DNA from: an uncultured Cohaesibacter sp.
GTDB taxonomy: Bacteria; Pseudomonadota; Alphaproteobacteria; Rhizobiales; Cohaesibacteraceae
Length of the DNA stretch: 64,000 nucleotides
Direction: 5' to 3'
Assembly: GCF_963676275.1 (NCBI RefSeq)
Contig: NZ_OY781091.1
Location: 3,760,775-3,824,774 of the forward strand
Shown here: piece by piece, positions 1 through 64,000 of the stretch
Layout: each line of letters opens with the position of its first letter
Position numbering within the stretch: the stretch's first letter is position 1
Translations under genes and position numbers: made by a program
Notes under the pieces: generated by a model
Databases searched by the model: none
What the model was told of the DNA's origin: nothing
Seen by the model: the letters and a program-made list of their open reading frames with translations, nothing else

Positions 1-314
1 ATGGTCACCGCATAATGGGCAAAGTCGATGACTTCCGCCTCAATGCCGGAAAGCACGATGCGGGGTTCCCATTTGGTGATGGCGTCCCAGATTTCTCGTT
101 TGATGGCGGGAATGGCAACAGCAGGCGGTCGGTCGAGATAATTCACCGCGTCGCAGAATTTCTCGGGCTCTGTTGGCACCGAACGTTTTGGCATCAGGAC
201 AATGGTCCGTACTGCCTGATGCAGATCATCAAGGCCAACAACAATCTCACCCCAAGAGCCTTCAGCGCCCAGAGAGACCTTATGTTGCCAATGAAGATAA
301 TCGATATGCACCAT
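1..314 (-). CDS. Baseplate protein, gpW/gp25 family (partial, cut by window edge)
   Basis: About 104 N-terminal residues are visible; the gene continues beyond position 1. Reading the reverse strand from the ATG at 312-314 gives a protein with a GAEGSWGEIVVGLDDLHQAV stretch, an NYLDRPP segment and a W-x3-KWEPRI segment. These are the landmarks of the gpW/gp25 wedge proteins of contractile tails (P2 W, T4 gp25). An in-frame stop at 345-347 limits any extension, so the ATG at 314 is the only sensible start. The gene follows gpV in the tail order, but a + strand accessory gene separates the two. It probably opens its own transcription unit. Confidence 0.85.
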   Translation of the reverse strand, partial: MVHIDYLHWQHKVSLGAEGSWGEIVVGLDDLHQAVRTIVLMPKRSVPTEPEKFCDAVNYLDRPPAVAIPAIKREIWDAITKWEPRIVLSGIEAEVIDFAHYAVT

Positions 315-440
315 GCTGACAGATCCGCGTTGGAAATGAACCTGTCAGCAGTATAGACACGTGCGCTTTTTGAGGTTACGGAAGTGTTCCAGTTCAATTC
401 AAGATAGAGATGCATTTTCACTGAGAAGGCGAGGATAGCA
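315..440 (-). promoter_or_regulatory. Divergent regulatory region with late-type dyad GGAAGTGTTCC (380-390)
   Basis: This short non-coding gap separates the gpW-like gene (- strand) from the cyclase-like gene (+ strand). The 11-mer at 380-390 differs by one base from the perfect dyad GGAACTGTTCC found before the two other late units at 12901 and 21634. On the - strand a TATACT hexamer follows 24 nt downstream. The dyad lies 66 bp before the gpW start codon. I infer a late promoter; this is not proven. Confidence 0.45.
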
Positions 441-1277
441 ATGACCGAAAAGGCCTACGAGGAGAGAGTTATTGTTTTTATTGATTTTCTAGGCTTCAAG
501 GCTTTGGTCGATAAAACCAAAACAAATCAACAAAAATTGCAAGAATTGCTGGAAGCTATGAAATCGCTGAAGGACGGAATGTCAGCCGAGCAGGAATTTG
601 TCGACAGTTGCAGTTTCTCGCAATTTTCGGACTGTGTTGTGCTGACATTTAAAATTCATGAAGAAAGTGCCGTATTCTACCTCATAAACCAGTTGGCCAT
701 CATTTGCATTGAATTGATAGATAAAGGTTTTTTATTACGCGGAGCAGTAACCGTAGGGGATTTGTATCACGATGATGACTATCTAGTAGGACCCGGAATG
801 ATCGAAGCCTACCAACTAGAAAGCCAAGTGGCAAAATTTCCCCGAATTATCATCGATCCAAGCTTGCTAGAAGTGGCGCGAGATGCTCATGGCCAACAAC
901 ACACCCCAGAGTATGAAGAGAAAAGCATAAAAAAATTCCTCAAAAAAGATAAAGATGGATGGTTGTATATAGATTATTTTTCTTTCGAAGGAGTGGTTGT
1001 TTCTGCAGGGATGGAGGAGGAGGCTTTTTCTGGTTATATTCATAGAATAGGAAAATTATGTAAGGATAATCTTGAAATTAGAAGCGTATCTGTATTTGAA
1101 AAAACTACATGGATTTTGGAAAAATACAGATGTGCAGTGAAAGAATTTCGCAATTATTATGAAAATCCAGAAACGAATAATCGAGAATACTGCCGTATAA
1201 TTGCGGGAAATTCGTTACTAAAAAAGAGAGAGAAGAGAATGAGAAATCGACTACTTCTCGATATGTTGTTCAATTAA
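441..1277 (+). CDS. Nucleotidyl-cyclase-like accessory protein (moron)
   Basis: A 278-residue soluble protein. The spacing of its motifs recalls class III adenylate/guanylate cyclase catalytic domains. FIDFLGFKAL at 13-22 has an Asp in the first metal position (D15). SFSQFSDCVVLTF at 58-70 has the second (D64). RGAVTVGDLY at 100-109 is followed by GPGMIEAYQLE at 117-127, matching the glycine-rich strand and the helix that packs on it. It is AT-rich and lies on the + strand inside a - strand tail operon, between gpV (stop 1281) and gpW (start 314), as a phage moron would. No effector gene is adjacent. It could make a cyclic nucleotide, as Pycsar cyclases do, or be a non-catalytic relative of the fold. 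The start ATG is preceded by GCGAGGATAGCA. Confidence 0.6.
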   Translation: MTEKAYEERVIVFIDFLGFKALVDKTKTNQQKLQELLEAMKSLKDGMSAEQEFVDSCSFSQFSDCVVLTFKIHEESAVFYLINQLAIICIELIDKGFLLRGAVTVGDLYHDDDYLVGPGMIEAYQLESQVAKFPRIIIDPSLLEVARDAHGQQHTPEYEEKSIKKFLKKDKDGWLYIDYFSFEGVVVSAGMEEEAFSGYIHRIGKLCKDNLEIRSVSVFEKTTWILEKYRCAVKEFRNYYENPETNNREYCRIIAGNSLLKKREKRMRNRLLLDMLFN

Positions 1278-1280
1278 ATA

Positions 1281-1811
1281 TCACCCCGGCACCCCAGTCT
1301 TGCTCGGTCCCGGCAGCACATCCAGATGCTTGTGATCATCCCCGACCGTCTGGCCGTTATGGGTGAAGACCCCGCCTTCTGCTTGGAAATCACCAGTTAC
1401 CTTGACATTGGCAGTAATATGCAGGTCTGAGCCTTCCATCACAGCCGAGTTGAACCCTTTGATCGTGACGTTGCCACTCGCCCGGTCTATGATCATCTCC
1501 ATGCCGCTGGCAAAGACCTTATGCTCGACACCCGGATCATCCGATGGCGCGCTGTCTTCACTGTTCCAGCAGGAGCCGAGAACGCAGCCGTCCTCGCCAT
1601 CCCAGTCAATGAGGCAATTGACTTGCTCGCCGACATTGGGCATGGACCAGCTCTTGTTGGCGCCGGTTCCGCTCTGGTTGGCATTTAGCCAGAAACTGTC
1701 GGTTTCGTCTTCATCGCCAAAGGTGACGCGGATTCGCCCCTTCTTGATTTCCTTGACGGTCCCTCGCCGATAGGGCGAATTCTTCTCATTGTTGCGAAAG
1801 CGCTCAGTCAT
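1281..1811 (-). CDS. V: Baseplate assembly protein V (spike)
   Basis: 176 residues. The N-terminal part (about 10-75) has the OB-like beta pattern of Phage_base_V: YRRGTVKEIKKGRIRVTFGD, then WL and an INxL-like NCLIDWDGEDGCVLGSCWN segment. The C-terminal half is beta-rich and repetitive (VTIKGFNSAV, LHITANVKVTGDF) and ends in DDHKHLDVL, where the histidine tip of gpV spikes usually lies. The protein forms the membrane-piercing spike below the tail tube. The chosen ATG at 1811 sits one base after the gpD stop codon, so the two are translationally coupled. The open frame extends upstream inside gpD, but that part is a shadow. Confidence 0.85.
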   Translation of the reverse strand: MTERFRNNEKNSPYRRGTVKEIKKGRIRVTFGDEDETDSFWLNANQSGTGANKSWSMPNVGEQVNCLIDWDGEDGCVLGSCWNSEDSAPSDDPGVEHKVFASGMEMIIDRASGNVTIKGFNSAVMEGSDLHITANVKVTGDFQAEGGVFTHNGQTVGDDHKHLDVLPGPSKTGVPG

Positions 1812-1812
1812 C

Positions 1813-2808
1813 TCAAATCCCCTTGAGATCAAGTCTGGTGGTGTAGTTGCCGCGTTTGACGGAATGGGTGGCTTTGTGAATGAGGTAGGAACCCGCATAG
1901 CGGCCAAAGGTGGAGCCAAGAGCAACAACGAGGCCAGCCACCAAGGTGGGATCTCCTACCAACGACAGGCCGGCCGTGCGTTTGTTCTCATTGGCCTTGG
2001 CCAACCGGCCCTTTGCCAGTTTCTTGGCCTGCTCCTCATTTTCCACCCGCTCATCGATCTTCAGCACGTCGCCAGATTTGGAAGCAAGATCCTGCACTTC
2101 ACCCTTGATAAGCTTCTTGGAGGTTGGATCGAGATAGCAAACCTTGGCCTTCTTGTAGGTCTTGGAGGACTGATCTTTTGCCTGCCAACGGGTGATTTTG
2201 GTGGGAGCGGTCAACTCGAATGTCTTGACCGGCCCTTGTTGTTCCAGATCTTCCCGTTTGTAAAAAACGAGCTGCTTATGCTTGATGGAGACGAAATATC
2301 CGAAATCCTCAGCCAGCCGCCTGATATAGGCAAGATCCCGCTCTCGGCGCTGGCGCTTGTAGTCGAACTTGATGTCTTCGATATCGCCCGAAACCGTATA
2401 GCCAAGGGTTTCAGCCGTTTCGGTAATGATCTTCTTGAGGTTTGTCTTCTCAGAGCCCTTGCTCTTCTGGGTGCGCTGATCCTTTTCTGGGAAGGCTGAC
2501 GTGGCCCTGAAACACACACTATCGTTGCCGCGTGAGCCGCTGGCATCCGGGATGTCGACCTGATAGGAGCCGCAGGGCATCATTAAACCGCCTTTGTAGC
2601 CAATGCTCGCCTCAACGATATCGCCTTCGTCTGGACGCCATGCTCCGCGCCAGAGGCCGGTATCATCACGCAACCGCACGGCAACCTCATCCGCCTTGCC
2701 GTGCAGATTATCAGTCCAGGTGAAGTCCAGAAGGAAGGGTGCGAAGTCTGATCCGACATCGATGCCGTTGATGATCAAGGAGACGGCGGGTTCAGCAAGC
2801 TGGCTCAT
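1813..2808 (-). CDS. D: Phage late control / baseplate hub protein gpD
   Basis: 331 residues, the normal length for P2 gpD-type hub proteins (Phage_GPD). It begins with a beta-rich domain (LIINGIDVGSDFAPFLLDFTW and GDIVEASIGYKGG). Mid-protein it has the family landmark LAYIRRLAEDFGYFVSIKHK (about 180-200), used in hubs that connect tube to spike. The start overlaps the stop of gpX by ATGA (2805-2808). Its position between X and V matches P2-type tails rather than Mu, which uses the N and P proteins here. Confidence 0.88.
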   Translation of the reverse strand: MSQLAEPAVSLIINGIDVGSDFAPFLLDFTWTDNLHGKADEVAVRLRDDTGLWRGAWRPDEGDIVEASIGYKGGLMMPCGSYQVDIPDASGSRGNDSVCFRATSAFPEKDQRTQKSKGSEKTNLKKIITETAETLGYTVSGDIEDIKFDYKRQRRERDLAYIRRLAEDFGYFVSIKHKQLVFYKREDLEQQGPVKTFELTAPTKITRWQAKDQSSKTYKKAKVCYLDPTSKKLIKGEVQDLASKSGDVLKIDERVENEEQAKKLAKGRLAKANENKRTAGLSLVGDPTLVAGLVVALGSTFGRYAGSYLIHKATHSVKRGNYTTRLDLKGI

Positions 2809-3068
2809 GAGCTACTCGCCCGCTTCCATGGAGGCAACTGGCTGTCATCGAGTATTGATTGCTCGATGACCGGAATACGTAAAGTCAGTCCAGTTGGCAG
2901 CAGAGCAGGAATCGAAAGCAGGGAAGCCACATAGAGATCCCGGTTTTCGTCAATGATCAGCGTATCCTTGCTGGCGTCACCATAATAGTCCCATGCCAAG
3001 AGATCCCAACGATCCCCGGCAACCGTTAAATGCTCAAGATATTCGCCCGTTTTAACGACCTCAGCCAT
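2805..3068 (-). CDS. X: Tail protein X (LysM-like)
   Basis: 87 residues with a single LysM-like fold: GDRWDLLAWDYYGDASKDTLIIDENR, followed by a proline-rich strand and LTLRIP. This is the P2 gpX family. The protein acts near the tail completion/hub region with gpD. It overlaps gpD by four bases and starts three bases after gpU ends. Confidence 0.85.
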   Translation of the reverse strand: MAEVVKTGEYLEHLTVAGDRWDLLAWDYYGDASKDTLIIDENRDLYVASLLSIPALLPTGLTLRIPVIEQSILDDSQLPPWKRASSS

Positions 3069-3071
3069 CGC

Positions 3072-3545
3072 CTATCCTTTCTTGGTCAGGGGATTGATGA
3101 GGGCTGACGCGGCTGTTGCAAGTGCCGAGACCGCAGAGCTGAAGGAGATGGCCGCACCAGGAACTTCCAGCAGCTCAATGCTGGCCGATAGGCGAACGAT
3201 ACGGCCACCCTTGGTGGTCTTCTCAATTGTGGGAGACACAGACGTGATCTGATAATGGGTGCCGTCATAGTCACCATAGCCAGACGTGAAGGCCATGACG
3301 GAGCCTGATGACCGGGCAGCTTTCAGGCGCACATATTCCGATTGGGGATCGCAGAAGCTCTCATCGAAAAAGAAGGTAAGGGTCCGTTTGTCCAGTTCTT
3401 CACCCGCATATTGCGGAACGGGCTTGCCCCGCACCACCTTATGCTGATGGATGCTGTTGCCCCATTTCTGGCTGTCAGACTTCGGGCCGGACATGGCATT
3501 GTCCTGCCCCAGAACGAAGTCACCAAGATAGGCATAGACCGTCAT
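3072..3545 (-). CDS. U: Tail protein U (tail terminator/baseplate-proximal)
   Basis: 157 residues of the P2 gpU family. Typical features are a short beta-rich N-terminus (VYAYLGDFVLGQD), a WGNSIHQHKVVRGKPVPQYAG segment with the conserved trp and basic patch, and a LTFFFDESFCDP strand. P2 U is needed for tail completion. Its stop and the gpX start are separated by three bases, and its ATG overlaps the tape-measure stop by one base at 3545. Confidence 0.85.
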   Translation of the reverse strand: MTVYAYLGDFVLGQDNAMSGPKSDSQKWGNSIHQHKVVRGKPVPQYAGEELDKRTLTFFFDESFCDPQSEYVRLKAARSSGSVMAFTSGYGDYDGTHYQITSVSPTIEKTTKGGRIVRLSASIELLEVPGAAISFSSAVSALATAASALINPLTKKG

Positions 3546-6061
3546 CAGAACTCAAGTCTCCCGTCTTCATCCAGCTTCCGCTTGATCAGATCCACCAACA
3601 CGTCGGCATGCTCTTCAAGCATGGCTTCAAAATCAGCTTCGGAGAGCGAGGAGCCAGATCCAACCGTGATGGCTGGCGCATAATTGAGCTCGATATGTAC
3701 ACCACCTGTGGCAGTTGGCGCGCTGGAACTGTTCCCACTCGCCGCCATGGCCAGTGGGCTTGGCGAGACGGCGACGGGAGCGGATGCGGCAAGTGCAGGA
3801 GACGCAGTGGCAACAGATGCTGCAAGGGCAGCGGAGGTCGCTCCCTGACGGATACGGTCTGACAGACGGGCCATTTCAGCGAGCTGACCATGATGGGCGA
3901 TGAAGCCCCCCTGTGTGGCATAGCTAAGTTCCGGTCCTCTTTCCCCGACCAACAGCGGGCCGCGTCCATAAGTGCCGCCAGAGGCGCGTGCCTGAACCTC
4001 TTCGGTTTTGCCACCACCAAGCCAGGACGGAAGTTTTGGCATCATGGAGGACAGCTTGCTGCTGATGCTGGAAACCATCTGGTCGACAAGAGACAGCATG
4101 CCATCCCACAGAGATTTGAGGATTTTGACCCCGGCATCAAACAGGTTGATGTTTGAAAATGTGTCGACAATCTTCTGAATGGCGGCAGGCAGCCCATCGG
4201 AAAGCAAAGCGGGCCAATCAAACAGGGTTTTGAGCTTTTCCCAGAAGCCAGCAAACCACTCCGAAATGGAGCCCCAGTTATTGATTACGAGTCCCAAAGG
4301 GCTCCAACTGAACAGTGCCTTGAGACCCTCCCACTCAACTTGAGCCAAGCCCTTGATGCCAGCCCAGAAGGATCCGAACCACTCGGTCAGAGCAGACCAA
4401 TTGTTGACGATGAGGCCAAGCGGTGTCCAGTCAAATAGGGTCTTGAGACCATCCCAGCCTGACTTCGCTAGTGTCTTGATACCGGGCCAGAATGATGCAA
4501 ACCACTCCGAGATTGCACCCCAATTGTTGGCGATCAGGGCAAGTGGATGCCAGGACAAATTGGACTTGAACCAATCCCATGCGCCACTGGCGAGATTGAC
4601 GATTTGATCCCAAAGGTTGCCGAACCAATCAACGATACCATTCCAATTCTGATAAATGAGATAAGCAGCGGCCGCGACGGCTGCAACGCCCGCTACAACC
4701 GCCACCACGGGCAAGGACAGTGCAGCAATGCCGGAGCCAACCAGTACTAGCCCACCGGCCAATTGCGCAAAGCCGGTGATGATGCTGGCAATGGCACCCA
4801 ACAAAGGCAGCGCGATGAACACGCCAACCAAGCGGTTCCAGCCGCCAAGAGCGTCAGCGGCTGTTTTCAGCCAACTACCAACCTGCTGGAGCACTGACCA
4901 GAGTTCTTGTCCGAATGACCAGATGGCCTGAAGGCTAGAAATGATATTGCTGCTAATTTGCTCTGCAAAGGCTTTCAGGGAACCGTCTGCCTTCATGCGA
5001 TTGAGCGTGTCGAGAAAGCCCTGCAGCTTTTCCTTGGCCCAATCAAACACGCCACTCTGAGCAATCAGAAGGCGGAATTGGAACCAATGGTCTGACATGT
5101 TCGAAAGCATGCCGTTCCATGTCCGAGACATTTTCTCGGATGCTCCGGAGGCACGGTCAGCCATCAGATCAACGAGCTTGGAGATGACGTCCTTGCCCAA
5201 TTCTCCGGCTGACGCCAGTTTCTGAAGCTGGGCTGCGCTTTTGCCTGTTGCCTTTGACAACATATCCCAGACAGGAATGCCGCGCTCAACCATCTGGTTG
5301 ATTTCTTCGGTTTGCAGCTTGCCCTTTGTCCAGGCTTGGCCAACCGCCATAATGATGCCTTGGAGTGTCTCTGCGCCACCACCTGACATGGCCAGAGTAT
5401 CGACCAAGGCGCGCATGGAGCCGTTTGTCGGATCGATGCCGTAAACCTTGAGCTGGCGATAGGCTTCGATCACCTCTGGCAATTCCAGAGGTGTTTTGGC
5501 TGCGAAGTCAGTGATCCAGCCCATAGCCCGCTTTGCTTTTGCACTGGATTTCTCAAGCGCTTCAAGCTGAACCATATAGGTTTCAACCTGGGCCGCTGGG
5601 CCAATGACCATGTTGGCGGCACCTGCAGCAGCCCCGGCTGCACCAAGGCCAAGCCCACCCGCAACCAGAGCACCACGGGCCACCTTGCCAAGGCCGGATT
5701 TCATCAGGCCTGCGCCGTTTCGGATGCGGGCAAGCGCTTGCTTGAGACTGAAGACTTTGCTAATGGCTGTGGAGATGGAACCGGTAAAGCGCCCCATCGC
5801 AGCGATTGCATTGCTGATGGTCCCGCCTAGTGCAGCAGATGTTGCCTTAAGAGAGGCCATCAAGCGATTGGAGCGCTCAACCTGAGAAGCAAACTTGCCT
5901 TGCGCTGCGGCCTGCGCCGTGGTCTGTCCGGCTTGGGATCGCGCAAGCCTCCCTTGAGCCTTGTTGGCCTTTTCCAACTTCTGATTGGCACGCAGCAACT
6001 TGGCCATGCGCTTTGACGCACGATCCGTAAAGTCTGCAACAATGCCAAGGCGCATGGACAT
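3545..6061 (-). CDS. Tail tape measure protein
   Basis: 838 residues. The N-terminal 130 residues are alanine/lysine-rich helices. A TP901-type tape-measure core follows (IVPAAQ-like IGPAAQVETYMVQLEALEKSSAKAK, then MVERGIPVWDMLSKATGKSAAQLQKL at about 255-280). Hydrophobic segments lie near 415-470. Three tandem 41-residue tryptophan-rich repeats follow (W-x-P-L-x-L-I-x-N-N-W ... EWF ... FW ... IK), and the C-terminus is Ala/Ser/Pro-rich. The protein sets tail length and is ejected with the DNA. Its place directly downstream of the two-frame tail chaperone is the usual order. A GGAACTGTTCC 11-mer at 3725-3735 lies inside the coding region. Confidence 0.92.
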   Translation of the reverse strand: MSMRLGIVADFTDRASKRMAKLLRANQKLEKANKAQGRLARSQAGQTTAQAAAQGKFASQVERSNRLMASLKATSAALGGTISNAIAAMGRFTGSISTAISKVFSLKQALARIRNGAGLMKSGLGKVARGALVAGGLGLGAAGAAAGAANMVIGPAAQVETYMVQLEALEKSSAKAKRAMGWITDFAAKTPLELPEVIEAYRQLKVYGIDPTNGSMRALVDTLAMSGGGAETLQGIIMAVGQAWTKGKLQTEEINQMVERGIPVWDMLSKATGKSAAQLQKLASAGELGKDVISKLVDLMADRASGASEKMSRTWNGMLSNMSDHWFQFRLLIAQSGVFDWAKEKLQGFLDTLNRMKADGSLKAFAEQISSNIISSLQAIWSFGQELWSVLQQVGSWLKTAADALGGWNRLVGVFIALPLLGAIASIITGFAQLAGGLVLVGSGIAALSLPVVAVVAGVAAVAAAAYLIYQNWNGIVDWFGNLWDQIVNLASGAWDWFKSNLSWHPLALIANNWGAISEWFASFWPGIKTLAKSGWDGLKTLFDWTPLGLIVNNWSALTEWFGSFWAGIKGLAQVEWEGLKALFSWSPLGLVINNWGSISEWFAGFWEKLKTLFDWPALLSDGLPAAIQKIVDTFSNINLFDAGVKILKSLWDGMLSLVDQMVSSISSKLSSMMPKLPSWLGGGKTEEVQARASGGTYGRGPLLVGERGPELSYATQGGFIAHHGQLAEMARLSDRIRQGATSAALAASVATASPALAASAPVAVSPSPLAMAASGNSSSAPTATGGVHIELNYAPAITVGSGSSLSEADFEAMLEEHADVLVDLIKRKLDEDGRLEF
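4215..4555 (-). repeat. Tandem 41-residue repeats inside the tape measure gene
   Basis: Two full copies and a partial third copy of a 123-base unit encode W-[HTS]-PLxLIxNNWxxxxEWFxxFWxxIKxL. A weaker fourth copy lies upstream (NWNGIVDWFGNLWDQI). The regular period suggests that tail length could change by unequal recombination between copies. Confidence 0.75.
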
Positions 6062-6070
6062 CAGGAATCT

Positions 6071-6256
6071 CTACCCTTTAGAGGCTTTTTCTACCGCTTT
6101 GCGTTCAGCTTCGGCCTTTGCCTCATCCATTGCCATCTGCTCCTCGAAGACACAGAGGAATTCCTCCTCCAGCATGGCATCCAGATCAGATGAGGCCCAA
6201 CCGCGATTGACGAGATAGATGTGGCAGTCAAGGGAAGAGAGCCTTAGCTCTCCCCC
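6071..6256 (-). CDS. Tail assembly chaperone, -1 frameshift extension
   Basis: This frame has no start codon of its own near the beginning but stays open for 61 codons after the end of the upstream chaperone frame. It is entered by a -1 shift on the G run at 6252-6256 (zero frame ATG GGG GAG AGC TAA). The product is rich in Glu/Ala/Lys (MLEEEFLCVFEEQMAMDEAK) and ends ten bases before the tape measure gene. This is the P2 E/E' and lambda G/GT arrangement, in which a small share of ribosomes makes the long form that binds the tape measure. The shift is inferred from gene order and reading frames. Confidence 0.7.
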   Translation of the reverse strand, partial: GGELRLSSLDCHIYLVNRGWASSDLDAMLEEEFLCVFEEQMAMDEAKAEAERKAVEKASKG

Positions 6257-6621
6257 ATGTTCGTTGGCCCGTTTCCCTCATCATCCTCATCCTCGTCATC
6301 GGAGCCGAAGATTTCCGCCAGCAGCTCGTTGGCATCGGACATCGGGATATATTCGCGGAAATCCGCTTCGGTCAGCTTTTCACCATCAAACAGGCAAATC
6401 CGGCAAATATAGAGGATCTGGGCTTTGCCGAGCTTGTTTTTGGCAAGCCGCAGCGCACTGGCCCAGACCCCATGCTTTCGGAATTTAGGGAAAGAGACGA
6501 CAACACCGGTTTCGGGAAGAGTAAAGCGGGCATCCCCCTCATTGGCGGATCGGTAATTTTTCAGTTTGTCGATGACAGACGAACGCTTCGTGCTGATCGC
6601 AGAGGTTTCCGTGGCAGACAT
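6244..6621 (-). CDS. Phage tail assembly chaperone (short form)
   Basis: 125 residues. It is mostly helical with an acidic C-terminal tail (FGSDDEDEDDEGNG) and lies between the tail tube and the tape measure genes, where tail assembly chaperones are found. The central stretch RFTLPETGVVVSFPKFRKHGVW and the EIFG end are like Mu gp41/P2 E relatives. Its last codons overlap the frameshift extension. A GAGGAGC ribosome site precedes the ATG at 6621, and a rho-independent hairpin lies just upstream. Confidence 0.75.
   Translation of the reverse strand: MSATETSAISTKRSSVIDKLKNYRSANEGDARFTLPETGVVVSFPKFRKHGVWASALRLAKNKLGKAQILYICRICLFDGEKLTEADFREYIPMSDANELLAEIFGSDDEDEDDEGNGPTNMGES
6250..6258 (-). promoter_or_regulatory. 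Probable programmed -1 frameshift site (G5 slip)
   Basis: On the - strand the sequence is ATGGGGGAG. The zero-frame GGG glycine codon can re-pair perfectly one base upstream. The zero frame stops three codons later, while the -1 frame stays open to 6071. No downstream pseudoknot was modelled. Confidence 0.55.
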
Positions 6622-6651
6622 GGCAAGCTCCTCAGAGAAAATAGCTGATAT

Positions 6652-6682
6652 AAAAAGCCTCGCACGTTGCCGTACGAGGCTT
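6652..6682 (-). terminator. Rho-independent terminator between tail tube and chaperone genes
   Basis: AAGCCTCG (6655-6662) pairs with CGAGGCTT (6675-6682), and an inner ACG/CGT pair extends the stem. On the - strand it is followed by five T. It would reduce read-through from the abundant tube gene into the chaperone and tape-measure genes. Confidence 0.75.
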
Positions 6683-6707
6683 GTCGCTCACCATGATAAT
6701 GATGAAA

Positions 6708-7223
6708 TCAGGCCCAGAAATCGCCGGAACTGTTCCCTGCACGATTGTTAAAGACATCAACTTCCAGCAGCGTCTGGTCGCTATCGTGAATGCGCTGGAC
6801 AAGGCGGGAGCAGGAAAACTCCAGAGGGATATCTTCATTTTCCCCAAGAGAGACTTCCTGATGCTCATAGCCGGTAACACGCATGGTAAGGATCGAGATG
6901 CGTGTGAAAGACCGGTCCGCATCATATCCGTCTTCATTATTTACATCGACATATTGATGAAACTGAAGCTTTTGCGATTTTGTCGGATTGAAGAATGCAG
7001 CCATCAGATCCGGCTCAAAGAAGCTCATTGTGAAAGAGCCGCTCAAAGCTTCCAGAACACGGGTTGGCGGCTCATAGACCGCGACCTGACCAAGCGTCTC
7101 GATAGAAACGGTTTTCCATTTGATGGCCGGTAGCTGAAAGCTCTTGGCGATGCCAATCAGGCTGTTGTCTTCAAGATAAACATCAGACTGAACCGATTGG
7201 CCGTACCGACGATAATCTGTCAT
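6708..7223 (-). CDS. Major tail tube protein
   Basis: 171 residues of the contractile-tail tube family (P2 FII type). Landmarks are LPAIKWKTVSIETLGQVAVYEP, the SFTMSFFEPDLMAAFFNP segment and a GYEHQEVSLGENEDIPLEFSCS strand pair. The protein polymerises as the inner tube inside the sheath. It lies directly downstream of the sheath gene. Its last codons contain a GGAACTGTTCC 11-mer (6726-6736, + strand reading), one of the dyads also found before late units; here it is coding. Confidence 0.9.
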   Translation of the reverse strand: MTDYRRYGQSVQSDVYLEDNSLIGIAKSFQLPAIKWKTVSIETLGQVAVYEPPTRVLEALSGSFTMSFFEPDLMAAFFNPTKSQKLQFHQYVDVNNEDGYDADRSFTRISILTMRVTGYEHQEVSLGENEDIPLEFSCSRLVQRIHDSDQTLLEVDVFNNRAGNSSGDFWA

Positions 7224-7242
7224 TGCCTTGCTCCTTTATCGG

Positions 7243-8556
7243 TTATGCCACATCGGCTGATGTGTCTGTGGTGGATAGGCCTAGAGGATCGCCCAGCAGG
7301 TCAGTATCGATCCAGTCATTCACGGTCAGCCATTCCATGACACCAACCGGAGCCCATTTCATAGTCCAGTAATAATGCCCTTCGGCAACAGTCGCTGTGG
7401 TGGTCTGCTGGCGGTCAAAGGCGAACCGGAAACCCGAAAGAGCCGGATCCTTGCCGGTGGTTTTGCCCAGCCCATAGGCATTGATGCGATCCTCGACCAA
7501 CTCGATATTGGCCGGATTGCCGTTGCGGTCCTTCCACTGGTCGAGATAGTGAAGCACCGCCTCATGAAGCACATCTTCGATGAGCTGCACATGCAGGAAG
7601 TTGCGCATATTGGTATCGGTTGGCCACGCCATTGAGCGATTGCCCGAGGTGTGTGGCCCTTTGCCATGGCGCTCTTCGCAGGTGACAATGCCGTTGGCGC
7701 GCATTTCCTGCACATCGGACGTAAAGTCACCGGGAATATAAAGGCATTCCTGGGCAGGTTCTTCGCAGATGATTTCACGGTTGGACGGGCTGTGATGATA
7801 GCCAACCTCAACGATATAGCGCATCCAGATCGCTGCCAGAACAGGGCTATACCAGAGCGGGACTTCTTCACCTGCAGTCTCTGATGTGGTGTCGAGATCG
7901 ACAAATTTCAGATAAGGCCAGCAGCCAACGGCCCGACGGGAGCTGACCTGCCAGTCAAAGTCACCACTCTCTCCACGCGCTTCTATGACCTGCTGGGCAG
8001 TGACACCCAAGGGAGCATCCAGAAAAAAGCGGGCACGGACCTTGTTTGCGATGGTTTGCATGGCAGTCCGAACGCCCGTCAGCGTCGAAAAACCCGGAAC
8101 GAGAAGGAACTTGGGGAACCAGCCAAAGGATTGATAGCAGGCATAGGCATGCTGAAGACCTGATGGTTGTCCCGCTGCATCAAAGGCACCGATAATGTCC
8201 AGATTGGTGACCACACTCGGATCCGGACTTCCTTCAGTGGCATGGGTATCCGGATCAAACACGTTGACCACACAAATGGTGCCGATCCCTTGCGTGCCTT
8301 CCTGATCGAACATCTGATGCAGCGCTGCCGGGATGGTGTAGCCATCGCGCACCGGCCCGAAATGCTCTGCAATCTGATCACGACGCTTGATCAGGATCTT
8401 CTTGTTGATGTAGGCGGCACGCTCTTCAGCCGTTGCATGAACCTCCTGAATGGGAGCCGTGCCGACCAGCAGAGCCGTTGCCGCTTTCAACTCAGTAACA
8501 GTCGTGCCACCATCATCAACCGTGACAATCTCTGCGCCATATTTACGTTCAGCCAT
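7243..8556 (-). CDS. Tail sheath protein
   Basis: 437 residues, the expected size for a phage contractile sheath. Recognisable parts are the N-terminal GTAPIQEVHAT strand, DGYTIPAALHQMFDQEGTQGIGTICVVNVF, and SRRAVGCWPYLKFVD. Near the C-terminus are NANRS-like SGNRSMAWPTDTNMRNFLHVQLIEDVL and INAYGLGKTTGKDPALSGFRFAFD. It contracts to drive the tube through the envelope. It overlaps the small upstream gene by eight bases. Confidence 0.93.
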   Translation of the reverse strand: MAERKYGAEIVTVDDGGTTVTELKAATALLVGTAPIQEVHATAEERAAYINKKILIKRRDQIAEHFGPVRDGYTIPAALHQMFDQEGTQGIGTICVVNVFDPDTHATEGSPDPSVVTNLDIIGAFDAAGQPSGLQHAYACYQSFGWFPKFLLVPGFSTLTGVRTAMQTIANKVRARFFLDAPLGVTAQQVIEARGESGDFDWQVSSRRAVGCWPYLKFVDLDTTSETAGEEVPLWYSPVLAAIWMRYIVEVGYHHSPSNREIICEEPAQECLYIPGDFTSDVQEMRANGIVTCEERHGKGPHTSGNRSMAWPTDTNMRNFLHVQLIEDVLHEAVLHYLDQWKDRNGNPANIELVEDRINAYGLGKTTGKDPALSGFRFAFDRQQTTTATVAEGHYYWTMKWAPVGVMEWLTVNDWIDTDLLGDPLGLSTTDTSADVA

Positions 8557-8773
8557 TGGTAACTCCCTTCGCTTCGATCAGCTTCATGGCTTTCCAGCCT
8601 TCAACAACCGGGTGGCCATCCAGAAGGCTGTAGGTTTTGCCAGGATGAAGGGTCTCATCCAGAAAGATGACCATCATGTCATCGGTGCCTTTGGCCTTGA
8701 GGCACACAGACTGGACTGGTCCGGAATAAAGATAGTCCTTAAAGGCCATCTCGGGTTTGCTTGCGTCAGACAT
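8549..8773 (-). CDS. Small structural protein upstream of sheath (DUF2635-like)
   Basis: 74 residues and mostly beta. The position between the gp37 homologue and the sheath is that of Mu gp38 (DUF2635). The ending in a small modified-proline region (LDGHPVVEGWKAMKLIEAKG) fits loosely. The sequence match is weak, so the name rests on synteny. It overlaps the sheath start by eight bases, suggesting coupled translation. Confidence 0.5.
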   Translation of the reverse strand: MSDASKPEMAFKDYLYSGPVQSVCLKAKGTDDMMVIFLDETLHPGKTYSLLDGHPVVEGWKAMKLIEAKGVTNG

Positions 8774-8775
8774 GG

Positions 8776-9273
8776 TCAGTCCTCCTGTCTTGCGCTGTTG
8801 AGGGGGTAACGGGGGCGTGGAATATTGTGCTCGGCGGCGACCGCCACGGTCTCGCAGGCAATATCGATCTGCCAGTCCCAGCGTCCGGCCTGCTGACCAA
8901 CCATCTGGTCTGAGACCAGATAGAAGGGCTTGCAGCCATCAAGACGCACATTCTGGGCTGCCTTGCGGATCAGCTCGATGGTGCCGTATGCCGCGAGGCG
9001 CTCATCTTCGGCACCACCGCGCAGGGCATAAACATAGAGAGCCAGCGTGAACTGAAGCTCACGCACCTGCCGGATCTGGTCTGTTGGCTTGCTGTAGCGG
9101 GAACCGGAATAGTGAACCAGACACACCGCTTTCATCCTCGCCATATCGAACTGTTCCGGTTCATTCGGGAACGGAGCGATATAATAGGGTGATGGCAGGA
9201 ATGCCTTGAGCCGTTCAACCAGCCCGCTTTCCAGATTGGTCAGCAAATCGGTTTTGATAATGAGATCAGTCAA
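8776..9273 (-). CDS. Mu gp37-like tail protein
   Basis: 165 residues, of the Gp37/DUF1834-type family by position and by its pattern: a helical start (LLTNLESGLVERLKAFLP), a beta core with VRELQFTLALYVYALRGG, and a C-terminal IACETVAVAA strand. It is thought to act at the head-tail joint or tail terminator in Mu-like phages. Its start overlaps the DUF1320 gene by eight bases. Confidence 0.7.
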   Translation of the reverse strand: MTDLIIKTDLLTNLESGLVERLKAFLPSPYYIAPFPNEPEQFDMARMKAVCLVHYSGSRYSKPTDQIRQVRELQFTLALYVYALRGGAEDERLAAYGTIELIRKAAQNVRLDGCKPFYLVSDQMVGQQAGRWDWQIDIACETVAVAAEHNIPRPRYPLNSARQED

Positions 9274-9748
9274 AGCCGTATCCCTTCAAGATATGATCGG
9301 AACGGCTGGCTGGAAAAGAATATTGAACCGCAGTGCCGTCCTGGCTCTGGGCAACATCAAGTCCCGGTAAATCCAGATCAGATCTGCCCGCATAAATGTC
9401 CTTTAGCCATGCCATGACATCGCGATAACGATCCCGCCACTCATCGGACACACCAGAGGTGTCATGCACCCGATCCCGAAGCCAATAGATGACGAGCGTC
9501 TCCAATGCCCCTTTCAGAGCTTCGGGCATTTCTTCCGGAACCATGCTTTCCAAGGCGGGATAGCGGGATTTGACGTAACCGGAAATCAGGCTCTGGGCAC
9601 GCTTGATTTGATAGGTGAGACGGGCGGTATCTATTTGCCGACCTGCGGCACCATTCCAGCCACCCGTCCCGCAAAGCGCGAGCAGATCGCTTTCGTCCTG
9701 GCGAGCAATCAGCTCTTCGACCGTTAAATATGTCCCCGTCTCAGCCAT
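9266..9748 (-). CDS. Mu gp36-like protein (DUF1320)
   Basis: 160 residues. It opens with TYLTVEELIARQDESDLLALCGTGGWNG, the hallmark start of DUF1320 proteins, followed by INxAL-like helices (RAQSLISGYVKSRYP) and a C-terminal LKDIYAGRSDLDLPG segment. The family is a head-tail connector-type adaptor. It lies in the Mu order gp35-gp36-gp37. Confidence 0.85.
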   Translation of the reverse strand: MAETGTYLTVEELIARQDESDLLALCGTGGWNGAAGRQIDTARLTYQIKRAQSLISGYVKSRYPALESMVPEEMPEALKGALETLVIYWLRDRVHDTSGVSDEWRDRYRDVMAWLKDIYAGRSDLDLPGLDVAQSQDGTAVQYSFPASRSDHILKGYGFD

Positions 9749-9761
9749 GATCTAACGCGTC

Positions 9762-10214
9762 CTATTCGCTCTCAGCTTTGCCGTCTGCATCGGATTTGAC
9801 GGCAACATTCTGCGCCTGAATTTCGGCCCAGATGGCTTTCACCTCATCAGCAGACACATCAAAACCGACCAGTTTTTCGATGACGGAGACTTTCGGTTCT
9901 CCGGCCTTGGTCAGGTCGGTTTCCGCATTCAGACTTGGGAAGGCGTTAAGGATTGCCTGCTTGCGCTCTTCATCAGTGAGGATGCTCTCAGACTTCACGT
10001 CAGGGGAGTTGCCAGCATCATCAGGCGCACCATCTTCGGTCTTGGCTTCTTCCGGCGCATCCTCTTCGGGCTCACCGACCACCTTGAGTTTGAGAAGCTG
10101 AGCTGCTTCTTTCGGTGTCATGGAAATTCGGTTGGCTTCCGGATCGCTCGGCTTGTAGAGAATGCCATTGCGACGAACAGCCGAAAGCACCGGATAAATC
10201 TTCTCTTCAGACAT
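9762..10214 (-). CDS. Mu gp35-like protein
   Basis: 150 residues. The N-terminal YPVLSAVRRNGILYKPSDPEANRISMTPKEAAQLL segment matches the FluMu/Mu gp35 N-terminal motif (a short beta region followed by a helix). A long acidic linker (about 45-80) and a C-terminal helical domain that may be HeH/LEM-like (VSVIEKLVGFDVSADEVKAIWAEI) follow. The function is unknown. It is located between the capsid gene and the DUF1320 gene. Confidence 0.65.
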   Translation of the reverse strand: MSEEKIYPVLSAVRRNGILYKPSDPEANRISMTPKEAAQLLKLKVVGEPEEDAPEEAKTEDGAPDDAGNSPDVKSESILTDEERKQAILNAFPSLNAETDLTKAGEPKVSVIEKLVGFDVSADEVKAIWAEIQAQNVAVKSDADGKAESE

Positions 10215-10245
10215 GGCTTCAGACTTTCAGATTTTGGAGGAGGAA

Positions 10246-10263
10246 GGTGGCCTCATGGCCACC
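10246..10263 (-). terminator. Hairpin after the major capsid gene
   Basis: A perfect 7-bp stem GGTGGCC/GGCCACC with a 4-base loop lies 14 bases after the capsid stop codon. The following tract on the - strand is TTCCTCCTCC rather than a clean T run, so it may act as an mRNA stabiliser or weak terminator. Confidence 0.4.
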
Positions 10264-10276
10264 CTAAAGATTAAGC

Positions 10277-11215
10277 TCAGGCTGAGGTGGCGTTCCGGAT
10301 CAGAAAGCCTGCCTTGTTGGCAATGATCAGTTCCTTGACGCTCTCGCCAGACCGGACCAGCTTGCCGCCATAAAGCCCCATATTGGCAGGAAGCGTTCCG
10401 GCAACTTTCTTGCCGACCTGCGCCGTGTAGCCAAAGGTCAAACCTCCGGTGGTGTCGGCGGTGCGGTTGATGAACTGGCCAGAAACCGAGTTGCCCCAGA
10501 CCCGCACCAGCTCGGGATCTTCACCGGGCTTGTTGATATTGACGCGACCTTCACCGACCAGCACCCGCTTGACGCCGATCAGTTCGGCAAACTGGGCCTG
10601 CGTGACGCGACCGCTATCTCCGCTATTGCCATGCACGGCTTTTACCACAATCGGGTTTTTGCGCACCGCAAACCACGGCTTGTGCCCGAAGGTGATCTGG
10701 TTGGGCTTGATCCAGCAGGAGGCCATCAGGTCTTCAATGATGGTGAGTGGATCAGACGCGGGATCGTCAAAGAGATCGGTTCCGGCCAGCGTTTCAACCA
10801 GACTGTCATCATATTGGGATGCATCGGTCACCAGACTGGCAACCCGCACTTCCCGGCCTAGAATAACAATGTCGGTTGCCCGTTCCGTTGCCCGATGCTC
10901 GGGATTGAAGCCATTCTTCTTGGCTTCATCAATCGTGACCTGGTCCAGAGGTACGTCGATGCCGAAATCCTCAACCGATGAATCCTTCTCGGTCCCTTCG
11001 ATCTCGACCTGGTTCGGCGTTGAACGACGCCCGACCTTCGTGTCCGGCAAGGTGAAGGCTTCCGCTTCGTTGTAGGACTGATATTTGAAGTTGCGGGCAG
11101 ACGGCACGCGAGGCAACACATCGTCAGCAATGAGACTGTAATCGGGGTTTCGGTATGAGACCGCGATATTGGTCAGCGTCGGGCTCGGGGCAAATTGGTC
11201 CGTAGCTGTGGCCAT
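10277..11215 (-). CDS. Major capsid protein
   Basis: 312 residues, located between the decoration-like protein and the gp35 homologue as in Mu-like phages. The N-terminus has the common coat-protein pattern LTNIAVSYRNPDYSLIADDVLPRVP followed by an E-loop-like AFTLPDTKVGRRSTPNQVEIEG. Mid-protein are DPLTIIEDLMA and TFGHKPWFAVRKNP, typical of Mu-type HK97-fold shells. The RBS is a GAAAGG about 7 nt upstream. Confidence 0.85.
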   Translation of the reverse strand: MATATDQFAPSPTLTNIAVSYRNPDYSLIADDVLPRVPSARNFKYQSYNEAEAFTLPDTKVGRRSTPNQVEIEGTEKDSSVEDFGIDVPLDQVTIDEAKKNGFNPEHRATERATDIVILGREVRVASLVTDASQYDDSLVETLAGTDLFDDPASDPLTIIEDLMASCWIKPNQITFGHKPWFAVRKNPIVVKAVHGNSGDSGRVTQAQFAELIGVKRVLVGEGRVNINKPGEDPELVRVWGNSVSGQFINRTADTTGGLTFGYTAQVGKKVAGTLPANMGLYGGKLVRSGESVKELIIANKAGFLIRNATSA

Positions 11216-11252
11216 GACGAAACCTTTCTAAAAGGGGTTAGAGGGAGACGGC

Positions 11253-11630
11253 TTAGCCGTAGAGAATGGATGGCTGAATGAAGACAGACCCGATGACACC
11301 CACACCACCGGCTTCCATCGCCCGACCGATGATCGGAAGAGAGGCATCAGCGGCGGGTTCAGCCTTGATGGCCCGCGCCTCCGCATCTGCAGTCAATGGG
11401 TCGCCATAGGCAACGGCAGCGCCATATTCCACCGGACGGATCTGGTCGTGATAGACATCGATCCGATCACCCGTTGCAGCCGCACCGCGAATGCCCGATG
11501 TGCCAATCAGCACATCACCAACACCGGCAATAGCCATGTGGCCTTCTTCTGCGCCAAAGGTGACGAGACGGTTCTTCTTGATGAGGCCATCGGCCACATA
11601 ATTCTTGATAAAGCCCATATGCGCTTGCAT
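11253..11630 (-). CDS. Capsid decoration-like protein (DUF2190)
   Basis: 125 residues: glycine/alanine-rich and beta, with RLVTFGAEEGHMAIAGVGDVLIGTSG and AVAYGDPLTADAEARAI. These are DUF2190 hallmarks. Members sit between the protease/scaffold and the capsid gene and are thought to decorate or stabilise the capsid. AGGAGA lies six bases before the ATG, supporting the long start. Confidence 0.75.
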   Translation of the reverse strand: MQAHMGFIKNYVADGLIKKNRLVTFGAEEGHMAIAGVGDVLIGTSGIRGAAATGDRIDVYHDQIRPVEYGAAVAYGDPLTADAEARAIKAEPAADASLPIIGRAMEAGGVGVIGSVFIQPSILYG

Positions 11631-11662
11631 GAGGTCTCTCCTGAACGGAAACGGGAAAAGGG

Positions 11663-12181
11663 TTAGTCGATGGGCAACCTGTGCTTCTTGCGCACAGTCA
11701 CCACTGCATCCGAGGTGGACACTTCAATCCCTGCCGAACGCTGACTTTCCTGAAACGCAATGGCCTCCTGCGCGATCTGATCATCGCTGACGCCATCCGG
11801 GTTCAGGTCATCGCCAAGATCCATCTCGCCAAACTGGACGATTTGCGGCTGGGTCTTGAGCACATCCTTGAGGAGATCGACCAGATCGGCCTTCTTGGTC
11901 TCAGCGCCATCGGCAAACTCGATTTCGTCGGCATCTAGATCTGACGCCCCATCCAGCAGAGCGACAACCTTGGCACGGTTGCCCGATGGAAGCCTTCCAC
12001 CATCGACAAGGCTTTCAGCAAAGGCGATATGATCAGCATGACGCTGCTCCGCTTCGCGTTCATCAAGCGCCGCCTGACGGGCATCCAGCTCGGCTTCACG
12101 TTCAGCAAAGGCAGCAATCTGATCAGCATCATCCTGACCAAGCTCGGGGGCAGTACGAGATTTTGCAGGCTTGAGGGCCAT
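11663..12181 (-). CDS. Nested capsid scaffold (Mu gpZ-like)
   Basis: An in-frame ATG (residue 221 of the protease) is preceded by GAGGATGATGAC, a strong ribosome-binding site with good spacing. It would yield the 172-residue scaffold alone. This is the Mu I/Z arrangement. I infer the separate product from the RBS and family precedent. Confidence 0.65.
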   Translation of the reverse strand: MALKPAKSRTAPELGQDDADQIAAFAEREAELDARQAALDEREAEQRHADHIAFAESLVDGGRLPSGNRAKVVALLDGASDLDADEIEFADGAETKKADLVDLLKDVLKTQPQIVQFGEMDLGDDLNPDGVSDDQIAQEAIAFQESQRSAGIEVSTSDAVVTVRKKHRLPID

Positions 12182-12841
12182 GTCATCATCCTCACTATGT
12201 TCGTTTTCGGAAAATTCGGGGGAACTGGTCGTGGGCGGCACATCGCCAGCCTCATCAATCCAGCGAATGGAATAGTCGGGCAGGATATTGTCCGCAGTCT
12301 CGATCCCGTCCTTCTCGATCAGCCATTCGCGGAAGCGGCGAAACAGGCTGGCCACATCCTTGAAGGCGACATCGGAGAATTCGATGGCGATGGCGTCTTC
12401 ATCATCCCCGGCGAACTCAACCGGCTTTAGACCAGGAACAGCGGGGGCAACAGCGCCAAGGAACCCGACATGTTTGGGATAGAGCGCATCACCGGCAGGG
12501 TTGGACGTAGCCCCCGGCTTGTAAAAGGACATGGAAATGCGCTTGTAGCGGCCACCCTCGACCGCGTCAGAGAACTGCGGCTCCAGCTCGCCGATGTCGG
12601 CATAGAGCCGGTCAGCCTCGTCATCATAGGAAAAGGCTTTCACCCAACCATAGGCAGGATCGTCAGTTTTGGGATGACCAACCACGACAGGCACAGGACA
12701 GAGCTGAGGATCATAACGCTCAGCCAGATCAGCCAGATCTTCAGCCGTCGCGCTGAACGCCGTACCGCCCATCGCCGTAAACGTGCCCGGACGGAACACC
12801 TCAATGCGCTTCGTTTTGTCTTTGTCATCTACCTTGGCCAC
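11663..12841 (-). CDS. Prohead protease with scaffold (Mu gpI-like)
   Basis: 392 residues starting at a GTG with AAGGAG five bases upstream. The N-terminal domain (1-215) matches Mu gpI proteases: VEVFRPGTFTAMGG-like opening, VPVVVGHPKTDDPAYGWVKAF and RYKRISMSFY. The last contains the conserved serine region. The C-terminal part (221-392) is a charged coiled-coil scaffold with AEREAELDARQAALDEREAEQ. The scaffold is also encoded separately by an internal start. It opens the second late transcription unit, with a dyad 60 bp upstream. Confidence 0.85.
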   Translation of the reverse strand: MAKVDDKDKTKRIEVFRPGTFTAMGGTAFSATAEDLADLAERYDPQLCPVPVVVGHPKTDDPAYGWVKAFSYDDEADRLYADIGELEPQFSDAVEGGRYKRISMSFYKPGATSNPAGDALYPKHVGFLGAVAPAVPGLKPVEFAGDDEDAIAIEFSDVAFKDVASLFRRFREWLIEKDGIETADNILPDYSIRWIDEAGDVPPTTSSPEFSENEHSEDDDMALKPAKSRTAPELGQDDADQIAAFAEREAELDARQAALDEREAEQRHADHIAFAESLVDGGRLPSGNRAKVVALLDGASDLDADEIEFADGAETKKADLVDLLKDVLKTQPQIVQFGEMDLGDDLNPDGVSDDQIAQEAIAFQESQRSAGIEVSTSDAVVTVRKKHRLPID

Positions 12842-13177
12842 ACCGCATCTCCTTGAAACAGGGTGATGGCAACATGGCAGATAAAATGACAGCGCTCGCC
12901 GGAACTGTTCCGGGTGCTGTCATCGCTGGTTTTTATCGAGAATTTGACGCCCTTCTATCACCAACCGCAACGAGGGGGCAACCCATAAGCGTAGATAGCC
13001 TCGATGTGGCTCTCTAACGCGCCTTTAACGCGGGGTGATGCGTGGTTTTGGTACCAGCATTTATCAAAGGTAATTATTCTCGTGTTTCCACCTTATGTGA
13101 ACAATCGCAAGGCATTGAATAATGGGGTTAAGGGAAATAAATTGCATATATGGTGCATGTCTATCCAAAGGTGCAAA
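12842..13177. promoter_or_regulatory. Divergent region between protease unit and RES gene, with dyad GGAACTGTTCC (12901-12911)
   Basis: The perfect 11-bp dyad lies 60 bp before the protease start codon. It shares the extended core GCCGGAACTGTTCC with the copy before the lysis unit (21631). On the - strand it is followed by GGCG and an AT-rich CATTTTAT that could be a -10 element. The remaining 260 bases lead to the RES gene and hold no convincing ORF. Confidence 0.5.
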
Positions 13178-14005
13178 ATGTTTGCTTCTAATATTCATGA
13201 AGATGAGATTGAAAGAAGAATTGATATTTTTCGCGATGAGGCCCAAAAGAGTCTATCTGATAACGATATAGTCAATAAAATTTGTTCCATTTTCGGAGAC
13301 GCATATAGCTTTCCAACCGTATCCGGTTTTTATGACGTTGGAACAGAGTTTTTTCGAGCCAGACCGATCGGTGATGATGATCACAAATTTCCTTTGAAGA
13401 GCATGCAGCACGTCGGGGATGCATGGGAAAAACCAGCCGATATGGTAGAAACTCAAGGACGTCTCAATGGCATTAGGAAAAGCGTATTATACTGCTGCCC
13501 TAATAACCCATTTCTTGCAATTGAAGAATCAGGAGCAAGTGCGAACAAACACGTTTCCGTGATTGTTTATCGCGCAAAAAAGCCAATTAAATGTGCGGTT
13601 CTTGGCTGTTATGAAGAATCTCAACTACCAAAAGACAAAATGACCCGCTTATTTTATTCCTTTCTTGAAGAAGAATTTAGTCAAGTCGTCAAAGAAGGTG
13701 AAGAGAGTCGTTATGCAATCACCCGAGTTATAGCGGAAACTTTTTTCAGTTATCCAAATCAAGATGCGTGGTCCTATCGGTCGGTAAAATCACGATCTAT
13801 GTGGAATGTCGCGTTTTTGCAAGGAAAACAGAAAGAATGTCTAGAACTGATCGGAGTCATGCTTTGCGATATAGGAACCACTTCCCGAGAAGCTTTGCAT
13901 GTTAAAATGGTTGTCGATTTCGATCAAAAGTCAGGAAAAGCCAAATACCATGCTGTCGGTTCAGAACAGCAAAAGAAACTCTTCCCTAAAATTTCCCAGA
14001 ACTGA
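13178..14005 (+). CDS. RES-domain protein (moron, likely NAD-targeting toxin fold)
   Basis: 275 residues from the ATG at 13178, which has AAAGG six bases upstream; an open frame reaches back to 13004 without a better site. The RES triad is visible: R60 in EFFRARP, GRLN at 94-97 (the GRWN motif), E116-E117 in FLAIEESG, and S202 in SYRSVKSRSMWN. RES toxins such as MbcT degrade NAD+ with an ADP-ribosyltransferase-like fold. The 55-residue N-terminal helical extension is not typical of the toxin-antitoxin members. No antitoxin gene is adjacent. It is AT-rich and transcribed against the surrounding head genes. It probably acts in host defence or exclusion. Confidence 0.7.
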   Translation: MFASNIHEDEIERRIDIFRDEAQKSLSDNDIVNKICSIFGDAYSFPTVSGFYDVGTEFFRARPIGDDDHKFPLKSMQHVGDAWEKPADMVETQGRLNGIRKSVLYCCPNNPFLAIEESGASANKHVSVIVYRAKKPIKCAVLGCYEESQLPKDKMTRLFYSFLEEEFSQVVKEGEESRYAITRVIAETFFSYPNQDAWSYRSVKSRSMWNVAFLQGKQKECLELIGVMLCDIGTTSREALHVKMVVDFDQKSGKAKYHAVGSEQQKKLFPKISQN

Positions 14006-14068
14006 CAAAAATTCAAACCTTTCGCTACGTATTGATATAGTATTCTTCGACAGGATTTGGCATTTTGA

Positions 14069-14572
14069 TCATCTCTTCAAATACTCTTTCAACTCTTCCC
14101 GGATCACCTCTTCATCCTCTCGCCCGATGCCGATATAGGGTCGGGCCGGGATCTTAACACCCTTGTTGAACACATAGCCTTCAGCTCCACCGGCAACAGG
14201 GATACGTAGGGATTGGAACCGGCGTGGTTTTATGGTCGCCCCATGCTGCATGACCCAAACCTTGGGATGGTTGAGGTTGGTGCCGACCTCAGCATTCGCC
14301 GCACTGGCTTTGAAGTGGACTGAGCGGATCAGTTCACCGCTATCCCGAAGGATCCCATTGGGCTGTCGGCGGTTGGAAAGAGTGAGTGGCGTCAGGGGTG
14401 CCCATTTGTTGCCGTCCGGATCTTCCTCCTTCTCAAAGCGGTCCATGGTCTGATCATAGAGCGCCATGCCAATAACACGATGAACAGCGGCCTTGTCTTC
14501 GATCCTGTCGATGAGGCGCCGGATTTCCTGATCGGCGGAAGCATAGTCATATGTGAAGCTCAGGAACGGCAT
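14069..14572 (-). CDS. Virion morphogenesis / tail completion protein (Mu gpG-like)
   Basis: 167 residues of the Phage_tail_S (Mu gpG) family. Landmarks are LIDRIEDKAAVHRVIGMALYDQTMDRFEKEEDPDG, W-APLTPLT, NGILRDSGELIRSVHF and the C-terminal IPARPYIGIGREDEEVIREELKEYL. Two ATGs compete. GGAGG lies almost directly against the ATG at 14581 and ten bases before the ATG at 14572, so I prefer the latter. It ends the first late unit and converges with the RES gene. Confidence 0.82.
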   Translation of the reverse strand: MPFLSFTYDYASADQEIRRLIDRIEDKAAVHRVIGMALYDQTMDRFEKEEDPDGNKWAPLTPLTLSNRRQPNGILRDSGELIRSVHFKASAANAEVGTNLNHPKVWVMQHGATIKPRRFQSLRIPVAGGAEGYVFNKGVKIPARPYIGIGREDEEVIREELKEYLKR

Positions 14573-14653
14573 TTGAAACATCCCTCCGGAATTGCTATAT
14601 TATAACTAGATGAAGTCGGGGGCCGGTGCGGGCCTCCATACCGATTTCACTCG

Positions 14654-14682
14654 AAAGGCAGCTCGCATCGGCTGCCTTTTTT
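14654..14682 (+). terminator. Hairpin with T6 between gpF and gpG
   Basis: AAAGGCAGC (14654-14662) pairs with GCTGCCTTT (14671-14679). On the + strand it runs into TTTTTT, a good rho-independent terminator that could stop transcripts running in the + direction. On the - strand only three T follow, so most phage transcripts would pass through. Confidence 0.55.
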
Positions 14683-15931
14683 AGTTTTCGTCAGCAGACG
14701 TAGCGCGACGGAACAACAGTGCCCCACGACGCCATGTATTGATCTGGTTGAGGTTTGGTTTTCGCTTGCGGCCTGTTTCTGCATTGTAGATGGTGGTGCC
14801 ATTCCAACCATCCTGCCCCCATTCAAAGACACTGAGACCGGCCAGATTGGGCGAAGCCCGAAGATAACGGCGTTTCAATACCCATTTCTTGAGATGGCTA
14901 TGCCATTCCCAATCCACCCAGATCTCGTCTGGATCCTTGAGAGCTTCAGCGAGGCGCAAGAGTTGAACAGAGCGGGAGGAATTGAGTTTGATGAAGCCAT
15001 CATGGCGTTTAAACAGTTCCTCGCCGACAACAAGCACTTGGCCAGCTTTATCCCTAAACAGGACGGGCTCACTTTCATCCGCACCGAACGTGGACAGGAA
15101 CGCCGAAACATAGTCCGCATCCTCCAGTCCTTTGGGAAGCACTTCAGCTTGCACGGGACGCGCAATTGCTTTCATATCAGGAAGAGGATCGATGTGGGGC
15201 AAGGTGAGTTGTTTTGGGTTACTGAGCTGCAACTCACGCGGAATGGTTCCGTCCGCCCATGTTCGTCCTGGCGCATAGGCCCAGCCCATGTCTACACCGG
15301 CAGGATAATCAATCTCTTCTCCTGTGCCTGGATCGCTTCGGCGTACATGCTGGATGGACGGTGCGGTATCCGGAGCCTCCTTGCCCATCCGTTTGAGCTT
15401 GGCGCGACTGACAGGGCGCACGCCGCACCCGCATTTCCAACCATTGGGCGGGAAATAGGTCTGCCACCATGGATCATCAGCCCGAAGGATCAGGCCATCC
15501 CATGCTTCATGCTCCTCGCGTGGATGAAGCGGGATGCGTTCCCATGCATGCTTATACTGCCAATAGGGAAAGGCCTTAAGCGTGGCCGGATCGGTCATCT
15601 GCTTGTAGCGACCGGCGGCGTAGGCGGTTTTCAGGTTGGTCTCGTAGATGACACGGGCACGCCAGTTACGCCCCCCTTTATAATCCCAACCATGCTTTTT
15701 AACGATCTCGTCAAAGCGATCAATGAAACCGGGATGGTAGCTATCGTCTTTATCGAGCCAGCCCTTGAGCGGCATTCCCTTGGCAATTGCATCATCAATA
15801 GCCTGCTGGAAGTCTTCCAACAGCGCATCCTTTTGCGCACCGGCCACAACAAAAGAGCGATCATGGCCATGATGGAGCAGATCGGACCAGGTGCGGGTTG
15901 GCAGGCGCACTTTCTGGCGATGGAAGTCCAA
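14681..15931 (-). CDS. MuF-type head morphogenesis protein with C-terminal PBECR-like nuclease domain
   Basis: 416 residues counted from a TTG. Residues 1-190 are the MuF/SPP1 gp7 minor head domain (PTRTWSDLLHHGHDRSFVVAG; RARVIYETNLKTAYAAGRYKQM; HPREEHEAWDG; PPNGWKCGCGVRPV). Residues about 270-410 resemble phage Barnase-EndoU-ColicinE5/D-RelE-like (PBECR) domains: LRLAEALKDPDEIWVDWEWH, WVLKRRYL, and a basic tail. Such MuF-toxin fusions are a known family of phage polymorphic toxins injected with DNA. The frame has no ATG start. It stays open back through the end of the portal gene, where an A9 run offers a -1 frameshift (see findings). An alternative is initiation at TTG 15931 or ATT. Confidence 0.8.
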   Translation of the reverse strand: MDFHRQKVRLPTRTWSDLLHHGHDRSFVVAGAQKDALLEDFQQAIDDAIAKGMPLKGWLDKDDSYHPGFIDRFDEIVKKHGWDYKGGRNWRARVIYETNLKTAYAAGRYKQMTDPATLKAFPYWQYKHAWERIPLHPREEHEAWDGLILRADDPWWQTYFPPNGWKCGCGVRPVSRAKLKRMGKEAPDTAPSIQHVRRSDPGTGEEIDYPAGVDMGWAYAPGRTWADGTIPRELQLSNPKQLTLPHIDPLPDMKAIARPVQAEVLPKGLEDADYVSAFLSTFGADESEPVLFRDKAGQVLVVGEELFKRHDGFIKLNSSRSVQLLRLAEALKDPDEIWVDWEWHSHLKKWVLKRRYLRASPNLAGLSVFEWGQDGWNGTTIYNAETGRKRKPNLNQINTWRRGALLFRRATSADEN

Positions 15932-15963
15932 CGCCTCATCAAATGACCCAACCTCAGCAAAGC

Positions 15964-17574
15964 TTACTGGAATTTGGTCTTTTTTTTTGAGCCGACAGAC
16001 TTGGAAGGATAGATCCCCGTCTCGTCTATGATGTCAGATCGGCCCGTGATCTCGGAAAGAGCGATGGCGTCGCCCAGAATACGGCCCATCGGATCAATTT
16101 CTAGTTCACCAGACAGATCCAGCAAAGCCTTGGAGGCTTCACCAAAGCTGGTGACTTCGGCCAGTCTCTCGCGGATCCGCTCAAGCCAGATCTGCTGTTG
16201 AGGACCGGCCAGATCTTCCAACTGGTCAATCAGGTGAGCAACCGGACCTTCATCATCAGCAAAGGAGCTTTGCTGATCGTCAGAAGGAACCGTCACCTCA
16301 ACCGGAATCATTTCCGCATCAAATACGCTCGAGAGCCATTCCTGCAGGTTCTTTGGCTCGAAGCCCTGTCTGCGCGCAGCATCAAGGGAACGAATATCAG
16401 ACTGGCGACGCTCCGCTGTCTTCTTCTTCTGATCTTCTTCCTCGCTCTCATTGCGAGGACGTGGACGCCAGACAGTTGGCGATCTGGCACCCGGCCAGTT
16501 CAGCTCGGTAATCCAACGCAGCAGGGTTTCATTCAGCGTATCGGAAAGCTGGTCGCAGTCATCGTCAACGATACTGTCGGTCTCATCGGCATGGGTTTGG
16601 GCGGCGGCGCGAGAGCCTTGTCCTTTGACGCTGGTCGATAGCGTGCTGCCGAGAACCACCTCGGAGGTCTGCTCATCCCAGAACCGGCACCATTCCTCAT
16701 ATGAAGCATTGCCAGAACGGGCAGCCTCCAGAAAGCTGACCTCGGTTCCGATTGGCGCAACCAAAGCGCCCTGTTGCACCATGGCAATCAGGGAGTTTAG
16801 CAGTTTCTTCTGTTCATTGTCTGGAGTGCCAACCGCAAACTTGCCAAAAGGAATGGGGGCGGCAAATTTGTCCAGGAATTTCATCCAGAAGCCAACGCCC
16901 TCGCGCTTGAACAGCACATGCCAGAACAAGACGGAACCAAGGCCCAGACCGTAGGGATTGTTGCCTTCCGCCCCAAACCGGTGCGTGATGAACTTCCGTT
17001 TGGGAACGGCTTCCCCTTCAATGCTATTGCCCGGTGTCAGCAGACGCGGATTCCAGTCTTTGTCAAAGGCAAAGCGCATCGGATCATGGGACTTGATCCT
17101 GACTGGCACGACAAGCCCATCTGCATTGCGCCCCCAGACGATCTCCGAGATAGCAAAGCCCTTGAGGATCGCTTTCGCCAGATCCTTGCAAATGGCATCA
17201 AAGGGCAGCGCATCGAGTATTGCCTCAATGCCTTCCTTGGCCTTGACGTCCCGGTCTTCTTCGCTAGCCGCCTTCACGATCCATTCACGGCGCGTAATCT
17301 TGGAATAGCGCTTGCTGAGCGTTGCCTTCGCTCGGCCATCCTGCATCACCTCATCATAGAGTTTGAGGCCCTTGTGTGGGCCTTTCTCCTTGATGGTCGG
17401 ATCCTGCGGAACCAGAATGTCCGAATAAAAGGGAATGGTGATATCATTCTGTGCCGTCGCAATGAGCTGCCCGCCGTTTCTGGGCAGTGAAGCATTCGTC
17501 TCCGGCTTGGGCAAAGCGCTTGCTTGTTGAGCCGTCCGGTTGCGACCACGATTTCTGCGGGATTTGCGGCTCAT
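15964..17574 (-). CDS. Portal protein, DUF935 family (Mu gp29-like)
   Basis: 536 residues. Typical DUF935 features are a basic Arg-rich N-terminus, DGRAKATLSKRYSKITRREWIV, a KGFAISEIVWGR segment and a PYGLGLGSVLFWHVLFKREGVGFWMKFLDKFAAPIPFGKF core. The C-terminus is helical and ends in lysines. The dodecameric portal forms the DNA channel at one capsid vertex. It overlaps the terminase stop by ATGA. The last codons, TCA AAA AAA AAG, form an A AAA AAG heptamer followed eight codons later by the stop at 15964. Confidence 0.92.
   Translation of the reverse strand: MSRKSRRNRGRNRTAQQASALPKPETNASLPRNGGQLIATAQNDITIPFYSDILVPQDPTIKEKGPHKGLKLYDEVMQDGRAKATLSKRYSKITRREWIVKAASEEDRDVKAKEGIEAILDALPFDAICKDLAKAILKGFAISEIVWGRNADGLVVPVRIKSHDPMRFAFDKDWNPRLLTPGNSIEGEAVPKRKFITHRFGAEGNNPYGLGLGSVLFWHVLFKREGVGFWMKFLDKFAAPIPFGKFAVGTPDNEQKKLLNSLIAMVQQGALVAPIGTEVSFLEAARSGNASYEEWCRFWDEQTSEVVLGSTLSTSVKGQGSRAAAQTHADETDSIVDDDCDQLSDTLNETLLRWITELNWPGARSPTVWRPRPRNESEEEDQKKKTAERRQSDIRSLDAARRQGFEPKNLQEWLSSVFDAEMIPVEVTVPSDDQQSSFADDEGPVAHLIDQLEDLAGPQQQIWLERIRERLAEVTSFGEASKALLDLSGELEIDPMGRILGDAIALSEITGRSDIIDETGIYPSKSVGSKKKTKFQ
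15979..15989 (-). promoter_or_regulatory. Candidate -1 frameshift site, A AAA AAG heptamer in an A9 run
   Basis: On the - strand the portal frame reads TCA AAA AAA AAG ACC. The AAA and AAG codons can both slip by -1, as in E. coli dnaX. The -1 frame continues without a stop (D Q I P V S F A E V G S F D E A L) into the MuF protein. This would give a portal-MuF fusion. A homopolymer sequencing error is possible. Confidence 0.5.
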
Positions 17575-19217
17575 AGTCGATAGCCTCCTAACGTGCCCTG
17601 ACTGGTCGGGGCGGCAGTGGTGATACTGGTGGCGGTCAGAGTGGTGGCAGCCATTTCAATAGTGTGTTTCCAGAGCATTTCCAGACAGTCCGGCCCGTCA
17701 TCATGATCCGCCATCGGCCATTGCTGAAGCTGATCGATCAAGGTCTGCTGGCTCTTATGCAGGCGGATCGTCCCATCGGAGATCGGGATCTGAAGCCGCT
17801 CGATGCGCAGGTTCTTGTCAATGATCGGAGAGACCGGATAGGCAGGCAGGGCAAGGCCAGCATTTGCCGCCCGCTTGATCAATTCGGTGCGCAGGAATTC
17901 CTGAAACTGCACGACCTCGGCAAACCACATCTGGCATTGATATTCCCGCTGCATGGAAATGATATCAGCGATGATGAGATCCGGAACGCGACGGCGGATT
18001 GAAGCTTCCACGACATCGAGAATGGCGCTTTCCTTGTCATAGGCCCCAACCAATATGGCCGATGGGTCGCGATTGTGATTATTCTTACCAAGGGATGGGT
18101 CGACAGCGCCAAAGAACAACCAGTCCCGATTGATCCGTACCCACCATGCGATGCTCTGAAAGGGATTATCGAGCGCGAGGGGCTTGTTCTGATACTCGCT
18201 TTCAAAGGCGGCATGATCGCCCGCCCGCTCCTTCATCAGGAAAAGCAAAGAGTGATTGGCCGGCCAATTAAGAACCGCGCCCTTGTCCATCGCTTCCTTG
18301 TTGGCTGCATAGAAGGCATCAGCCTCCGGCTCGCCCTCATTGAGATAGGTTTCTTCCCATGCATCCCAGAGCGCCATATCATCCGGCCACTGGAGGATGG
18401 CGCGGAACTCAGTGACATGCCATCCGGGCTTTTTGGAATAGCGGACGATAACCGCATCAAAGTGCAAGACAGTCCCGGCATAAAGCACATCCATGGAGCC
18501 GTCGGTCGGGCCGAGCTTGAGAACGGCCTTGGCGATCCAGCTTTCCAACTTGTCGCGCTGTTTGGGGCTGGCAACATTCTCGTCGTTTTCGATATCGTCA
18601 AGGATGGCCAGGTCCGGACGATAAGGACCATGGCGACGGCCTCGGATTTTCTTGCCGGTACCGAAACCCTCCACCTTGACGTTGTTACGGGTGACGATAT
18701 CGCCCTCACGCCAGACACGGCCCTGCCCAAAGATCTCAGGGAAGTCATATTTGAGGCGCGGATTGACTTCCAGCTCGGCCTTGAGGGCTTCCAGCATCAC
18801 GGCTGCCTGTTCGAAGGCATCCATGATCAGGACAATATAATGCTTGAGCCCTCGGACGATGCACCAGAGCGGGAAAATGAGACTGATATGGGTGGATTTC
18901 GCAGACCCACGCGGCGCGATGACAAGCCGTTTTTGGCCGTCTTTCGTGGTCACCATCATCGGAAGGCCTTCATAAAGATGCTCATGCAACATGGATGGCG
19001 CTGAGGTCAGATAGTGCGGGAAATAGGTCTCGGCAAAAAAGCGATAGCCCGTCTCGGCATCCGTCACCTTCCTTTGTCTTTCGGCGCGCAAACGGGGATC
19101 AATCGGAAAGGCTTCCACCTCCAGCTCGATCTTCAGGCGGAAGGCTTCCGCCATATCGGTCAAGCCGTTCAGGAACTCCTTTGATTTGAGCTGCTTTTTA
19201 AGGGCTGGTTTGCTCAT
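17571..19217 (-). CDS. Terminase large subunit (Mu gp28-like)
   Basis: 548 residues. The N-terminal ATPase has a Walker A APRGSAKST at about 101-109 and a Walker B DLAILDDIEND near 205-214. The C-terminal RNase H-like nuclease begins with GAVDPSLGKNNHNRDPSAILVGAY, holding the first metal Asp. It packages DNA by the headful mechanism from integrated copies. It overlaps the small subunit and the portal genes by four bases on each side. Confidence 0.93.
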   Translation of the reverse strand: MSKPALKKQLKSKEFLNGLTDMAEAFRLKIELEVEAFPIDPRLRAERQRKVTDAETGYRFFAETYFPHYLTSAPSMLHEHLYEGLPMMVTTKDGQKRLVIAPRGSAKSTHISLIFPLWCIVRGLKHYIVLIMDAFEQAAVMLEALKAELEVNPRLKYDFPEIFGQGRVWREGDIVTRNNVKVEGFGTGKKIRGRRHGPYRPDLAILDDIENDENVASPKQRDKLESWIAKAVLKLGPTDGSMDVLYAGTVLHFDAVIVRYSKKPGWHVTEFRAILQWPDDMALWDAWEETYLNEGEPEADAFYAANKEAMDKGAVLNWPANHSLLFLMKERAGDHAAFESEYQNKPLALDNPFQSIAWWVRINRDWLFFGAVDPSLGKNNHNRDPSAILVGAYDKESAILDVVEASIRRRVPDLIIADIISMQREYQCQMWFAEVVQFQEFLRTELIKRAANAGLALPAYPVSPIIDKNLRIERLQIPISDGTIRLHKSQQTLIDQLQQWPMADHDDGPDCLEMLWKHTIEMAATTLTATSITTAAPTSQGTLGGYRL

Positions 19218-19714
19218 CCGTAAACCTCGACAAGGCGCTCGCCAAAGGGCTCAAGGATTTCCAGAAAGGCTGCGGCATGCTGGGGGTAGAATTCGCGAAT
19301 GAACTCGGCCTGCCGCTGCAGGACATCGTTGGCGACACCAAGCTCGGAAATCTTTGGCGCGACACGACCGGCACTGGCAACCATCTTGTTGAAGGCATCC
19401 GAAAGGCTGGCCATCGCCTTGACGCGTTCTTCCGGCGACAGATTGCCATCATCCTGCAATTGTTCAATGGTGGCTTTGAACAGCGTGACGAACTGCTCAA
19501 CCACACCGGAGACAACCGTCTCCAGCCCTTCACCCGCCATCATGTGCGCGGCTCGCGCCACATCCCAGTTGTCACCACTCTGCTTGGCGTCTCGCTTCCA
19601 GCGGCGTACGGTGGCCTCGGATACACCAATTGACAAGGCAATGACCGGAACAGACTGCTGATCCCAAATGTAGGCCCTGCGGGCATCGATCCTTTTTTCG
19701 TCTTTATGCGCCAT
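19214..19714 (-). CDS. Terminase small subunit (DUF1804, Mu gp27-like)
   Basis: 166 residues. The N-terminal HTH IALSIGVSEATVRRWKRDAK at about 27-46 binds DNA. Long helices follow, including an oligomerisation region. The family DUF1804 precedes the large terminase in Mu-like phages. The ATG overlaps nothing upstream and lies nine bases after the small coiled-coil gene. Confidence 0.82.
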   Translation of the reverse strand: MAHKDEKRIDARRAYIWDQQSVPVIALSIGVSEATVRRWKRDAKQSGDNWDVARAAHMMAGEGLETVVSGVVEQFVTLFKATIEQLQDDGNLSPEERVKAMASLSDAFNKMVASAGRVAPKISELGVANDVLQRQAEFIREFYPQHAAAFLEILEPFGERLVEVYG

Positions 19715-19723
19715 GGCCGGATA

Positions 19724-19930
19724 TCAGATCCCGATCTTGTCTTTGATGAAGGCAAAGCCAATCGAGATCACGCCAGAGGTGATCACCGAATTGGTGATAG
19801 AGCGTCTCTCGACCATGCGCAGGCGTTCATCCTGCTTTTCCAGGCGGTGATCAAGGCCATTGACCTTTCCATCGATCCCTTTCAGAAGGCCTTTGATTTC
19901 TCCAAGCTGCGCATGGATTTCCTCGGACAT
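19724..19930 (-). CDS. Small coiled-coil membrane protein (lysis-associated)
   Basis: 68 residues. The first 45 residues form a heptad coiled coil (LGEIKGLLKGIDGKVNGLDHRLEKQDERLRMVE), followed by a C-terminal hydrophobic helix (SVITSGVISIGFAFI). It resembles small Mu gp25/DUF2730-like or spanin/holin-partner proteins, but I cannot assign a family with certainty. It lies between the holin and the terminase small subunit. Confidence 0.55.
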   Translation of the reverse strand: MSEEIHAQLGEIKGLLKGIDGKVNGLDHRLEKQDERLRMVERRSITNSVITSGVISIGFAFIKDKIGI

Positions 19931-20355
19931 CAGGACTTTCTTTTCCGATAATTGAGGCCGCGAACAACCTTCTCAATTGGACGTGTGACGAAATAGGCAG
20001 AAAGGATCCAGCCAGCCCAGTCGCCGATTGGATCGGGCAGCTTGGCAACACTCCACTGGAAGTGGAACAGGCTGTCAGCGATGACTGCGCCGTAATAGGC
20101 AATGGTGGGATAGGCAAAGAGCGGACGGATCATGGCCGTGAGCCACCAGCCCTGTTCGGCAATCACAATGTCACGCGCGGCATTTCGAGCTGCGACATCC
20201 GCCTTGATCTCTTCAATGGTGACCTGCGCACCGATCTTGGTACGTTCTGTCAGACCATCAGCCTTATGCTCGAAATAGGACAGCACCCGGTCAACAATAT
20301 CGAGCCCGAAAAAGGAAAGGAGCTTGGTGCCAAGCTTGACGATCCAGCCAATCAT
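19930..20355 (-). CDS. Holin, 3TM (gene-transfer-agent type)
   Basis: 141 residues from the ATG at 20355, which overlaps the endolysin stop (ATGA). An N-terminal amphipathic helix (MIGWIVKLGTKLLSFFGLD) is followed by a helical region (QVTIEEIKADVAARNAARDIVIAEQGWW). Two hydrophobic helices follow (MIRPLFAYPTIAYYGAVIADSLF, WAGWILSAYFVTRPIEKVV). This is the pattern of the GTA holin_3TM family common in alphaproteobacterial phages and GTAs. It times lysis by making inner membrane holes. Confidence 0.78.
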   Translation of the reverse strand: MIGWIVKLGTKLLSFFGLDIVDRVLSYFEHKADGLTERTKIGAQVTIEEIKADVAARNAARDIVIAEQGWWLTAMIRPLFAYPTIAYYGAVIADSLFHFQWSVAKLPDPIGDWAGWILSAYFVTRPIEKVVRGLNYRKRKS

Positions 20356-21566
20356 CCCACATGCCTCCAGTTCTGCGCATCCATCAAGCGGCGCTGTTTG
20401 ATCTGATGGGCTACAAAGATGATGGCAAGGCCGACCAGACCAAAAGCCAGCCACTTGTTGTCAGCAATCAAAGTGAAGAGTGGTGATAGCTGCATCCGAA
20501 GAGACTGCAGAGTTGCGGTCATTTGGCCCAGACCATCAAGCAGGCCTCCGGGATCAGCCCCATCCAGTCCACCGGCAAGGGTGCCAGTTCCCAAAACTGC
20601 ACCGCCAAGCCGCGTTAGCCAATCGGCTTTCCTAACGGTGTCGGAACCGGATTTGCGCAAGTCTGCGACCGTCAGGCTATCCCGGCTATTGCCGAGCTGC
20701 AGGTTGATCGGTACAGCGACTTCGAGAGCCGACTGGGTTTTGGGGCCAACCATGCCGTCTGTCTTAAGGCCATGATCGACTTGAAAAGCCACCACTGCAC
20801 GGCGGGTAGCTGGGCCAAAATCGCTATCAACCTTGACATGATAACCTAACTCGCAGAGCCGCTCCTGCAAGGCCTTGACCATATAGCCTTCCGAGCCAAG
20901 CCGGAGCATGGTGAACCGAGCGGATGCTTTGCTCTTCCTTGCCCCTTCCGATCCGCTAAGGCGTTCATCGGCCTTGCGCATCAGGTTTGCATAATGGGTC
21001 ACCTGACCGGAGCCATTGTAACGGCGGGCAATCCCCTCCCAGTCTTTTTCGCGCAACTCGTCAGCAAGGCCGGAATTTTCAAGGAAGGACAGAAAGGCTT
21101 CGACACAATGGGTGCTGGATTGAGCCAATGCCAAGACGAATTCGGAAACAGTGCCATAGCCGCAAAGGCGATGATTGAACCCCATTCCCTGAAAGGAAGC
21201 ATAGGAAGCTGACTTCAACGCGGCCTCCTCATCGAGGCGCGCCCATTTTTCCATGAGCGTCCAGCGCTGATCGGAGCCTTTACCACCAAGGCCTTTATAG
21301 TTGGCACGAGACCATTGGCTTGCCGACAACCGCAAACTTAAGGCCTTCTTGCGCAGGCTCTTTGGCAATTGGCGATTAAAGATATGCTTTTCGGGAAGGA
21401 TGATCAGGCGACCTTGATCATCATAATCATCACCGTCACTCTCAACTTCAAGGATGGCTCGAAGAACATTGACCTCACAGCCGATACGACTGGCAAAGGC
21501 TTCAATGGTGGCTGTGATATCGGTGACTTCGCCACCGCCTTGGCGCAACTGGGCAACAACAGACAT
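20352..21566 (-). CDS. Endolysin: N-acetylmuramidase with peptidoglycan-binding domain and C-terminal membrane helix
   Basis: 404 residues from the ATG at 21566 (MSVVAQL). Residues about 15-210 form an N-acetylmuramidase (DUF3380-like) domain: ILEVESDGDDYDDQGRLIILPEKHIFNR with the catalytic Glu, then ASYASFQGMGFNHRLCGY. Residues 235-300 are a PG_binding_1 domain (LRLGSEGYMVKALQERLCELGY ... DFGPATRRAVVAFQ ... LKTDGMVGPKT). A hydrophobic helix near 375-395 (WLAFGLVGLAIIFVAHQI) ends in a basic tail, a topology unusual for a soluble endolysin. It opens the first late unit. Confidence 0.82.
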   Translation of the reverse strand: MSVVAQLRQGGGEVTDITATIEAFASRIGCEVNVLRAILEVESDGDDYDDQGRLIILPEKHIFNRQLPKSLRKKALSLRLSASQWSRANYKGLGGKGSDQRWTLMEKWARLDEEAALKSASYASFQGMGFNHRLCGYGTVSEFVLALAQSSTHCVEAFLSFLENSGLADELREKDWEGIARRYNGSGQVTHYANLMRKADERLSGSEGARKSKASARFTMLRLGSEGYMVKALQERLCELGYHVKVDSDFGPATRRAVVAFQVDHGLKTDGMVGPKTQSALEVAVPINLQLGNSRDSLTVADLRKSGSDTVRKADWLTRLGGAVLGTGTLAGGLDGADPGGLLDGLGQMTATLQSLRMQLSPLFTLIADNKWLAFGLVGLAIIFVAHQIKQRRLMDAQNWRHVG

Positions 21567-21903
21567 AACTGGCCTCGTGGAATTCGGGACGAATTTTGAG
21601 ACCAATGTCCTCTTTTATGTCTGGGGAAGCGCCGGAACTGTTCCTTGAACAAAAGAATGAAGAGCAGGTGAAATACGCGCTCTCCAAGGATAACATGTAT
21701 TGGCGCGGCAAAAACATCACTCAGCTATTGCCAGCATGTTTAATTTGAAAGAGCAAATACTGCGAATAAAGGAAAGGCAAGTTCCTCGTAACACCGCTGC
21801 TATCTGATTTTACACTAAATGATTGATGCTCTGGCTTATTATCCCGTTCTGCGATAATCTCCACCTTGAGTTGAATTTAGTATTCTTTAGGATGAATGAC
21901 CGA
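21567..21903. promoter_or_regulatory. Divergent region between lysis unit and HEPN-STAND gene, with dyad GGAACTGTTCC (21634-21644)
   Basis: The perfect dyad lies 68 bp before the endolysin start. On the - strand it reads GGAACAGTTCCGGCG and is followed 13 bases later by ACATAAAAG, a possible -10. The rest is AT-rich and leads into the HEPN-STAND gene; no other coding frame is convincing. Confidence 0.5.
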
Positions 21904-24516
21904 ATGAGTTTTCTGCCTATAAAAAAAATGCTCGAACGAGTATCTCATAATGCAACGGAGTCTGACACAACTAGGTTCTGGGAGCTCACTTATGCTGGAG
22001 AGTTTTTGATACGCCTAACTGCAGCAACGCTTGTCGCGTGTGTTGATAGGTCTCCAGATAGAGATCGATATGGATTAGAATACAAGCTAGTTCGAGCAGA
22101 TGGTATAGGCGACTGGGTACAAGCAATCGAACAGGTTTTAACAGGCCCTCCAGCATCTCACTTAAACCCTTTTGCTTATGAACTCAGAAACAGTCTTACA
22201 AAAAGAGATAAAGTTGATAGCGAGAGATCTGAAGCCATTAACCTTTTGGTGGACGTTCTCAAGAATGTGTACAACCCGGAGTTTGAGATAAGAGAGACCC
22301 CCTCATTTCGATTGTGGTTGAAATTATTTGTAACAATAAGAAATAAATCTAGAGGGCATGGGGCTCAAACTCCAGCGAAACTGAGTAGTTGCGTCGAGTC
22401 ACTAGAAAAATCTATAGATATATATATTAATTCTATAAGACTTGATGATTTTGAGTGGGCATATTTGCATAGAAACTTATCAGGAAAATATAGAGTTATA
22501 GGAATTTCAGATAATTGCGGAAGTTTCGATTTTTTAAAAACCTCAAAAGCTCAAGATAGTAAAAATTTTCAAAGCGGGTGTTATATTTGGCTATCAGAGC
22601 CGAGACGCGTTAATTTAATATATACAGATCAAGATTGTCTTGATTTTTTCTTTCCAAATGGGGATTTTAAATTAAATGACTTCGAACTTCACTCTCTTAT
22701 TTCAGACAACAGGAGAAGGCAAAGCAATACTGACTTTATGAACCCTATTGCTTCTTTGCCCCGCAGCGAAACTGAAGGGCTTTCAAGCCTCGAAGCGATT
22801 GGAAATGTTCTGACGAACATACCGGAACGGCCAAGACTTTACATTGCAAGAAAAAAATTAGAGGTTGAAGTATATAAACTTTTAGAAAACGACAGACACC
22901 CGATAATTACACTTGTTGGACGAGGTGGAATTGGAAAAACCTCTTTAACATTAAAAGTATTACACGAATTAACTTTGAATAATAGATTTGACATCATAGT
23001 CTGGTTCAGCGCAAGAGATATAGACTTAACTACAAGCGGAGCAAAAACTGTAAGACCATCCATTTTAACAGAAAAGGAAATATCAAAGCAATTTTTTGAA
23101 CTTATGGGGAAAAAACAGAATGGCAGTTCTGGAAAATTTGTATCTGAAATAGATTATATGACAAGCCAAATGGGATGTGGAGAAACTGGCCCAATTCTTT
23201 TTGTTTTTGACAACTTTGAAACGTTACGTAACCCACAAGACATTTTTGCTTGGATAGACGCTAGCATCCGCCTCCCAAATAAAGCTCTAATTACATCTCG
23301 CTTTCGTGATTTTAAGGGCGATTACCCTATCGAGATTTCTGGGATGGGGCGCTCTGAAGCGGACGAACTCATAACTGTCACATCACGTAATTTGTCTGTT
23401 GAGGGTCTATTACAATCTAGAGATAGAAACGCAATCATAGAAGAATCTGAGGGACATCCATATATAATTAAAATACTTATTGGAGAAATAGCCGATACAG
23501 GAGCCTATACTCGTCCTTCGCGGATAATGGCAAGGCGCGATGATATACTTGTCGCTCTATTTGAACGAACTTTTGGTGCATTATCACCGCTTGCAGCTCG
23601 AACATTCATGATGCTATCGCAGTGGAGATCAACGGTACCTCAGTTATTGGTTGAAGCCGTTCTTCTGAGGCATGCTGCCGAAGAAGCTATTGATCCTGAA
23701 ACTGCCATCAATCAACTGGTTAGAACTTCACTAATTGAGCGGAGTCAAGATCCGGAAGGTAGCGACCACCTACTAGTGCCGCTGTCCGCGTCCATTTTTG
23801 GTCAGTCGAAACTACAAGTGTCAGCAAGCCGTATGTTAATTTTGGATGATGTTAAATTTCTTCAGTCACTTGGAGCAAGCGATCAGAGAAAAGATGAGAA
23901 AGGTATATTTCCGAGGCTTAAAAACCTGTTCTCGAGCTTCGCTAAACGAATTGAGCACAATGAGACTTCTCTTGCGGAAAGCCGTTCGGTATTAGAGTTT
24001 ATTGCTCGCGGCTATGCAGATGCTTGGCTTCTGCTTAGCCGATTGGAAATAGACTGTGGAGAGGATGGGTGGCAAGAGAATGCAGCAGAGTACCTAAGAC
24101 GCTATCTTCAAAATGAACCGAATGGATCAAACGCATACGAAGCATGGCAAGAGCTTCAAGGACTATACATGCGCCAAGGAGATGTAGTTGCGGGCTGCGG
24201 TGCATTCCTACGAATGGCTGAATTCTCTGAACCTCCTCTTGAGAGCATTAGTTCAATGGCAAATTGGCTAAATAGTACTTTTAAAACAAATCACAATCTC
24301 ACGATAGATCAACGTTCTGCGGTATTTCTCCCTTTGGCTGAACTTATGAAGAAAAGGCTAGTTCATGCATCCGCGACTGATTTCTCGCGGCTAGGTTGGC
24401 TATTCTTGAATTGCGGGGATAAGGAAAGTGCCAAGCACTACGCACTTGAAGGCCTTAAAAGAGACGCAGGAAACACGCATTGTGCGAGGATAATTGAGCG
24501 TTTAGAGGAACGTTAG
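21904..24516 (+). CDS. HEPN-STAND ATPase with C-terminal helical repeats (putative antiphage sensor)
   Basis: 870 residues from the ATG at 21904; ATG 21892 and TTG 21823 are alternatives, but AGGA spacing favours 21904. Residues 1-190 are helical and contain RNKSRGH at 146-152, the R-x4-6-H signature of HEPN ribonucleases, in a helix (LKLFVTIRNKSRGHGAQ). A beta-rich linker follows. The STAND NTPase core has Walker A GRGGIGKT (339-346), Walker B LFVFDNFE (432-439) and an ALITSRFRD arginine motif (461-469). A winged-helix-like part and helical (TPR-like) repeats follow to the end. This domain order, effector-NTPase-sensor, is that of Avs-like and NLR-like defence proteins. The gene is AT-rich, on the strand opposite to the phage operons, between mor and the lysis unit. 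Confidence 0.75.
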   Translation: MSFLPIKKMLERVSHNATESDTTRFWELTYAGEFLIRLTAATLVACVDRSPDRDRYGLEYKLVRADGIGDWVQAIEQVLTGPPASHLNPFAYELRNSLTKRDKVDSERSEAINLLVDVLKNVYNPEFEIRETPSFRLWLKLFVTIRNKSRGHGAQTPAKLSSCVESLEKSIDIYINSIRLDDFEWAYLHRNLSGKYRVIGISDNCGSFDFLKTSKAQDSKNFQSGCYIWLSEPRRVNLIYTDQDCLDFFFPNGDFKLNDFELHSLISDNRRRQSNTDFMNPIASLPRSETEGLSSLEAIGNVLTNIPERPRLYIARKKLEVEVYKLLENDRHPIITLVGRGGIGKTSLTLKVLHELTLNNRFDIIVWFSARDIDLTTSGAKTVRPSILTEKEISKQFFELMGKKQNGSSGKFVSEIDYMTSQMGCGETGPILFVFDNFETLRNPQDIFAWIDASIRLPNKALITSRFRDFKGDYPIEISGMGRSEADELITVTSRNLSVEGLLQSRDRNAIIEESEGHPYIIKILIGEIADTGAYTRPSRIMARRDDILVALFERTFGALSPLAARTFMMLSQWRSTVPQLLVEAVLLRHAAEEAIDPETAINQLVRTSLIERSQDPEGSDHLLVPLSASIFGQSKLQVSASRMLILDDVKFLQSLGASDQRKDEKGIFPRLKNLFSSFAKRIEHNETSLAESRSVLEFIARGYADAWLLLSRLEIDCGEDGWQENAAEYLRRYLQNEPNGSNAYEAWQELQGLYMRQGDVVAGCGAFLRMAEFSEPPLESISSMANWLNSTFKTNHNLTIDQRSAVFLPLAELMKKRLVHASATDFSRLGWLFLNCGDKESAKHYALEGLKRDAGNTHCARIIERLEER

Positions 24517-24665
24517 ACCAGACAACACTCTTTCGTTTTGCTCTTGAGATAAGTTTAGCGCCATCTAAATCTCGGCTCATCGTCGCATTTGCAATGCAAA
24601 TATTGCAAAGATTGAGAAGCACTTAAGACTTCAAACGAACGCTTTAGAGTTTGATCCACTCTCAG
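24517..24665. other. Convergent intergenic gap with palindrome ATTTGCAATGCAAAT (24587-24601)
   Basis: The gap separates the ends of the HEPN-STAND gene and the Mor-like gene. A perfect 15-nt palindrome is present. It could be a binding site (Mor acts at dyads downstream of its gene in Mu) but no promoter elements are clear. Confidence 0.35.
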
Positions 24666-25076
24666 CTATCTGTCTGCCCGGTTTGTTCGTCCGATAAAAT
24701 CCTCAATATCCATCTGCCGCTCATCAACACGGCTTGGCAGGGCTTTGCCAGCGAGCAACATGCGGACATAGCGTTCTGATACGCGCAGTTCGAGGGCGAT
24801 TTCGATGGAGCCCAATCCTTCTTTGTGCAACCGGAGAGCCTCGATCTTGTTGTCGACCTGACGAAGTCGGGTTGGCACGTAGAATTTATCGCCAGGGAAT
24901 TGCTCAATCAGTAGATCGGCAGTTTCCCGATCAAGGCGTGCAAGCGGATTATCTTCCGTCCAATGCAAGGGAACCTTGATCTCGATCCCCGGCAGTGTGG
25001 CCATCAGCACATCGACGACATCGCGGCCCACGATATCGGCAATCATGGCCATATCCTCGGTCAAAAGCTCAGCCAT
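24666..25076 (-). CDS. mor: Mor/C-family middle transcription activator
   Basis: 136 residues. The N-terminal helical dimerisation part contains IADIVGRDVVDVLMATLPGIEIKVP, the conserved Mor/C motif. The C-terminal HTH is EALRLHKEGLGSIEIALELRVSERYVRMLL. In Mu, Mor and C activate middle and late promoters lacking a -35 element by binding dyads. This protein is the best candidate to act at the GGAACAGTTCC dyads before the late units. The start has GGGAG six bases upstream. It ends the early operon. Confidence 0.85.
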   Translation of the reverse strand: MAELLTEDMAMIADIVGRDVVDVLMATLPGIEIKVPLHWTEDNPLARLDRETADLLIEQFPGDKFYVPTRLRQVDNKIEALRLHKEGLGSIEIALELRVSERYVRMLLAGKALPSRVDERQMDIEDFIGRTNRADR

Positions 25077-25329
25077 ATCTCTCTCCCGTTCTGAGGCGCT
25101 TCAGATGCGCCATTCTGTTTTTGGTCAAGAGAACCGTAATGACCCGGCCATTCTTGAACACATAGCGCTTGCCTTTTGCTGTCAGTGCATCGGCTTTTGC
25201 TTGCACCGCATATGAGGTTTCAGAAGCGATCAGCTCGCGGATCGCTTCGATGTCCATGTCGAGCACCCGTTCCATATATCGAACAACAGCGTGATCCGTG
25301 ACAAAGTCGGCAGATAATGGTTTGGTCAC
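25069..25329 (-). CDS. Conserved small phage protein, function unknown
   Basis: 86 residues with an HAVVRYMERVLDMDIEAIRELI opening, a pattern seen in small proteins of alphaproteobacterial phages, then a beta hairpin (GKRYVFKNGRVITVLLTKNR). The compact alpha-beta layout recalls RelE-like folds but no catalytic set is clear. It overlaps the Mor start by eight bases. Confidence 0.6.
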   Translation of the reverse strand: MTKPLSADFVTDHAVVRYMERVLDMDIEAIRELIASETSYAVQAKADALTAKGKRYVFKNGRVITVLLTKNRMAHLKRLRTGERYG

Positions 25330-25391
25330 GAAACTCTCCGCACTATTTTCTTGAGGGCTTCAATCACCGGGCTGGCTTGTTCGAACGTCAG

Positions 25392-25739
25392 CTATTCGGG
25401 GTTATCAATGCCGGTCTCCTTCTTCACAAAGGCGCGCAAGGCCTCCTTGAAGGGAAGCTCCCAGTAGCCTTTCGCATCGATATTCTTGGCAATAGCGTAC
25501 ATCAGCCGGATATAGGACTTTGAGGAAGGTGGCCGGTGTTTGCCGTCTGTGCTTTTGGACTTCCAGCCCTGCCGCTTCAGCTCGCTCAACACGGCTGCCC
25601 GTTCGGTTTCGGTCATTCGACCAGAGCTGTCTTTGCCAGTAACACGCAGAAGCAAGGCCCGGTAGGTGGCGTCATCAAGCCCCAGTTCCTTCTTCGCAAT
25701 ATGGATTTTGGCAAGCGTTGGCGCACTAGGATGTCCCAT
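25392..25739 (-). CDS. gemA: GemA-like protein (Mu gp16, DUF1018)
   Basis: 115 residues from the ATG at 25739, chosen because GGAGG lies six bases upstream. The family pattern is AKIHIAKKELGLDDATYRALLLRVTGKDSSGRMTETER, then ELKRQGWK and YIRLMYAIAK near the C-terminus. In Mu, gemA affects host gene expression and DNA supercoiling. It follows the winged-helix gene, overlapping its end by 14 bases. Confidence 0.85.
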   Translation of the reverse strand: MGHPSAPTLAKIHIAKKELGLDDATYRALLLRVTGKDSSGRMTETERAAVLSELKRQGWKSKSTDGKHRPPSSKSYIRLMYAIAKNIDAKGYWELPFKEALRAFVKKETGIDNPE

Positions 25740-25974
25740 ACTGGCCTCCATCTACGGTGAGGCCCCAATCGCCCTTGGAGGGCTGGCAAACCAGCCCCTT
25801 GTTGCAGAGACGATTAAGAGTGTTGCGAGTGAAGTCCCCATCCAGACCAGCTCTTGCAGCCACATCCGCCGTCGTGGCCAAAAACTTCTGTTCGTCCGGT
25901 TCAATAAGATGCTGCAAACTATGCAGCACCTTCTTCTGAACATCAGATATCTGCACCATGTCCGTCCTCCTCAT
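25726..25974 (-). CDS. Small winged-helix protein
   Basis: 82 residues. A compact winged-helix pattern is visible: VQKKVLHSLQHL, then TTADVAARAGLDGDFTRNTLNRLCNKGLV, then WGLTVDG in the wing. It is probably a DNA-binding regulator within the early operon. The ATG overlaps the stop of the DUF3164 gene by ATGA. Confidence 0.6.
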   Translation of the reverse strand: MRRTDMVQISDVQKKVLHSLQHLIEPDEQKFLATTADVAARAGLDGDFTRNTLNRLCNKGLVCQPSKGDWGLTVDGGQYGTS

Positions 25975-26594
25975 ACGCTGGCGATATCGAGAGAAACAGG
26001 ATTGCGCTCTTCACTTCCCTGCTGGCGCTTGTAGGCCCGGAAGTAGCTCTTCGATCCAGTTACGCGGAGTGCATCAGAAATGGCTTCCATGGCCTTGAGC
26101 CACTTCTCATCCTCAATATTGAGGCGGCGCAGGCCAAGGACACGTCCGGTTGAGATCTTGCCCTGCTTGTCAACCTGAAAGGCGTCATCGACCAAAGCGC
26201 GCAAATTGGCGTTGGCGTCCTTGCTCCATTCCTGAATGCACTCGTCAATCAGAGCTTTTGCCGCTTCCAGCTCAGGCCCGAAGGAAATGCTCTCATTAAC
26301 AGCCACCACCAACTGGAGAGAGCCGTCATAGCTGTTGAGCGTCATGTTGCCTTTCTTGCCGCCGCGTTTGGCTCCGTATTTCTCGGAAATCAATTCGCGG
26401 AAGGCTTCCACATTGCCAAAGGCCTTTTGCTTGAATGCAGCCAACTGGGCATTCAATGTTTCCGCTTCAGCCATGAGGTCTCGAACCAAGGCATCCTCCT
26501 CGATATGCTCCGGTTTAACGGTCTCGATAGGGACCAAAGCTCCCTTGGCGTTTTCCATATATCCGTCCGGGATCTGCTTTTCTTGCGCTGACAT
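25971..26594 (-). CDS. DUF3164 protein
   Basis: 207 residues from the ATG MSAQEKQIPDGY. It has the DUF3164 opening IPDGYMENAKGALVPIETVKPEH, the charged helix VRDLMAEAETLNAQLAAFKQKAFGNVEAF, the KRGGKKGNMTLNSYDGSLQLVVAVNE strands, and RRLNIEDEKWLKAMEAISDA near the end. The family is conserved in early regions of Mu-like phages and its function is not known. Confidence 0.85.
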   Translation of the reverse strand: MSAQEKQIPDGYMENAKGALVPIETVKPEHIEEDALVRDLMAEAETLNAQLAAFKQKAFGNVEAFRELISEKYGAKRGGKKGNMTLNSYDGSLQLVVAVNESISFGPELEAAKALIDECIQEWSKDANANLRALVDDAFQVDKQGKISTGRVLGLRRLNIEDEKWLKAMEAISDALRVTGSKSYFRAYKRQQGSEERNPVSLDIASV

Positions 26595-26625
26595 GATAAA
26601 AATCCTTCTCAAATTAGGGTGAGAT

Positions 26626-26877
26626 TCACTCTTCGTTCTCTATGTGATTTCCTGCTTTTTCCGGCCATGTCGGGAAAAGGATGATCTTGGGATCTTCAAG
26701 ATGATCTGTGGTTAGAGGAATGGTTTGGGCCAACAGAGCCGCTTCCAGTCGCTTCGCCTTGTCCGATTGCGCACGTAGCAGATCAGCAAACCGCTGTGCG
26801 GCGACTGGCGGAAAGCCATCATTGTTGTAGGCGGCCACAAACCATTCCTGCAGAGCGCGGAGATATTCACTCAACAT
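26626..26877 (-). CDS. Hypothetical early protein
   Basis: 83 residues from the ATG at 26877, which has GGAGGAG eight bases upstream and overlaps the end of the HTH gene; the frame stays open 45 bases further. It has a helical N-terminus (LSEYLRALQEWFVAAYNNDGFPPVAAQRFADLLRAQ) and no recognised domain. Confidence 0.5.
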   Translation of the reverse strand: MLSEYLRALQEWFVAAYNNDGFPPVAAQRFADLLRAQSDKAKRLEAALLAQTIPLTTDHLEDPKIILFPTWPEKAGNHIENEE

Positions 26878-27215
26878 GCAGTGTTCTCCTCCCGGCCCGG
26901 ATTGAGAGAACAGGTCTTGCATGCAATCCAGCGCTTAAGAAGAGCCGGATCACTGGTGGGAATGCTGGCCGTGCGGCAGTCCTCACAGTCGCTTTGCTTG
27001 ATGTCGGAGCCCAAATGCGGGCAGAACACCCTGTCGCTGTAAGCGGCTATGATCTTGGCTTCCAGCCGATCAACCCGACCTCCTGCCTGCTCATACTTCC
27101 CAGCCAGATAAAGGCTGACCTGGGTGCGGCTGACGTCCAGCTCATCTGCAACGGCTTTCTTGGACCCCAACCTATCCAGTTGCTCTATGAGGAGGTCTTT
27201 TGCCGTTACTGACAT
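26871..27215 (-). CDS. HTH regulator with cysteine cluster
   Basis: 114 residues. The HTH is LGSKKAVADELDVSRTQVSLYLAGKYE (about 17-43). A C-terminal CPHLGSDIKQSDCEDCRTASIP ... WIACKTCSLNPG gives at least six cysteines in CxxC-like pairs, a possible zinc site. A regulator of early or lysogenic genes is likely. It overlaps the next gene start at 27206-27215. Confidence 0.65.
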   Translation of the reverse strand: MSVTAKDLLIEQLDRLGSKKAVADELDVSRTQVSLYLAGKYEQAGGRVDRLEAKIIAAYSDRVFCPHLGSDIKQSDCEDCRTASIPTSDPALLKRWIACKTCSLNPGREENTAC

Positions 27216-27796
27216 GGAATGATCTCCCCTCGCTCACCAAGATTATGGTCGAAAAGACACCCCTTGTTGGCGCGATAGACTGGAGCAATCGGCCCTGTGT
27301 CCTTCAACAGACGAAACCGTTTGAAGCCGTTAGACGTAAGCTTTGTTCCCCTTGCCCTAACGGGTAGAACAGTCAAATAGTGAGCCTTTACAAGCGCGCA
27401 GAAATAGCGTTGCAGGTTATTGTCTGCATCTCTTTCGGAGCCGGAAGCTGCTGCCATGATAATGTCGCCAATCGTGAAAGCTCCCGACATGCGCATGGCA
27501 TTCCATGCTCGTTGACGAAGGGTTTCGCGTGGCTTCCGGCATAATCCACGATCTGCTCGGATTGGTCCGGAGGTCACCTTGCCACCAGTTGCCAAAAGTG
27601 CTTTTCCATCATCAGTAAGCTGATAGCAGCCAAGTTCCACTCGCTCTAACAACCCACGTATGACCAGTCGACCTGCGCATTTGACAATCTCGTGCCGTTT
27701 GAAGTCAGACAGGGCATAGTCCAGATGATCAATGGTATGACACTGGCCATCCGACAGACGTCGCAGCATCGCATTGGATAGGTCGCCGACGGCCAT
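27206..27796 (-). CDS. Double winged-helix-like early protein
   Basis: 196 residues from the ATG at 27796, placed six bases after GGAGGT. Two winged-helix patterns are seen: residues about 5-65 (MLRRLSDGQCHTIDHL ... IRGLLERVELGCYQLTDDGKALL) and 88-165 (LRQRAWNAMRMSGAFTIGDIIMAAA ... YLTVLP). Function unknown. It is coupled to the MuB-like gene by ATGA overlap. Confidence 0.55.
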   Translation of the reverse strand: MAVGDLSNAMLRRLSDGQCHTIDHLDYALSDFKRHEIVKCAGRLVIRGLLERVELGCYQLTDDGKALLATGGKVTSGPIRADRGLCRKPRETLRQRAWNAMRMSGAFTIGDIIMAAASGSERDADNNLQRYFCALVKAHYLTVLPVRARGTKLTSNGFKRFRLLKDTGPIAPVYRANKGCLFDHNLGERGEIIPCQ

Positions 27797-28563
27797 CACA
27801 TCACCTCCGGAACAGCAATGGGAAGATTGCGCTGGCGGTCGATGAGCAAGGTCTCGCCCACCATATCAGCCATGGTGAGACCGCCATCATCTGGCTCATT
27901 GCGGAGGCCGAACCGCTCAATATTGGCGATAGCCTCAAGAATTTCTCGGTTGTAGCCACCTGAGGCTTTGAGGATGAACTTGGTTAAGTCAGGGGCAACG
28001 GGCACTTCACAGCGACCAGAGATCAGAGCATTGACATCATCCTCAGAACAATTCTCGAACCGTACCTTCTGAGAAACACGCGAGGCGACCTGAGGAAAGC
28101 GTTTGAGATTGTCATTTACCTTACCCATACCAACCAGAATGGTCGGCAATTCAATCATGTCCGAAATGTCGCGAATAGTTTCCAGAATGGGAGACTTGCT
28201 GGAAACGTGGTCGGCTTCATCAATGACAAGACCAAAGGTTCTATTGGCCATCTGGGCTGAGGCCTGACGGCTCGCCAGTTCCTCCAGCGCCGTTTTGTAT
28301 TTCTTCTGGAATGCATGAGGCGGCGTTACCCGCAAGTTTTCCAACAGCTCGGTCATAAACCAGTTGGGTGTCCATTCCTTCTTTGCCCGGAGATAAACAC
28401 TTCCGGTCTGCGCAACCCAGTGTTTGAGGGTTGTCGTCTTGCCCAGCCCCGGTGCGCCATCCACGACAACAAGGCAGGCCTCATCAGCGCCACGCTGGCT
28501 AAGCCTATCCAAGGCTGAGAGAAAGCGCGAGACATTGCTGGTCTCGACAAAAACATTCCGCAT
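27796..28563 (-). CDS. MuB-like AAA ATPase (transposition target/activator protein)
   Basis: 255 residues. Walker A GAPGLGKTT at 37-45 and a Walker B-like FGLVIDEADH near 125-134 are followed by an arginine-containing SRVSQKVRFE segment. Its position right after the transposase matches Mu B, which binds target DNA and stimulates MuA. The N-terminal HTH of Mu B is missing, as in shorter MuB/TniB-like relatives. AAGGAG lies eight bases before the ATG. Confidence 0.85.
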   Translation of the reverse strand: MRNVFVETSNVSRFLSALDRLSQRGADEACLVVVDGAPGLGKTTTLKHWVAQTGSVYLRAKKEWTPNWFMTELLENLRVTPPHAFQKKYKTALEELASRQASAQMANRTFGLVIDEADHVSSKSPILETIRDISDMIELPTILVGMGKVNDNLKRFPQVASRVSQKVRFENCSEDDVNALISGRCEVPVAPDLTKFILKASGGYNREILEAIANIERFGLRNEPDDGGLTMADMVGETLLIDRQRNLPIAVPEVM

Positions 28564-28591
28564 CTGGTATTCTCCTTTTCAAGTTTTGCTG

Positions 28592-30805
28592 TCAGGCGGC
28601 GGCGCGGAGGACGGTTCGAAGGGCTTCCACGTCGACACCATTGAGACGGAACAGTTCCAAAGAGGTGCTGCGCTGGAGACATCCGGTCAGCACCTTTTTT
28701 CGTGATGGGGTTAGTTCTTCTGGATGTTCGATCACCCAAGCGGCCAGTTCCTCATCGGTTGAGAAAACGCGTTTGCGTGGCTTCGAGGGGGAGATCTCCA
28801 GAACAGGGGCTAGCTCGATCAATTCAAGGGATGCGTCGGCTTCACTCGATGTTGAGGCAAAGCCTTCCAGTATATTGAGATTTTCGGCTGGGTTATGCTC
28901 AAGCACCAGATCCGAGCGCAACTGGTCATCAACCTTGTCCATCTTGTCAGTAAGGCGGCGCTTCTGGGCACGAGCCCGTTTTTCGATAGCGGCCTGCTCG
29001 TAGGAAACAGAGACATAGCGCTCTTCATTGCCTGCAAACTCGGCAACACAGATCAGGCGACCCGGCAGCAGATCCCCATCCACCTCATCAATTTTGCGCA
29101 CCCAGAGCTTGCTGGCATCTTTGACGTCATAGGCAACAATGACCTTATCGCCGTGATACTGCTCCAACGCCTGATGGAAATACTGGTTGGTGTTCCAGTT
29201 GATGAGGCACCGGTTGACCGTGCGGATTTCATGCGGTCTGAACAGGTCATTCACTTCAAACGGTTGCACGGAAACTGGCTCAAAGCCCTTGGCCATCTGG
29301 GCCGCCCAGAATTCATTTGGCGACATATGCCGTTTTCTGCCGGTGATTGGATCCGCAGTTTTCGGAAGCTCTGAGTGTGGCTTGTTATTATAGACCTCGA
29401 CCGCCTTTTCGCAGTCAGCCAGAAACTCATCCCATTCAATGAGGATCCGGCTTTTGCCCAGCGTCTTGATTTCGCGTCTGGTGACATCAAAGGCTTTTTT
29501 GCGTGCCTCTTTGTCCATATCACGACCGACATAGGTGACATAGCTGCGAGCCAGAGGGTTCCAGACGCTCCCATGGAACCGCTCGATGATGCCGCGTGCT
29601 TGCGAATTATAGGCGATTGAATGCATCTTGGAGATACCAAGACGACCCATCATGCCCGTGGCGTCAGCATCAAATGTCTTGTTTTTGTAGCCAGGTCCGT
29701 TATCGACATAGAAAATTGCCGGGATGCCATGTTCGACGCTAGCCCTGCGCAAGGCATCGGCAACAGCGATCACATTCTCTTTCAGGCTAATGGAAAAACC
29801 GACACACTTTCGGGTGAAGACATCCACCACTGAGGTGATTTCTGGACGGAAAGGTTGACCGGTCAGCAAATGCGCGACCTCGGCATCAAAGGTTTTGCCA
29901 TCGGCAGTGTAGATCGATGTCGGCATCAATCCTTCCGTCGACCGGCTGACATAGGCCATGCGCGCCTTGATGGTCAAAGCACCTTCCCGACCTCTGACGC
30001 GATCCACATTGCCCAGTTTGGAAAGCGCCGTGCGCACCTGCTTGTAAGTTGGTGCGAGATCCTTGTTCTCTAAAGTATCGACATAAGCACCAAGAGCTTC
30101 CGCTATGGTTGGCTTTGAGGGACGAGCATAGAATTTGAGAAAATCGCCGAACCATTTGACCTCATTAAGGGGCTTGGCCCTTTTCTTGATCTGAGGTGCA
30201 AGGGCGGTAACACCACCCTCATCGCGAGCCGAAAACCATCCATAGATGGAGCGCAAGGAAATGCTGTTTCGACGTTCAGCGGCAAGCTCGGCGGCTTCAC
30301 TAAGAGCAGCATAGTCGGCTTTGTCTGGGCGATGCTGGTCACTGGTCGGCAACCCGGATCTGTAGAGAGTGAGATCCTCAAGGAATTGCAGAATGGCTTT
30401 CCGGCGGGACTGGTCACTAACGATGGTGCGGCGCTCGATTTCAACAAGGAGAGCAGCTCTCGCTTCCATCATGATGCGTTGACGTGCGTTAGGAGCATTG
30501 CCATCCTTTGCGACAACTGACCTTTTACTTTGCACGGGTTCCTGAGACAGCTTGTCCAGGGCAACGCGTTTGTTCAGATCAGCCAGTGCAGCCTCTGGAA
30601 GCAGATCAATATGATATTCCCAGCCCCCACCACGGCCAGACCGTTTGCGGGCGAATGACGTAGTCTGCCAATCAAGACGCTTGGCAAGCAATTGAATAGC
30701 TCTGTCGGTTTCAGGCAAATCCGGCAGCTTAAGTTCCGCCAATTCACGTGCAGTGAACCACTCACGTTGTACGCCATTCTTCCAGATGGAGATTGCTGAT
30801 GTCAT
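28592..30805 (-). CDS. MuA-type DDE transposase
   Basis: 737 residues from the ATG at 30805, which overlaps the upstream stop (ATGA). The N-terminus is a Mu-type DNA-binding winged helix (EWFTARELAELKLPDLPETDRAIQLLAKRLDW). Further HTH-like regions lie at 105-280. The catalytic rve core has D302 (YTADGKTFD), D368 (YVDNGPGYKN) and E408 (IIERFHGSVW). A beta-barrel follows around 500-600, and the C-terminus is charged. It carries out integration and replicative transposition. It also contains GGAACAGTTCC at 28668-28678 as coding sequence. Confidence 0.93.
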   Translation of the reverse strand: MTSAISIWKNGVQREWFTARELAELKLPDLPETDRAIQLLAKRLDWQTTSFARKRSGRGGGWEYHIDLLPEAALADLNKRVALDKLSQEPVQSKRSVVAKDGNAPNARQRIMMEARAALLVEIERRTIVSDQSRRKAILQFLEDLTLYRSGLPTSDQHRPDKADYAALSEAAELAAERRNSISLRSIYGWFSARDEGGVTALAPQIKKRAKPLNEVKWFGDFLKFYARPSKPTIAEALGAYVDTLENKDLAPTYKQVRTALSKLGNVDRVRGREGALTIKARMAYVSRSTEGLMPTSIYTADGKTFDAEVAHLLTGQPFRPEITSVVDVFTRKCVGFSISLKENVIAVADALRRASVEHGIPAIFYVDNGPGYKNKTFDADATGMMGRLGISKMHSIAYNSQARGIIERFHGSVWNPLARSYVTYVGRDMDKEARKKAFDVTRREIKTLGKSRILIEWDEFLADCEKAVEVYNNKPHSELPKTADPITGRKRHMSPNEFWAAQMAKGFEPVSVQPFEVNDLFRPHEIRTVNRCLINWNTNQYFHQALEQYHGDKVIVAYDVKDASKLWVRKIDEVDGDLLPGRLICVAEFAGNEERYVSVSYEQAAIEKRARAQKRRLTDKMDKVDDQLRSDLVLEHNPAENLNILEGFASTSSEADASLELIELAPVLEISPSKPRKRVFSTDEELAAWVIEHPEELTPSRKKVLTGCLQRSTSLELFRLNGVDVEALRTVLRAAA

Positions 30806-31260
30806 TTGCTCAGCCTCCATTCCTTGTCGCGGCTGGCGATGAACTGTTCCAGTGCCTCCTTCTTCTCAAGAGCCAATTCTCGTTCAATAAGGGGTTGATA
30901 TTTTTGATCGACAACAATCATGTTGGTATCTGTAAGCAGTTCGTTGAGCATCTCTGCGCTGCCCAGAATTCGGGCCAGAGCAAAGTAGCGGTAAGCAGAA
31001 ATGTTGTTGTTTTCCCGTGCCTCCGAGGTCCAGGCATCCATGCTGTCCCGGCTGATCTCTTCTCCGAGAAACTCAGATAGCTGAGCGGCAATGTCTTCTC
31101 GGCTTCTCCCATCCTCTTTGAAGGACTCGGCCAACACACGGCAGACCTTCCGGGCAAGCGATGAAGCGCGCACACGGGTTTCTTCAAAGCGGGGAGCTAC
31201 CTTGGGAGGCTCCCAACTGAGAAGATCGCCAGTCATTTTGTCGCCACGTGCTTTTGCCAT
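30802..31260 (-). CDS. Conserved early protein before transposase
   Basis: 152 residues and largely helical, with VRASSLARKVCRVLAESFKEDGRSREDIAAQLSEFLGEEISRDSMDAWTSEARE. This is an HTH-like region that could be DNA binding. Such proteins are frequent upstream of transposases in alphaproteobacterial Mu-like phages. Its function is not known to me. No strong ribosome site is visible. Confidence 0.55.
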   Translation of the reverse strand: MAKARGDKMTGDLLSWEPPKVAPRFEETRVRASSLARKVCRVLAESFKEDGRSREDIAAQLSEFLGEEISRDSMDAWTSEARENNNISAYRYFALARILGSAEMLNELLTDTNMIVVDQKYQPLIERELALEKKEALEQFIASRDKEWRLSK

Positions 31261-31275
31261 GAGGAAAGTGAACCT

Positions 31276-31515
31276 TCAGCGTTTCGGTTTAGGAGGTTTG
31301 CTTTTGGTTTGAGCGGCTTCGATGGAGCGAAGTTGAGCCACCAGATCCCCCAGCTCATGGGAGCCAGTCACTTCAAGATCGATCCTCAAGGAGGCTTTGC
31401 CGGAAAGGGACCAATTTTTGAGCTGGACCCGATCTCGTGCACTCCAAAACAGAGAGCGGAAATGCAGATCTTCCTGATTGCTTTCTGCTTCGCAATTTAT
31501 TGTTTCAGAGGTCAT
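31276..31515 (-). CDS. Small hypothetical early protein
   Basis: 79 residues. It has a mixed beta segment (FRSLFWSARDRVQLKNWSLSGKASLRIDLEV) and a lysine/proline-rich tail. No family recognised. Its start overlaps the next upstream gene by four bases, so it belongs to the early operon. Confidence 0.45.
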   Translation of the reverse strand: MTSETINCEAESNQEDLHFRSLFWSARDRVQLKNWSLSGKASLRIDLEVTGSHELGDLVAQLRSIEAAQTKSKPPKPKR

Positions 31516-31721
31516 TGACCTAGCCTCCGAAGGATTATCCAGCCGCTGAGTGACCAGCAGCTAAAAATCAAAATGCTCTGAAAAAGAACGAGAGATAAGA
31601 ACGCCATTAGGTCTCGGAAGGCATTCTCTGTTCCGGAATAGTCGAAGCAACGATAAAACCATTTGATACCGCGAGGTCCAGCATCAGTTCCGGCCTGAAA
31701 CACTGACAAAAACCGCTTCAT
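31512..31721 (-). CDS. Small single-pass membrane protein
   Basis: 69 residues with one hydrophobic segment (LMAFLSLVLFQSILIFSCWSL, about 38-58) and basic ends. No family recognised. It overlaps both neighbours by four bases, so it is translated with them. Confidence 0.45.
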   Translation of the reverse strand: MKRFLSVFQAGTDAGPRGIKWFYRCFDYSGTENAFRDLMAFLSLVLFQSILIFSCWSLSGWIILRRLGQ

Positions 31722-32020
31722 GCAGCGGCCTCATTGTCAGCCAGAGTTGTAACTTTTTGACTGGTGCAAGGACCGTGACGTCTGCTATCGTAAATGCGAT
31801 GAGACGTTGCTGATTTGGGGTAGCGATCAGGCCACAGCTCTTTTGCTGGAATACTAATGGCCCATGAAATGGCTTTCTCGCCAGTGGAATTGGGGCGATC
31901 CAGTGCGACGCTGATGTTGGTTCGGTGACAGCCGAACCGTTCACCGAGGGCGGTAAAGGTCCAGCCCTGTCTGTGAAGTTCGGCTTTGATGGCAAATTTG
32001 TCCCATTTACGCTTCGGCAT
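31718..32020 (-). CDS. ner: Ner-like transcriptional regulator
   Basis: 100 residues. The N-terminal 70 residues match the Ner/Nlp (SfsB) HTH family: FAIKAELHRQGWTFTALGERFGCHRTNISVALDRPN ... AISIPAKELWPDRYP. In Mu, Ner represses the early and repressor promoters when lytic growth begins. First gene of the early operon, with AGGAG six bases before the ATG. Confidence 0.85.
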   Translation of the reverse strand: MPKRKWDKFAIKAELHRQGWTFTALGERFGCHRTNISVALDRPNSTGEKAISWAISIPAKELWPDRYPKSATSHRIYDSRRHGPCTSQKVTTLADNEAAA

Positions 32021-32034
32021 AATGTCTCCTCGTG

Positions 32035-32066
32035 AAAAGCGGACTGCGGGAACAGGCCGCTTTTTT
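32035..32066. terminator. Hairpin in the early leader, T tracts on both sides
   Basis: GCGGACTG (32039-32046) pairs with CAGGCCGC (32053-32060) with one mismatch. On the + strand six T follow. On the - strand, only 15 bases before the ner start, four T follow. It could stop + strand transcripts and attenuate the early transcript. Confidence 0.55.
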
Positions 32067-32280
32067 CTGAACCATGCAGTTAGCTTTAGTGTCTGCCTGC
32101 TGTGATTAACGGATGTGGATACATTAGTTCGTATTTAGGAGCCAATCAACTCCAATTTACGAATTTCGAAGTTCATAAAACAGAACTGTGTTTCTTATTT
32201 GGATAATTATTTGTTCTTATTATGGAATTTAAAACTTCGAAAAAGGGGAAAACATCGAACTCTAATTCGGTCTTATTAAA
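32067..32280. promoter_or_regulatory. Early operator/promoter region between ner and repressor
   Basis: AT-rich control region. TTTCGAAGTT (32164-32173) and its inverted copy AACTTCGAAA (32233-32242) are perfect 10-mers about 60 bp apart. Similar TTCG-containing stretches lie nearby (ATTAGTTCGTA, CTAATTCGG). They are the best candidates for repressor or Ner operators, possibly with a DNA loop. Confidence 0.55.
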
Positions 32281-32940
32281 ATGAACTCCGAAATCGAAAA
32301 TAGCTTCAAATCACGTCTTGTTGAGTTGGTCGAGCGCTCCAACATGGAGCCATTTGCTTGGGCAAAAGCAGCAGGAATTCCTGGCGCTACATTCAACCGA
32401 ATTTGGAATGAAGGAACCATTCCCAAGTCAGAGCACTTAATTCGCATTTCGGAATTTGCTGACGTATCAATAGATTGGCTGCTGAAAGGAAAAGAGTTTA
32501 CGACAGGGAATAGTGCATTCATCGGCATTCCTCGTTACGATGCCTCTCTGTCTGCAGGAAATGGCTTCTGGAATATCGAAACAGCCAGTGTGCTAGATCA
32601 TATCCCATTTACAGCCGAGTTTCTAAGAAGGCGATTAGGGCGCAGTAATCCTGACGACTTGATTATTTTGACCGCAAATGGCGACAGCATGGAACCTCTG
32701 ATTGGCGATGCTGACCTAGTGATGGTCGACCGAAAGAAAAATGAACTGACTGATGGAATTTGCGCTTTTGTTCTCAATGGCATGGCAAGAGTGAAGCGTT
32801 TACGCCAAACCTTAAACGGCGATTTAGAGGTGATGAGCGAGAATCCGCTTTACGACAAGGAACTGCTGAAGAAAGAGGAACTGGCAAACTTCCAGCTAAT
32901 TGGCAAAGTCGTCTGGTGTGGCCACCATTTTGCTCGCTAG
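32281..32940 (+). CDS. Phage repressor, S24 peptidase type
   Basis: 219 residues. The N-terminal HTH (MEPFAWAKAAGIPGATFNRIWNEGTIPKSEHLIRISEFADVSIDWLL) recalls Mu-like Cro/CI repressors. Residues 78-219 are a LexA-like S24 domain with the catalytic serine in NGDSMEPLI (about S139) and the lysine in ARVKRL (about K176). Autocleavage after RecA activation would link induction to DNA damage, unlike Mu c. It is the only + strand gene of the core phage regulation. Confidence 0.9.
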   Translation: MNSEIENSFKSRLVELVERSNMEPFAWAKAAGIPGATFNRIWNEGTIPKSEHLIRISEFADVSIDWLLKGKEFTTGNSAFIGIPRYDASLSAGNGFWNIETASVLDHIPFTAEFLRRRLGRSNPDDLIILTANGDSMEPLIGDADLVMVDRKKNELTDGICAFVLNGMARVKRLRQTLNGDLEVMSENPLYDKELLKKEELANFQLIGKVVWCGHHFAR

Positions 32941-33110
32941 CTGAACATTTCCAACCGTCTGTGCAAAGAAAATGGTCCCTTTGTGTGCCGTTCGCTCATT
33001 CTTGTGCAAAGTCGAATTTTTCACAAATCTCAGAATACTCAAATAATTTCAACAGCCTGCTGTATTCTCGGCGGGCTTTTCTCTGTGCAATATGATAGGT
33101 CCCCCCACAG
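32941..33110. other. Probable transposable-phage end with repeated TGTGCAAAG boxes
   Basis: The segment after the repressor holds TGTGCAAAG at 32960-32968 and 33003-33011 and TGTGCAA at 33084-33090, all in the same orientation. Mu-like phages carry repeated transposase sites at the end next to the repressor. A CACA at 33107ff could be the terminal CA of the element. The far end lies outside the window, so the boundary cannot be confirmed. Confidence 0.4.
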
Positions 33111-33638
33111 CATGTAGGCGATCGCGCGGTTTTGTCTTTTTTTCATCGGCTTTTGCCATTTTCAAATAATGGCGAGCGATAGAGGCACCGAACAATACAA
33201 AACCATTATGCACTTATGCTTTGAAGCCAGATAAACTCATCCTCAAATTCATACTATGCGGACATTGTTGACCTTTTTTGCAACGCCGAAGTATTATGGC
33301 AACGGGTGCTCGACTTGCAAAACGGGCGGGAAGCAGTCATTGCCTGCAGGTACTAGAGCTTCTGTTCTTGTATAACTGGTATTTCACAATTGCATATTAT
33401 TACTGTTTCCTGCCGAAGTAAGGCTAAGTAGCGTTTCATCAGGTGCCAAGTATTAAGCATTGGTCCGATCAAGTCAGCACCAAGCAAGTGGTATTAGATG
33501 TAACCTCAGATATCAAACTTGGCCTCATGCGCAAAATGGGCATCTATACCCACGGAGGGAATTAGGGTGGGTAGAGTTGATGATATAGGAATTTTCGATC
33601 CACCAATTAGATAAATATTAAATTCATAAAAGATCATC
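33111..33638. other. Non-coding junction between prophage and host genes
   Basis: About 530 bases without a convincing ORF, RNA gene or repeat. Composition is mixed. It may hold remnants of a disrupted host locus or the promoter of the small membrane protein that follows. Confidence 0.4.
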
Positions 33639-33911
33639 ATGACTGAACATATTTTCAATGTGTACACAATTCACAAATATAGATATGCCTTATGGGTTGC
33701 AACAATATTGTATTTATATTTTGGGTGGTATCTATTTATTGTTGATTTAATCTCAAGAATTAGAGGTGGTTCATTTGAAGGAAGGGTCTTAAATTTCCCA
33801 TGGATCATAAAAAACGATTCAATTAATTTTATCGAGCAATCAATACTTGTTTTGATAATTTATTCTTTGAACTTTTTTGGTCTCGTATTTTGGTTTGGTT
33901 GTTACGTGTAA
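33639..33911 (+). CDS. Small AT-rich membrane protein, unknown
   Basis: 90 residues with two hydrophobic helices (YRYALWVATILYLYFGWYLFIVDLI at about 14-38; ILVLIIYSLNFFGLVFWFGCYV at the end) and a basic loop. No family recognised. Codon use is much more AT-rich than in the neighbours, which suggests recent transfer. No strong ribosome site is seen. Confidence 0.4.
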   Translation: MTEHIFNVYTIHKYRYALWVATILYLYFGWYLFIVDLISRIRGGSFEGRVLNFPWIIKNDSINFIEQSILVLIIYSLNFFGLVFWFGCYV

Positions 33912-34083
33912 ATTGTAGGGCAATGAAACTATAGGCGGTAAAGGCGGCATCGAGCAAAAACGCTGCGCCTTGTTCGAACGGCAGGAATGCATAATCGGTC
34001 TTGTTGCATTGACCTGCTCATGAATGCCCACAATGGACTCAAGACGAACAGTCGCAGCCCATAAAGACCATGTTTATATGCAC

Positions 34084-34118
34084 AAAAGAAAAATGGCTGT
34101 TTCGTTGAAACAGCCATT
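34084..34118 (-). terminator. Terminator of the fpr gene
   Basis: A perfect 12-bp stem AATGGCTGTTTC/GAAACAGCCATT with a 3-base loop is followed on the - strand by TTTTTCTTTT. It lies 44 bases after the fpr stop. Confidence 0.9.
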
Positions 34119-34161
34119 CCCATAAATCTGCCCCATGAATCTGATCATCCATGATGCCTGA

Positions 34162-34998
34162 TTAGTCTACGAATGCGCGCTCCACCACGAATGTTGCCGG
34201 ACGTGCATTTGATCCTTCTTCAAGGCCGAATTTTTCGAGAATGCTTTTTGTATCGTTAAGCATTGCCATCGAGCCGCAAATCATGCCCCGGTCTTCTTCC
34301 GGGTTGATGGGCGCAACGCCGAGATCTTCAAACAGCTTGCCCGACTCCATCAGATCCGTGATGCGTCCGGTTCGCGGGAAAGGTTCCCGCGTGATCGAGC
34401 TATAGTGAACAAGGCGATCTTTCGCGAATTCACCAACCAGCGGGTCACTTTTGCAAAGCGCGACCAGCTCTTCGCCATATTTCAATTCGTCGATATAGCG
34501 ACATGAATGGGTCAGGATGACCTGTTCGAATTTCTCATAGGTCTCCGGCTCCCGGATCAGGGAGGCAAAGGGAGCAATGCCGGTACCGGTTGAGAACATG
34601 TAAAGTCGCTTGCCCGGTATGAGCGCATCATTGACGAGCGTCCCCGTCGGCTTCTTGCGCATCAGGACCGTATCGCCAACCTTGATCCTCTGGAGATGCT
34701 CTGTCAGCGGACCGTTGGGAACCTTGATGGAATAAAATTCCACTTCTTCATCCCAGGAAGGACTGGCAATGGAATAGGCCCTGAAAATGGGGCGTTCAGC
34801 ATTGGGCAAGCCGATCATGACGAACTCGCCGGAACGGAAGCGGAAGCTCGCCGGACGGGTGATGCGGAACCTGAAGAGCCCGTCGGTATAATGCTGAACT
34901 TCGGTTACGGTCTGGGCGAACACATTTGCCGGGATCGGAAACGCCCATTTGTTGGCAGCGCTGGCGCTAGACTGAACCGCCAAACCTGGCTGAGTCAT
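34162..34998 (-). CDS. fpr: Ferredoxin/flavodoxin-NADP(+) reductase
   Basis: 278 residues. An FAD-binding barrel with RAYSIASPSWDEEVEF (about 75-90) precedes a Rossmann NADP domain with FSTGTGIAPFASLI. The protein ends in FVVERAFVD, the C-terminal signature of the bacterial Fpr type. It moves electrons between NADPH and ferredoxin, which here can feed the ferredoxin-type sulfite reductase upstream. A GAGGAGAATTCC ribosome site precedes the ATG. The gap to DUF934 is 97 bases, so it may also have its own promoter. Confidence 0.93.
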   Translation of the reverse strand: MTQPGLAVQSSASAANKWAFPIPANVFAQTVTEVQHYTDGLFRFRITRPASFRFRSGEFVMIGLPNAERPIFRAYSIASPSWDEEVEFYSIKVPNGPLTEHLQRIKVGDTVLMRKKPTGTLVNDALIPGKRLYMFSTGTGIAPFASLIREPETYEKFEQVILTHSCRYIDELKYGEELVALCKSDPLVGEFAKDRLVHYSSITREPFPRTGRITDLMESGKLFEDLGVAPINPEEDRGMICGSMAMLNDTKSILEKFGLEEGSNARPATFVVERAFVD

Positions 34999-35095
34999 GG
35001 AATTCTCCTCGTAAGATATTTCAGTCTGATAGCGCCACGTTGATCGGCGTCGCGCGGTTCATGTGATGTCCATCAGTCGCGATGGCCTCTGGTCC

Positions 35096-35641
35096 TCAGC
35101 CGACTTTGGCTTTGTGGCGCAGCCACGGGCGCAGCTGTCCGGCGGGAGGAGCCTCATCGCCTGCGACCGGCTGATAGTAACGGGTCATTTCCGGCCACTC
35201 GCCCCGAAGCAGGCCAGCTTTCACCTTTTCGCTGGTGACCAGAAAACTGGAAATCCCGCAGCGCACCAGCAGCGGCATCTGGTCCAGAATATAGTTGCCG
35301 ATGGCGCGTATCTCGCCGGTAAAGCCGAAGCGTTCGCGCAGCAGACGGGCCGTTGAAAAGCCGCGCCCGTCTCCAAAGCCGGGAAAGTCGATCGCCACGG
35401 CTTCGATATGGCCTAGATGCGGTGCCAATCGGTTCACATCATCATCGGCCCCGACAATCACGCCCAGAGAGGATGGCAGCGACGCGCCCTCTTCCAGCAG
35501 TGCCAGAGCATCAGCGAAGGTCAGAAAGGTCTTTTCATTGCGAGCAGGACTTTCTCCGGCCTCCGGCAAGATCCAGTCGTCTGCGATGAATGCTCCATCT
35601 TTCCAGAGCGATGACCGGGCATTTTCAGCATTGTTGCTCAT
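35096..35641 (-). CDS. DUF934 protein (sulfite-reduction associated)
   Basis: 181 residues from the ATG with CAGGAGAATGCC ahead (MSNNAENARSS). Family landmarks are LGVIVGADDDVNRLAPHLGHIEAVAIDFPGFGDGRGFSTARLLRERFGFTGEIRAIGNYILDQMPLL. DUF934 proteins nearly always follow cysH/cysI in proteobacteria and are assumed to help sulfite reduction. The reaction is not known. Confidence 0.88.
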   Translation of the reverse strand: MSNNAENARSSLWKDGAFIADDWILPEAGESPARNEKTFLTFADALALLEEGASLPSSLGVIVGADDDVNRLAPHLGHIEAVAIDFPGFGDGRGFSTARLLRERFGFTGEIRAIGNYILDQMPLLVRCGISSFLVTSEKVKAGLLRGEWPEMTRYYQPVAGDEAPPAGQLRPWLRHKAKVG

Positions 35642-35654
35642 GGCATTCTCCTGA

Positions 35655-36362
35655 TCAGATATGCAAACCACATTCGGTCTTGTCGGATCCTCTCCAACGA
35701 CCGGACCGACTGTCCTCGCCCTCGGAAACCGGGCTTGTGCAGGGCGCACAGCCGATCGAAACATATCCCTTTGGCACGAGCGGATGGCCCGGCAGCGAAT
35801 GAGACCGGATATAATCGGCAATGTCTGCCGCCCCCCAGTTGGCAAGGGGATTGACCTTGAGATGGTTGCCATCCAACTCGAGAATCCTCAGATGGGTCCG
35901 GTGTTCAGTCTGAAAGCGCTTGCGGCCGGTAATCCAGCCGACGCGGCTCACCAGCAGACTGGCAAGGGGAGCCGTCTTGCGCAAATTGCAGCAGGCATCG
36001 GGATCGGTGATCCAGAGCGCTCCATGGGGGTCATGCTCCTTAAGCAGCGCCTGATCGGGCGTAATCGAATGCAGATTATTCAGACCGAAATGCGCCTTCA
36101 GCTCATCGCGATATTCCAGGGTCAGAGCGAAATGCTTGCCCGTATCGATGAACAGAACCGGATAATTGGCATCGATCTGCGCGATCATGTTGAGCAGCAC
36201 GACCGAGTCCGCCCCGAAGGACGAAACAAGCGGCACTTCCCCGGCGGTTGCGTTGGATGCCAGCCATTCAAGGACCAGTTCCGGTCGAGCCCGCTCGAAT
36301 GTCGCATTGAGCGCCTCGACCTCTTGTGCACCGGGCAGCGTAAACTGCGTTCGTTTCAACAT
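35655..36362 (-). CDS. cysH: Phosphoadenylyl/adenylyl-sulfate reductase
   Basis: 235 residues. PP-loop motif SSFGADSVVLLNMI at about 45-58. It has the cysteine pairs of the 4Fe-4S APS-reductase class, DACCNLRK (about 128-135) and GCAPCTSPV, and the catalytic ECGLH at the C-terminus. The four cluster cysteines suggest use of APS as well as or instead of PAPS. It reduces activated sulfate to sulfite with thioredoxin. It follows cysI at nine bases. Confidence 0.92.
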   Translation of the reverse strand: MLKRTQFTLPGAQEVEALNATFERARPELVLEWLASNATAGEVPLVSSFGADSVVLLNMIAQIDANYPVLFIDTGKHFALTLEYRDELKAHFGLNNLHSITPDQALLKEHDPHGALWITDPDACCNLRKTAPLASLLVSRVGWITGRKRFQTEHRTHLRILELDGNHLKVNPLANWGAADIADYIRSHSLPGHPLVPKGYVSIGCAPCTSPVSEGEDSRSGRWRGSDKTECGLHI

Positions 36363-36371
36363 GCCCCCCCC

Positions 36372-38042
36372 CTATGCCGCCTGCTTGCCATTGGGATAAA
36401 GCGCGTCCTTGAATGGCTGAGGCCCGACCCGGCGATAGGCATTGATGAAACTCTCGTCCTTGTTCAGACGCAGACCCAGATAGGTATCGAGCACCAGTTC
36501 CACTGCATCAATCAGGTCCTCGGCGGCAAAGCCCCTGCCGAGAATGGTGCCGATGGAAGTATGTTCCCCGGCGTCACCACCAAGCGTCAGCTGGTAGAGT
36601 TCCTCGCCCTTCTTGTCGACGCCAAGAATGCCGATATGTCCGACATGGTGATGTCCGCAAGCGTTTATGCAGCCTGAAATATTCAGCGTAACCGGCCCGA
36701 TCTCCTGCTGTCTGGCCGGATCGCCAAGCCGGATTGAAATCGCCTGGGCAATCGGGATCGAACGGGCATTGGCCAGTGCGCAATAATCAAGACCCGGGCA
36801 GGCGATGATATCGGTGACAAGACCGACATTGGCCTCCGCAAGATCCGCCTTGACCAGAGCCTCATAGATGGTCAGCAAGTCACCTTTGGCGACATGAGGC
36901 AACACCAGATTCTGCTCATGGCTGACGCGGATTTCGTCATAGCCATAACGGCTTGCGAGATCGGCAACCAGATGCATCTGCTCGTCTGTTGCATCGCCCG
37001 GAACCCCGCCGACAGGTTTCAGCGAGATCGTGACACTCACATGGTCGTCCACCTTGTGGGCATGGATGTTGCGAGAGACCCAGCGCGAGAAGCCGGCATT
37101 CTTGGTGCGCAGCCGGGACAGCCTGTCAGCTCCCTCTTTGTCTGTGCGCAGCGCAGGCATTGCGAAATAGGCATTGATCCGCTCGATCTCGGCCTGAGGC
37201 ACATCCAGCAGGCTGGATCTGGAAAGCGCATATTCCTCGGCAATATCCGCCTGCAACTGCTCAAGTCCGGTTTCATGCACCAGTATCTTGATGCGGGCCT
37301 TATATTTGTTATCGCGGCGGCCATAGCGGTTATAGACCCGCAAGACGGCTTCCAGATAATTCAGAATATCCGCTTCGGCGACAGCCTCGGCCACCAGCTT
37401 GGCAATCATCGGGGTGCGCCCCTGCCCGCCGCCGATATAGACATCAAAACCAACCCCGCCATCTTTTGTCTCAACCAGCTGCAGCCCGATGTCATGCACC
37501 CGAATGGCTGCCCGATCCTTGCGGGCACCGTTGATGGCAATCTTGAACTTGCGCGGAAGGAACGAAAATTCCGGATGCAGACTGGACCATTGCCGGATGA
37601 TCTCGGCATAGACGCGCGGATCGGCAATCTCGTCATGGGCGGCGCCAGCGAAATGATCCGTAGTCACATTCCGGATGCAGTTGCCCGAGGTCTGGATTGC
37701 ATGCATATCCACTTCGGCCAGCTCGGCCAGAATATCCGGCGTGTCGGAAAGCGTCGGCCAGTTATACTGGACATTCTGGCGCGTGGTGAAATGGGCGTAG
37801 CCGCGATCATATTTTGTCGCAATATCGGCCAGCTTGTGCATCTGGTGGCTGTTCAGCGTGCCATAGGGAATGGCGGTGCGCAGCATATAGGCATGAAGCT
37901 GAAGATAGAGACCATTCATCAGCCGCAGCGGCTTGAATTCATCCTCGGTCAATTCGCCCGAGATCCGGCGACCAACCTGATTGCGGAACTGCTCGACCCG
38001 CTGGCGAACGAAAGCTGCGTCAAATTCATCATAGCGATACAT
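36372..38042 (-). CDS. cysI: Sulfite reductase, hemoprotein (ferredoxin/NirA type)
   Basis: 556 residues. Two nitrite/sulfite reductase halves are present. The siroheme/4Fe-4S ligands are seen as ACPGLDYCALAN (C-x5-C) and SGCINACGHHH (C-x3-C) in the second half. The N-terminal ferredoxin-like half has HFTTRQNVQYNWP and the GNCIRNVTTDHFAG substrate region. It reduces sulfite to sulfide. The upstream DUF2849 gene and downstream cysH make one operon. Confidence 0.92.
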   Translation of the reverse strand: MYRYDEFDAAFVRQRVEQFRNQVGRRISGELTEDEFKPLRLMNGLYLQLHAYMLRTAIPYGTLNSHQMHKLADIATKYDRGYAHFTTRQNVQYNWPTLSDTPDILAELAEVDMHAIQTSGNCIRNVTTDHFAGAAHDEIADPRVYAEIIRQWSSLHPEFSFLPRKFKIAINGARKDRAAIRVHDIGLQLVETKDGGVGFDVYIGGGQGRTPMIAKLVAEAVAEADILNYLEAVLRVYNRYGRRDNKYKARIKILVHETGLEQLQADIAEEYALSRSSLLDVPQAEIERINAYFAMPALRTDKEGADRLSRLRTKNAGFSRWVSRNIHAHKVDDHVSVTISLKPVGGVPGDATDEQMHLVADLASRYGYDEIRVSHEQNLVLPHVAKGDLLTIYEALVKADLAEANVGLVTDIIACPGLDYCALANARSIPIAQAISIRLGDPARQQEIGPVTLNISGCINACGHHHVGHIGILGVDKKGEELYQLTLGGDAGEHTSIGTILGRGFAAEDLIDAVELVLDTYLGLRLNKDESFINAYRRVGPQPFKDALYPNGKQAA

Positions 38043-38069
38043 GGTTGGCCTCCTTGCAAATCTGACTGG

Positions 38070-38369
38070 TCAGCTTGGCTTGCCGGTAAAGGATCGTTCG
38101 AGTTGGATACCTGCAAAGGGGTTGATGGTTGGACCGCCCACCCGGATCCGCTCGCGCAGGCGCAGTGGCTGCACGAGCCCTTCGTCATTGCAAGCGACGG
38201 GAATGACATCCAGATTGACGACCACGTCACCCAAACCCTCTGCGATCTCACGGGCACTCTGGTCGCTCTGGTAACGACGTGCCTGCTGGATGTCTTCCAC
38301 CCACGCCAACGCCGGAGCCAGAAAGACAACCCCGCCATCCAGCAATCTGTTACCGGTAATCACAAACAT
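38070..38369 (-). CDS. DUF2849 protein
   Basis: 99 residues from the ATG (MFVITGNRLLDGGVVFLAP), with GGAG seven bases upstream. The DUF2849 family is small, beta-rich and found next to cysI/cysG in alphaproteobacteria. Its partner is unknown. It opens the sulfite-reduction operon. Confidence 0.82.
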   Translation of the reverse strand: MFVITGNRLLDGGVVFLAPALAWVEDIQQARRYQSDQSAREIAEGLGDVVVNLDVIPVACNDEGLVQPLRLRERIRVGGPTINPFAGIQLERSFTGKPS

Positions 38370-38946
38370 CGCGCGCTCCAGCTTGAGACGCCCGCAGGAA
38401 GCTTTTCTCCTGCCGCGGCTCTTTGGTCCTGTATGATCTTGTCCAATTTGTAGAACCATCCAGACCGCGCGCCAATTGCCCCCCCTGAAAGTTCGCAAAA
38501 GCGATTTATGCGCGAAATCTTTCTTCGAAAAGCAAACCAATCCCGAGGCTGGCGAAATAAAATTATTTCAATTTGTGGCGCTTAAAGGAAACGGCTCCGC
38601 GACCGGAGCCGAAGCTCCAGATCGGCCTTAACTTCGATGTCTCAAGGGGATGTTCCGCATCCATCGAAAAGAGAAATTAATTTATTAAAACAGATACATA
38701 GAAATTTCAGACGGTTCGAAAAAATACGCTTGAAACGGGCAATTCAGCGCCCGTCCGGCAACAACATCCAGAGCCAGCGGCGAGGCGCACAGATTGTTTG
38801 ATAGCAAATTTCGGGTATAATTCGGATGTGACGTCAAACGGAAAACCAGTCGAACCGGCGGTGCCCATTTGCCTGTTCCAGAGCCGGTAAGCGGCTGCAC
38901 CAAGCGCCGATCACAACTCCAGTCCCCTGAACAGCGGAGATGCTGA
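38370..38946. promoter_or_regulatory. Divergent control region between sulfite operon and cysG
   Basis: About 580 bases without a supported gene. It holds a perfect 8-bp hairpin CGGCTCCG/CGGAGCCG (38592-38611, loop CGAC) without a T run. AT-rich stretches suit promoters for both directions. I see no recognised riboswitch. Confidence 0.5.
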
Positions 38947-40071
38947 ATGATATCGCTGCGGCGTGAAATATATCTGCGAAATGAGCCGGAAGCGCGACAG
39001 CGCAAGGATCGTATCGCGGATCTGGCCACCTTGCCGGTCTTTTTCAATCTGGGGGGACGCAAGGTGGTGCTGGCTGGCGCAAGCGATGGCGCGGCATGGA
39101 AGGCCGAGCTGCTGGCTGCTGCCGGAGCGATCGTGCATGTCTATTCCAAAGATCCCGGAGAGGAACTGATGCAGCTTCTAAGTGAAGCACATTCCGAGGA
39201 CCGTCACTATATCTGGCATCGTCAGGACTGGACGCCTGACTGCTTCAATGGAGCATTGCTGGCCATCGGTGACATCGAGGAGGGAGAAGAAGCTGAACGG
39301 TTCGTGGCATCAGCCAATGCCGCCGGTGCGGTGGCCAATATCATTGACAATCCTGATCACTGCCAGTTCCAGTTCGGTTCCATCGTCAACCGTTCCCCCG
39401 TAATCATCAGCATTTCGACAGGCGGAGCTGCGCCCATTCTCGGGCAGGCCATCCGTCGGCGCATCGAAAGCCTGATACCTCCGGTCATTTCGGATTGGGC
39501 AAAACTGGCCCAGCATTTGCGCGCCGATGTCTTGCAGCAATTCCGGGCGGGTGCCGAACGGCGACGCTTTTGGGAATCCTTTGTCAATCTGGCCTTTTCA
39601 GGCCCGAACACGCTTACAGCAAGTTCGATAGAAGACATCATCAACACATCCACCCTTGCCAACGCATCACAATCGGGCCGGGTGACATTCATTGACACCA
39701 GGCACGGAGAGAGTGACCTGCTCCCCATGCGCGCCATTCGCGCGTTGCATGCAGCCGACATCATTGTCTATGGCGATGAGACAAGTCCTGAAATTCTGGA
39801 ATTGGCCCGCCGCGAAGCCCGCCGCCTGTCGATCAACGATGTAAAAACGCATCTGGGAGAGGCGAATGGTGACACAACAACGCTGCTGGAAAAGCTTGCC
39901 GCCACTGGCAAACATATCGTTCGTCTGGTATCATCTGTTGATCATGCCGGCATCAGCCTTAAAGACGAGCAAAAAGCCCTTGCGAGCCAAAATATCCAAA
40001 CAACCCTCATTCCCTCGATTGAAAAACCGACAGACAGAGCCTTTGGCGGCACCTTGTCGGGAGAAACGTAA
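38947..40071 (+). CDS. cysG: Siroheme synthase with degenerate methyltransferase half
   Basis: 374 residues. Residues 25-230 are the precorrin-2 dehydrogenase/ferrochelatase part (LPVFFNLGGRKVVLAGASDGAAWKAELLAAAGA; NIIDNPDHCQFQFGSIVNRSPVIISISTGGAAPILGQAIRRRIE). From about 245 on it resembles the uroporphyrinogen-III methyltransferase domain (DLLPMRAIRALHAADIIVYGDETSPEILELARREARR). But the GAGPGDP SAM-binding loop is replaced by DTRHGESD and the rest is truncated; usual CysG is about 450-480 residues. A separate SUMT enzyme is probably needed. GGAG lies eight bases before the ATG. Confidence 0.88.
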   Translation: MISLRREIYLRNEPEARQRKDRIADLATLPVFFNLGGRKVVLAGASDGAAWKAELLAAAGAIVHVYSKDPGEELMQLLSEAHSEDRHYIWHRQDWTPDCFNGALLAIGDIEEGEEAERFVASANAAGAVANIIDNPDHCQFQFGSIVNRSPVIISISTGGAAPILGQAIRRRIESLIPPVISDWAKLAQHLRADVLQQFRAGAERRRFWESFVNLAFSGPNTLTASSIEDIINTSTLANASQSGRVTFIDTRHGESDLLPMRAIRALHAADIIVYGDETSPEILELARREARRLSINDVKTHLGEANGDTTTLLEKLAATGKHIVRLVSSVDHAGISLKDEQKALASQNIQTTLIPSIEKPTDRAFGGTLSGET

Positions 40072-40383
40072 ATGAGTATTGAACTAGAAAAGCACAATCT
40101 AGTGAAGCTTCTTTTCTTACTATTTTGTGTTGGTCAATCTTTTCTTTGGGCCTATATCGGCTTTTCCGCGATGTACTCAGATCATTTTATCATTTCCGTT
40201 CTATCTCCGATCGTATTCATCGTGCTGCCAAACTCAGCTTCTTGGTTGTTGAGAATTAAAATTGACGATTTAGATATAAGATTAATTTCTTTAAAAATGA
40301 AATTCATATCAATGTTGATGACGTCATTTTGTTTTATATCGATTATTTACTTAAGACATTATTCCAACTATCAAGAATTATAA
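40072..40383 (+). CDS. Small AT-rich membrane protein abutting cysG
   Basis: 103 residues with three predicted hydrophobic helices (about 11-34, 38-60, 76-97). The ATG follows the cysG stop codon with no gap, so translation is likely coupled. Base use is far more AT-rich than in cysG. No family recognised. It may be a newly acquired gene captured at the 3' end of cysG. Confidence 0.5.
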   Translation: MSIELEKHNLVKLLFLLFCVGQSFLWAYIGFSAMYSDHFIISVLSPIVFIVLPNSASWLLRIKIDDLDIRLISLKMKFISMLMTSFCFISIIYLRHYSNYQEL

Positions 40384-40431
40384 ATTTTTATTTTCATCTT
40401 TATAATATCTATAACATCTTCAATATGTAGG

Positions 40432-40719
40432 GTGAATTCACCATCACCGACTGCGACAATTAATAGATCTATTTTTGCATTTTTAATATTGTTAATAACT
40501 GTAATTTCATCTTCACAATTCTTTTTAGAAGAAAATTTACGCGAATTAAACTTATTTGAAAAATTTTCATATAAAGATATGTTTAAAGCACCTGAGCTTT
40601 TCTTTTGTTTCGGAGGATATTTTTCTTCAATTTTACTTTGTAATATTGTTGAAAAAATTGTTATCAGCCAACATATGCAATATGCAGATTTGAGTGATCA
40701 TTCAAAATTCCTAAACTGA
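40432..40719 (+). CDS. Possible small membrane protein
   Basis: 95 residues from a GTG, with two hydrophobic stretches (IFAFLILLITVISSSQFFLEE; FFCFGGYFSSILLCNIVEKI). AT-rich like the preceding gene and possibly a related or split pair. The start codon and ribosome site are weak. Confidence 0.35.
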   Translation: MNSPSPTATINRSIFAFLILLITVISSSQFFLEENLRELNLFEKFSYKDMFKAPELFFCFGGYFSSILLCNIVEKIVISQHMQYADLSDHSKFLN

Positions 40720-40963
40720 AAGATTTTAAAGTGACTAACTTAGATAATACTTACATTTCAGGTTCCACGGCTCTCTTGCAAAAAAATTAGTGCATCTGCT
40801 TCAGACTGACCCTTTCAGCGTGAGCGGGAAGGATCCCTGTAGGGAAAGAAACTGCGCAAGCTCTTCAGGAAAGAGGACCGAACCGGGCGCACGCGAGATT
40901 GCCATTTCCGAGCCGGAATGGCTTTTGCCAATGGTGTTGCCCTCAAAGCCGGACCGACACGCA
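40720..40963. other. Intergenic stretch before the TetR gene end
   Basis: No gene or terminator seen. A single GGCTCTCTTGCAAA near 40769 resembles the end of IS6-family elements, but no partner repeat or transposase is present. Confidence 0.3.
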
Positions 40964-41548
40964 TTAATCTGCCGAGGGCAAGGCTCTGTGAATGAGGATC
41001 TTGGCCGCTCGTCCCGCTTCTTCAATGTAGGTCGGATCATGATGCACCAGCATGACGGAGAAGGCTCCATCCAGAAGCAGAATGATTTGCCTTGCAGTTG
41101 CATCTGGCTGTTGGATATCGGCCTGTGAAAGGCGCTTTGCCAGCCAGAATTCAAATGTCTTCTTGTGTGCAGCACCCACCTTCATTGCAGGATGACCGGG
41201 CATGTTTGCAAGCTCCGCTGCCGTGCGCAGAAAACCGCACCCTTTCCATTTGGGATGGCGCGACGCCTTTGCCAACGCAACAAAAATCGCCTCGACCTGA
41301 TCTCCCACATCACCTTCTGCTGCCTTAAACCATGCTTCAAAGAGCGCAAGATTGGGTTGATCTCGTGCTGTAAGATAAGCGGTGATCAGATCATCCTTGC
41401 TCTTGAAATGGTAATAGAGCGTCTTCTTGGTGACAGCGGCTTTCTCAGCCACCGCATCGACGCTCACCGCCCGAATCCCCTCCTGATAGAATAACCGGTT
41501 GGCAGCATCGATAATCCGCTCTCTGGCAGGTTTTGCAGGTGAAGACAT
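40964..41548 (-). CDS. TetR-family transcriptional regulator
   Basis: 194 residues. The HTH is IIDAANRLFYQEGIRAVSVDAVAEKAAVTKKTLYYHFKSKDDL (about 11-53). The ligand domain contains WKGCGFLRTAAELANMPGHPA, seen in many AcrR/TetR regulators of this group. It diverges from the enoyl-CoA hydratase gene and probably controls it and itself through the palindrome in the 100-base gap. Confidence 0.88.
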   Translation of the reverse strand: MSSPAKPARERIIDAANRLFYQEGIRAVSVDAVAEKAAVTKKTLYYHFKSKDDLITAYLTARDQPNLALFEAWFKAAEGDVGDQVEAIFVALAKASRHPKWKGCGFLRTAAELANMPGHPAMKVGAAHKKTFEFWLAKRLSQADIQQPDATARQIILLLDGAFSVMLVHHDPTYIEEAGRAAKILIHRALPSAD

Positions 41549-41579
41549 GCGCTCGCCCCCATCTGGGATATGTATGTAT

Positions 41580-41593
41580 ACTGACTAGTGAGT
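41580..41593. promoter_or_regulatory. Candidate TetR operator ACTnACTAGTnAGT
   Basis: A palindromic ACTGACTAGTGAGT lies between the divergent TetR and enoyl-CoA hydratase genes, 32 bases before the TetR start. The symmetry and position fit an autoregulatory operator. Confidence 0.5.
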
Positions 41594-41648
41594 TTGCTTA
41601 TAAAATGCTGCTTGCTACCTTGCCTGTCAACCAGAAAGGAGCACCAAC

Positions 41649-42446
41649 ATGGAATGCAACAACACAGTCATATATGAGCAGCGGGACCGGATTGCGATCC
41701 TGACACTCAATCGTCCCGAGAAGCTGAATGCCATCAATTATGCGATGAATGATTGCTTACTGATGCTTCTGGAAAAGATAGAAGCCGATGCTTCCCTAGG
41801 AGCGGTAATCCTGACAGGAGCCGGAGAACGGGCCTTCTCCGCTGGTGGCGACATTCATGAATTCACCCGAAGCATCCGCCGCGGTGCGGATGAGGCAGTA
41901 AGAGACTTCTGCCGCCACGGTCAAGCCATGACGGCCCGTCTGGAAGCCTTCCCCAAGCCGATCATCGCTGCCGTCAATGGCATCGCCTATGGCGGGGGCT
42001 GCGAGATCACGGAAGCGGCACATCTGGCTGTCGCGTCGGAAAGGGCGATCTTTGCCAAGCCGGAAATCAATATCGGCATTCCGCCCACATTTGGCGGCAC
42101 GCAGCGCCTGCCGCGCCTTGCCGGGCGCAAGCGCGCCCTCGAACTGCTGTTGACCGGTGACAGTTTCAGTCCCGGCCGCGCCAAAGAACTGGGACTGGTG
42201 AATAGCGTCGTGCCCCATGGCGACCTTCTGCCAGCAGCGATGGATCTGGCCAATCGGATCCTGCGCCATTCGCCGCTCGCCGCATCCCGTATTCTCTCTG
42301 CGGTCACCCGGGGGATCAACCTGCCCATCGATGAAGGTCTGCTGGTCGAGCGCGAACAATTCGCTCGCATGTGCGCCACAAAGGATGTGCTCGAAGGGCT
42401 CGATGCCTGGATTGAACGGCGACCTCCTCACTATGGTGGGCAGTGA
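41649..42446 (+). CDS. Enoyl-CoA hydratase/isomerase family protein
   Basis: 265 residues of the crotonase fold. AFSAGGDIHEF forms the oxyanion region. Both catalytic glutamates of hydratases are present, in GGGCEITEAA (about 115-124) and in FAKPEINIGIPPTFGGTQRLPRLAG (about 135-160). So hydration of an enoyl-CoA is likely, but the substrate is open. AAAGGAG is nine bases before the ATG. Single gene under the divergent TetR regulator. Confidence 0.88.
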   Translation: MECNNTVIYEQRDRIAILTLNRPEKLNAINYAMNDCLLMLLEKIEADASLGAVILTGAGERAFSAGGDIHEFTRSIRRGADEAVRDFCRHGQAMTARLEAFPKPIIAAVNGIAYGGGCEITEAAHLAVASERAIFAKPEINIGIPPTFGGTQRLPRLAGRKRALELLLTGDSFSPGRAKELGLVNSVVPHGDLLPAAMDLANRILRHSPLAASRILSAVTRGINLPIDEGLLVEREQFARMCATKDVLEGLDAWIERRPPHYGGQ

Positions 42447-42853
42447 ACCAGTAGCCCAATTCCCAAAAGCCCAGTGATCCTTGCTTCCAACAAAGTAACG
42501 TGGCCTAAAGAAGCCTAGACGCGAGCATTTGCTTCAAATGACGGCGAGGATAACTGAGCTGCACCACTAAAGCCTTCAGAAAAGCGGCACTACGGACGAA
42601 GGGGGCATTGGGCGATGAAAGACTTGTGTGGGAGGAATACAAGTCTGGTACGAAGCGGGAATATCCAGCAGGTGCGACCCAGATGTCTCCAGCGAAAGCA
42701 GACCTTGAGTAGACTTATTGGCGCATAGTGATAGGAAGCCCCTATTTGGACCGAATTGCCTCATTTGAATAGTTCGGAATAACTGCTAATTATAGCTGGC
42801 TTTTGTTCTATCTTGATTATGGTTTCGGGCGTACCAAAAGGGAAAATCAAGTC
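42447..42853. other. Intergenic stretch of about 400 bases
   Basis: Contains no supported gene. A 62-codon frame on the - strand (42576-42764) has no ribosome site and no recognisable domain. I see no clear terminator or repeat. Confidence 0.4.
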
Positions 42854-43636
42854 ATGTGCAGGTTTAGAAGTTGTCTTCTTAGACCCATCGTTTCTATTCC
42901 GCTTTTTAGTCTCCTTTTTTTGTATCTGCTCAGTGTTGCCTGGCCGTACATTTATACAGAGTCTGTACAAGATACTTGCAGCTTTGGAACGGTGAGTAAC
43001 GAGAAATATCGCGAATATTTATCAGAAATGAAACGGAGGGCTTTATGGGAATGGCCTCCATTGTCTGAAGAAGTTGATGGTTACACTGGGTATCATGCTC
43101 GTAAAGGTTCTTTGATTTATCGGCTTAATGATGCCAGCCAGGAAGCCAAAGGTTTCTATGATCAGCTCGCAATTGCCCACGCAGTCATGCGGGCATCAGG
43201 CATGCGATTAAGAGAAAAAAAGCCTCATTTAAACATTAAATATTCAAGAGAATGGATGCTTAAGCCTTCTTATAATGATAGCTATACCTTCAACAAATTA
43301 AGTTATATTTATGCATTCACGACATTAGGCGCTTCTTTATTCCCACTACGTATGTTTAGATTTGACAAGAGGGCTGGACTATATTTTCTTGGACCAGAAG
43401 CTCGTAAGGAAACTGGCCTTGACAAGACAGCCAATGGTTTAATTGAAGTAGGGGTAGGGGGGATCGATCTATTTAAATCGGGCCCGCCTTCTGGTGAATC
43501 ATATTTCCCCTTGCTTCCAAAATTTACCGACTATGAAAACACTTATCAGACCTGCCCAACTGTTCCCAGCGAGGCTTGGGTGAAGGCTTATGAAAACGCC
43601 CTCAAATCCCCTCCCGACAAGGATATATCACGATGA
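42854..43636 (+). CDS. Membrane-anchored hypothetical protein
   Basis: 260 residues from the ATG with AGGGA about ten bases upstream. A signal-anchor helix (LLRPIVSIPLFSLLFLYLLSVAWPYIY, about 8-34) is followed by a periplasmic domain of about 220 residues containing two cysteines (DTCSFG, QTCPTV). Trp-rich segments are ALWEWPPL and YSREWMLKP. No family recognised. AT-rich relative to neighbours. Confidence 0.55.
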   Translation: MCRFRSCLLRPIVSIPLFSLLFLYLLSVAWPYIYTESVQDTCSFGTVSNEKYREYLSEMKRRALWEWPPLSEEVDGYTGYHARKGSLIYRLNDASQEAKGFYDQLAIAHAVMRASGMRLREKKPHLNIKYSREWMLKPSYNDSYTFNKLSYIYAFTTLGASLFPLRMFRFDKRAGLYFLGPEARKETGLDKTANGLIEVGVGGIDLFKSGPPSGESYFPLLPKFTDYENTYQTCPTVPSEAWVKAYENALKSPPDKDISR

Positions 43637-43739
43637 GCATTTCCTACGAGGGGCATAGGAAGGCCGCGTTCAAGGGTGAGAGCCTTAATGCGCGCGCGCA
43701 CCAAGCCCCACTCTTGAGCGATTTTCGGATACAGACCTC

Positions 43740-44570
43740 TCAATGCGCCATGAAAACCGGCACGCCGACGGTCTTGATGATTTCTGTCGTCACGCCACCA
43801 AACAGGTCATGGGCGAATTTGCTGTGCTCGAATGCACCCATGACGATCAGCTTTGCCCCGATCTCGTCTGCGGTATCCTCAATCACTTGCGCAATCGACT
43901 GGCCAGCTCCCTTCCGGTGCAAATGCTCCGCCTCGATGTCATGCCGCTTGAGAAGCGACAGAATGCCACCACCGGGATGATTGTCGACCCTGTGTGCGTC
44001 TCCCACGGTGAGGATGGTCACCTTGGCCTTGCCTTCAAGAATATGCATGGCATCGCCCAAGGCCCGTGCGGCAGAACGCTTGCCGTCCCATGCGACAAGG
44101 GCATGATCAGCCAAACCCTTTGCTGCATAGCCATCAGGCACCACCAGCACCGGCCGGCCGCTTTGAAGCGCAATCACATCGGGATGAGCGGCCATGAATT
44201 CGTCATCCTCATCATCGGAATGATGACCGGTGACAATCAGATCATAGGTTCTGGCAATCTCCGGCAGGGTGAAGCCCTCGCTTGGCATCAGGTCGATATA
44301 GTCCGAGCGGTCTGACAGGCCGTGCGCCCTGATCTTCTCGTCGAAACGACGCATCACCTCGGCAACACGCGCCTCCTCGGCGGCATGCAGCGCCTGATGC
44401 ACATCCTTGGAAACGATGGTGGCAATGCGTCGATCCATTCTGGAACGACCATGGCGTAAAATGCCGGTCAGCCAGGCGTCATGATGCTTGGCCAGTTTGA
44501 TGGCATGATCCAGCCCACTGCCTTGCGCCTGCTCGCCGCTATAGGCGCACAGAATGCTCTTGATTGTCAT
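43740..44570 (-). CDS. Universal stress protein, tandem UspA domains
   Basis: 276 residues. The second domain has the ATP-binding pattern LVAWDGKRSAARALGDAM and a GAKLIVMGAFEHSKFAHDLFGGVT motif (G-x2-G-x9-G[S/T]-like). The first domain is more diverged. It lies directly downstream of a TRAP permease, a common pairing in which USPs may regulate TRAP transport. Confidence 0.88.
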   Translation of the reverse strand: MTIKSILCAYSGEQAQGSGLDHAIKLAKHHDAWLTGILRHGRSRMDRRIATIVSKDVHQALHAAEEARVAEVMRRFDEKIRAHGLSDRSDYIDLMPSEGFTLPEIARTYDLIVTGHHSDDEDDEFMAAHPDVIALQSGRPVLVVPDGYAAKGLADHALVAWDGKRSAARALGDAMHILEGKAKVTILTVGDAHRVDNHPGGGILSLLKRHDIEAEHLHRKGAGQSIAQVIEDTADEIGAKLIVMGAFEHSKFAHDLFGGVTTEIIKTVGVPVFMAH

Positions 44571-44595
44571 CTCTCTCTCCTTTGCATTCTTGCGA

Positions 44596-45900
44596 CTAAT
44601 GCGTCATTTGATCGGGTAGAAACAGGGCCAGCTGGGGCATCATGATCAGCAGCAGCAAACAGGCCGCCATCGCCAGCCAGAAGGGAAACACGCCCCTGAA
44701 AATGGTCGCCATGGGCACATCGGCTGCAACAGCCTTGACCACGAAGACATTGAGCCCGACCGGTGGGGTAATCAGTCCCATTTCAATCACGATCACCGAC
44801 ATGACACCAAACCAGATCGGATCGAACCCGAGCCCGGTGATGATTGGAAAGACGATGGGCAGTGTGACGACAAGCATCGCCAGACCATCGAAAAACATCC
44901 CAAGCACGATATAACCCGCAAGGATCAGGAACAGCGTCGAATAGGGGCCGAGCCCCATTTCCGAGAGCCGTGCGCCCAGAGTTTGCGGAATATCCGTGAG
45001 CGAGAGAAACGGTCCGAAGACATGAGCACCAATCACGATGAGATAAAGCATCGCCGTCATCGTCACCGTCTCGAAAATGATCGGCGTGAAATCCTTAAGC
45101 CCGATGCGCCGACCAATGAGCGCCATGGCAGCAACAAGCGCCGCCCCGACACCGGCCGCCTCGACGGGCGTAAACACCCCCAGATAAATGCCACCGATAG
45201 AGACCAGAATCACCGTGATCAATGGCAAGGCATTGAAAGAGGCTGCAAATTTCTCACGCCATGATGTGGCCGGTCCTGCCGGTCCCTGCTCCGGATAAAG
45301 CGAGGTCACGATAATGATGACCGCAACAAAGAGCAATGTCAGCAGCAATCCCGGAATGATACCGGCGATGAACAGCTTGCCGATGGATTCTTCGGTCAGG
45401 ATCGCATACAGCACGAAACCGGTCGAGGGCGGAATGAGAATGCCCAATGTTCCACCGGCAGCAACGGATCCCGTTGCCAGTCCGTCGGCATAGCCGAACC
45501 GCTTCATCTGCGGCAAGGCAACCTTGCCAATGGTAACGGCGGTCGCCACCGACGAGCCGGAAACGGCGGCAAAGGCTGCACAGCCAAGGATCGTCGCCGA
45601 AGACAATCCCCCCTTCAGATGCCCCACCCAATTGTGCGCGGCATCATAGAGCCGCTGGCTATATCCGGCCGCCCCCGCGATATTGCCCATCAGCACAAAG
45701 AGCGGAATGACCGACATGGAATAGGAGGACATCGAGCTGTAGGTTTCTGCCGACATGGCAGCAATGGCGGTGCGCATGTCTTCGATCACCCAGATGCCAC
45801 CAAAGCCGACGAGCAAAAGCGACAGGCCAACCGGGATGCGAATGGCAAGGCATAGAAAGAGCGCGGCGATGCCCCAGACGCCAATCGTGGTCTCACTCAT
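44596..45900 (-). CDS. TRAP transporter large permease (DctM)
   Basis: 434 residues, starting at the ATG at 45900 that overlaps dctQ; an ATG three bases earlier is possible and a longer frame is a shadow. The 12 or so hydrophobic helices carry DctM landmarks: IPLFVLMGNIAGAAGYSQRLYD, FAAVSGSSVATAVTIGKVALPQM, GTLGILIPPSTGFVLYAILTEESIGKLFIAGIIPGLL and MGLITPPVGLNVFVVKAVA. It is the Na+-driven translocation subunit for the substrate delivered by the nearby DctP. Confidence 0.93.
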   Translation of the reverse strand: MSETTIGVWGIAALFLCLAIRIPVGLSLLLVGFGGIWVIEDMRTAIAAMSAETYSSMSSYSMSVIPLFVLMGNIAGAAGYSQRLYDAAHNWVGHLKGGLSSATILGCAAFAAVSGSSVATAVTIGKVALPQMKRFGYADGLATGSVAAGGTLGILIPPSTGFVLYAILTEESIGKLFIAGIIPGLLLTLLFVAVIIIVTSLYPEQGPAGPATSWREKFAASFNALPLITVILVSIGGIYLGVFTPVEAAGVGAALVAAMALIGRRIGLKDFTPIIFETVTMTAMLYLIVIGAHVFGPFLSLTDIPQTLGARLSEMGLGPYSTLFLILAGYIVLGMFFDGLAMLVVTLPIVFPIITGLGFDPIWFGVMSVIVIEMGLITPPVGLNVFVVKAVAADVPMATIFRGVFPFWLAMAACLLLLIMMPQLALFLPDQMTH

Positions 45901-46405
45901 CATATCCGCTCCAGTTTCCCAATTGCCGGTAAAGCTGATAGGCAAGGACAAGCGCGTAGCAGGCCATGCCAATCGAAATGGCTGCATATGCCACCAAGAA
46001 TGGCAGTTGCAGCATGTTGGAGACATCTTCATATTCGTGCGCATCCAGCGCCTTGTCCCAGGCCTTGTTGACCAGAATGGCCAACACACCGATGCCGAGA
46101 GCGCGCGCAATGATGTCACAGACATAGCGCCCCACCCTGCCCAGCAGCTTGTCGAAAATATCGACCCGAATATGCAAAGAGTGATAAGCGGTGTAGGGCA
46201 TGGCCAGCATCACCACCAGCACCATGCCCATTTGCACCAGCTCCTGACTGCCAAGGATCGGTTGATTGAGCGTGTAGCGGAAAAAGACCGAAATGGTGAC
46301 CAGCAGCATCATCGCAATCATCGTGATGCCGGAGAGAAGGGTTGTGCCTTCCAGAATGCGCTCGAAGATGCTCCGAGCGCCTTTCTGTTTGTCAAAGTCA
46401 GACAT
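45893..46405 (-). CDS. TRAP transporter small permease (DctQ)
   Basis: 170 residues from MSDFDKQ. It has four hydrophobic helices with the DctQ pattern VTISVFFRYTLNQPILGSQELVQMGMVLVVMLAMPYTAYHSLHIRVDIF. It is the small membrane partner of DctM. It overlaps dctM by eight bases. Confidence 0.9.
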   Translation of the reverse strand: MSDFDKQKGARSIFERILEGTTLLSGITMIAMMLLVTISVFFRYTLNQPILGSQELVQMGMVLVVMLAMPYTAYHSLHIRVDIFDKLLGRVGRYVCDIIARALGIGVLAILVNKAWDKALDAHEYEDVSNMLQLPFLVAYAAISIGMACYALVLAYQLYRQLGNWSGYDE

Positions 46406-46437
46406 GACTTTTCTTTCATTCAAGAGCAAGGATAGCG

Positions 46438-47460
46438 TCAGTTTTTCAGCGCCTCGACATAGTCTTGCGCCTTGATGCCGTCCGCTTCCAATTCAGTGAC
46501 AATGGTTGCAACCAAAGAATCTGAGGCAGCATTGAACTTAGCTACTTCCTCAGCGGACAGCTCGATAATTTCCTTGCCCATAGCTGCAAAATTCTGTTCG
46601 GCCATAGCGACCCCTTCAGCCTGAATCCGGCGTCCTTCTTCGCTGAGAGGCCCCTGAGAAACCTTGTTCATGGCCGTCTGTTCGTCTTCCGAAAGAGCGT
46701 TCCAACTGTCCCGGTTCATCAGCAGCATCTGCGGTGAGCTGGTGGAATTCATGCCCTTGGTGAGATAGTTGGCCACTTCATTGAGCTTGAAGCTGTCAAG
46801 CACGGAGCTGTCGACGAGAACACCGTCAATCACGCCCGTCGCCAGCGAGTTGTAAACCTCGGTGATCGGCATGGAGACGGGCGTTGCCCCCCAGCTTTCG
46901 GCGACGCGGCCAACATTGCGCGAGGAAACACGGATTTTCAGTCCCTCGACATCCTTGAGGCTTCTGATCGGCTTCTTGTTGGTCAGAAGAACGGACGCAG
47001 GGTTGGTCCACAGGCCCAGCAATTTGGTGCGCCGGAATTCCTTGTCGACCAGATCCACATGGGCCCAGAATTTTGCCGTCGGATCCTGATCGGCAGAAAC
47101 CACTCCGGGCAGCTCGATCAGCAGCGTCTGCTTGAATTGCGAGGCGGTATAGCCGGGCAAGGTATAGGCGATGTCGGCCACGCCATCGACGACGCGGTCA
47201 TACTGTTCGACAGGCCCTGCCCCCAACTCGCCGCCGGGATAGACACGAATGGTCAGGCTGCCACCGGTCTCCTTGGCGATATTCTCGGAAAGAGGTACGA
47301 ACAGCCCCGTATGGAGCGGATATTGGGTCGAGGCAAAATGAGCCAGCTTCAGTTCGGCCGCATGAGCCGGAACGATGCTTGCTACCAGAGCCGAGCCCAG
47401 AGCAGCCCCCAGAGTTGCGCTCAGCGCGAGAGATTTGATCGTTGATTTGATAATAGACAT
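46438..47460 (-). CDS. TRAP transporter substrate-binding protein (DctP)
   Basis: 340 residues with a signal peptide (hydrophobic core LALSATLGAALGSALVASI, cleavage after AHA). DctP landmarks are FVPLSENIAKETGGSLTIRVYPGGELG, LKDVEGLKIRVSSRNVGRVAESWGATPVSMPITEVYNSLATGVIDG. The Arg in LKIRV binds a carboxylate. Neighbouring ring-cleavage genes suggest an aromatic acid ligand. AGGAGGAG precedes the ATG. Confidence 0.92.
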   Translation of the reverse strand: MSIIKSTIKSLALSATLGAALGSALVASIVPAHAAELKLAHFASTQYPLHTGLFVPLSENIAKETGGSLTIRVYPGGELGAGPVEQYDRVVDGVADIAYTLPGYTASQFKQTLLIELPGVVSADQDPTAKFWAHVDLVDKEFRRTKLLGLWTNPASVLLTNKKPIRSLKDVEGLKIRVSSRNVGRVAESWGATPVSMPITEVYNSLATGVIDGVLVDSSVLDSFKLNEVANYLTKGMNSTSSPQMLLMNRDSWNALSEDEQTAMNKVSQGPLSEEGRRIQAEGVAMAEQNFAAMGKEIIELSAEEVAKFNAASDSLVATIVTELEADGIKAQDYVEALKN

Positions 47461-47585
47461 GATACTCCTCCTGATCTGTCTGTGTAGCAGCGAGCCATCC
47501 GCCCCACTGTTGCGGATCGCCCTGATGACCGGCAGGCTCTCCTTGACAAGCCGATCCCTGAATTGCCTTCTGATTATTGTGATGA

Positions 47586-48668
47586 TCAGTCTGTAAAGAC
47601 CGTGCCATCCATTAATTTGCGGGCCGTCCGCAAAATCGCAGCGCGTCCCACCGATCCATCCGGATCAATGGAGACAACAACGCTCATCTCACCTGCCGGA
47701 TGCTCTATCGAGAGGGTCTGTTTCGCGCCCTCTTCTATTCTGGCCAGCCCATGGGCGACCGTTCCCTTTGTCAGGCATGCCGTCGCAACACTGACAGCTC
47801 CCAGAACCCCGATGGACTTGTGGCAACTGTGCGGAATGAAGCTGCGCGTGTTGATCGCCCCGCCATTCAGCGCCTGACTGACCATGACCATCTTGGGTAC
47901 GGATTTCTCGCTCACATCACCAAGCTGCATCAGATATCCGCACGCAAGGCGCAGATGCTCGAGCTTGCTTTTCACCCCGCTCAGGCTGTCCAGTTGTTCA
48001 GGCCTTTCGGTTCCCGATATGCCCATATCTTCGGCTTTGACGAGGACGCATGGCATGCCATTGTCGATCATTGTCACCGCAAAGCCTTCAACCTTGTCCA
48101 TTGCATTGCCGCTCGGCAGCAATGCGCCACAGCTTGATCCCGCGCTATCCTTGAAAGTAATGGGAATGGCCGCAGCGCACCCCGGCACCCCGTCAATCGC
48201 GCTCTGTCCCTTGTAGGTTGCCACGCGATCCGGCGTCTGGACTTCGGCTATTGCGATCTGTCCGGTATTCTCCATGAAAATCGCAACCTCGGTCACATCA
48301 TCCTTGGCCTCGACCAAGCCTCTTTCAATCGCGAAAGGGGCAACACCGGCAAGAATATTGCCGCAAGTCTGGCCGTCCGTGACGATGGCCTTGTCGACAA
48401 AGACCTGCAAAAACAGATAATCGACATCAACCCCCGCGCGCTCGGACCGTTTTACGATCGCAACCTTGCTGGTCAGCGGATCTGCACCTCCCATACCATC
48501 GATCTGCCGCGCATCCGGCGACCCCATGATGCGCAGCAGGATAGCGTCCCGCTCCGCACTGTCTGAGGGCAGATCCGAGGCCAGAAAGAAACCTCCTTTT
48601 GAGGTACCGCCCCGCATCCACATGGCCCGAATGGCGCCAGAAGAACGGGAAGAAGAGGCCGTTGGCAT
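47586..48668 (-). CDS. galD: 4-oxalomesaconate tautomerase-like (PrpF/GalD family)
   Basis: 360 residues of the PrpF family. The family motif MRGGTSKGGFFLASDLP lies at about 17-33. The DAP-epimerase-like halves have the active cysteines at TCGNILAGVAPFA and SCGALLPSGNAMD. With GalB-like and extradiol dioxygenase genes beside it, the 4-oxalomesaconate keto-enol tautomerase of gallate/protocatechuate 4,5-cleavage is the best fit. A related dicarboxylate isomerase is possible. Confidence 0.8.
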   Translation of the reverse strand: MPTASSSRSSGAIRAMWMRGGTSKGGFFLASDLPSDSAERDAILLRIMGSPDARQIDGMGGADPLTSKVAIVKRSERAGVDVDYLFLQVFVDKAIVTDGQTCGNILAGVAPFAIERGLVEAKDDVTEVAIFMENTGQIAIAEVQTPDRVATYKGQSAIDGVPGCAAAIPITFKDSAGSSCGALLPSGNAMDKVEGFAVTMIDNGMPCVLVKAEDMGISGTERPEQLDSLSGVKSKLEHLRLACGYLMQLGDVSEKSVPKMVMVSQALNGGAINTRSFIPHSCHKSIGVLGAVSVATACLTKGTVAHGLARIEEGAKQTLSIEHPAGEMSVVVSIDPDGSVGRAAILRTARKLMDGTVFTD

Positions 48669-48671
48669 GGC

Positions 48672-49616
48672 TCACCCCTCCTTCACCGGCGGAGTGCCAT
48701 GGGTGTGAAAACTCTCGATGGTCCGAAGCCCCCATGCCTGCCCCTTTTTGCGATCGCTTTCGGTCCAGATCACCGGCTCCCAGTCCGGATCGAGAATGAG
48801 GCGGGCTCCCGAATTGGCGAGTTCAATGCGATTGCCAGCCGGTTCCCAGACATAGAGAAAGAAAGTCCCCTGAACCGCATGCTTGTGCGGGCCGGTTTCG
48901 ATATGAACGCCATTTTCAAGGAAAATGTCTGCGGCGCGCAGAATGTCTTCGCGCTGGTCGGTTGCATAAGTCAGATGATGGAAGCGGGCGGGAACGCCTG
49001 TGAAGTCACATGTGCAGGCAAGATCATAGGTCTTGTTGTTGACCGTGAACCAGCAGCCGCCCATCAGGCCATTATCCAGAACGATCTTTTCAGTCACCCG
49101 GCTGCCTAGCGCAGTGGTCATGAATGTTTCCATCGCCTCAACGCTTGGCGCAAGCAGATTGAGATGATCGATCCGCCTTGGGCAGGCGCCGCGAGCATGG
49201 AACCGCTGCGCCACATTCTTCAGCGCCGGCTTCTCCTCCCCTTCGGCGACAAAACGCCGGGTCTCATAATAGATTTCAAACATATGCCCGGCGGGCGACC
49301 GGAAGCGATAGGAACGGCCATGGCCGAGATCTCCATCGGTCCAGCCAACGCCGCAGCCCATATCCTCGATGATCCTGACGCGACGCTCCAGCGCCTCGGC
49401 AGAAGACGCCCGATAGGCGATATGGGCAACGCCCGTGGTTTCACTGCGCGTCAGCTTGAGAGAATGAAATTCATAATCATCCCACGCCCGCAGATAGACG
49501 CTGTTGTCATCGCGTCCACTTTCAGTCAATCCATAGACACGGGTGAAAAAGTCGAGGCTTTCGTCGAATTTGTTGGTCAGGATTTCGACATGTCCCAAAT
49601 GAGCGATATCTGTCAT
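48672..49616 (-). CDS. Type I extradiol ring-cleavage dioxygenase (VOC superfamily)
   Basis: 314 residues built from two VOC modules. Fe(II) ligands are seen as H151 in RRIDHLNLL, H213 or H214 in RFHHLTYA and E265 in NRIELANSG, the 2-His-1-carboxylate set of catechol 2,3-dioxygenases. It opens a catechol ring next to the hydroxyls. Its ATG overlaps the galB-like stop. The product is probably processed by the GalD- and GalB-like enzymes. Confidence 0.85.
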   Translation of the reverse strand: MTDIAHLGHVEILTNKFDESLDFFTRVYGLTESGRDDNSVYLRAWDDYEFHSLKLTRSETTGVAHIAYRASSAEALERRVRIIEDMGCGVGWTDGDLGHGRSYRFRSPAGHMFEIYYETRRFVAEGEEKPALKNVAQRFHARGACPRRIDHLNLLAPSVEAMETFMTTALGSRVTEKIVLDNGLMGGCWFTVNNKTYDLACTCDFTGVPARFHHLTYATDQREDILRAADIFLENGVHIETGPHKHAVQGTFFLYVWEPAGNRIELANSGARLILDPDWEPVIWTESDRKKGQAWGLRTIESFHTHGTPPVKEG

Positions 49617-50371
49617 GACAATTCATCCACGGTGCTGGGAAAGACGGTCTGAAAACCTTCGGCATACCGGGCCGGACGGCCACCTGCCATACCGCCGGAA
49701 TTGCGCCGAAAATGGTTGCCGCGATTTTCGGCAACATTGGTGTAATAGTGCCAGAGATGCTCCTGCCCATGCATGCATTCGATGGCCGCGCGTTTCTTGT
49801 CCCACACATCCGTGATGTCGAGAAAGACATCGGGCTTCCATCCCATTTGCTCGGTCTGGTGCGGCTCGAACAGATAGAGCTGAGGCGACCCCAGAACCTT
49901 CTCACCGGGATTATGCCCCCAGGCCTGCGCGATCATGCGCGCTTCAAGCACGATCTGTGTCGCATACATGTGATCGGTATTGTAGGGGTCATATTTGGAG
50001 TGACTGAACATGAAGTTCGGCGCCACCGCGCGGATAAGATCTACCAGCTTATATTTGGCGTCCCGATCCATCTCGAGCGGATAATCGCCCAGATCGAAGA
50101 AACGAATATCATGCACATCCAGTGCCTTGGCCGCAGCTTCAGCTTCATTACGGCGCGCGCCTTTGACCTGCTCCAGCGTAACGCCATCCTGTTTCCAGAG
50201 CTTGGCACTTTCCCCGCGCTCTCCAAAAGACAGGCAGGCGACAGTCACCTCATAGCCAAGCTTCTGGTGCAGGGCGATAGCGCCACCACATCGCCAGACA
50301 AAATCTGCCGCATGGGCACTGATCACAAGCGCGGTCTTTTTCTTCGAATTCTCTGAAGCACTCGCAGACAT
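49613..50371 (-). CDS. galB: 4-oxalomesaconate hydratase-like (GalB, PIG-L family)
   Basis: 252 residues from MSASASENSKKK. PIG-L/LmbE metal-site pattern SAHAADFVWRCGGAIALH: the usual AHPDDE is AHAADF here, so one Asp and the Glu are absent. Further sites are YDPYNTDHMYATQIVLEARM and LFEPHQTEQMGW. GalB of pseudomonads is a PIG-L protein that hydrates 4-oxalomesaconate, and the GalD-like neighbour supports this over a deacetylase role. First gene of the catabolic set. Confidence 0.78.
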   Translation of the reverse strand: MSASASENSKKKTALVISAHAADFVWRCGGAIALHQKLGYEVTVACLSFGERGESAKLWKQDGVTLEQVKGARRNEAEAAAKALDVHDIRFFDLGDYPLEMDRDAKYKLVDLIRAVAPNFMFSHSKYDPYNTDHMYATQIVLEARMIAQAWGHNPGEKVLGSPQLYLFEPHQTEQMGWKPDVFLDITDVWDKKRAAIECMHGQEHLWHYYTNVAENRGNHFRRNSGGMAGGRPARYAEGFQTVFPSTVDELS

Positions 50372-50503
50372 GTGCGTTTTTCCTCCGTCTTTCTTTGTTG
50401 TCCATTGATTATCCATGCGAGCAAAGAAAGACCAATACAATTGCCGTCAAATGCTATAAGAAATTAAGAACGGGATATTGTAATGGATTGATGGAAACCG
50501 CCC
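50372..50503. promoter_or_regulatory. Divergent promoter region, catabolic genes and LysR
   Basis: The 132-base gap between galB-like and LysR genes is AT-rich (AATGCTATAAGAAATTAAGA) and is the likely LysR-binding and promoter region. I could not fix a T-N11-A box with confidence. Confidence 0.4.
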
Positions 50504-51751
50504 ATGGCAATTTCAGATTTCAATATCAGACATCTTCGTGCTTTTTGCGAACTGGTCAAAACACACAATGTGTCCAAGGCTGCAGAGCGCATTCACCTGT
50601 CACAACCGGCAGTAACGCAGGCAATTCGAAAGATCGAGACCTATCTTGATGCAGATCTCTTCGAGCGCTCCAATGCAGGCTTGTTTGCAAACCAGAATGC
50701 CAAATTGTTATACCGGCGAACCCTGTCCGCCTTTTCGCTATTAGAAAAAGGTATAATCCTCGCAGGACGCAAGGCGCAAACCTCTGATGTCCAAAAACAA
50801 ATTCATCTGGTCACGAGCACCCATCTGCGAACCCTGATGGCCATTCAGCAGGCTCGAAGCTTCGCACTGGCAACGCGTCAACTATCCGTATCCCAATCCT
50901 CCTTGCACCGCAGTGCCCGCGATCTGGAACAATTGCTGGGCATCGATCTCTTCTCTGCCACCCATCGCGGCATCGAACTGACTGAACCGGCTGCCATTCT
51001 GGCCCGCTTTGCCAAGCTGGCCAATGCGGAGATGCGTCAGGCCGTAGACGAGATCAACGCCCTGAAGGGAAAGGACACCAGCCGCATCATGGTTGGTTCC
51101 ATGCCCCTGTCACGCACCAGCATTCTGCCCTCGGCCACCCAGTCCCTGCTGGATCAGAATCCCGATGTTCAGGTCTGCAATGTCGACGGGCCCTACACGG
51201 AATTGCTGCATGGCCTGCGCCATGGTGATCTGGATTTTCTGGTCGGCGCATTAAGAGACCCGCCACCTGCGGAAGATGTCATCCATGAAGTCCTGTTCAA
51301 TGACACGCTTGCAGTCGTCAGCGGCAAAAATCATCCGCTGGCAGGACGCACGAGACTTGACCGCTCAGACTTGTTGGCCTTCCCTTGGATATCCGCACCA
51401 TCAACGACACCGACCGGGATGAAGACCTCCGAAATTCTGGGGCTGGACGCTGACAATCGGGACTCTCCGATCCGTATCATCTCCAGTTCACTCGTCATGA
51501 TCAGGGGCATGCTGATGCGCGGAAACTATCTGACCCTGATGTCACCCCGCCAATTGCAGGTCGAGCTGCAAACCGGACTGGTGACCATTCTGGATACACA
51601 TCTGGACATCGAAGAACGTCCAATCGGACTGACCTTTCGCAAAGGCTGGCAGCCAACGCCAACCCAGAAGGCCTATATCGATCTGGTCCGCAAGGCGGCG
51701 GGAGAATATTACCCGTCTCAGGCACCCTCCACCAACTCAACTGCCAACTGA
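50504..51751 (+). CDS. LysR-type regulator with two N-terminal HTH domains
   Basis: 415 residues, about 110 longer than usual. A first HTH (IRHLRAFCELVKTHNVSKAAERIHLSQPAVTQAIRKIE, about 7-46) is followed by a second LysR HTH (LRTLMAIQQARSFALATRQLSVSQSSLHRSARDLE, about 103-137). The substrate domain covers about 185-405 (SRIMVGSMPLSRTSILPSA; GDLDFLVGALRDPP). It diverges from the extradiol/GalB/GalD/TRAP cluster and is its likely activator. Confidence 0.85.
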   Translation: MAISDFNIRHLRAFCELVKTHNVSKAAERIHLSQPAVTQAIRKIETYLDADLFERSNAGLFANQNAKLLYRRTLSAFSLLEKGIILAGRKAQTSDVQKQIHLVTSTHLRTLMAIQQARSFALATRQLSVSQSSLHRSARDLEQLLGIDLFSATHRGIELTEPAAILARFAKLANAEMRQAVDEINALKGKDTSRIMVGSMPLSRTSILPSATQSLLDQNPDVQVCNVDGPYTELLHGLRHGDLDFLVGALRDPPPAEDVIHEVLFNDTLAVVSGKNHPLAGRTRLDRSDLLAFPWISAPSTTPTGMKTSEILGLDADNRDSPIRIISSSLVMIRGMLMRGNYLTLMSPRQLQVELQTGLVTILDTHLDIEERPIGLTFRKGWQPTPTQKAYIDLVRKAAGEYYPSQAPSTNSTAN

Positions 51752-51836
51752 ACAGCTGAACGAACCACCGTCCGCAACCCGCGGCAAAGGGATTGCCACG
51801 GGTCTTGCTCATTCTGACAAAAGGCTTTGCCTTCCG

Positions 51837-52346
51837 CTATCCCTGAAGTTCCTTGCGAAAGGCATCAAACAGGGCGATCTGTTCAGGCAGAAGCTGGCGC
51901 TGCTCGTCGCGGCCGAGATAGACCTTGAACATGCATTCGCCCTTGTGATTGAAAAACTGCACCGATTTGGTTTCGCTCTTGAACAAGGGACGGGTGACAA
52001 AGGCGATGCTGGCGCAATTCTCGCCCTTCAGATGGCCTCCAATAGGGCCGCCATGCAGGTTGAAATAGCCCCGAGCGTAAGACCCTTTCGGGATCGTGCC
52101 CTTCGCCTCTAGAATGACATCCTCCGTATGCACAAGGAAGGTAACCTTGCCCCAGTCCGCCATGGTCAGCATGACCTTTTCAAACAGCGAACCATCGACC
52201 AGAGTGGCCTGATCATCCGGCAGGCAGGCAATGATATCGGCGACTGTCACCGAATGCTCCTTTGCCAGATATTCGAGAACGGCACCGGGGTCATTCTCAA
52301 GGCTCTTGACGATGGCGGCTCTCTTTTCCTCGGATAATGCAGTCAT
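51837..52346 (-). CDS. hutX: Intracellular heme utilisation protein HutX/HuvX
   Basis: 169 residues from MTALSEEKRA; the open frame extends 54 bases upstream. The family pattern includes YLAKEHSVTVADIIACLPDDQAT, TMADWGKVTFLVHTEDVILEAKGTIPKGSYARGYFNLHG and FFNHKGECMFKVYLGRDEQRQLLPEQ. HutX carries cytosolic heme. Downstream of hutW in the heme locus. Confidence 0.9.
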   Translation of the reverse strand: MTALSEEKRAAIVKSLENDPGAVLEYLAKEHSVTVADIIACLPDDQATLVDGSLFEKVMLTMADWGKVTFLVHTEDVILEAKGTIPKGSYARGYFNLHGGPIGGHLKGENCASIAFVTRPLFKSETKSVQFFNHKGECMFKVYLGRDEQRQLLPEQIALFDAFRKELQG

Positions 52347-52418
52347 TTTCTTTTTCCTTGTCTTTGTCAGGCAGTTCGCTCCCCGGAGCCTGAAAGGCAT
52401 GGGAGCAATGCGCCGGTT

Positions 52419-53984
52419 TTACTGCGCGGCAGCGGCTTCCAGACGTTGCTGGACCCACTGAATGAGATATTGTGTCATGGTCACCTGCCAGAAACGCCCG
52501 GCAATGGTCAGCCGACCCCAGCCATCGGCCAGCTCCAGCAATCCCGCTCTCTGCCACTGTTTCAGCAAAGGTAGAATGTCTGCGGCCGTATCCAGCCTCA
52601 ACGCACCGAGCCGTTCGCACAGGGCTTCGACATGCAGCAGCCCCACTTCCATCTGAGCTTTCGTCTCGTTGAGAAAATTGAACCGTTCCGGCGTCTGCAT
52701 CATGAAGCCAAGCGGCTTATCGCCTCTGGCGACGCTTTCCATATAGCCTTGCAGATCGCCATTGAGCCGGAAGGAGATATTGGCAAGATTGCCGCCAGCT
52801 CCGGCACCGAAGGCCAGACAGCTTGCCCCCGATTTGACCAGCAGATTATAGAGATTGCGTTCGCGGGTGGCCCGACGCCAGTGGCTGGTGGAAATGCTCT
52901 GCCAGCCGTGACGGGAAAGCACTTCGCTGCCAATCTGATAGAAGCGCCCCATGGCGCTCTGATCCGGCGCAGGCGGCATCTTGCCCTTTTCAATCGACAT
53001 GGCAAGCGGGCTGCTCGGCAACAGATTGAGGGCGTAAAGATCCACCCCGTCCAGCCCCAGCGCCGCAGCCTTGGCCACATCCTCAGCCCAGCCTTCCTCG
53101 GTTTGTGAGGGAAATCCGAAAATCAGATCGATGATGATCGCGCCCTGATCCAGATCGAGAAGATCGGACAGAAAGGCCTGCGCCTCCTCTCCGCTCACCT
53201 TGCGCCCCATCCGTCGGCGCAATCTGGTATCGAAGGTCTGTACCCCCAGCGACATCCGGTTGGCTCCGGCGGCAAAACAGGCCTTGGCCTTCTCGAGCGG
53301 AAAACTGAATATCCGCCCCTCGATGGTAATCTCGCAATCAGGCGCAAGAGGCAGGCATTCATGCACGGCCTCGATGATGCGGCAGAGATCTTTCGTCTCA
53401 AGCGCCGTCGGGGTTCCCCCTCCGAAATAGACGGCATGAATGGGCGCGCCACTGTGGCTGGCGCTGTCCCTGTGGGCCTGCAATTCGCAAATGATGGCAT
53501 CCGCATAAACCGAACTCTGGTTCGTGCGCCACGGATTTTGATAGAAACCGCAATAGAGGCAATGATTTTCGCAAAAGGGAATATGAAGATAGGCGACGGA
53601 TTTGCCCTTGCGCGGTATTTCCTTGATCCGCTCCCAGCTGGCGGCCATCGCCTCCCGGGCAATCGGCCTTGCATTCATGAAAGGGTGGATTGTCGCCTTC
53701 TTGCTGAAGGCATGCGCCAGTGGCTCGCCCTGTTCGGATGCAAAAAGATCTTCCATGCGCAGGGGCACAGCCGGAGCCTGCCCGAACGGACCATGGCCAT
53801 GCCCCGGTCTGCCATGCCCCGGCCTACCCTGTCTCTGCTGACCATGCCCCAACTTGTCATGTCCCGACTTGTCATGCCCGAGCGGACCATGACTGCTCCC
53901 CTTGCCATGTTCGATGCCTGCGCGATGACCGTGCCCCTGCTCCGCTTCGCGGCTTGCTTGGGGAAACCCTTTTTCAGAAAGCAT
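52419..53984 (-). CDS. hutW: HutW-type radical SAM heme-utilisation protein with His-rich N-terminus
   Basis: 521 residues from the ATG at 53984 (CGGA five bases upstream). Residues about 15-75 are a Gly/His-rich low-complexity region with GHDKSGHDKLGHGQQRQ-like repeats. The HemN-like radical SAM core follows with CENHCLYCGF (C-x3-C-x2-C) and AVYFGGGTPTAL, SLGVQTFDTRLRRRMGRK. HutW relatives act in anaerobic heme breakdown or use. Next to hutX and the TonB heme receptor. The His-rich part may bind heme or metal. Confidence 0.87.
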   Translation of the reverse strand: MLSEKGFPQASREAEQGHGHRAGIEHGKGSSHGPLGHDKSGHDKLGHGQQRQGRPGHGRPGHGHGPFGQAPAVPLRMEDLFASEQGEPLAHAFSKKATIHPFMNARPIAREAMAASWERIKEIPRKGKSVAYLHIPFCENHCLYCGFYQNPWRTNQSSVYADAIICELQAHRDSASHSGAPIHAVYFGGGTPTALETKDLCRIIEAVHECLPLAPDCEITIEGRIFSFPLEKAKACFAAGANRMSLGVQTFDTRLRRRMGRKVSGEEAQAFLSDLLDLDQGAIIIDLIFGFPSQTEEGWAEDVAKAAALGLDGVDLYALNLLPSSPLAMSIEKGKMPPAPDQSAMGRFYQIGSEVLSRHGWQSISTSHWRRATRERNLYNLLVKSGASCLAFGAGAGGNLANISFRLNGDLQGYMESVARGDKPLGFMMQTPERFNFLNETKAQMEVGLLHVEALCERLGALRLDTAADILPLLKQWQRAGLLELADGWGRLTIAGRFWQVTMTQYLIQWVQQRLEAAAAQ

Positions 53985-54075
53985 TTCATTCCGTCTTTCA
54001 AGGAAATAGTGGAAGCTGAACCCTATGGTTCCAATAGCCATCAGGGCGCCCGGCAAAGGAACGCCCCGAAACGGC

Positions 54076-54108
54076 AAAAAGCCGGACGCCCAACAGCGCC
54101 CGGCTTTT
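54076..54108 (-). terminator. Terminator after the heme receptor gene
   Basis: AAAAGCCGG (54077-54085) and CCGGCTTTT (54100-54108) form a hairpin with five T on the - strand end, 12 bases after the receptor stop. It separates the receptor from hutW. Confidence 0.8.
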
Positions 54109-54120
54109 CTGTCTATCCAA

Positions 54121-56199
54121 TCAACCTCCGAAGCTTTTGCTCAGGGTCAGCTTGAACGTCCGACCGGAGGCCTCTTCGTTGGAGAGATGCTCGCGATAGT
54201 CCCGATCAAAGACATTCTCGACGGCAAAGCGGGTTTCAATACCGGCAAAGGTGCCTTCATCCGGCGTCCAGCTGGCGGAAATGCCATGAACACCATATCC
54301 TCCGGTACGCGCCCCTGAAGAGGAGACCTTTTCCTGATCGGCAGCAAAGACGCTGTCCCAGGAGAGTTTCAGATCATGCTGGGGCAGAACGAAACCGACC
54401 GAGGTGGAAAGGGTATCTGCGGCCACAGTATCCAGAGCCTCGCTCGTGGTCTCATTCTTGCCGCGCGTTGCCGAATAGGCGGCACGGGCAAAGAACAGAT
54501 CCGAGACATAGTTGGCCTCAAGTTCAACACCATAGATCTTGGCCTTGGAAACATTGTGATAATAGGTCGGCCCGCTGGTATTTTCCTCGATCAGATCACG
54601 CACATTATTCTGGAATGCGGTGACCTTGGCTGTCAGACGGTCGGCACCCAAAAGATCATCGAAATTGAGCGCAAAGCCGCCTTCGAAGTTGGTGGATTTC
54701 TCCGGATCGAGATCCAGACTTGCCGTCCGCGCCGGAATGGTGACCGAACCACGACGGCTGGCAGCCGAGCTGGAATAAAGCTCGTCAAGCGTTGCCGCCC
54801 GTTCCGTATAGGCAACCGAGCCGAACAGCGAGAAATAGTCCGTGACCGAGAACATCGCCGCCAGTTTCGGCGAAACGGCACCCTGATTTTCATCAGTACC
54901 ATCAACATCCGATCCCGGTTCATTCATGAAATAATCATAGCGAACACCGGGGATCACCGTCAGGCGATCGCCAAATACCATTTCGGACTGGGCAAAGCCG
55001 CTGACTTTCTGCTGCGTGCCTTCAGGATGATAGCCGATGGAGCTGCTCGCGCCGCTATAGACCAGAGATGCGGTGCGCTCCTGATAAGAATATTCGCTGC
55101 CCACGGTCAGATAATTCTGGAAAAAGTCGCCGCTTGACAGATCCGCCGTATTCTCGACCTTGGCACTATAGGTGCGATAGCCATATTCGGACTCGTTGCC
55201 GAACGAGGAGGCATAGATGGAATCGTAATTTTCCTGCTCGACTGTGGTGTCGGAAAATCCGAGATTGACCTTCATGTCGAGCCATTTGTTGCCGCTGAAC
55301 GGATTGCCATATTCCATCGAGAATGTGGTATCCGAAACCGTGCGATCAAGATTGCCCCAGTCATAACCGGACGCGCCTGTCTGGATATAACGCTGATTGT
55401 CACCGTCCGAATAGAATTGCATGCCACTGAGGCGAATATATTGCTCCAGATCGGCCCCGAAGCGATATTTGGCATTGACCAACCCCGAGAGGGCCGCATT
55501 GCCGGTGCCGTCAATTTCGTTGCCATCACCATCTTCATAGTCGGATGTTCTGCGCCATGAGCCCGAAGCCAGCACTTCGAATGCCTCGCCGATGCGGGTG
55601 GCATAGGTGCCCGAGGTGGTAAGCCCTTCATTGTTGCTGCTGCCGGAAAGCTTTGCCTTTGCCGCCCATGTCTGGCCTTCCTTGAGGAAGTCGGATGCGT
55701 CCTTGGTGGTCATGGAAACCACGCCGCCCAGTGCGCCGGACCCATAAAGGGTAGAAGAAGCAGGACCGCGCAACACTTCCACACTCTTGAGCAATTCGGG
55801 ATCAAGGAAATAGGACCCCATGCGATATTGCTCGTAGAATTTGTTAACCCCGTCAATCTGCATGATGATCTTGGATTCGCCGGTGCTTTCCGCCGACCCG
55901 ATACCACGGATATTGAAGCTCTGGCCAAGGGCACTGTCGGCTCCGGTGGCCGTCACGCCGGGAACGAACTTGAACAGGTCGCCCAGAGTATCCGGTTGAG
56001 CCTCATCGATATCTTCCTGATTCAACACCGTTACCGCCTGCGGTGTATCAATCGCCACCTTGGCCGTACCCGCACTCACAACGATCCGGTCAAGCACGTT
56101 GGCCGAATTCACTTCTTCGCTGGCATCTTGCGCCAGACTCTTGCCAACAGGTTGAAACATTGTGGACGCAGCCAACGCCACCAACAGCATTCTGCTCAT
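54121..56199 (-). CDS. TonB-dependent heme/hemoglobin receptor
   Basis: 692 residues with a signal peptide (MLLVALAASTMFQPVGKSLAQ). The plug has TPQAVTVLNQEDIDEAQPDTLGDLFKFVPGV, the FNIRGIG strand and VEVLRGPASSTLYGSGALGGVVSM. The barrel repeats end in an aromatic-poor SKSFGG, and NVFDRDYREHLS is typical of HmuR/HutA-type receptors. It moves heme into the periplasm for HmuT. Control by the TGA-N9-TCA boxes upstream. Confidence 0.9.
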   Translation of the reverse strand: MSRMLLVALAASTMFQPVGKSLAQDASEEVNSANVLDRIVVSAGTAKVAIDTPQAVTVLNQEDIDEAQPDTLGDLFKFVPGVTATGADSALGQSFNIRGIGSAESTGESKIIMQIDGVNKFYEQYRMGSYFLDPELLKSVEVLRGPASSTLYGSGALGGVVSMTTKDASDFLKEGQTWAAKAKLSGSSNNEGLTTSGTYATRIGEAFEVLASGSWRRTSDYEDGDGNEIDGTGNAALSGLVNAKYRFGADLEQYIRLSGMQFYSDGDNQRYIQTGASGYDWGNLDRTVSDTTFSMEYGNPFSGNKWLDMKVNLGFSDTTVEQENYDSIYASSFGNESEYGYRTYSAKVENTADLSSGDFFQNYLTVGSEYSYQERTASLVYSGASSSIGYHPEGTQQKVSGFAQSEMVFGDRLTVIPGVRYDYFMNEPGSDVDGTDENQGAVSPKLAAMFSVTDYFSLFGSVAYTERAATLDELYSSSAASRRGSVTIPARTASLDLDPEKSTNFEGGFALNFDDLLGADRLTAKVTAFQNNVRDLIEENTSGPTYYHNVSKAKIYGVELEANYVSDLFFARAAYSATRGKNETTSEALDTVAADTLSTSVGFVLPQHDLKLSWDSVFAADQEKVSSSGARTGGYGVHGISASWTPDEGTFAGIETRFAVENVFDRDYREHLSNEEASGRTFKLTLSKSFGG

Positions 56200-56456
56200 T
56201 TTTCGCCTCGTTTGCTTTTCTGATTAATGGCTGGCTGCTCTGCCGGACGGCATCGAGACTGGCTGGCTGTATCTTCTTCACATCAGGGTTCAAAACCGCT
56301 GTTTTTGCCAAGAAGGCTCTTGCGCTAGATATATAAAGTTGAGTATATGAGTCAACAATTAATTTATGAGTTTTATACTCTGTTTTACAAAAACACCCGT
56401 TTCGCAATAAAAACGGCGCGTCCTTCCTGACACCCGCAGAAACAAACGGATATACG
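56200..56456. promoter_or_regulatory. Divergent region receptor/hemP with iron box TGA-N9-TCA (56340-56354)
   Basis: TGAGTATATGAGTCA fits the RirA iron-responsive operator pattern TGA-N9-TCA. A near copy TGAGTTTTATACTCT lies at 56367-56381. The region is AT-rich and lies between two heme uptake genes transcribed away from each other. Confidence 0.65.
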
Positions 56457-56651
56457 ATGGCCTGCAAAGACACCACCGACCCGATGACCGCGACCGACCT
56501 TTACGGTGGAGGCACATTCGCCCCATCCCAATTGCCCCTCGTCGATTCGGAAATCCTGTTTGGCGACAGTCGCGAAATCCAGATTTCCCATCGCGGTGAA
56601 ATTTATCGCCTGCGCATAACCGCCCAGCAAAAGCTGATCCTCACCAAATAG
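56457..56651 (+). CDS. hemP: Hemin uptake protein HemP
   Basis: 64 residues. The HemP core SEILFGDSREIQISHRGEIYRLRITAQQKLILTK is clear, including the RxT..KLIL(T)K ending. HemP promotes expression of the heme receptor or uptake. It diverges from the receptor and converges with hmuV. Confidence 0.9.
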   Translation: MACKDTTDPMTATDLYGGGTFAPSQLPLVDSEILFGDSREIQISHRGEIYRLRITAQQKLILTK

Positions 56652-56716
56652 GCCCCCCCTCATCAAGCCACCCTCATCAAGCCACCAGCAACCTCAACCG
56701 TTGGCTCTTCCCTGCA

Positions 56717-57565
56717 CTAGGCCCTCTTTAGCGACTGCGGCAGAATATAGGCTGATGGCACATGTGGCGGCCTGTTGACCCGCAACGGAATATTGAAGAC
56801 CTCTTCCATCAAATCATCGGTCAGAATGTCCTCTGGCGCCCCATCGGCAACAATGCGCCCCTTCTTGAAAACCAGCAGGCGATGGGCGAACATCGCCGCG
56901 ATATTGAGGTCATGCAACACCGTGATGCAGCCGCCGCCCGCATCAACATAGCGCCGGGCCTGCTCCATGATATCGACCTGATGACGAATATCGAGATTGG
57001 AAATCGGTTCATCGAGAAACAGGAAATTGGCCCCCGCCTCGCAGGTAGGCTCCCAGACCTGCGCCAGAGTGCGGGCAAGCTGCACCCGCTGCTGTTCACC
57101 GCCCGATAGTGCCTGATAGGGACTGCCCGCATGATGCGCCATATCCACTCGCGCCAGCGCATCAAACGCCCGGCGCGCAACCGCATCCGCGCCCTTGGCG
57201 CTGACTTCTGCCCCCAACCGCACCACTTCCAGCACGGTGAAGGGAAAAGCCAGATGGCTCGATTGAGCCATCACCGCACGGCGCTGCGCCATTTGCTGCA
57301 AGTTGAGCGAGGAAAGCGCCACGCCCTCGAAACAGACAGAGCCCCTGCTGGGGCGATAATCACCGGTCAGCATTTTCAGAAAGGTCGATTTTCCCGCACC
57401 ATTTGGCCCGATGATCACCGTCAGTTCGGAGGCGGAAAGCGAGAGCGAGAGAGAATGCAGAATCGGCTTCTTGCCCAACATCAGAGAGGCATCTTCAACA
57501 TCAAAGCGCGTAACAATGCGCGATCGGGCGGCAACTGCCTGCTTGGGCATGGTGAGAGAAGTCAT
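56717..57565 (-). CDS. hmuV: Heme ABC transporter ATP-binding protein HmuV
   Basis: 282 residues from the ATG overlapping hmuU stop (ATGA). Walker A IIGPNGAGKST, signature ALSGGEQQRVQLARTLAQ, Walker B FLFLDEP, H-loop TVLHDLN. The insert WEPTCEAGANF before Walker B is typical for HmuV. It drives heme import from the periplasm. Confidence 0.93.
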   Translation of the reverse strand: MTSLTMPKQAVAARSRIVTRFDVEDASLMLGKKPILHSLSLSLSASELTVIIGPNGAGKSTFLKMLTGDYRPSRGSVCFEGVALSSLNLQQMAQRRAVMAQSSHLAFPFTVLEVVRLGAEVSAKGADAVARRAFDALARVDMAHHAGSPYQALSGGEQQRVQLARTLAQVWEPTCEAGANFLFLDEPISNLDIRHQVDIMEQARRYVDAGGGCITVLHDLNIAAMFAHRLLVFKKGRIVADGAPEDILTDDLMEEVFNIPLRVNRPPHVPSAYILPQSLKRA

Positions 57566-58662
57566 AGCGACAAAGCCTTTCTCTTTCGCAACAGCAACCA
57601 CAGGAAAAACGGCCCGCCAATGGCAGACATGACGATACCGATCGGCATTTCGGCAGGCGCATCAATGGTGCGAGCCAGAATGTCGGTCAGCATCAGAAGG
57701 ATAGCGCCCAGCAACCCCGAAGCAGGCAACAGGAAACGGTGATCCGGCCCGATGATCAAGCGCAGCGTATGCGGCACGATGATCCCGACAAAACCGATGA
57801 TCCCCGATACCGAAACCGCAGCCCCGACAGAAAGGGCAATGAAGAGCACAAGCCGTCGCTTGAGCGCCTGAACATCAACTCCCATATGCAAGGCCTGATG
57901 ATCGCCCAGCAACAGCGCATTCAGCCCCCGCGAATGGACCATCATGGCCAGCATCGAGATGAGCATGAATGGCCCGGACAGCAACAGCTTGGACCATGTG
58001 GCTCCACCAAGTCCACCCAGTGTCCAGAAGGTGAGATCGCGCAATTGCTGATCATCAGCCACATAAACCAAAAAGCCCACCCCGGCTCCGGCAATCGCCG
58101 CCAGCGCGATACCGGCAAGCAGCATCGTCGCCACCGAGGTCTGCCCGCCCTGTGTACCGATTGAAAACAGAATGAGCGTGGCAGCCAATCCTCCGGCAAA
58201 AGCGGAGGCAGGCAGCAGATAACTCCCCAGCAGCACCGCCAGTGGAGCCAGAAGCGTTCCGCCAAGCACGATGGAAAGAACGGCCCCGAAAGCCGCGCCA
58301 CCCGAAATGCCGATGATCCCCGGATCGGTCAATGGGTTGCGAAACAGCCCCTGCAAACAGGCACCGGCCACGGCAAGAGAAGCGCCGACCATCCCCCCCA
58401 TCACCATACGCGGCAGCCGGATGCGAAACAGGATGACATTGTCGCCAGCGGAAAGCCCGGCGGGCTCACCACCGAACGCCCCGGCAAGCCAGCGCCCCAA
58501 TGTGCCAAGCGACACCGAACTGGCGCCGATACTGATGGACGCAACAATGGTTCCGGCCAGCAGCACAGCCAACGCCAACAGGGCAATCCAGCCCATATGC
58601 GAGCGATCTCCCAGAAAGGGGCGCTTGCCAAACATCCCTTTATTCAAGGCTGGCTGATACAT
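57562..58662 (-). CDS. hmuU: Heme ABC transporter permease HmuU
   Basis: 366 residues from MYQPALNKG. About ten helices of the FecCD family. Landmarks are LFRIRLPRMVMGGMVGASLAVAGACLQGLFRNPLTDPGIIGISGGAAFGA and GIIGFVGIIVPHTLRLIIGPDHRFLLPAS. It pairs with HmuV and HmuT. Confidence 0.93.
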   Translation of the reverse strand: MYQPALNKGMFGKRPFLGDRSHMGWIALLALAVLLAGTIVASISIGASSVSLGTLGRWLAGAFGGEPAGLSAGDNVILFRIRLPRMVMGGMVGASLAVAGACLQGLFRNPLTDPGIIGISGGAAFGAVLSIVLGGTLLAPLAVLLGSYLLPASAFAGGLAATLILFSIGTQGGQTSVATMLLAGIALAAIAGAGVGFLVYVADDQQLRDLTFWTLGGLGGATWSKLLLSGPFMLISMLAMMVHSRGLNALLLGDHQALHMGVDVQALKRRLVLFIALSVGAAVSVSGIIGFVGIIVPHTLRLIIGPDHRFLLPASGLLGAILLMLTDILARTIDAPAEMPIGIVMSAIGGPFFLWLLLRKRKALSL

Positions 58663-58672
58663 GGCGAAGCCC

Positions 58673-59653
58673 TCACTGCTTTTCAGATACAGACTGACTT
58701 GCCATATTCTCCAGCAGGGGATCACTTTCATCAAAACTGCCCGGATAGAGCCTCTCGGTCAGTTCTGCCAATGCATAGGGAGTGCGCGGGCCAAAGCCAA
58801 GCAGATACATGCCCGGCATCAGTATCAGCGCCTTGTCCTTGGCAGCTTTTGTCTGCGACAGGGCTGGCTGGGAAAAGATCTCATCAGCTCCCGGCGCGAC
58901 CATCCCGGTTCCGCTCATCATCAGGATGACATCCGGATTGGCACTGACGATCGCCTCATTGCTCATGGGTTTGAAACCGCTCAGCCCCGCAGCGGCATTG
59001 ACGCCACCGGCCAGCCTGATCACCGCATCGGCCTGCGTCTCTTCTCCACCAACCATCAGGCGACCGCCTTGCATGGAAAGCAGAAACAGGATCGTCTTGC
59101 GCTCGCCCTTGATGGCGCCCACTTTCTCCGCAACCCTGTCCATCGCGCTGCCGACGCTTTGGGCAAGCCCGTTTGCGGCCTCTGCGTCACCAAGCGCTTC
59201 GCCAACCGTAGTGATCTTGGAGAGGATGCCTTCCTTGCTATCCTCTTCTGCAACAGTGACGATGGGCACCCCGGCCGCCTCGAGCAGCTCGAGCGCATCA
59301 GGAGGCCCCGCCCCTTCGATCATCAGGATCAATCCCGGATCGGTCGCCAGCACACCTTCAGCCGACAGCGCGCGCATATAGCCGACATTGGGTTTGTCCT
59401 TCAGCGCCTCTGGCGGATAAACCGAAGTGGTATCAACAGCCACCAGATCATCCTGCCGCCCGAGTGCATAGACAATCTCGGTAAGCGCGCCACCGATGGA
59501 TACAACGCGCCCTGCCTTGTCGGCAGCCTCGCCACCAGCGGCAGCAGCATTCTGCGGGGAGAAGATCACAATCGAAGCACATAAGGCAATGCCGGAAACA
59601 AATGAACGAATGAAAGCGGAACCAAACAGGGATGGCCGAGACGAGAAACGCAT
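58673..59653 (-). CDS. hmuT: Heme-binding periplasmic protein HmuT
   Basis: 326 residues from MRFSSRPSL, with a signal peptide ending near ANAAAA-like QNAAAAGG. The HmuT pattern is RVVSIGGALTEIVYALGRQDDLVAVDTTSVYP, then YMRALSAEGVLATDPGLILM, and ALAELTERLYP at the end. It passes heme from the TonB receptor to HmuUV. First gene of hmuTUV. Confidence 0.92.
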   Translation of the reverse strand: MRFSSRPSLFGSAFIRSFVSGIALCASIVIFSPQNAAAAGGEAADKAGRVVSIGGALTEIVYALGRQDDLVAVDTTSVYPPEALKDKPNVGYMRALSAEGVLATDPGLILMIEGAGPPDALELLEAAGVPIVTVAEEDSKEGILSKITTVGEALGDAEAANGLAQSVGSAMDRVAEKVGAIKGERKTILFLLSMQGGRLMVGGEETQADAVIRLAGGVNAAAGLSGFKPMSNEAIVSANPDVILMMSGTGMVAPGADEIFSQPALSQTKAAKDKALILMPGMYLLGFGPRTPYALAELTERLYPGSFDESDPLLENMASQSVSEKQ

Positions 59654-59839
59654 AATGATTACCCTTGCCAGAAAAGAAGTGACTTGATGGAGAAATATCA
59701 ATATGAGTAAAATATTCAAGTTTTAATTCTTGATTTTCATATTCAACTTATTGTACGAACAAATACCAAGTCAGCTCAAGCGCATAGAAAATATTGTCTA
59801 ACCAATTGATTGCGCTACATGAATTCGGAAGGAACGACC
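59654..59839. promoter_or_regulatory. Divergent hmuT/heme-oxygenase promoter with two TGA-N9-TCA iron boxes
   Basis: TGAGTAAAATATTCA at 59704-59718 and TGATTTTCATATTCA at 59731-59745 both fit TGA-N9-TCA exactly. They lie 12 bases apart between the divergent hmuT and heme oxygenase genes, so one RirA-type repressor could control both. The surrounding sequence is AT-rich. Confidence 0.7.
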
Positions 59840-60166
59840 GTGTATATCGCCATGAACCATTTTCTCGTAAAAGCTGGGTATGAAGAAATTTTTGAGGGGA
59901 TCTGGCGCGATCGCGACAGCAAGCTGCATGAGTTCGACGGCTTCATCCGCTTCGAGATGCTCAAGGGCAACGAGGATGAAGACGGCTATGTGCTCTATGC
60001 TTCTCAGGCCATCTGGACAGATCAGAGTGCCTTCAAGGGCTGGCTCGATTCACGGGATTTCAAGGATTCCCATGACAGGCCAAAGCCCAGGGTTGAATAT
60101 AAGGGCCATCCCCGTTTCATCGGCTTTGAAGCCCTTGATGATCTGGCCATCAACAGAGCGGGCTAA
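59840..60166 (+). CDS. Heme-degrading monooxygenase, IsdG/HmuQ-like (ABM fold)
   Basis: 108 residues from a GTG at 59840 that has AAGGAA seven bases upstream. It yields (M)YIAMNHFLVKAGYEEIFEGIWRDRDSKLHEFDGFIRFEML, the standard opening of HmuQ/IsdG proteins. Upstream ATG 59819 has no ribosome site. SQAIWTDQSAFKGWLDSRDFKDSH contains the conserved trp and C-terminal histidine of this family. It opens imported heme to free iron. Confidence 0.85.
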   Translation: MYIAMNHFLVKAGYEEIFEGIWRDRDSKLHEFDGFIRFEMLKGNEDEDGYVLYASQAIWTDQSAFKGWLDSRDFKDSHDRPKPRVEYKGHPRFIGFEALDDLAINRAG

Positions 60167-60235
60167 GCAGCCATTGGTGAAAGTTGCGGCGCATGCCTTT
60201 GCCGGTCTTGCTGCCGCCGATCTCATTCATCAGTA

Positions 60236-60280
60236 AAACAAAAAGCTCCTCCCTCAATCTGATATCGATTGAGGGAGGAG
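60236..60280 (-). terminator. Terminator of the second TRAP operon
   Basis: A perfect 14-bp stem CTCCTCCCTCAATC/GATTGAGGGAGGAG with a 7-base loop, followed on the - strand by CTTTTTGTTTT. It lies 20 bases after the dctM stop. Confidence 0.93.
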
Positions 60281-60299
60281 AAGCATGAATCCATGAGCG

Positions 60300-61700
60300 C
60301 TAGCGCGTCACGATTTCCGGCCCCATCAATGCAGTTGGGATCGCCGTTGAAATCCACGGGATATAGGTGACGAGGATCAGGAAGATCATCAGGATGCCGA
60401 CCCATGGCAGCGCCGCCCGCACAACCTGCACCAGCGACATGCCGGTAATCCCCGACGTCACAAACAGGTTGAGCCCGATCGGCGGCGTGATCATGCCAAT
60501 CTCCATATTCACCACCATGATGATACCCAGATGAATGGGATCCACCCCCAATTCGATGGCAATCGGGAAGACAACCGGAGCCACGATCAGCAGCAGCCCG
60601 GAAGGTTCCATGAATTGCCCGCCAATCAGCAACAGCACATTGACGGCAATCAGGAAGGTGAACCAGTTGAAACCGGCACCGATCATCAGATCCGTGATCT
60701 GCTGCGGTATCCGCTCGGTCGTCAGCACATGGGCAAACAGCAGGGCATTGGCGATGATGAACATCAGCATGATGGTCGTCTTGGCCGAATCCGTCATGAC
60801 CTTCTGTGTATCACGATGAATGAGCGCCAGCGGAAAGCGGGTCACCGTCAGATAGAGGTTGCGAATGACCAGTTCCGGCAGGCTCTCGCTGGGCCGCCGC
60901 CAAAGCACCCCCTGTAATGGCCCCATGTCACGATAGACAAACAGGGCGATGAAAGCCGCGTAAACCGCCGCCACAGCCGCAGCCTCTGTGGGGGTGAAAA
61001 CACCGCCATAGATGCCGCCAAGAATGATGACGATGAGAAATAGCCCGAAGGAGGAATCCATCGCTGCCGAGGTGAATTCACCCATTCCCTTCCAAGGCTG
61101 GCGGGGATAATTTTTGCGCTTGGCGGAAATATAAATGCCAACCATCAGCATCACACCGGCAAGCAGCCCGGGAATGATACCGGCAAGAAACATACGCCCG
61201 ACCGACACATCCGTTGCAGCCGCATAGACCACCATGACGATGGATGGCGGAATGAGAATCCCCAGCGTTCCGGCATTGGCGATGATGCCGGCAGCATATT
61301 CCTTCGGATAGCCAACCTCCTTCATGCCGGCAATCACGATGGTACCAATCGCAACCACCGTTGCCGGAGATGATCCCGAAAGGGCCGCAAACAGCATGCA
61401 GGCAAAAACGCCAGCCATGGCAAGCCCGCCGGGAAATGGCCCGACCACCGCAATGGCAAAGCGGATGATCCTTTTTGCCACCCCGCCCGTCGCCATGAAG
61501 CTCGACGATAAAATGAAAAAGGGAATGGCGAGCAGCGTGTAATGCTCCGTTGCCTCAAACAGCTTCTGCGCCATCGACGACAGGCTGTCATTCGAGAAGA
61601 AATAGATATAGACCACGCTCGACAGGCCGAGTGAAATGGAAATGGGGGCACCAAGAAGCAGAAGGCTCAGCACCATGCCAAACAGAAAAAATGTTTCCAT
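60300..61700 (-). CDS. dctM: TRAP transporter large permease (DctM)
   Basis: 466 residues. DctM landmarks are IPFFILSSSFMATGGVAKRIIRFA, FAALSGSSPATVVAIGTIV, GTLGILIPPSIVMVVYAAATDVSVGRMFLAGIIPGLL and IGMITPPIGLNLFVTSGITGMS. An extra loop in the middle (about 260-305) is typical of the C4-dicarboxylate subtype. Last gene of dctPQM. Confidence 0.93.
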   Translation of the reverse strand: METFFLFGMVLSLLLLGAPISISLGLSSVVYIYFFSNDSLSSMAQKLFEATEHYTLLAIPFFILSSSFMATGGVAKRIIRFAIAVVGPFPGGLAMAGVFACMLFAALSGSSPATVVAIGTIVIAGMKEVGYPKEYAAGIIANAGTLGILIPPSIVMVVYAAATDVSVGRMFLAGIIPGLLAGVMLMVGIYISAKRKNYPRQPWKGMGEFTSAAMDSSFGLFLIVIILGGIYGGVFTPTEAAAVAAVYAAFIALFVYRDMGPLQGVLWRRPSESLPELVIRNLYLTVTRFPLALIHRDTQKVMTDSAKTTIMLMFIIANALLFAHVLTTERIPQQITDLMIGAGFNWFTFLIAVNVLLLIGGQFMEPSGLLLIVAPVVFPIAIELGVDPIHLGIIMVVNMEIGMITPPIGLNLFVTSGITGMSLVQVVRAALPWVGILMIFLILVTYIPWISTAIPTALMGPEIVTR

Positions 61701-61711
61701 GATACCAGCTC

Positions 61712-62308
61712 CTAGACGGCGTCTTTGTTGTCGGCGACCAGATCTTCAGCCTCATGGCTGGCGATCATCATCTTGCGCTCGCCCTTGATGATCTCGAAGG
61801 CGGCCTGCGCACAGCGCAAAGCAAACAGCGCCAGCCCAATCGGCAGAATGGAGAAGGCAAACCAGCGCGGCACCTCATTGTCATAGATTTCCCAGCCGAT
61901 CGCCGGGGCGATGCCATTGGCAAACCAGTCCGGAAAGCGCAAATCCTGCATGCCGATATTAAACTTGTACAATTTGCCCAGATAGGTCATGGCACCGTCA
62001 AACAGCATCAGCCCATAGACGACGCCGGTAAGCGCTCCCAGAACAGCCAGAATGCGGAAAATCCTGTTGGGTAGCGCCGAGATGATCGCATCAACGCCCA
62101 GATGCGCACCAATCTTGACCCCGTAGGACATGCCAAACAGGATCATCCAGGCATACATCAGCACCGTGGCTTCAAGCGCAGCCTGCCAGCCGGTATTGAA
62201 CACATAGCGCGCAATCACCTGACTGAAGGTCAGAAGCACCATGCCAGCCATCAAAAGCGCAATGACTGTTTCCTCAAACCGGGTGATAATATGAGAAATT
62301 CGGTCCAT
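61712..62308 (-). CDS. dctQ: TRAP transporter small permease (DctQ)
   Basis: 198 residues, four helices, with VLLTFSQVIARYVFNTGWQAALEATVLMYAWMILFGMSYGVKIGAHLGVDAI. A long loop between helices 3 and 4 fits the C4-dicarboxylate type. Eleven bases separate it from dctM. Confidence 0.9.
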   Translation of the reverse strand: MDRISHIITRFEETVIALLMAGMVLLTFSQVIARYVFNTGWQAALEATVLMYAWMILFGMSYGVKIGAHLGVDAIISALPNRIFRILAVLGALTGVVYGLMLFDGAMTYLGKLYKFNIGMQDLRFPDWFANGIAPAIGWEIYDNEVPRWFAFSILPIGLALFALRCAQAAFEIIKGERKMMIASHEAEDLVADNKDAV

Positions 62309-62397
62309 GAAAGCCCCTCGCCCCGCATGCGCAGGGCATAGCCTTGGCGGTGAGCGACATCAGTCGCCCACCAATCTGTTGAATATGCTTGGAAAGT

Positions 62398-63393
62398 CTA
62401 GTTGTTGGATGCCAGTGCAGCGTCAATCAGGTCTTGCCCGATATCTTCCTGGAACTGATCCCAGACCGGTTTCATCACATCGACCCAGGCCTTGCGCTGC
62501 TCGGCGCTCAACTCGCGGATCACGCCACCCGCTTCCAGAATCTTGGCGCGGTTCTGATTGTTGATCTCGGTAGACAGGGCGTTGCGCGTCTGGGTCACGT
62601 CATCCAGAATGGCCTTGAGCGGCTCGCGGATCTCCGCATCGAGGCCATCCCACCATTCCACGGATGTGACCACCAGATAGTCCAGAACCTGATGGTTGGT
62701 CTCGGTGATACCATCCTGAACCTCGAAGAATTTCTTGGTATAGATATTCGACCAGCTATTCTCCTGCCCGTCGACAACCCCGGTCTGCAGCGCACCATAG
62801 ACTTCGGCGAAGGCGAGCTTCTGCGGATTGGCTTTCAGTGCCTCAATCATCGCCACAGCAACCTCGGATGTCTGCACGCGGAACTTCAGACCCGCCGCAT
62901 CTTCCGGCTTGACCAAAGGCTTGTTGGCCGAAAAATGCTTGATGCCATTATGCCAGTAACCCAGTCCCTGAAGGCCTTTGCGCTGCATGGAATCGAGCAG
63001 TTCCTGCCCTTTCTCCGAGGTCTGGAAGCGATCCACTGCATCAATATCATCAAACAGGAACGGCAGGTCGAACAGGCGGAATTTCTTGGTGAAGCGCTCG
63101 AACTTGGCCAGCGATGGCGCCGCCATCTGGACATCGCCGAGCAGCAGCGCTTCAAGCACCTTGTCATCATTGAAGAGCTGCGAATTGGGGAAGACCTCCA
63201 TGCAGGCCTTGCCATTCATCTCTTCATTGACGCGCTCGGCCAGCAGGCTCGCCGCTTCTCCCTTCGGATGGCCGGTGGCTGCGGTCACGTGACTGAACTT
63301 GATCACCACCTCGCCTTCATCGCAATTTGCATAAGCAGGAGCGGCAGCAAAGGTCAGCGTTGCAGCAGCGGCAGCCAGAAGCATTTTCTTCAT
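62398..63393 (-). CDS. dctP: TRAP transporter C4-dicarboxylate-binding protein (DctP)
   Basis: 331 residues with a signal peptide (cleavage after PAYA). DctP features are IKFSHVTAATGHPKGEAASLLAERVNEEMNGKACMEVFPNSQLF, GLKFRVQTSEVAVAMIEALKANPQKLAFAEVYGALQTGVVDGQENSWSNIYTKKF. The second stretch is near-identical in style to the DctP/YiaO C4-dicarboxylate binders. Expression probably depends on the sigma-54 promoter upstream. Confidence 0.92.
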   Translation of the reverse strand: MKKMLLAAAAATLTFAAAPAYANCDEGEVVIKFSHVTAATGHPKGEAASLLAERVNEEMNGKACMEVFPNSQLFNDDKVLEALLLGDVQMAAPSLAKFERFTKKFRLFDLPFLFDDIDAVDRFQTSEKGQELLDSMQRKGLQGLGYWHNGIKHFSANKPLVKPEDAAGLKFRVQTSEVAVAMIEALKANPQKLAFAEVYGALQTGVVDGQENSWSNIYTKKFFEVQDGITETNHQVLDYLVVTSVEWWDGLDAEIREPLKAILDDVTQTRNALSTEINNQNRAKILEAGGVIRELSAEQRKAWVDVMKPVWDQFQEDIGQDLIDAALASNN

Positions 63394-63457
63394 CTAAAAT
63401 TTCCTCCCAGAGAATGGTTGACCCGGGTCCTCCCCCGAGTTCGACATGCTCCACTGG

Positions 63458-63473
63458 AGCAAGGGCCGTGCCA
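63458..63473 (-). promoter_or_regulatory. Sigma-54 promoter of dctPQM
   Basis: On the - strand TGGCACG-GCCC-TTGCT matches the -24/-12 consensus TGGCACG-N4-TTGC[AT] exactly, about 65 bases before the dctP start codon. Confidence 0.92.
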
Positions 63474-63577
63474 ACAAGTAAAGAAAAGATTAAAGAAAAG
63501 GATTCATCAAGCAAGATCAGATGGTTATGAAATCATCCCCACATCACCTAGCTCGATCAAAAAAAGATCGGCGGGGC

Positions 63578-63622
63578 GATTTCCACCCACCGGACCGAGC
63601 CCATGGGTGGAAATCCACCCAT
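63578..63622. promoter_or_regulatory. Upstream activating sites for the sigma-54 activator
   Basis: The palindrome ATGGGTGGA-AA-TCCACCCAT (63603-63622) and a further half site TTTCCACCC (63580-63588) lie about 105-165 bases upstream of the promoter, the usual place for DctD binding. The spacing could form a tandem site. Confidence 0.75.
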
Positions 63623-63631
63623 CCGGCACCA

Positions 63632-64000
63632 TCACTCGATGTCATATTTCTTCATTTTCTCGTAAAGCGTCTTGCGACCAACCCCCAGAGCGTCGGCAGT
63701 TTCGGTGCGGCTGCCATTATTGGCAGCCAGTGCCTCGACGATCAGCCGCCTTTCATAGGCCCCGACGCGATCGGCAAGGCTGCGACTTGCATCTCCCTTC
63801 GCCTCTTCGTGCCGGTCATTGAGGCCGAGCGACAGGCCAAGAACAAAGCGATCGGCCGCATTGCGCAATTCCCTGACATTGCCCGGCCAGTCATACTGCA
63901 TGAGGCGATCCATCAATGCGCTGGTCAGCTCGGGAATATCCTTGCGATAGCGGGAGCGGGCCCCACGCGCCAGAAAATTGAACAGATCGGGAATGTCCGC
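63632..64000 (-). CDS. dctD: Sigma-54-dependent response regulator DctD (partial)
   Basis: About 122 C-terminal residues are visible; the rest lies beyond the window edge. The end of the AAA+ domain (ADIPDLFNFLARGARSRYRKDIPEL; YDWPGNVRELRNAADRFVLG) is followed by a Fis-type HTH (EALAANNGSRTETADALGVGRKTLYEKMKKYDIE). Next to a DctPQM operon with a sigma-54 promoter this is DctD, which activates transport genes in response to C4-dicarboxylates through DctB. Confidence 0.9.
   Translation of the reverse strand, partial: ADIPDLFNFLARGARSRYRKDIPELTSALMDRLMQYDWPGNVRELRNAADRFVLGLSLGLNDRHEEAKGDASRSLADRVGAYERRLIVEALAANNGSRTETADALGVGRKTLYEKMKKYDIE

Follow-up and report, generated by a model that had tools for sequence, protein, structure and literature searches.

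The late promoters of phage Mu (lys, I, P and mom) are activated by the C protein (PMC4461284). In the Mu-like phages of Pseudomonas aeruginosa, accessory genes are described as restricted to fixed loci, which are mostly situated in the left arm and for the most part contain ORFs of 34-100 codons; one of these regions, RGP G, has a low G+C content and carries anti-CRISPR genes (Cazares 2014, PMC4378225, in the part of that paper available). Defence hotspots of prophages have likewise been described as small, high-turnover loci, each lying between two conserved phage genes and carrying diverse anti-phage systems; the terms 'Mu-like' and 'late promoter' are absent from the available part of that report. 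Repeated repressor sites, the stoperators, are in turn described for mycobacteriophages as short sequences recurring along the phage genome.

The Mu-like prophage of marine Cohaesibacter analysed here, which is present within a 64-kb stretch of DNA (hereafter, the window), shares features with all of these systems. Its accessory genes are also confined to fixed, high-turnover loci between conserved phage genes. Unlike the described prophage hotspots, however, three such loci occur in a single transposable phage, at late-unit boundaries beside a conserved dyad, and their defence activity is putative; unlike the P. aeruginosa regions, they coincide with the starts of late units and hold genes encoding up to 1169 aa. 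As in Mu (PMC4461284), the late units appear to be placed under one activator, here putative, whose site is located upstream of the -35 region.

A conserved dyad precedes each late unit

The late genes form three units, resembling in their layout those that the lys, I and P promoters serve in Mu: the first is devoted to lysis and packaging, the second to the head and tail, and the third to the baseplate. Their opening genes, all on the minus strand, encode an N-acetylmuramidase for lysis (20352..21566; PF11860, 1.4e-39), a head maturation protease (11663..12841; PHROG 976, 1.3e-103) and a 128-aa protein whose gene is truncated by the start of the window (1..314). This last gene, presumably gpW going by its position, has a collinear homologue in each of six related prophages of the same genus (61-95% identity).

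Upstream of each unit lies a dyad on the minus strand: site A (380..390) is 66 bp from the start of the baseplate unit at 314, site B (12901..12911) 60 bp from that of the protease gene at 12841 and site C (21634..21644) 68 bp from that of the muramidase gene at 21566, exactly the distances given in a first-pass annotation of this DNA. Exact copies of the 11-mer GGAACNGTTCC are found in the window at 3725, 6726, 12901, 21634 and 28648; in the earlier list the coding copies at 3725 and 6726 were correctly placed, but the one given as 28668 was off by 20 bp. When up to one mismatch is allowed there are 15 copies against 1.65 expected, a number reached by none of 100 shuffles. The claim that the 11-mer exceeds chance holds more strongly than it was made, the coding copies too being far above a synonymous-codon null. 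In the seven Cohaesibacter phages (the window prophage and its six relatives), the true element is GGAANNNTTCC, and the 380 site, which reads GGAACACTTCC on the late strand, is a conserved variant. Site B conforms to GGAANNNTTCC in all seven phages and site C to GGAACA[G/C]TTCC, also in all seven, while site A is GGAACACTTCCGTAACC on the late strand in six and GGAACCCTTCCGTAACC in the seventh, G017.

The dyad is a shared site upstream of every late unit, present at the three unit starts in the seven Cohaesibacter phages and in a phage of Pseudovibrio, where 19 bp at site A are identical. At both A and C, the dyad marks where sequence homology among the relatives begins, and at site B a conserved leader of ~70 bp separates the dyad from the cargo in six of the seven phages. 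Several phages of other genera retain the dyad at their late promoters as well. Joint loss of cargo and dyad, which the first-pass annotation had counted against its own proposal, was not seen at the cargo-free sites of Maritalea (B), Pannonibacter (C) and Pseudovibrio (C), all of which keep the dyad. Eight of 26 distinct phages that encode a Mor-like protein and have a located protease start carry a dyad 25-115 bp upstream of that start, and the other 18 have none there.

Late-unit junctions are independent exchange hotspots

Across the 34 junctions between gpI and g30802 in the seven phages, A, B and C are the most variable, with gap ranges of 1028, 4715 and 2587 bp, respectively; 26 of the other 31 vary by no more than 65 bp, and the genes flanking the three sites are collinear in all seven phages. 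Of the 21 site instances, 18 carry a non-core ORF encoding 150 aa or more, and the remaining three have little or no cargo. At A, B and C the six same-genus prophages carry cargo that differs from phage to phage, in agreement with the earlier suggestion that late promoters are tolerated insertion points.

Beyond the dyads of the window, the three foreign, AT-rich genes already recognised on the plus strand were found at 441-1277, ~13178-14005 and ~21904-24516, and the G+C content of these cargo stretches is 0.38-0.41 versus 0.52 for the region, a contrast in composition with the surrounding DNA of the kind that characterises morons. The arrangement of one plus-strand gene per site holds in the window but does not extend to the relatives, where the cargo of site A is on the minus strand in all six and site B carries one to several genes. 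Consensus scans for cargo promoters and terminators gave sites that exceed shuffles by at most one standard deviation. The three genes had also been taken for parts of one distributed system, a view that finds no footing: nothing ties them together, and no cargo gene is common to any two of the seven phages. A, B and C are three independent exchange hotspots, often with known or candidate defence genes, and a single system is unproven.

Cargo of the window and its relatives

Cargo A (441..1277, plus strand, 278 aa) displays residues that are invariant across six homologues and that we read as cyclase-like (conserved D15, L17-G18-F19 and S63-D64). At the limits used, Pfam, PADLOC and NCBIfam gave no credible family match and no cyclase model, the one Pfam hit being weak and unrelated. 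Plasmid-borne homologues adjoin Dsr1 and AbiEii, and others adjoin metal, integrase or replication genes. Cargo B (about 13178..14005, plus strand; 275 aa from the start at 13178, in a frame open from 13004) is a RES-like protein and a putative NAD-acting toxin or defence gene. It matches Pfam RES with an E-value of 0.023 and 15.2 bits, under the curated cut-off of 23.2, and the motifs FxRxR, GRxN, LY, EE and QDAW, which we take to be those of RES, are conserved in three homologues; two homologues have no Pfam match. Cargo C (about 21904..24516, plus strand) encodes a STAND NTPase with an NB-ARC match of 3e-8, above the Pfam cut-off, and weak TPR matches; Pfam gave nothing for the N-terminal 314 aa, and the visible motif RNKSRGH is, on our assumption, HEPN-like. 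Of the domain labels first assigned, NB-ARC/STAND is thus solid, whereas HEPN is unconfirmed, RES is weak and the cyclase has no family match. Each gene was matched only in its own genome, among 18 genomes of the genus (cargo A and C) or 385 sampled genomes of the class (cargo B). A defence role of the three is at most suggested.

Among the cargo of the relatives, near-full-length PADLOC matches to DRT3a/b (4.4e-97 and 2.5e-160), PD-Lambda-1 (1.4e-151) and HEC-08 (9.4e-95) point to three known or candidate defence systems, and further matches include putAbiC, RelA_SpoT, AAA_15/21, KAP and PIN_12; several of these genes are recognised or suspected defence genes. The notion that all cargo serves defence was not borne out, as G001 carries an Na/Ca exchanger and a GGDEF-EAL protein and only 5 of 41 scanned cargo ORFs have PADLOC matches at 1e-20 or better. 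At the same threshold, and with small numbers, 5 of the 24 cargo proteins that reach 150 aa in the seven phages gave a match, versus 1 of 25 prophage-flanking ORFs. Looking past late-promoter dyads offers a rule for locating accessory, possibly new defence genes in Mu-like phages.

A putative activator and a proposed origin of the hotspots

The candidate dyad binder is a Mor/C-like late transcriptional activator (24666..25076, minus strand; PHROG 836, 2.9e-12), whose match to the PF08765 Mor family (E 0.044) is under the cut-off. Covariation between the Mor recognition helix and the dyad is partial, L064, L145 and L147 having the dyad with a different helix. Unlike at the Mu late promoters, no -10 element with a constant spacing from the dyad was found across the three promoters, and the best -10-like hexamers are differently spaced. 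Binding of the Mor/C-like protein to the dyad is plausible, and the dyad is most likely the site of the late activator. In the mechanism that we propose, each late unit would open with a predicted promoter carrying GGAANNNTTCC as its upstream element, to which the phage's Mor/C-like activator would bind. The DNA just past these promoters would be free of phage function, so that inserted foreign genes would be tolerated and exchanged there, and the three junctions would therefore behave as independent hotspots for morons and defence genes. We regard this account, taken as a whole, as probable.

The dyad recurs at even intervals through the core genome

In addition to the three promoter copies, dyads are found on the minus strand inside the genes for the tape-measure protein (3725..3735, with the next gene 180 bp downstream), the major head protein (10389..10399, codon 273), the protease (11988..11998, codon 282), a minor head protein (15240..15250, codon 228, and 15808..15818, codon 38), the large terminase (19139..19149, codon 23) and a DUF3164 protein (26399..26409, codon 68), at the end of gene 6708-7223 (6726..6736, with the next gene 105 bp downstream) and close to where the MuA transposase gene ends (28648..28658, 85 bp upstream of MuB). 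The 180-bp position of GGAANNNTTCC upstream of the gene following the tape-measure gene is kept in all seven Cohaesibacter phages. The copies at 6726, 10389, 15808 and 19139 are retained in six of six relatives, those at 26399 and 28648 in five, that at 15240 in four and that at 11988 in two (G001 and G004); GGAANNNTTCC at 6726..6736 is also kept in the Pseudovibrio phage, which has one dyad in the same minor head gene as 15808..15818. For 6 of 11 coding dyads the next gene start is 358-1565 bp away.

These coding copies had been set aside as incidental, a reading at odds with both their number and their conservation. In the 31 in-frame genes, nine copies of GGAANNNTTCC are found against 0.69 (at most five) in a synonymous-codon null, and three of GGAACNGTTCC against 0.06, neither count being equalled in 2000 shuffles. 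The core genome has about one dyad every 2.5 kb, and 41,686 bp of cargo contain no GGAANNNTTCC versus 16.4 expected at the core rate. Because it recurs at this interval in the core and is conserved at the DNA level, the dyad probably does more than serve the three promoters, and an additional function in architecture or self-marking is suggested by the array. We know of no genome-wide array of the Mu site.

One possibility is that the array is mainly architectural or self-marking: a protein of the phage or the host would fold, segregate or mark the prophage through evenly placed sites, of which the promoter copies would simply be members. In its favour, GGAANNNTTCC occurs 87 times in the seven Cohaesibacter phages against 6.3 expected, ranks first of 256 dyads in each of them and is the commonest of all 4-N3-4 words in each, with one tie; once cargo is removed, its spacing is more even than chance in all seven (P 0 to 0.0125), and its coding copies occupy all three reading frames and are conserved beyond amino-acid constraint. 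What enables genome immunity in Mu is, moreover, described as still open in the available part of PMC7350765, and a conserved, evenly spaced palindrome is a concrete candidate signal for immunity or for prophage domain formation. On the other hand, the promoter copies are those most widespread in other genera, the evenness is not significant in the Pseudovibrio phage (seven sites in the tested span, P 0.16), the dyad is not in excess in RcapMu, RR1-B or B3, and the spacing tests are not independent because the seven phages share descent. We therefore deem this reading possible but unlikely. A more specific version, in which GGAANNNTTCC would be a self-identity or folding code, with one protein starting late transcription at the three intergenic copies and organising or marking the prophage elsewhere (for example, against self-insertion) while unmarked cargo is accepted only beside an intergenic copy that leaves free DNA, strikes us as doubtful.

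The dyads might instead be repressor sites that silence the prophage. Like mycobacteriophage stoperators, as described in the part of that literature available, they are dispersed repeats. Their flank is one-sided, a G following the late-strand end in 71% of the 87 GGAANNNTTCC sites. Unlike stoperators, they are palindromic, evenly spaced and partly coding, and the expected operator region at 31261-32280, which precedes the CI-like gene (32281..32940, plus strand), contains no GGAANNNTTCC; a copy at 32413 is within this gene, whose product we take to be a repressor on the basis of its protein. A silencing role is accordingly improbable.

The persistence of the dyads where cargo is absent also speaks against their being recombination or attachment sites that take up cargo. 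Although, in the direction of the cargo, conservation among the relatives stops with the dyad at sites A and C, the breakpoint at site B is ~70 bp from the dyad in six of seven phages, the far cargo edge has no sequence shared across phages, no dyad is found inside cargo and many lie within genes that have no insertions, all of which makes this alternative very hard to sustain.

Finally, that the coding copies are a chance product of codon use or of Glu-x-Phe protein motifs is extremely unlikely, since several of them are indeed in-frame GAA NNN TTC but every frame is used, synonymous shuffles fall far short of the observed nine, and the whole 5.03-Mb genome holds 162 GGAANNNTTCC against 114 for the reversed control pattern. 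In the same genome, the exact GGAACNGTTCC has seven copies, five of them in the window prophage and one around another Mu-like element.

Three late junctions of the prophage exchange accessory genes

The window corresponds to G000 C1:3760775-3824774 in a host genome of 5.03 Mb. Most of a Mu-like prophage lies between the start of the window and about 31-32 kb, and its remaining tail end lies to the left of the window (locus L008). The genes for MuA, MuB, GemA, a Mor/C-like activator (24666-25076), muramidase, terminase, portal, protease, major head protein, sheath, tape measure and baseplate proteins are on the - strand, and the CI-like repressor gene is on the + strand. A protease search of 101 genomes recovered six homologous prophages from the same genus (G001, G002, G004, G006, G016 and G017; 66-96% protease identity); scans of viral contigs with head protein, RES-like and cyclase-like queries, and of genome contigs with the protease, returned no relatives.

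We then compared 40 kb around each of the six relatives' prophages. Across the seven phages, the 34 junctions between the core genes gpI and g30802 show their largest length ranges at three places: site A, beside the baseplate unit start at 314 (1028 bp), site B, beside the protease unit start at 12841 (4715 bp), and site C, beside the muramidase unit start at 21566 (2587 bp). Of the remaining 31 junctions, 26 vary by 65 bp or less. Length also varies at the early-region junctions g25069/g25392 (785 bp) and g25392/g25726 (885 bp) and at hub/gpX (487 bp), and the outliers at tailP/TMP in G002 and gpJ/gpW in G017 probably reflect incomplete or overlapping alignments. The full gap table holds 41 junctions; the seven at the tail-fibre end, whose homologues are absent from several phages, were omitted, and one of these (l15415/gpI) has a range of 1879 bp, larger than that of site A.

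In 18 of the 21 site instances, a non-core reading frame reaches 150 aa or more, the exceptions being sites A and C of G006 (80 and 85 aa at most) and site C of G017, which holds nothing of note. None of the three window cargo genes, at 441-1277 (site A), 13178-14005 (site B) and 21904-24516 (site C), was found in the relatives' 40-kb stretches (tblastn, 1e-4). Likewise, a cargo comparison with own2580 and G220 left out revealed no gene common to any two phages (blastp, 1e-3), the sole matches being short reading frames over a conserved leader at site B. The first-pass annotation had looked to related Mu-like prophages for different cargo at the three loci, and the six same-genus phages bear this out; its picture of one + strand gene at every site does not extend to the relatives, whose site A cargo lies on the - strand in six of six. 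Based on cargo make-up and these strand differences, we conclude that genes are exchanged at each of the three hotspots separately, with a different history at every junction, and that defence genes are often found there.

Recognised and putative defence genes among the cargo

At site A, the relatives carry HEC-08 (G004; PADLOC, 9.4e-95), putAbiC (G017) and a PIN_12 protein (G016). Site B holds the pair DRT3a and DRT3b (G006; PADLOC, 4.4e-97 and 2.5e-160), RelA_SpoT with NA37 (G017), AAA_15/21 (G002) and a KAP NTPase (G004), and site C holds PD-Lambda-1 (G016; PADLOC, 1.4e-151). Other cargo has no defence name, namely a Na/Ca exchanger (G001, site B), a GGDEF-EAL protein (G001, site C) and a transposase with a transglutaminase (G016, site B). 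The proposal that the late promoters serve as a defence platform thus stands in part: exchange at the late junctions is seen in the six relatives, but the exchanger, GGDEF-EAL, transposase and transglutaminase genes show that the cargo is not all defence.

PADLOC matches of 1e-20 or better were obtained for 5 of 41 cargo reading frames (20 chosen proteins plus the 21 remaining, none of which matched), corresponding to 5/35 in the relatives (at least 78 aa), 0/3 in the window and 0/3 in other genera. For cargo frames of 150 aa or longer, the seven phages give 5/24, against 1/25 for reading frames flanking the prophage, some of which, left of the window, may themselves be prophage genes. The sole flanking match was to mad3 (1.3e-24), which is also the best model for the G002 site B cargo (5.1e-22). 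These small numbers are suggestive of a defence enrichment among the predicted cargo proteins.

At site B of G006 (L034:14237-19443), the DRT3-type reverse transcriptase pair is accompanied by a methyltransferase and by an uncharacterised 318-aa frame within the late-unit boundary. In G017 (L039:345-2413), the RelA/SpoT-domain protein adjoins a relative of the NA37 nucleoid-associated protein, and the two could possibly form a two-gene toxin or defence unit. The G016 insertion (L037:374-5594) exceeds 5 kb and comprises the transposase, the transglutaminase and two related small proteins, which we take to resemble cold-shock proteins; site B also accepts DNA without a defence name.

As for the window's own cargo, the site C gene encodes a solid NB-ARC domain, and the site B gene is RES-like with a score under the cut-off, its conserved residues being, in our estimation, compatible with a RES protein. 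The site A gene has no family match, and its homologues share invariant residues that presumably resemble those of a cyclase. One of these homologues directly follows the anti-phage sirtuin gene Dsr1 on an Agrobacterium plasmid and another follows AbiEii; others adjoin metal-resistance, integrase or replication genes. A sequence search of the PDB with the three window cargo proteins gave no credible match. On a Listeria plasmid (L127:6064-8569), a DUF1643 gene is followed by a RES-like homologue and then by a ToxN/AbiQ toxin gene.

A palindromic element marks the putative late promoters

The palindrome GGAACNGTTCC occurs exactly at 3725, 6726, 12901, 21634 and 28648 of the window, and five of its seven exact copies in the whole genome fall within the window prophage. 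The distances of 68, 60 and 66 bp between the dyad and the three unit starts, reported in the first-pass annotation, hold as measured, as does its recurrence beyond chance (15 sites with at most one mismatch in the window, versus 1.65 expected). In alignments of the late-gene upstream regions, the relatives' homology at sites A and C starts at the dyad, and at site B a conserved leader of about 70 bp extends beyond it in six of seven phages. The site A dyad reads GGAACACTTCCGTAACC in six phages, with GGAACCCTTCCGTAACC in its place in G017; 19 bp are identical in a Pseudovibrio phage although the gene there is only 47% identical. Because the dyad centre varies, the true element is GGAANNNTTCC.

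We examined 160 loci (the best 80 of 182 plus the best 80 of 384 found), of which 81 encode a Mor-like protein. Once loci sharing an identical Mor end or lacking a located protease start were set aside, 26 distinct phages with a Mor-like protein remained; eight of these, G017 itself among them, have a dyad 25-115 bp upstream of the protease start. In this set, a dyad within 2.6 kb downstream of Mor is also present in 7/8 phages with the protease dyad, compared with 1/18 of the others. The first-pass annotation had weighed the possibility that cargo-free phages also lack the dyad; it is instead retained at cargo-free sites in Maritalea (B), Pannonibacter (C) and Pseudovibrio (C). Judged from sequence, the dyad is consistent with being part of the late promoters and with having been there before the cargo. 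No -10 element at a constant distance from the dyad was found at the three promoters, and the rule that the Mor helix decides the dyad was discarded, as it fails in loci L064, L145 and L147. A single-sequence structure prediction of the Mor-like protein was set aside (pLDDT 36.5).

Overall, a reading in which the dyads belong to late promoters and the junctions are independent exchange hotspots appears probable. Late activation would proceed from the three intergenic dyads, and the DNA beyond each, having no phage function, would take up and exchange accessory genes, defence genes being frequent among these. Such accessory or defence loci are known in kind: published work describes fixed accessory loci in Mu-like phages, one holding anti-CRISPR genes (PMC4378225), and prophage defence hotspots (PMC9122126). 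In titles and abstract openings, we found neither Cohaesibacter prophages of this kind (literature on genus and prophage) nor late-promoter dyads flanked by defence cargo (top-ranked matches on Mu-like phages); as far as this literature goes, what is new is the layout with three promoters, together with the dyad array.

The dyad forms a genome-wide array

GGAANNNTTCC is the most over-represented of the 256 such dyads in all seven phages (87 sites versus 6.3 expected) and the commonest of all 4-N3-4 words in each, tying with one other in G016. The 31 genes of the window phage contain nine coding copies, compared with 0.69 in synonymous shuffles, none of 2000 of which reaches nine. G017 keeps 7 of 11 coding dyads (0.63 expected in same-frame windows). 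With conserved amino acids fixed, 8/9 are kept in G002 (5.02 expected), 6/7 in G006 (1.92), 7/8 in G016 (2.17) and 4/4 in G017 (0.73). In G001 and G004, the 10/11 kept dyads are only slightly above the expectation of about 6.8; together with the G002 figure, this leaves weight to the more distant phages alone. Coding dyads occupy all three reading frames. No dyad is present in 41,686 bp of cargo, where 16.4 would be expected at the core rate. With cargo lengths removed, dyads occur about once per 2.5 kb and are spaced more evenly than random in 7/7 Cohaesibacter phages, which share descent (CV 0.20-0.51; P from 0 of 4000 to 0.0125); evenness was not significant for the seven sites tested in the Pseudovibrio phage (P 0.16).

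The dyads outside the late promoters may either bind the activator as well or make up an array with an architectural or marking role. In the window phage, five of the 11 coding dyads are candidates for additional promoters, as the next gene begins 85-215 bp downstream of them; for the remaining six this distance is 358-1565 bp. The architectural or marking option is testable rather than idle, because for Mu the factor enabling genome immunity is described as not yet understood, and a special structure formed with the help of particular Mu sequences was proposed (PMC7350765). ParB-like binding was rejected: RcapMu and RR1-B, which have an annotated ParB-like gene, show no GGAANNNTTCC excess, as is also the case for B3. 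In the window, no listed reading frame between the 30802-31260 gene and the CI-like gene exceeds 103 aa, and there is thus no ParB-like gene in that interval. A role as cargo attachment site is dismissed by the far cargo end, which has no common edge, and by the lack of internal dyads, and a role as CI operator by their absence from 31261-32280. Chance and codon use are rejected on the basis of the expected counts, the synonymous shuffles and the conservation with amino acids fixed.

Between the Ner-like and CI-like genes (32020-32281), repeated TTCGAA-like stretches look operator-like by eye and are unlike the late dyad in sequence. The host genome carries two more Mu-like elements (G000 C1:2580902-2582029 and 3142334-3142747; loci L040-L043) whose protease homologues are distant (38% and 46%). 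The second element contains a single GGAACAGTTCC dyad, separated from the element's Mor-like gene by about 2.3 kb. Finally, a D12-class adenine methyltransferase gene close to the prophage tail end (L008:13253-14131) contains a dyad, and RR1-B likewise has an adenine methyltransferase near the element end.
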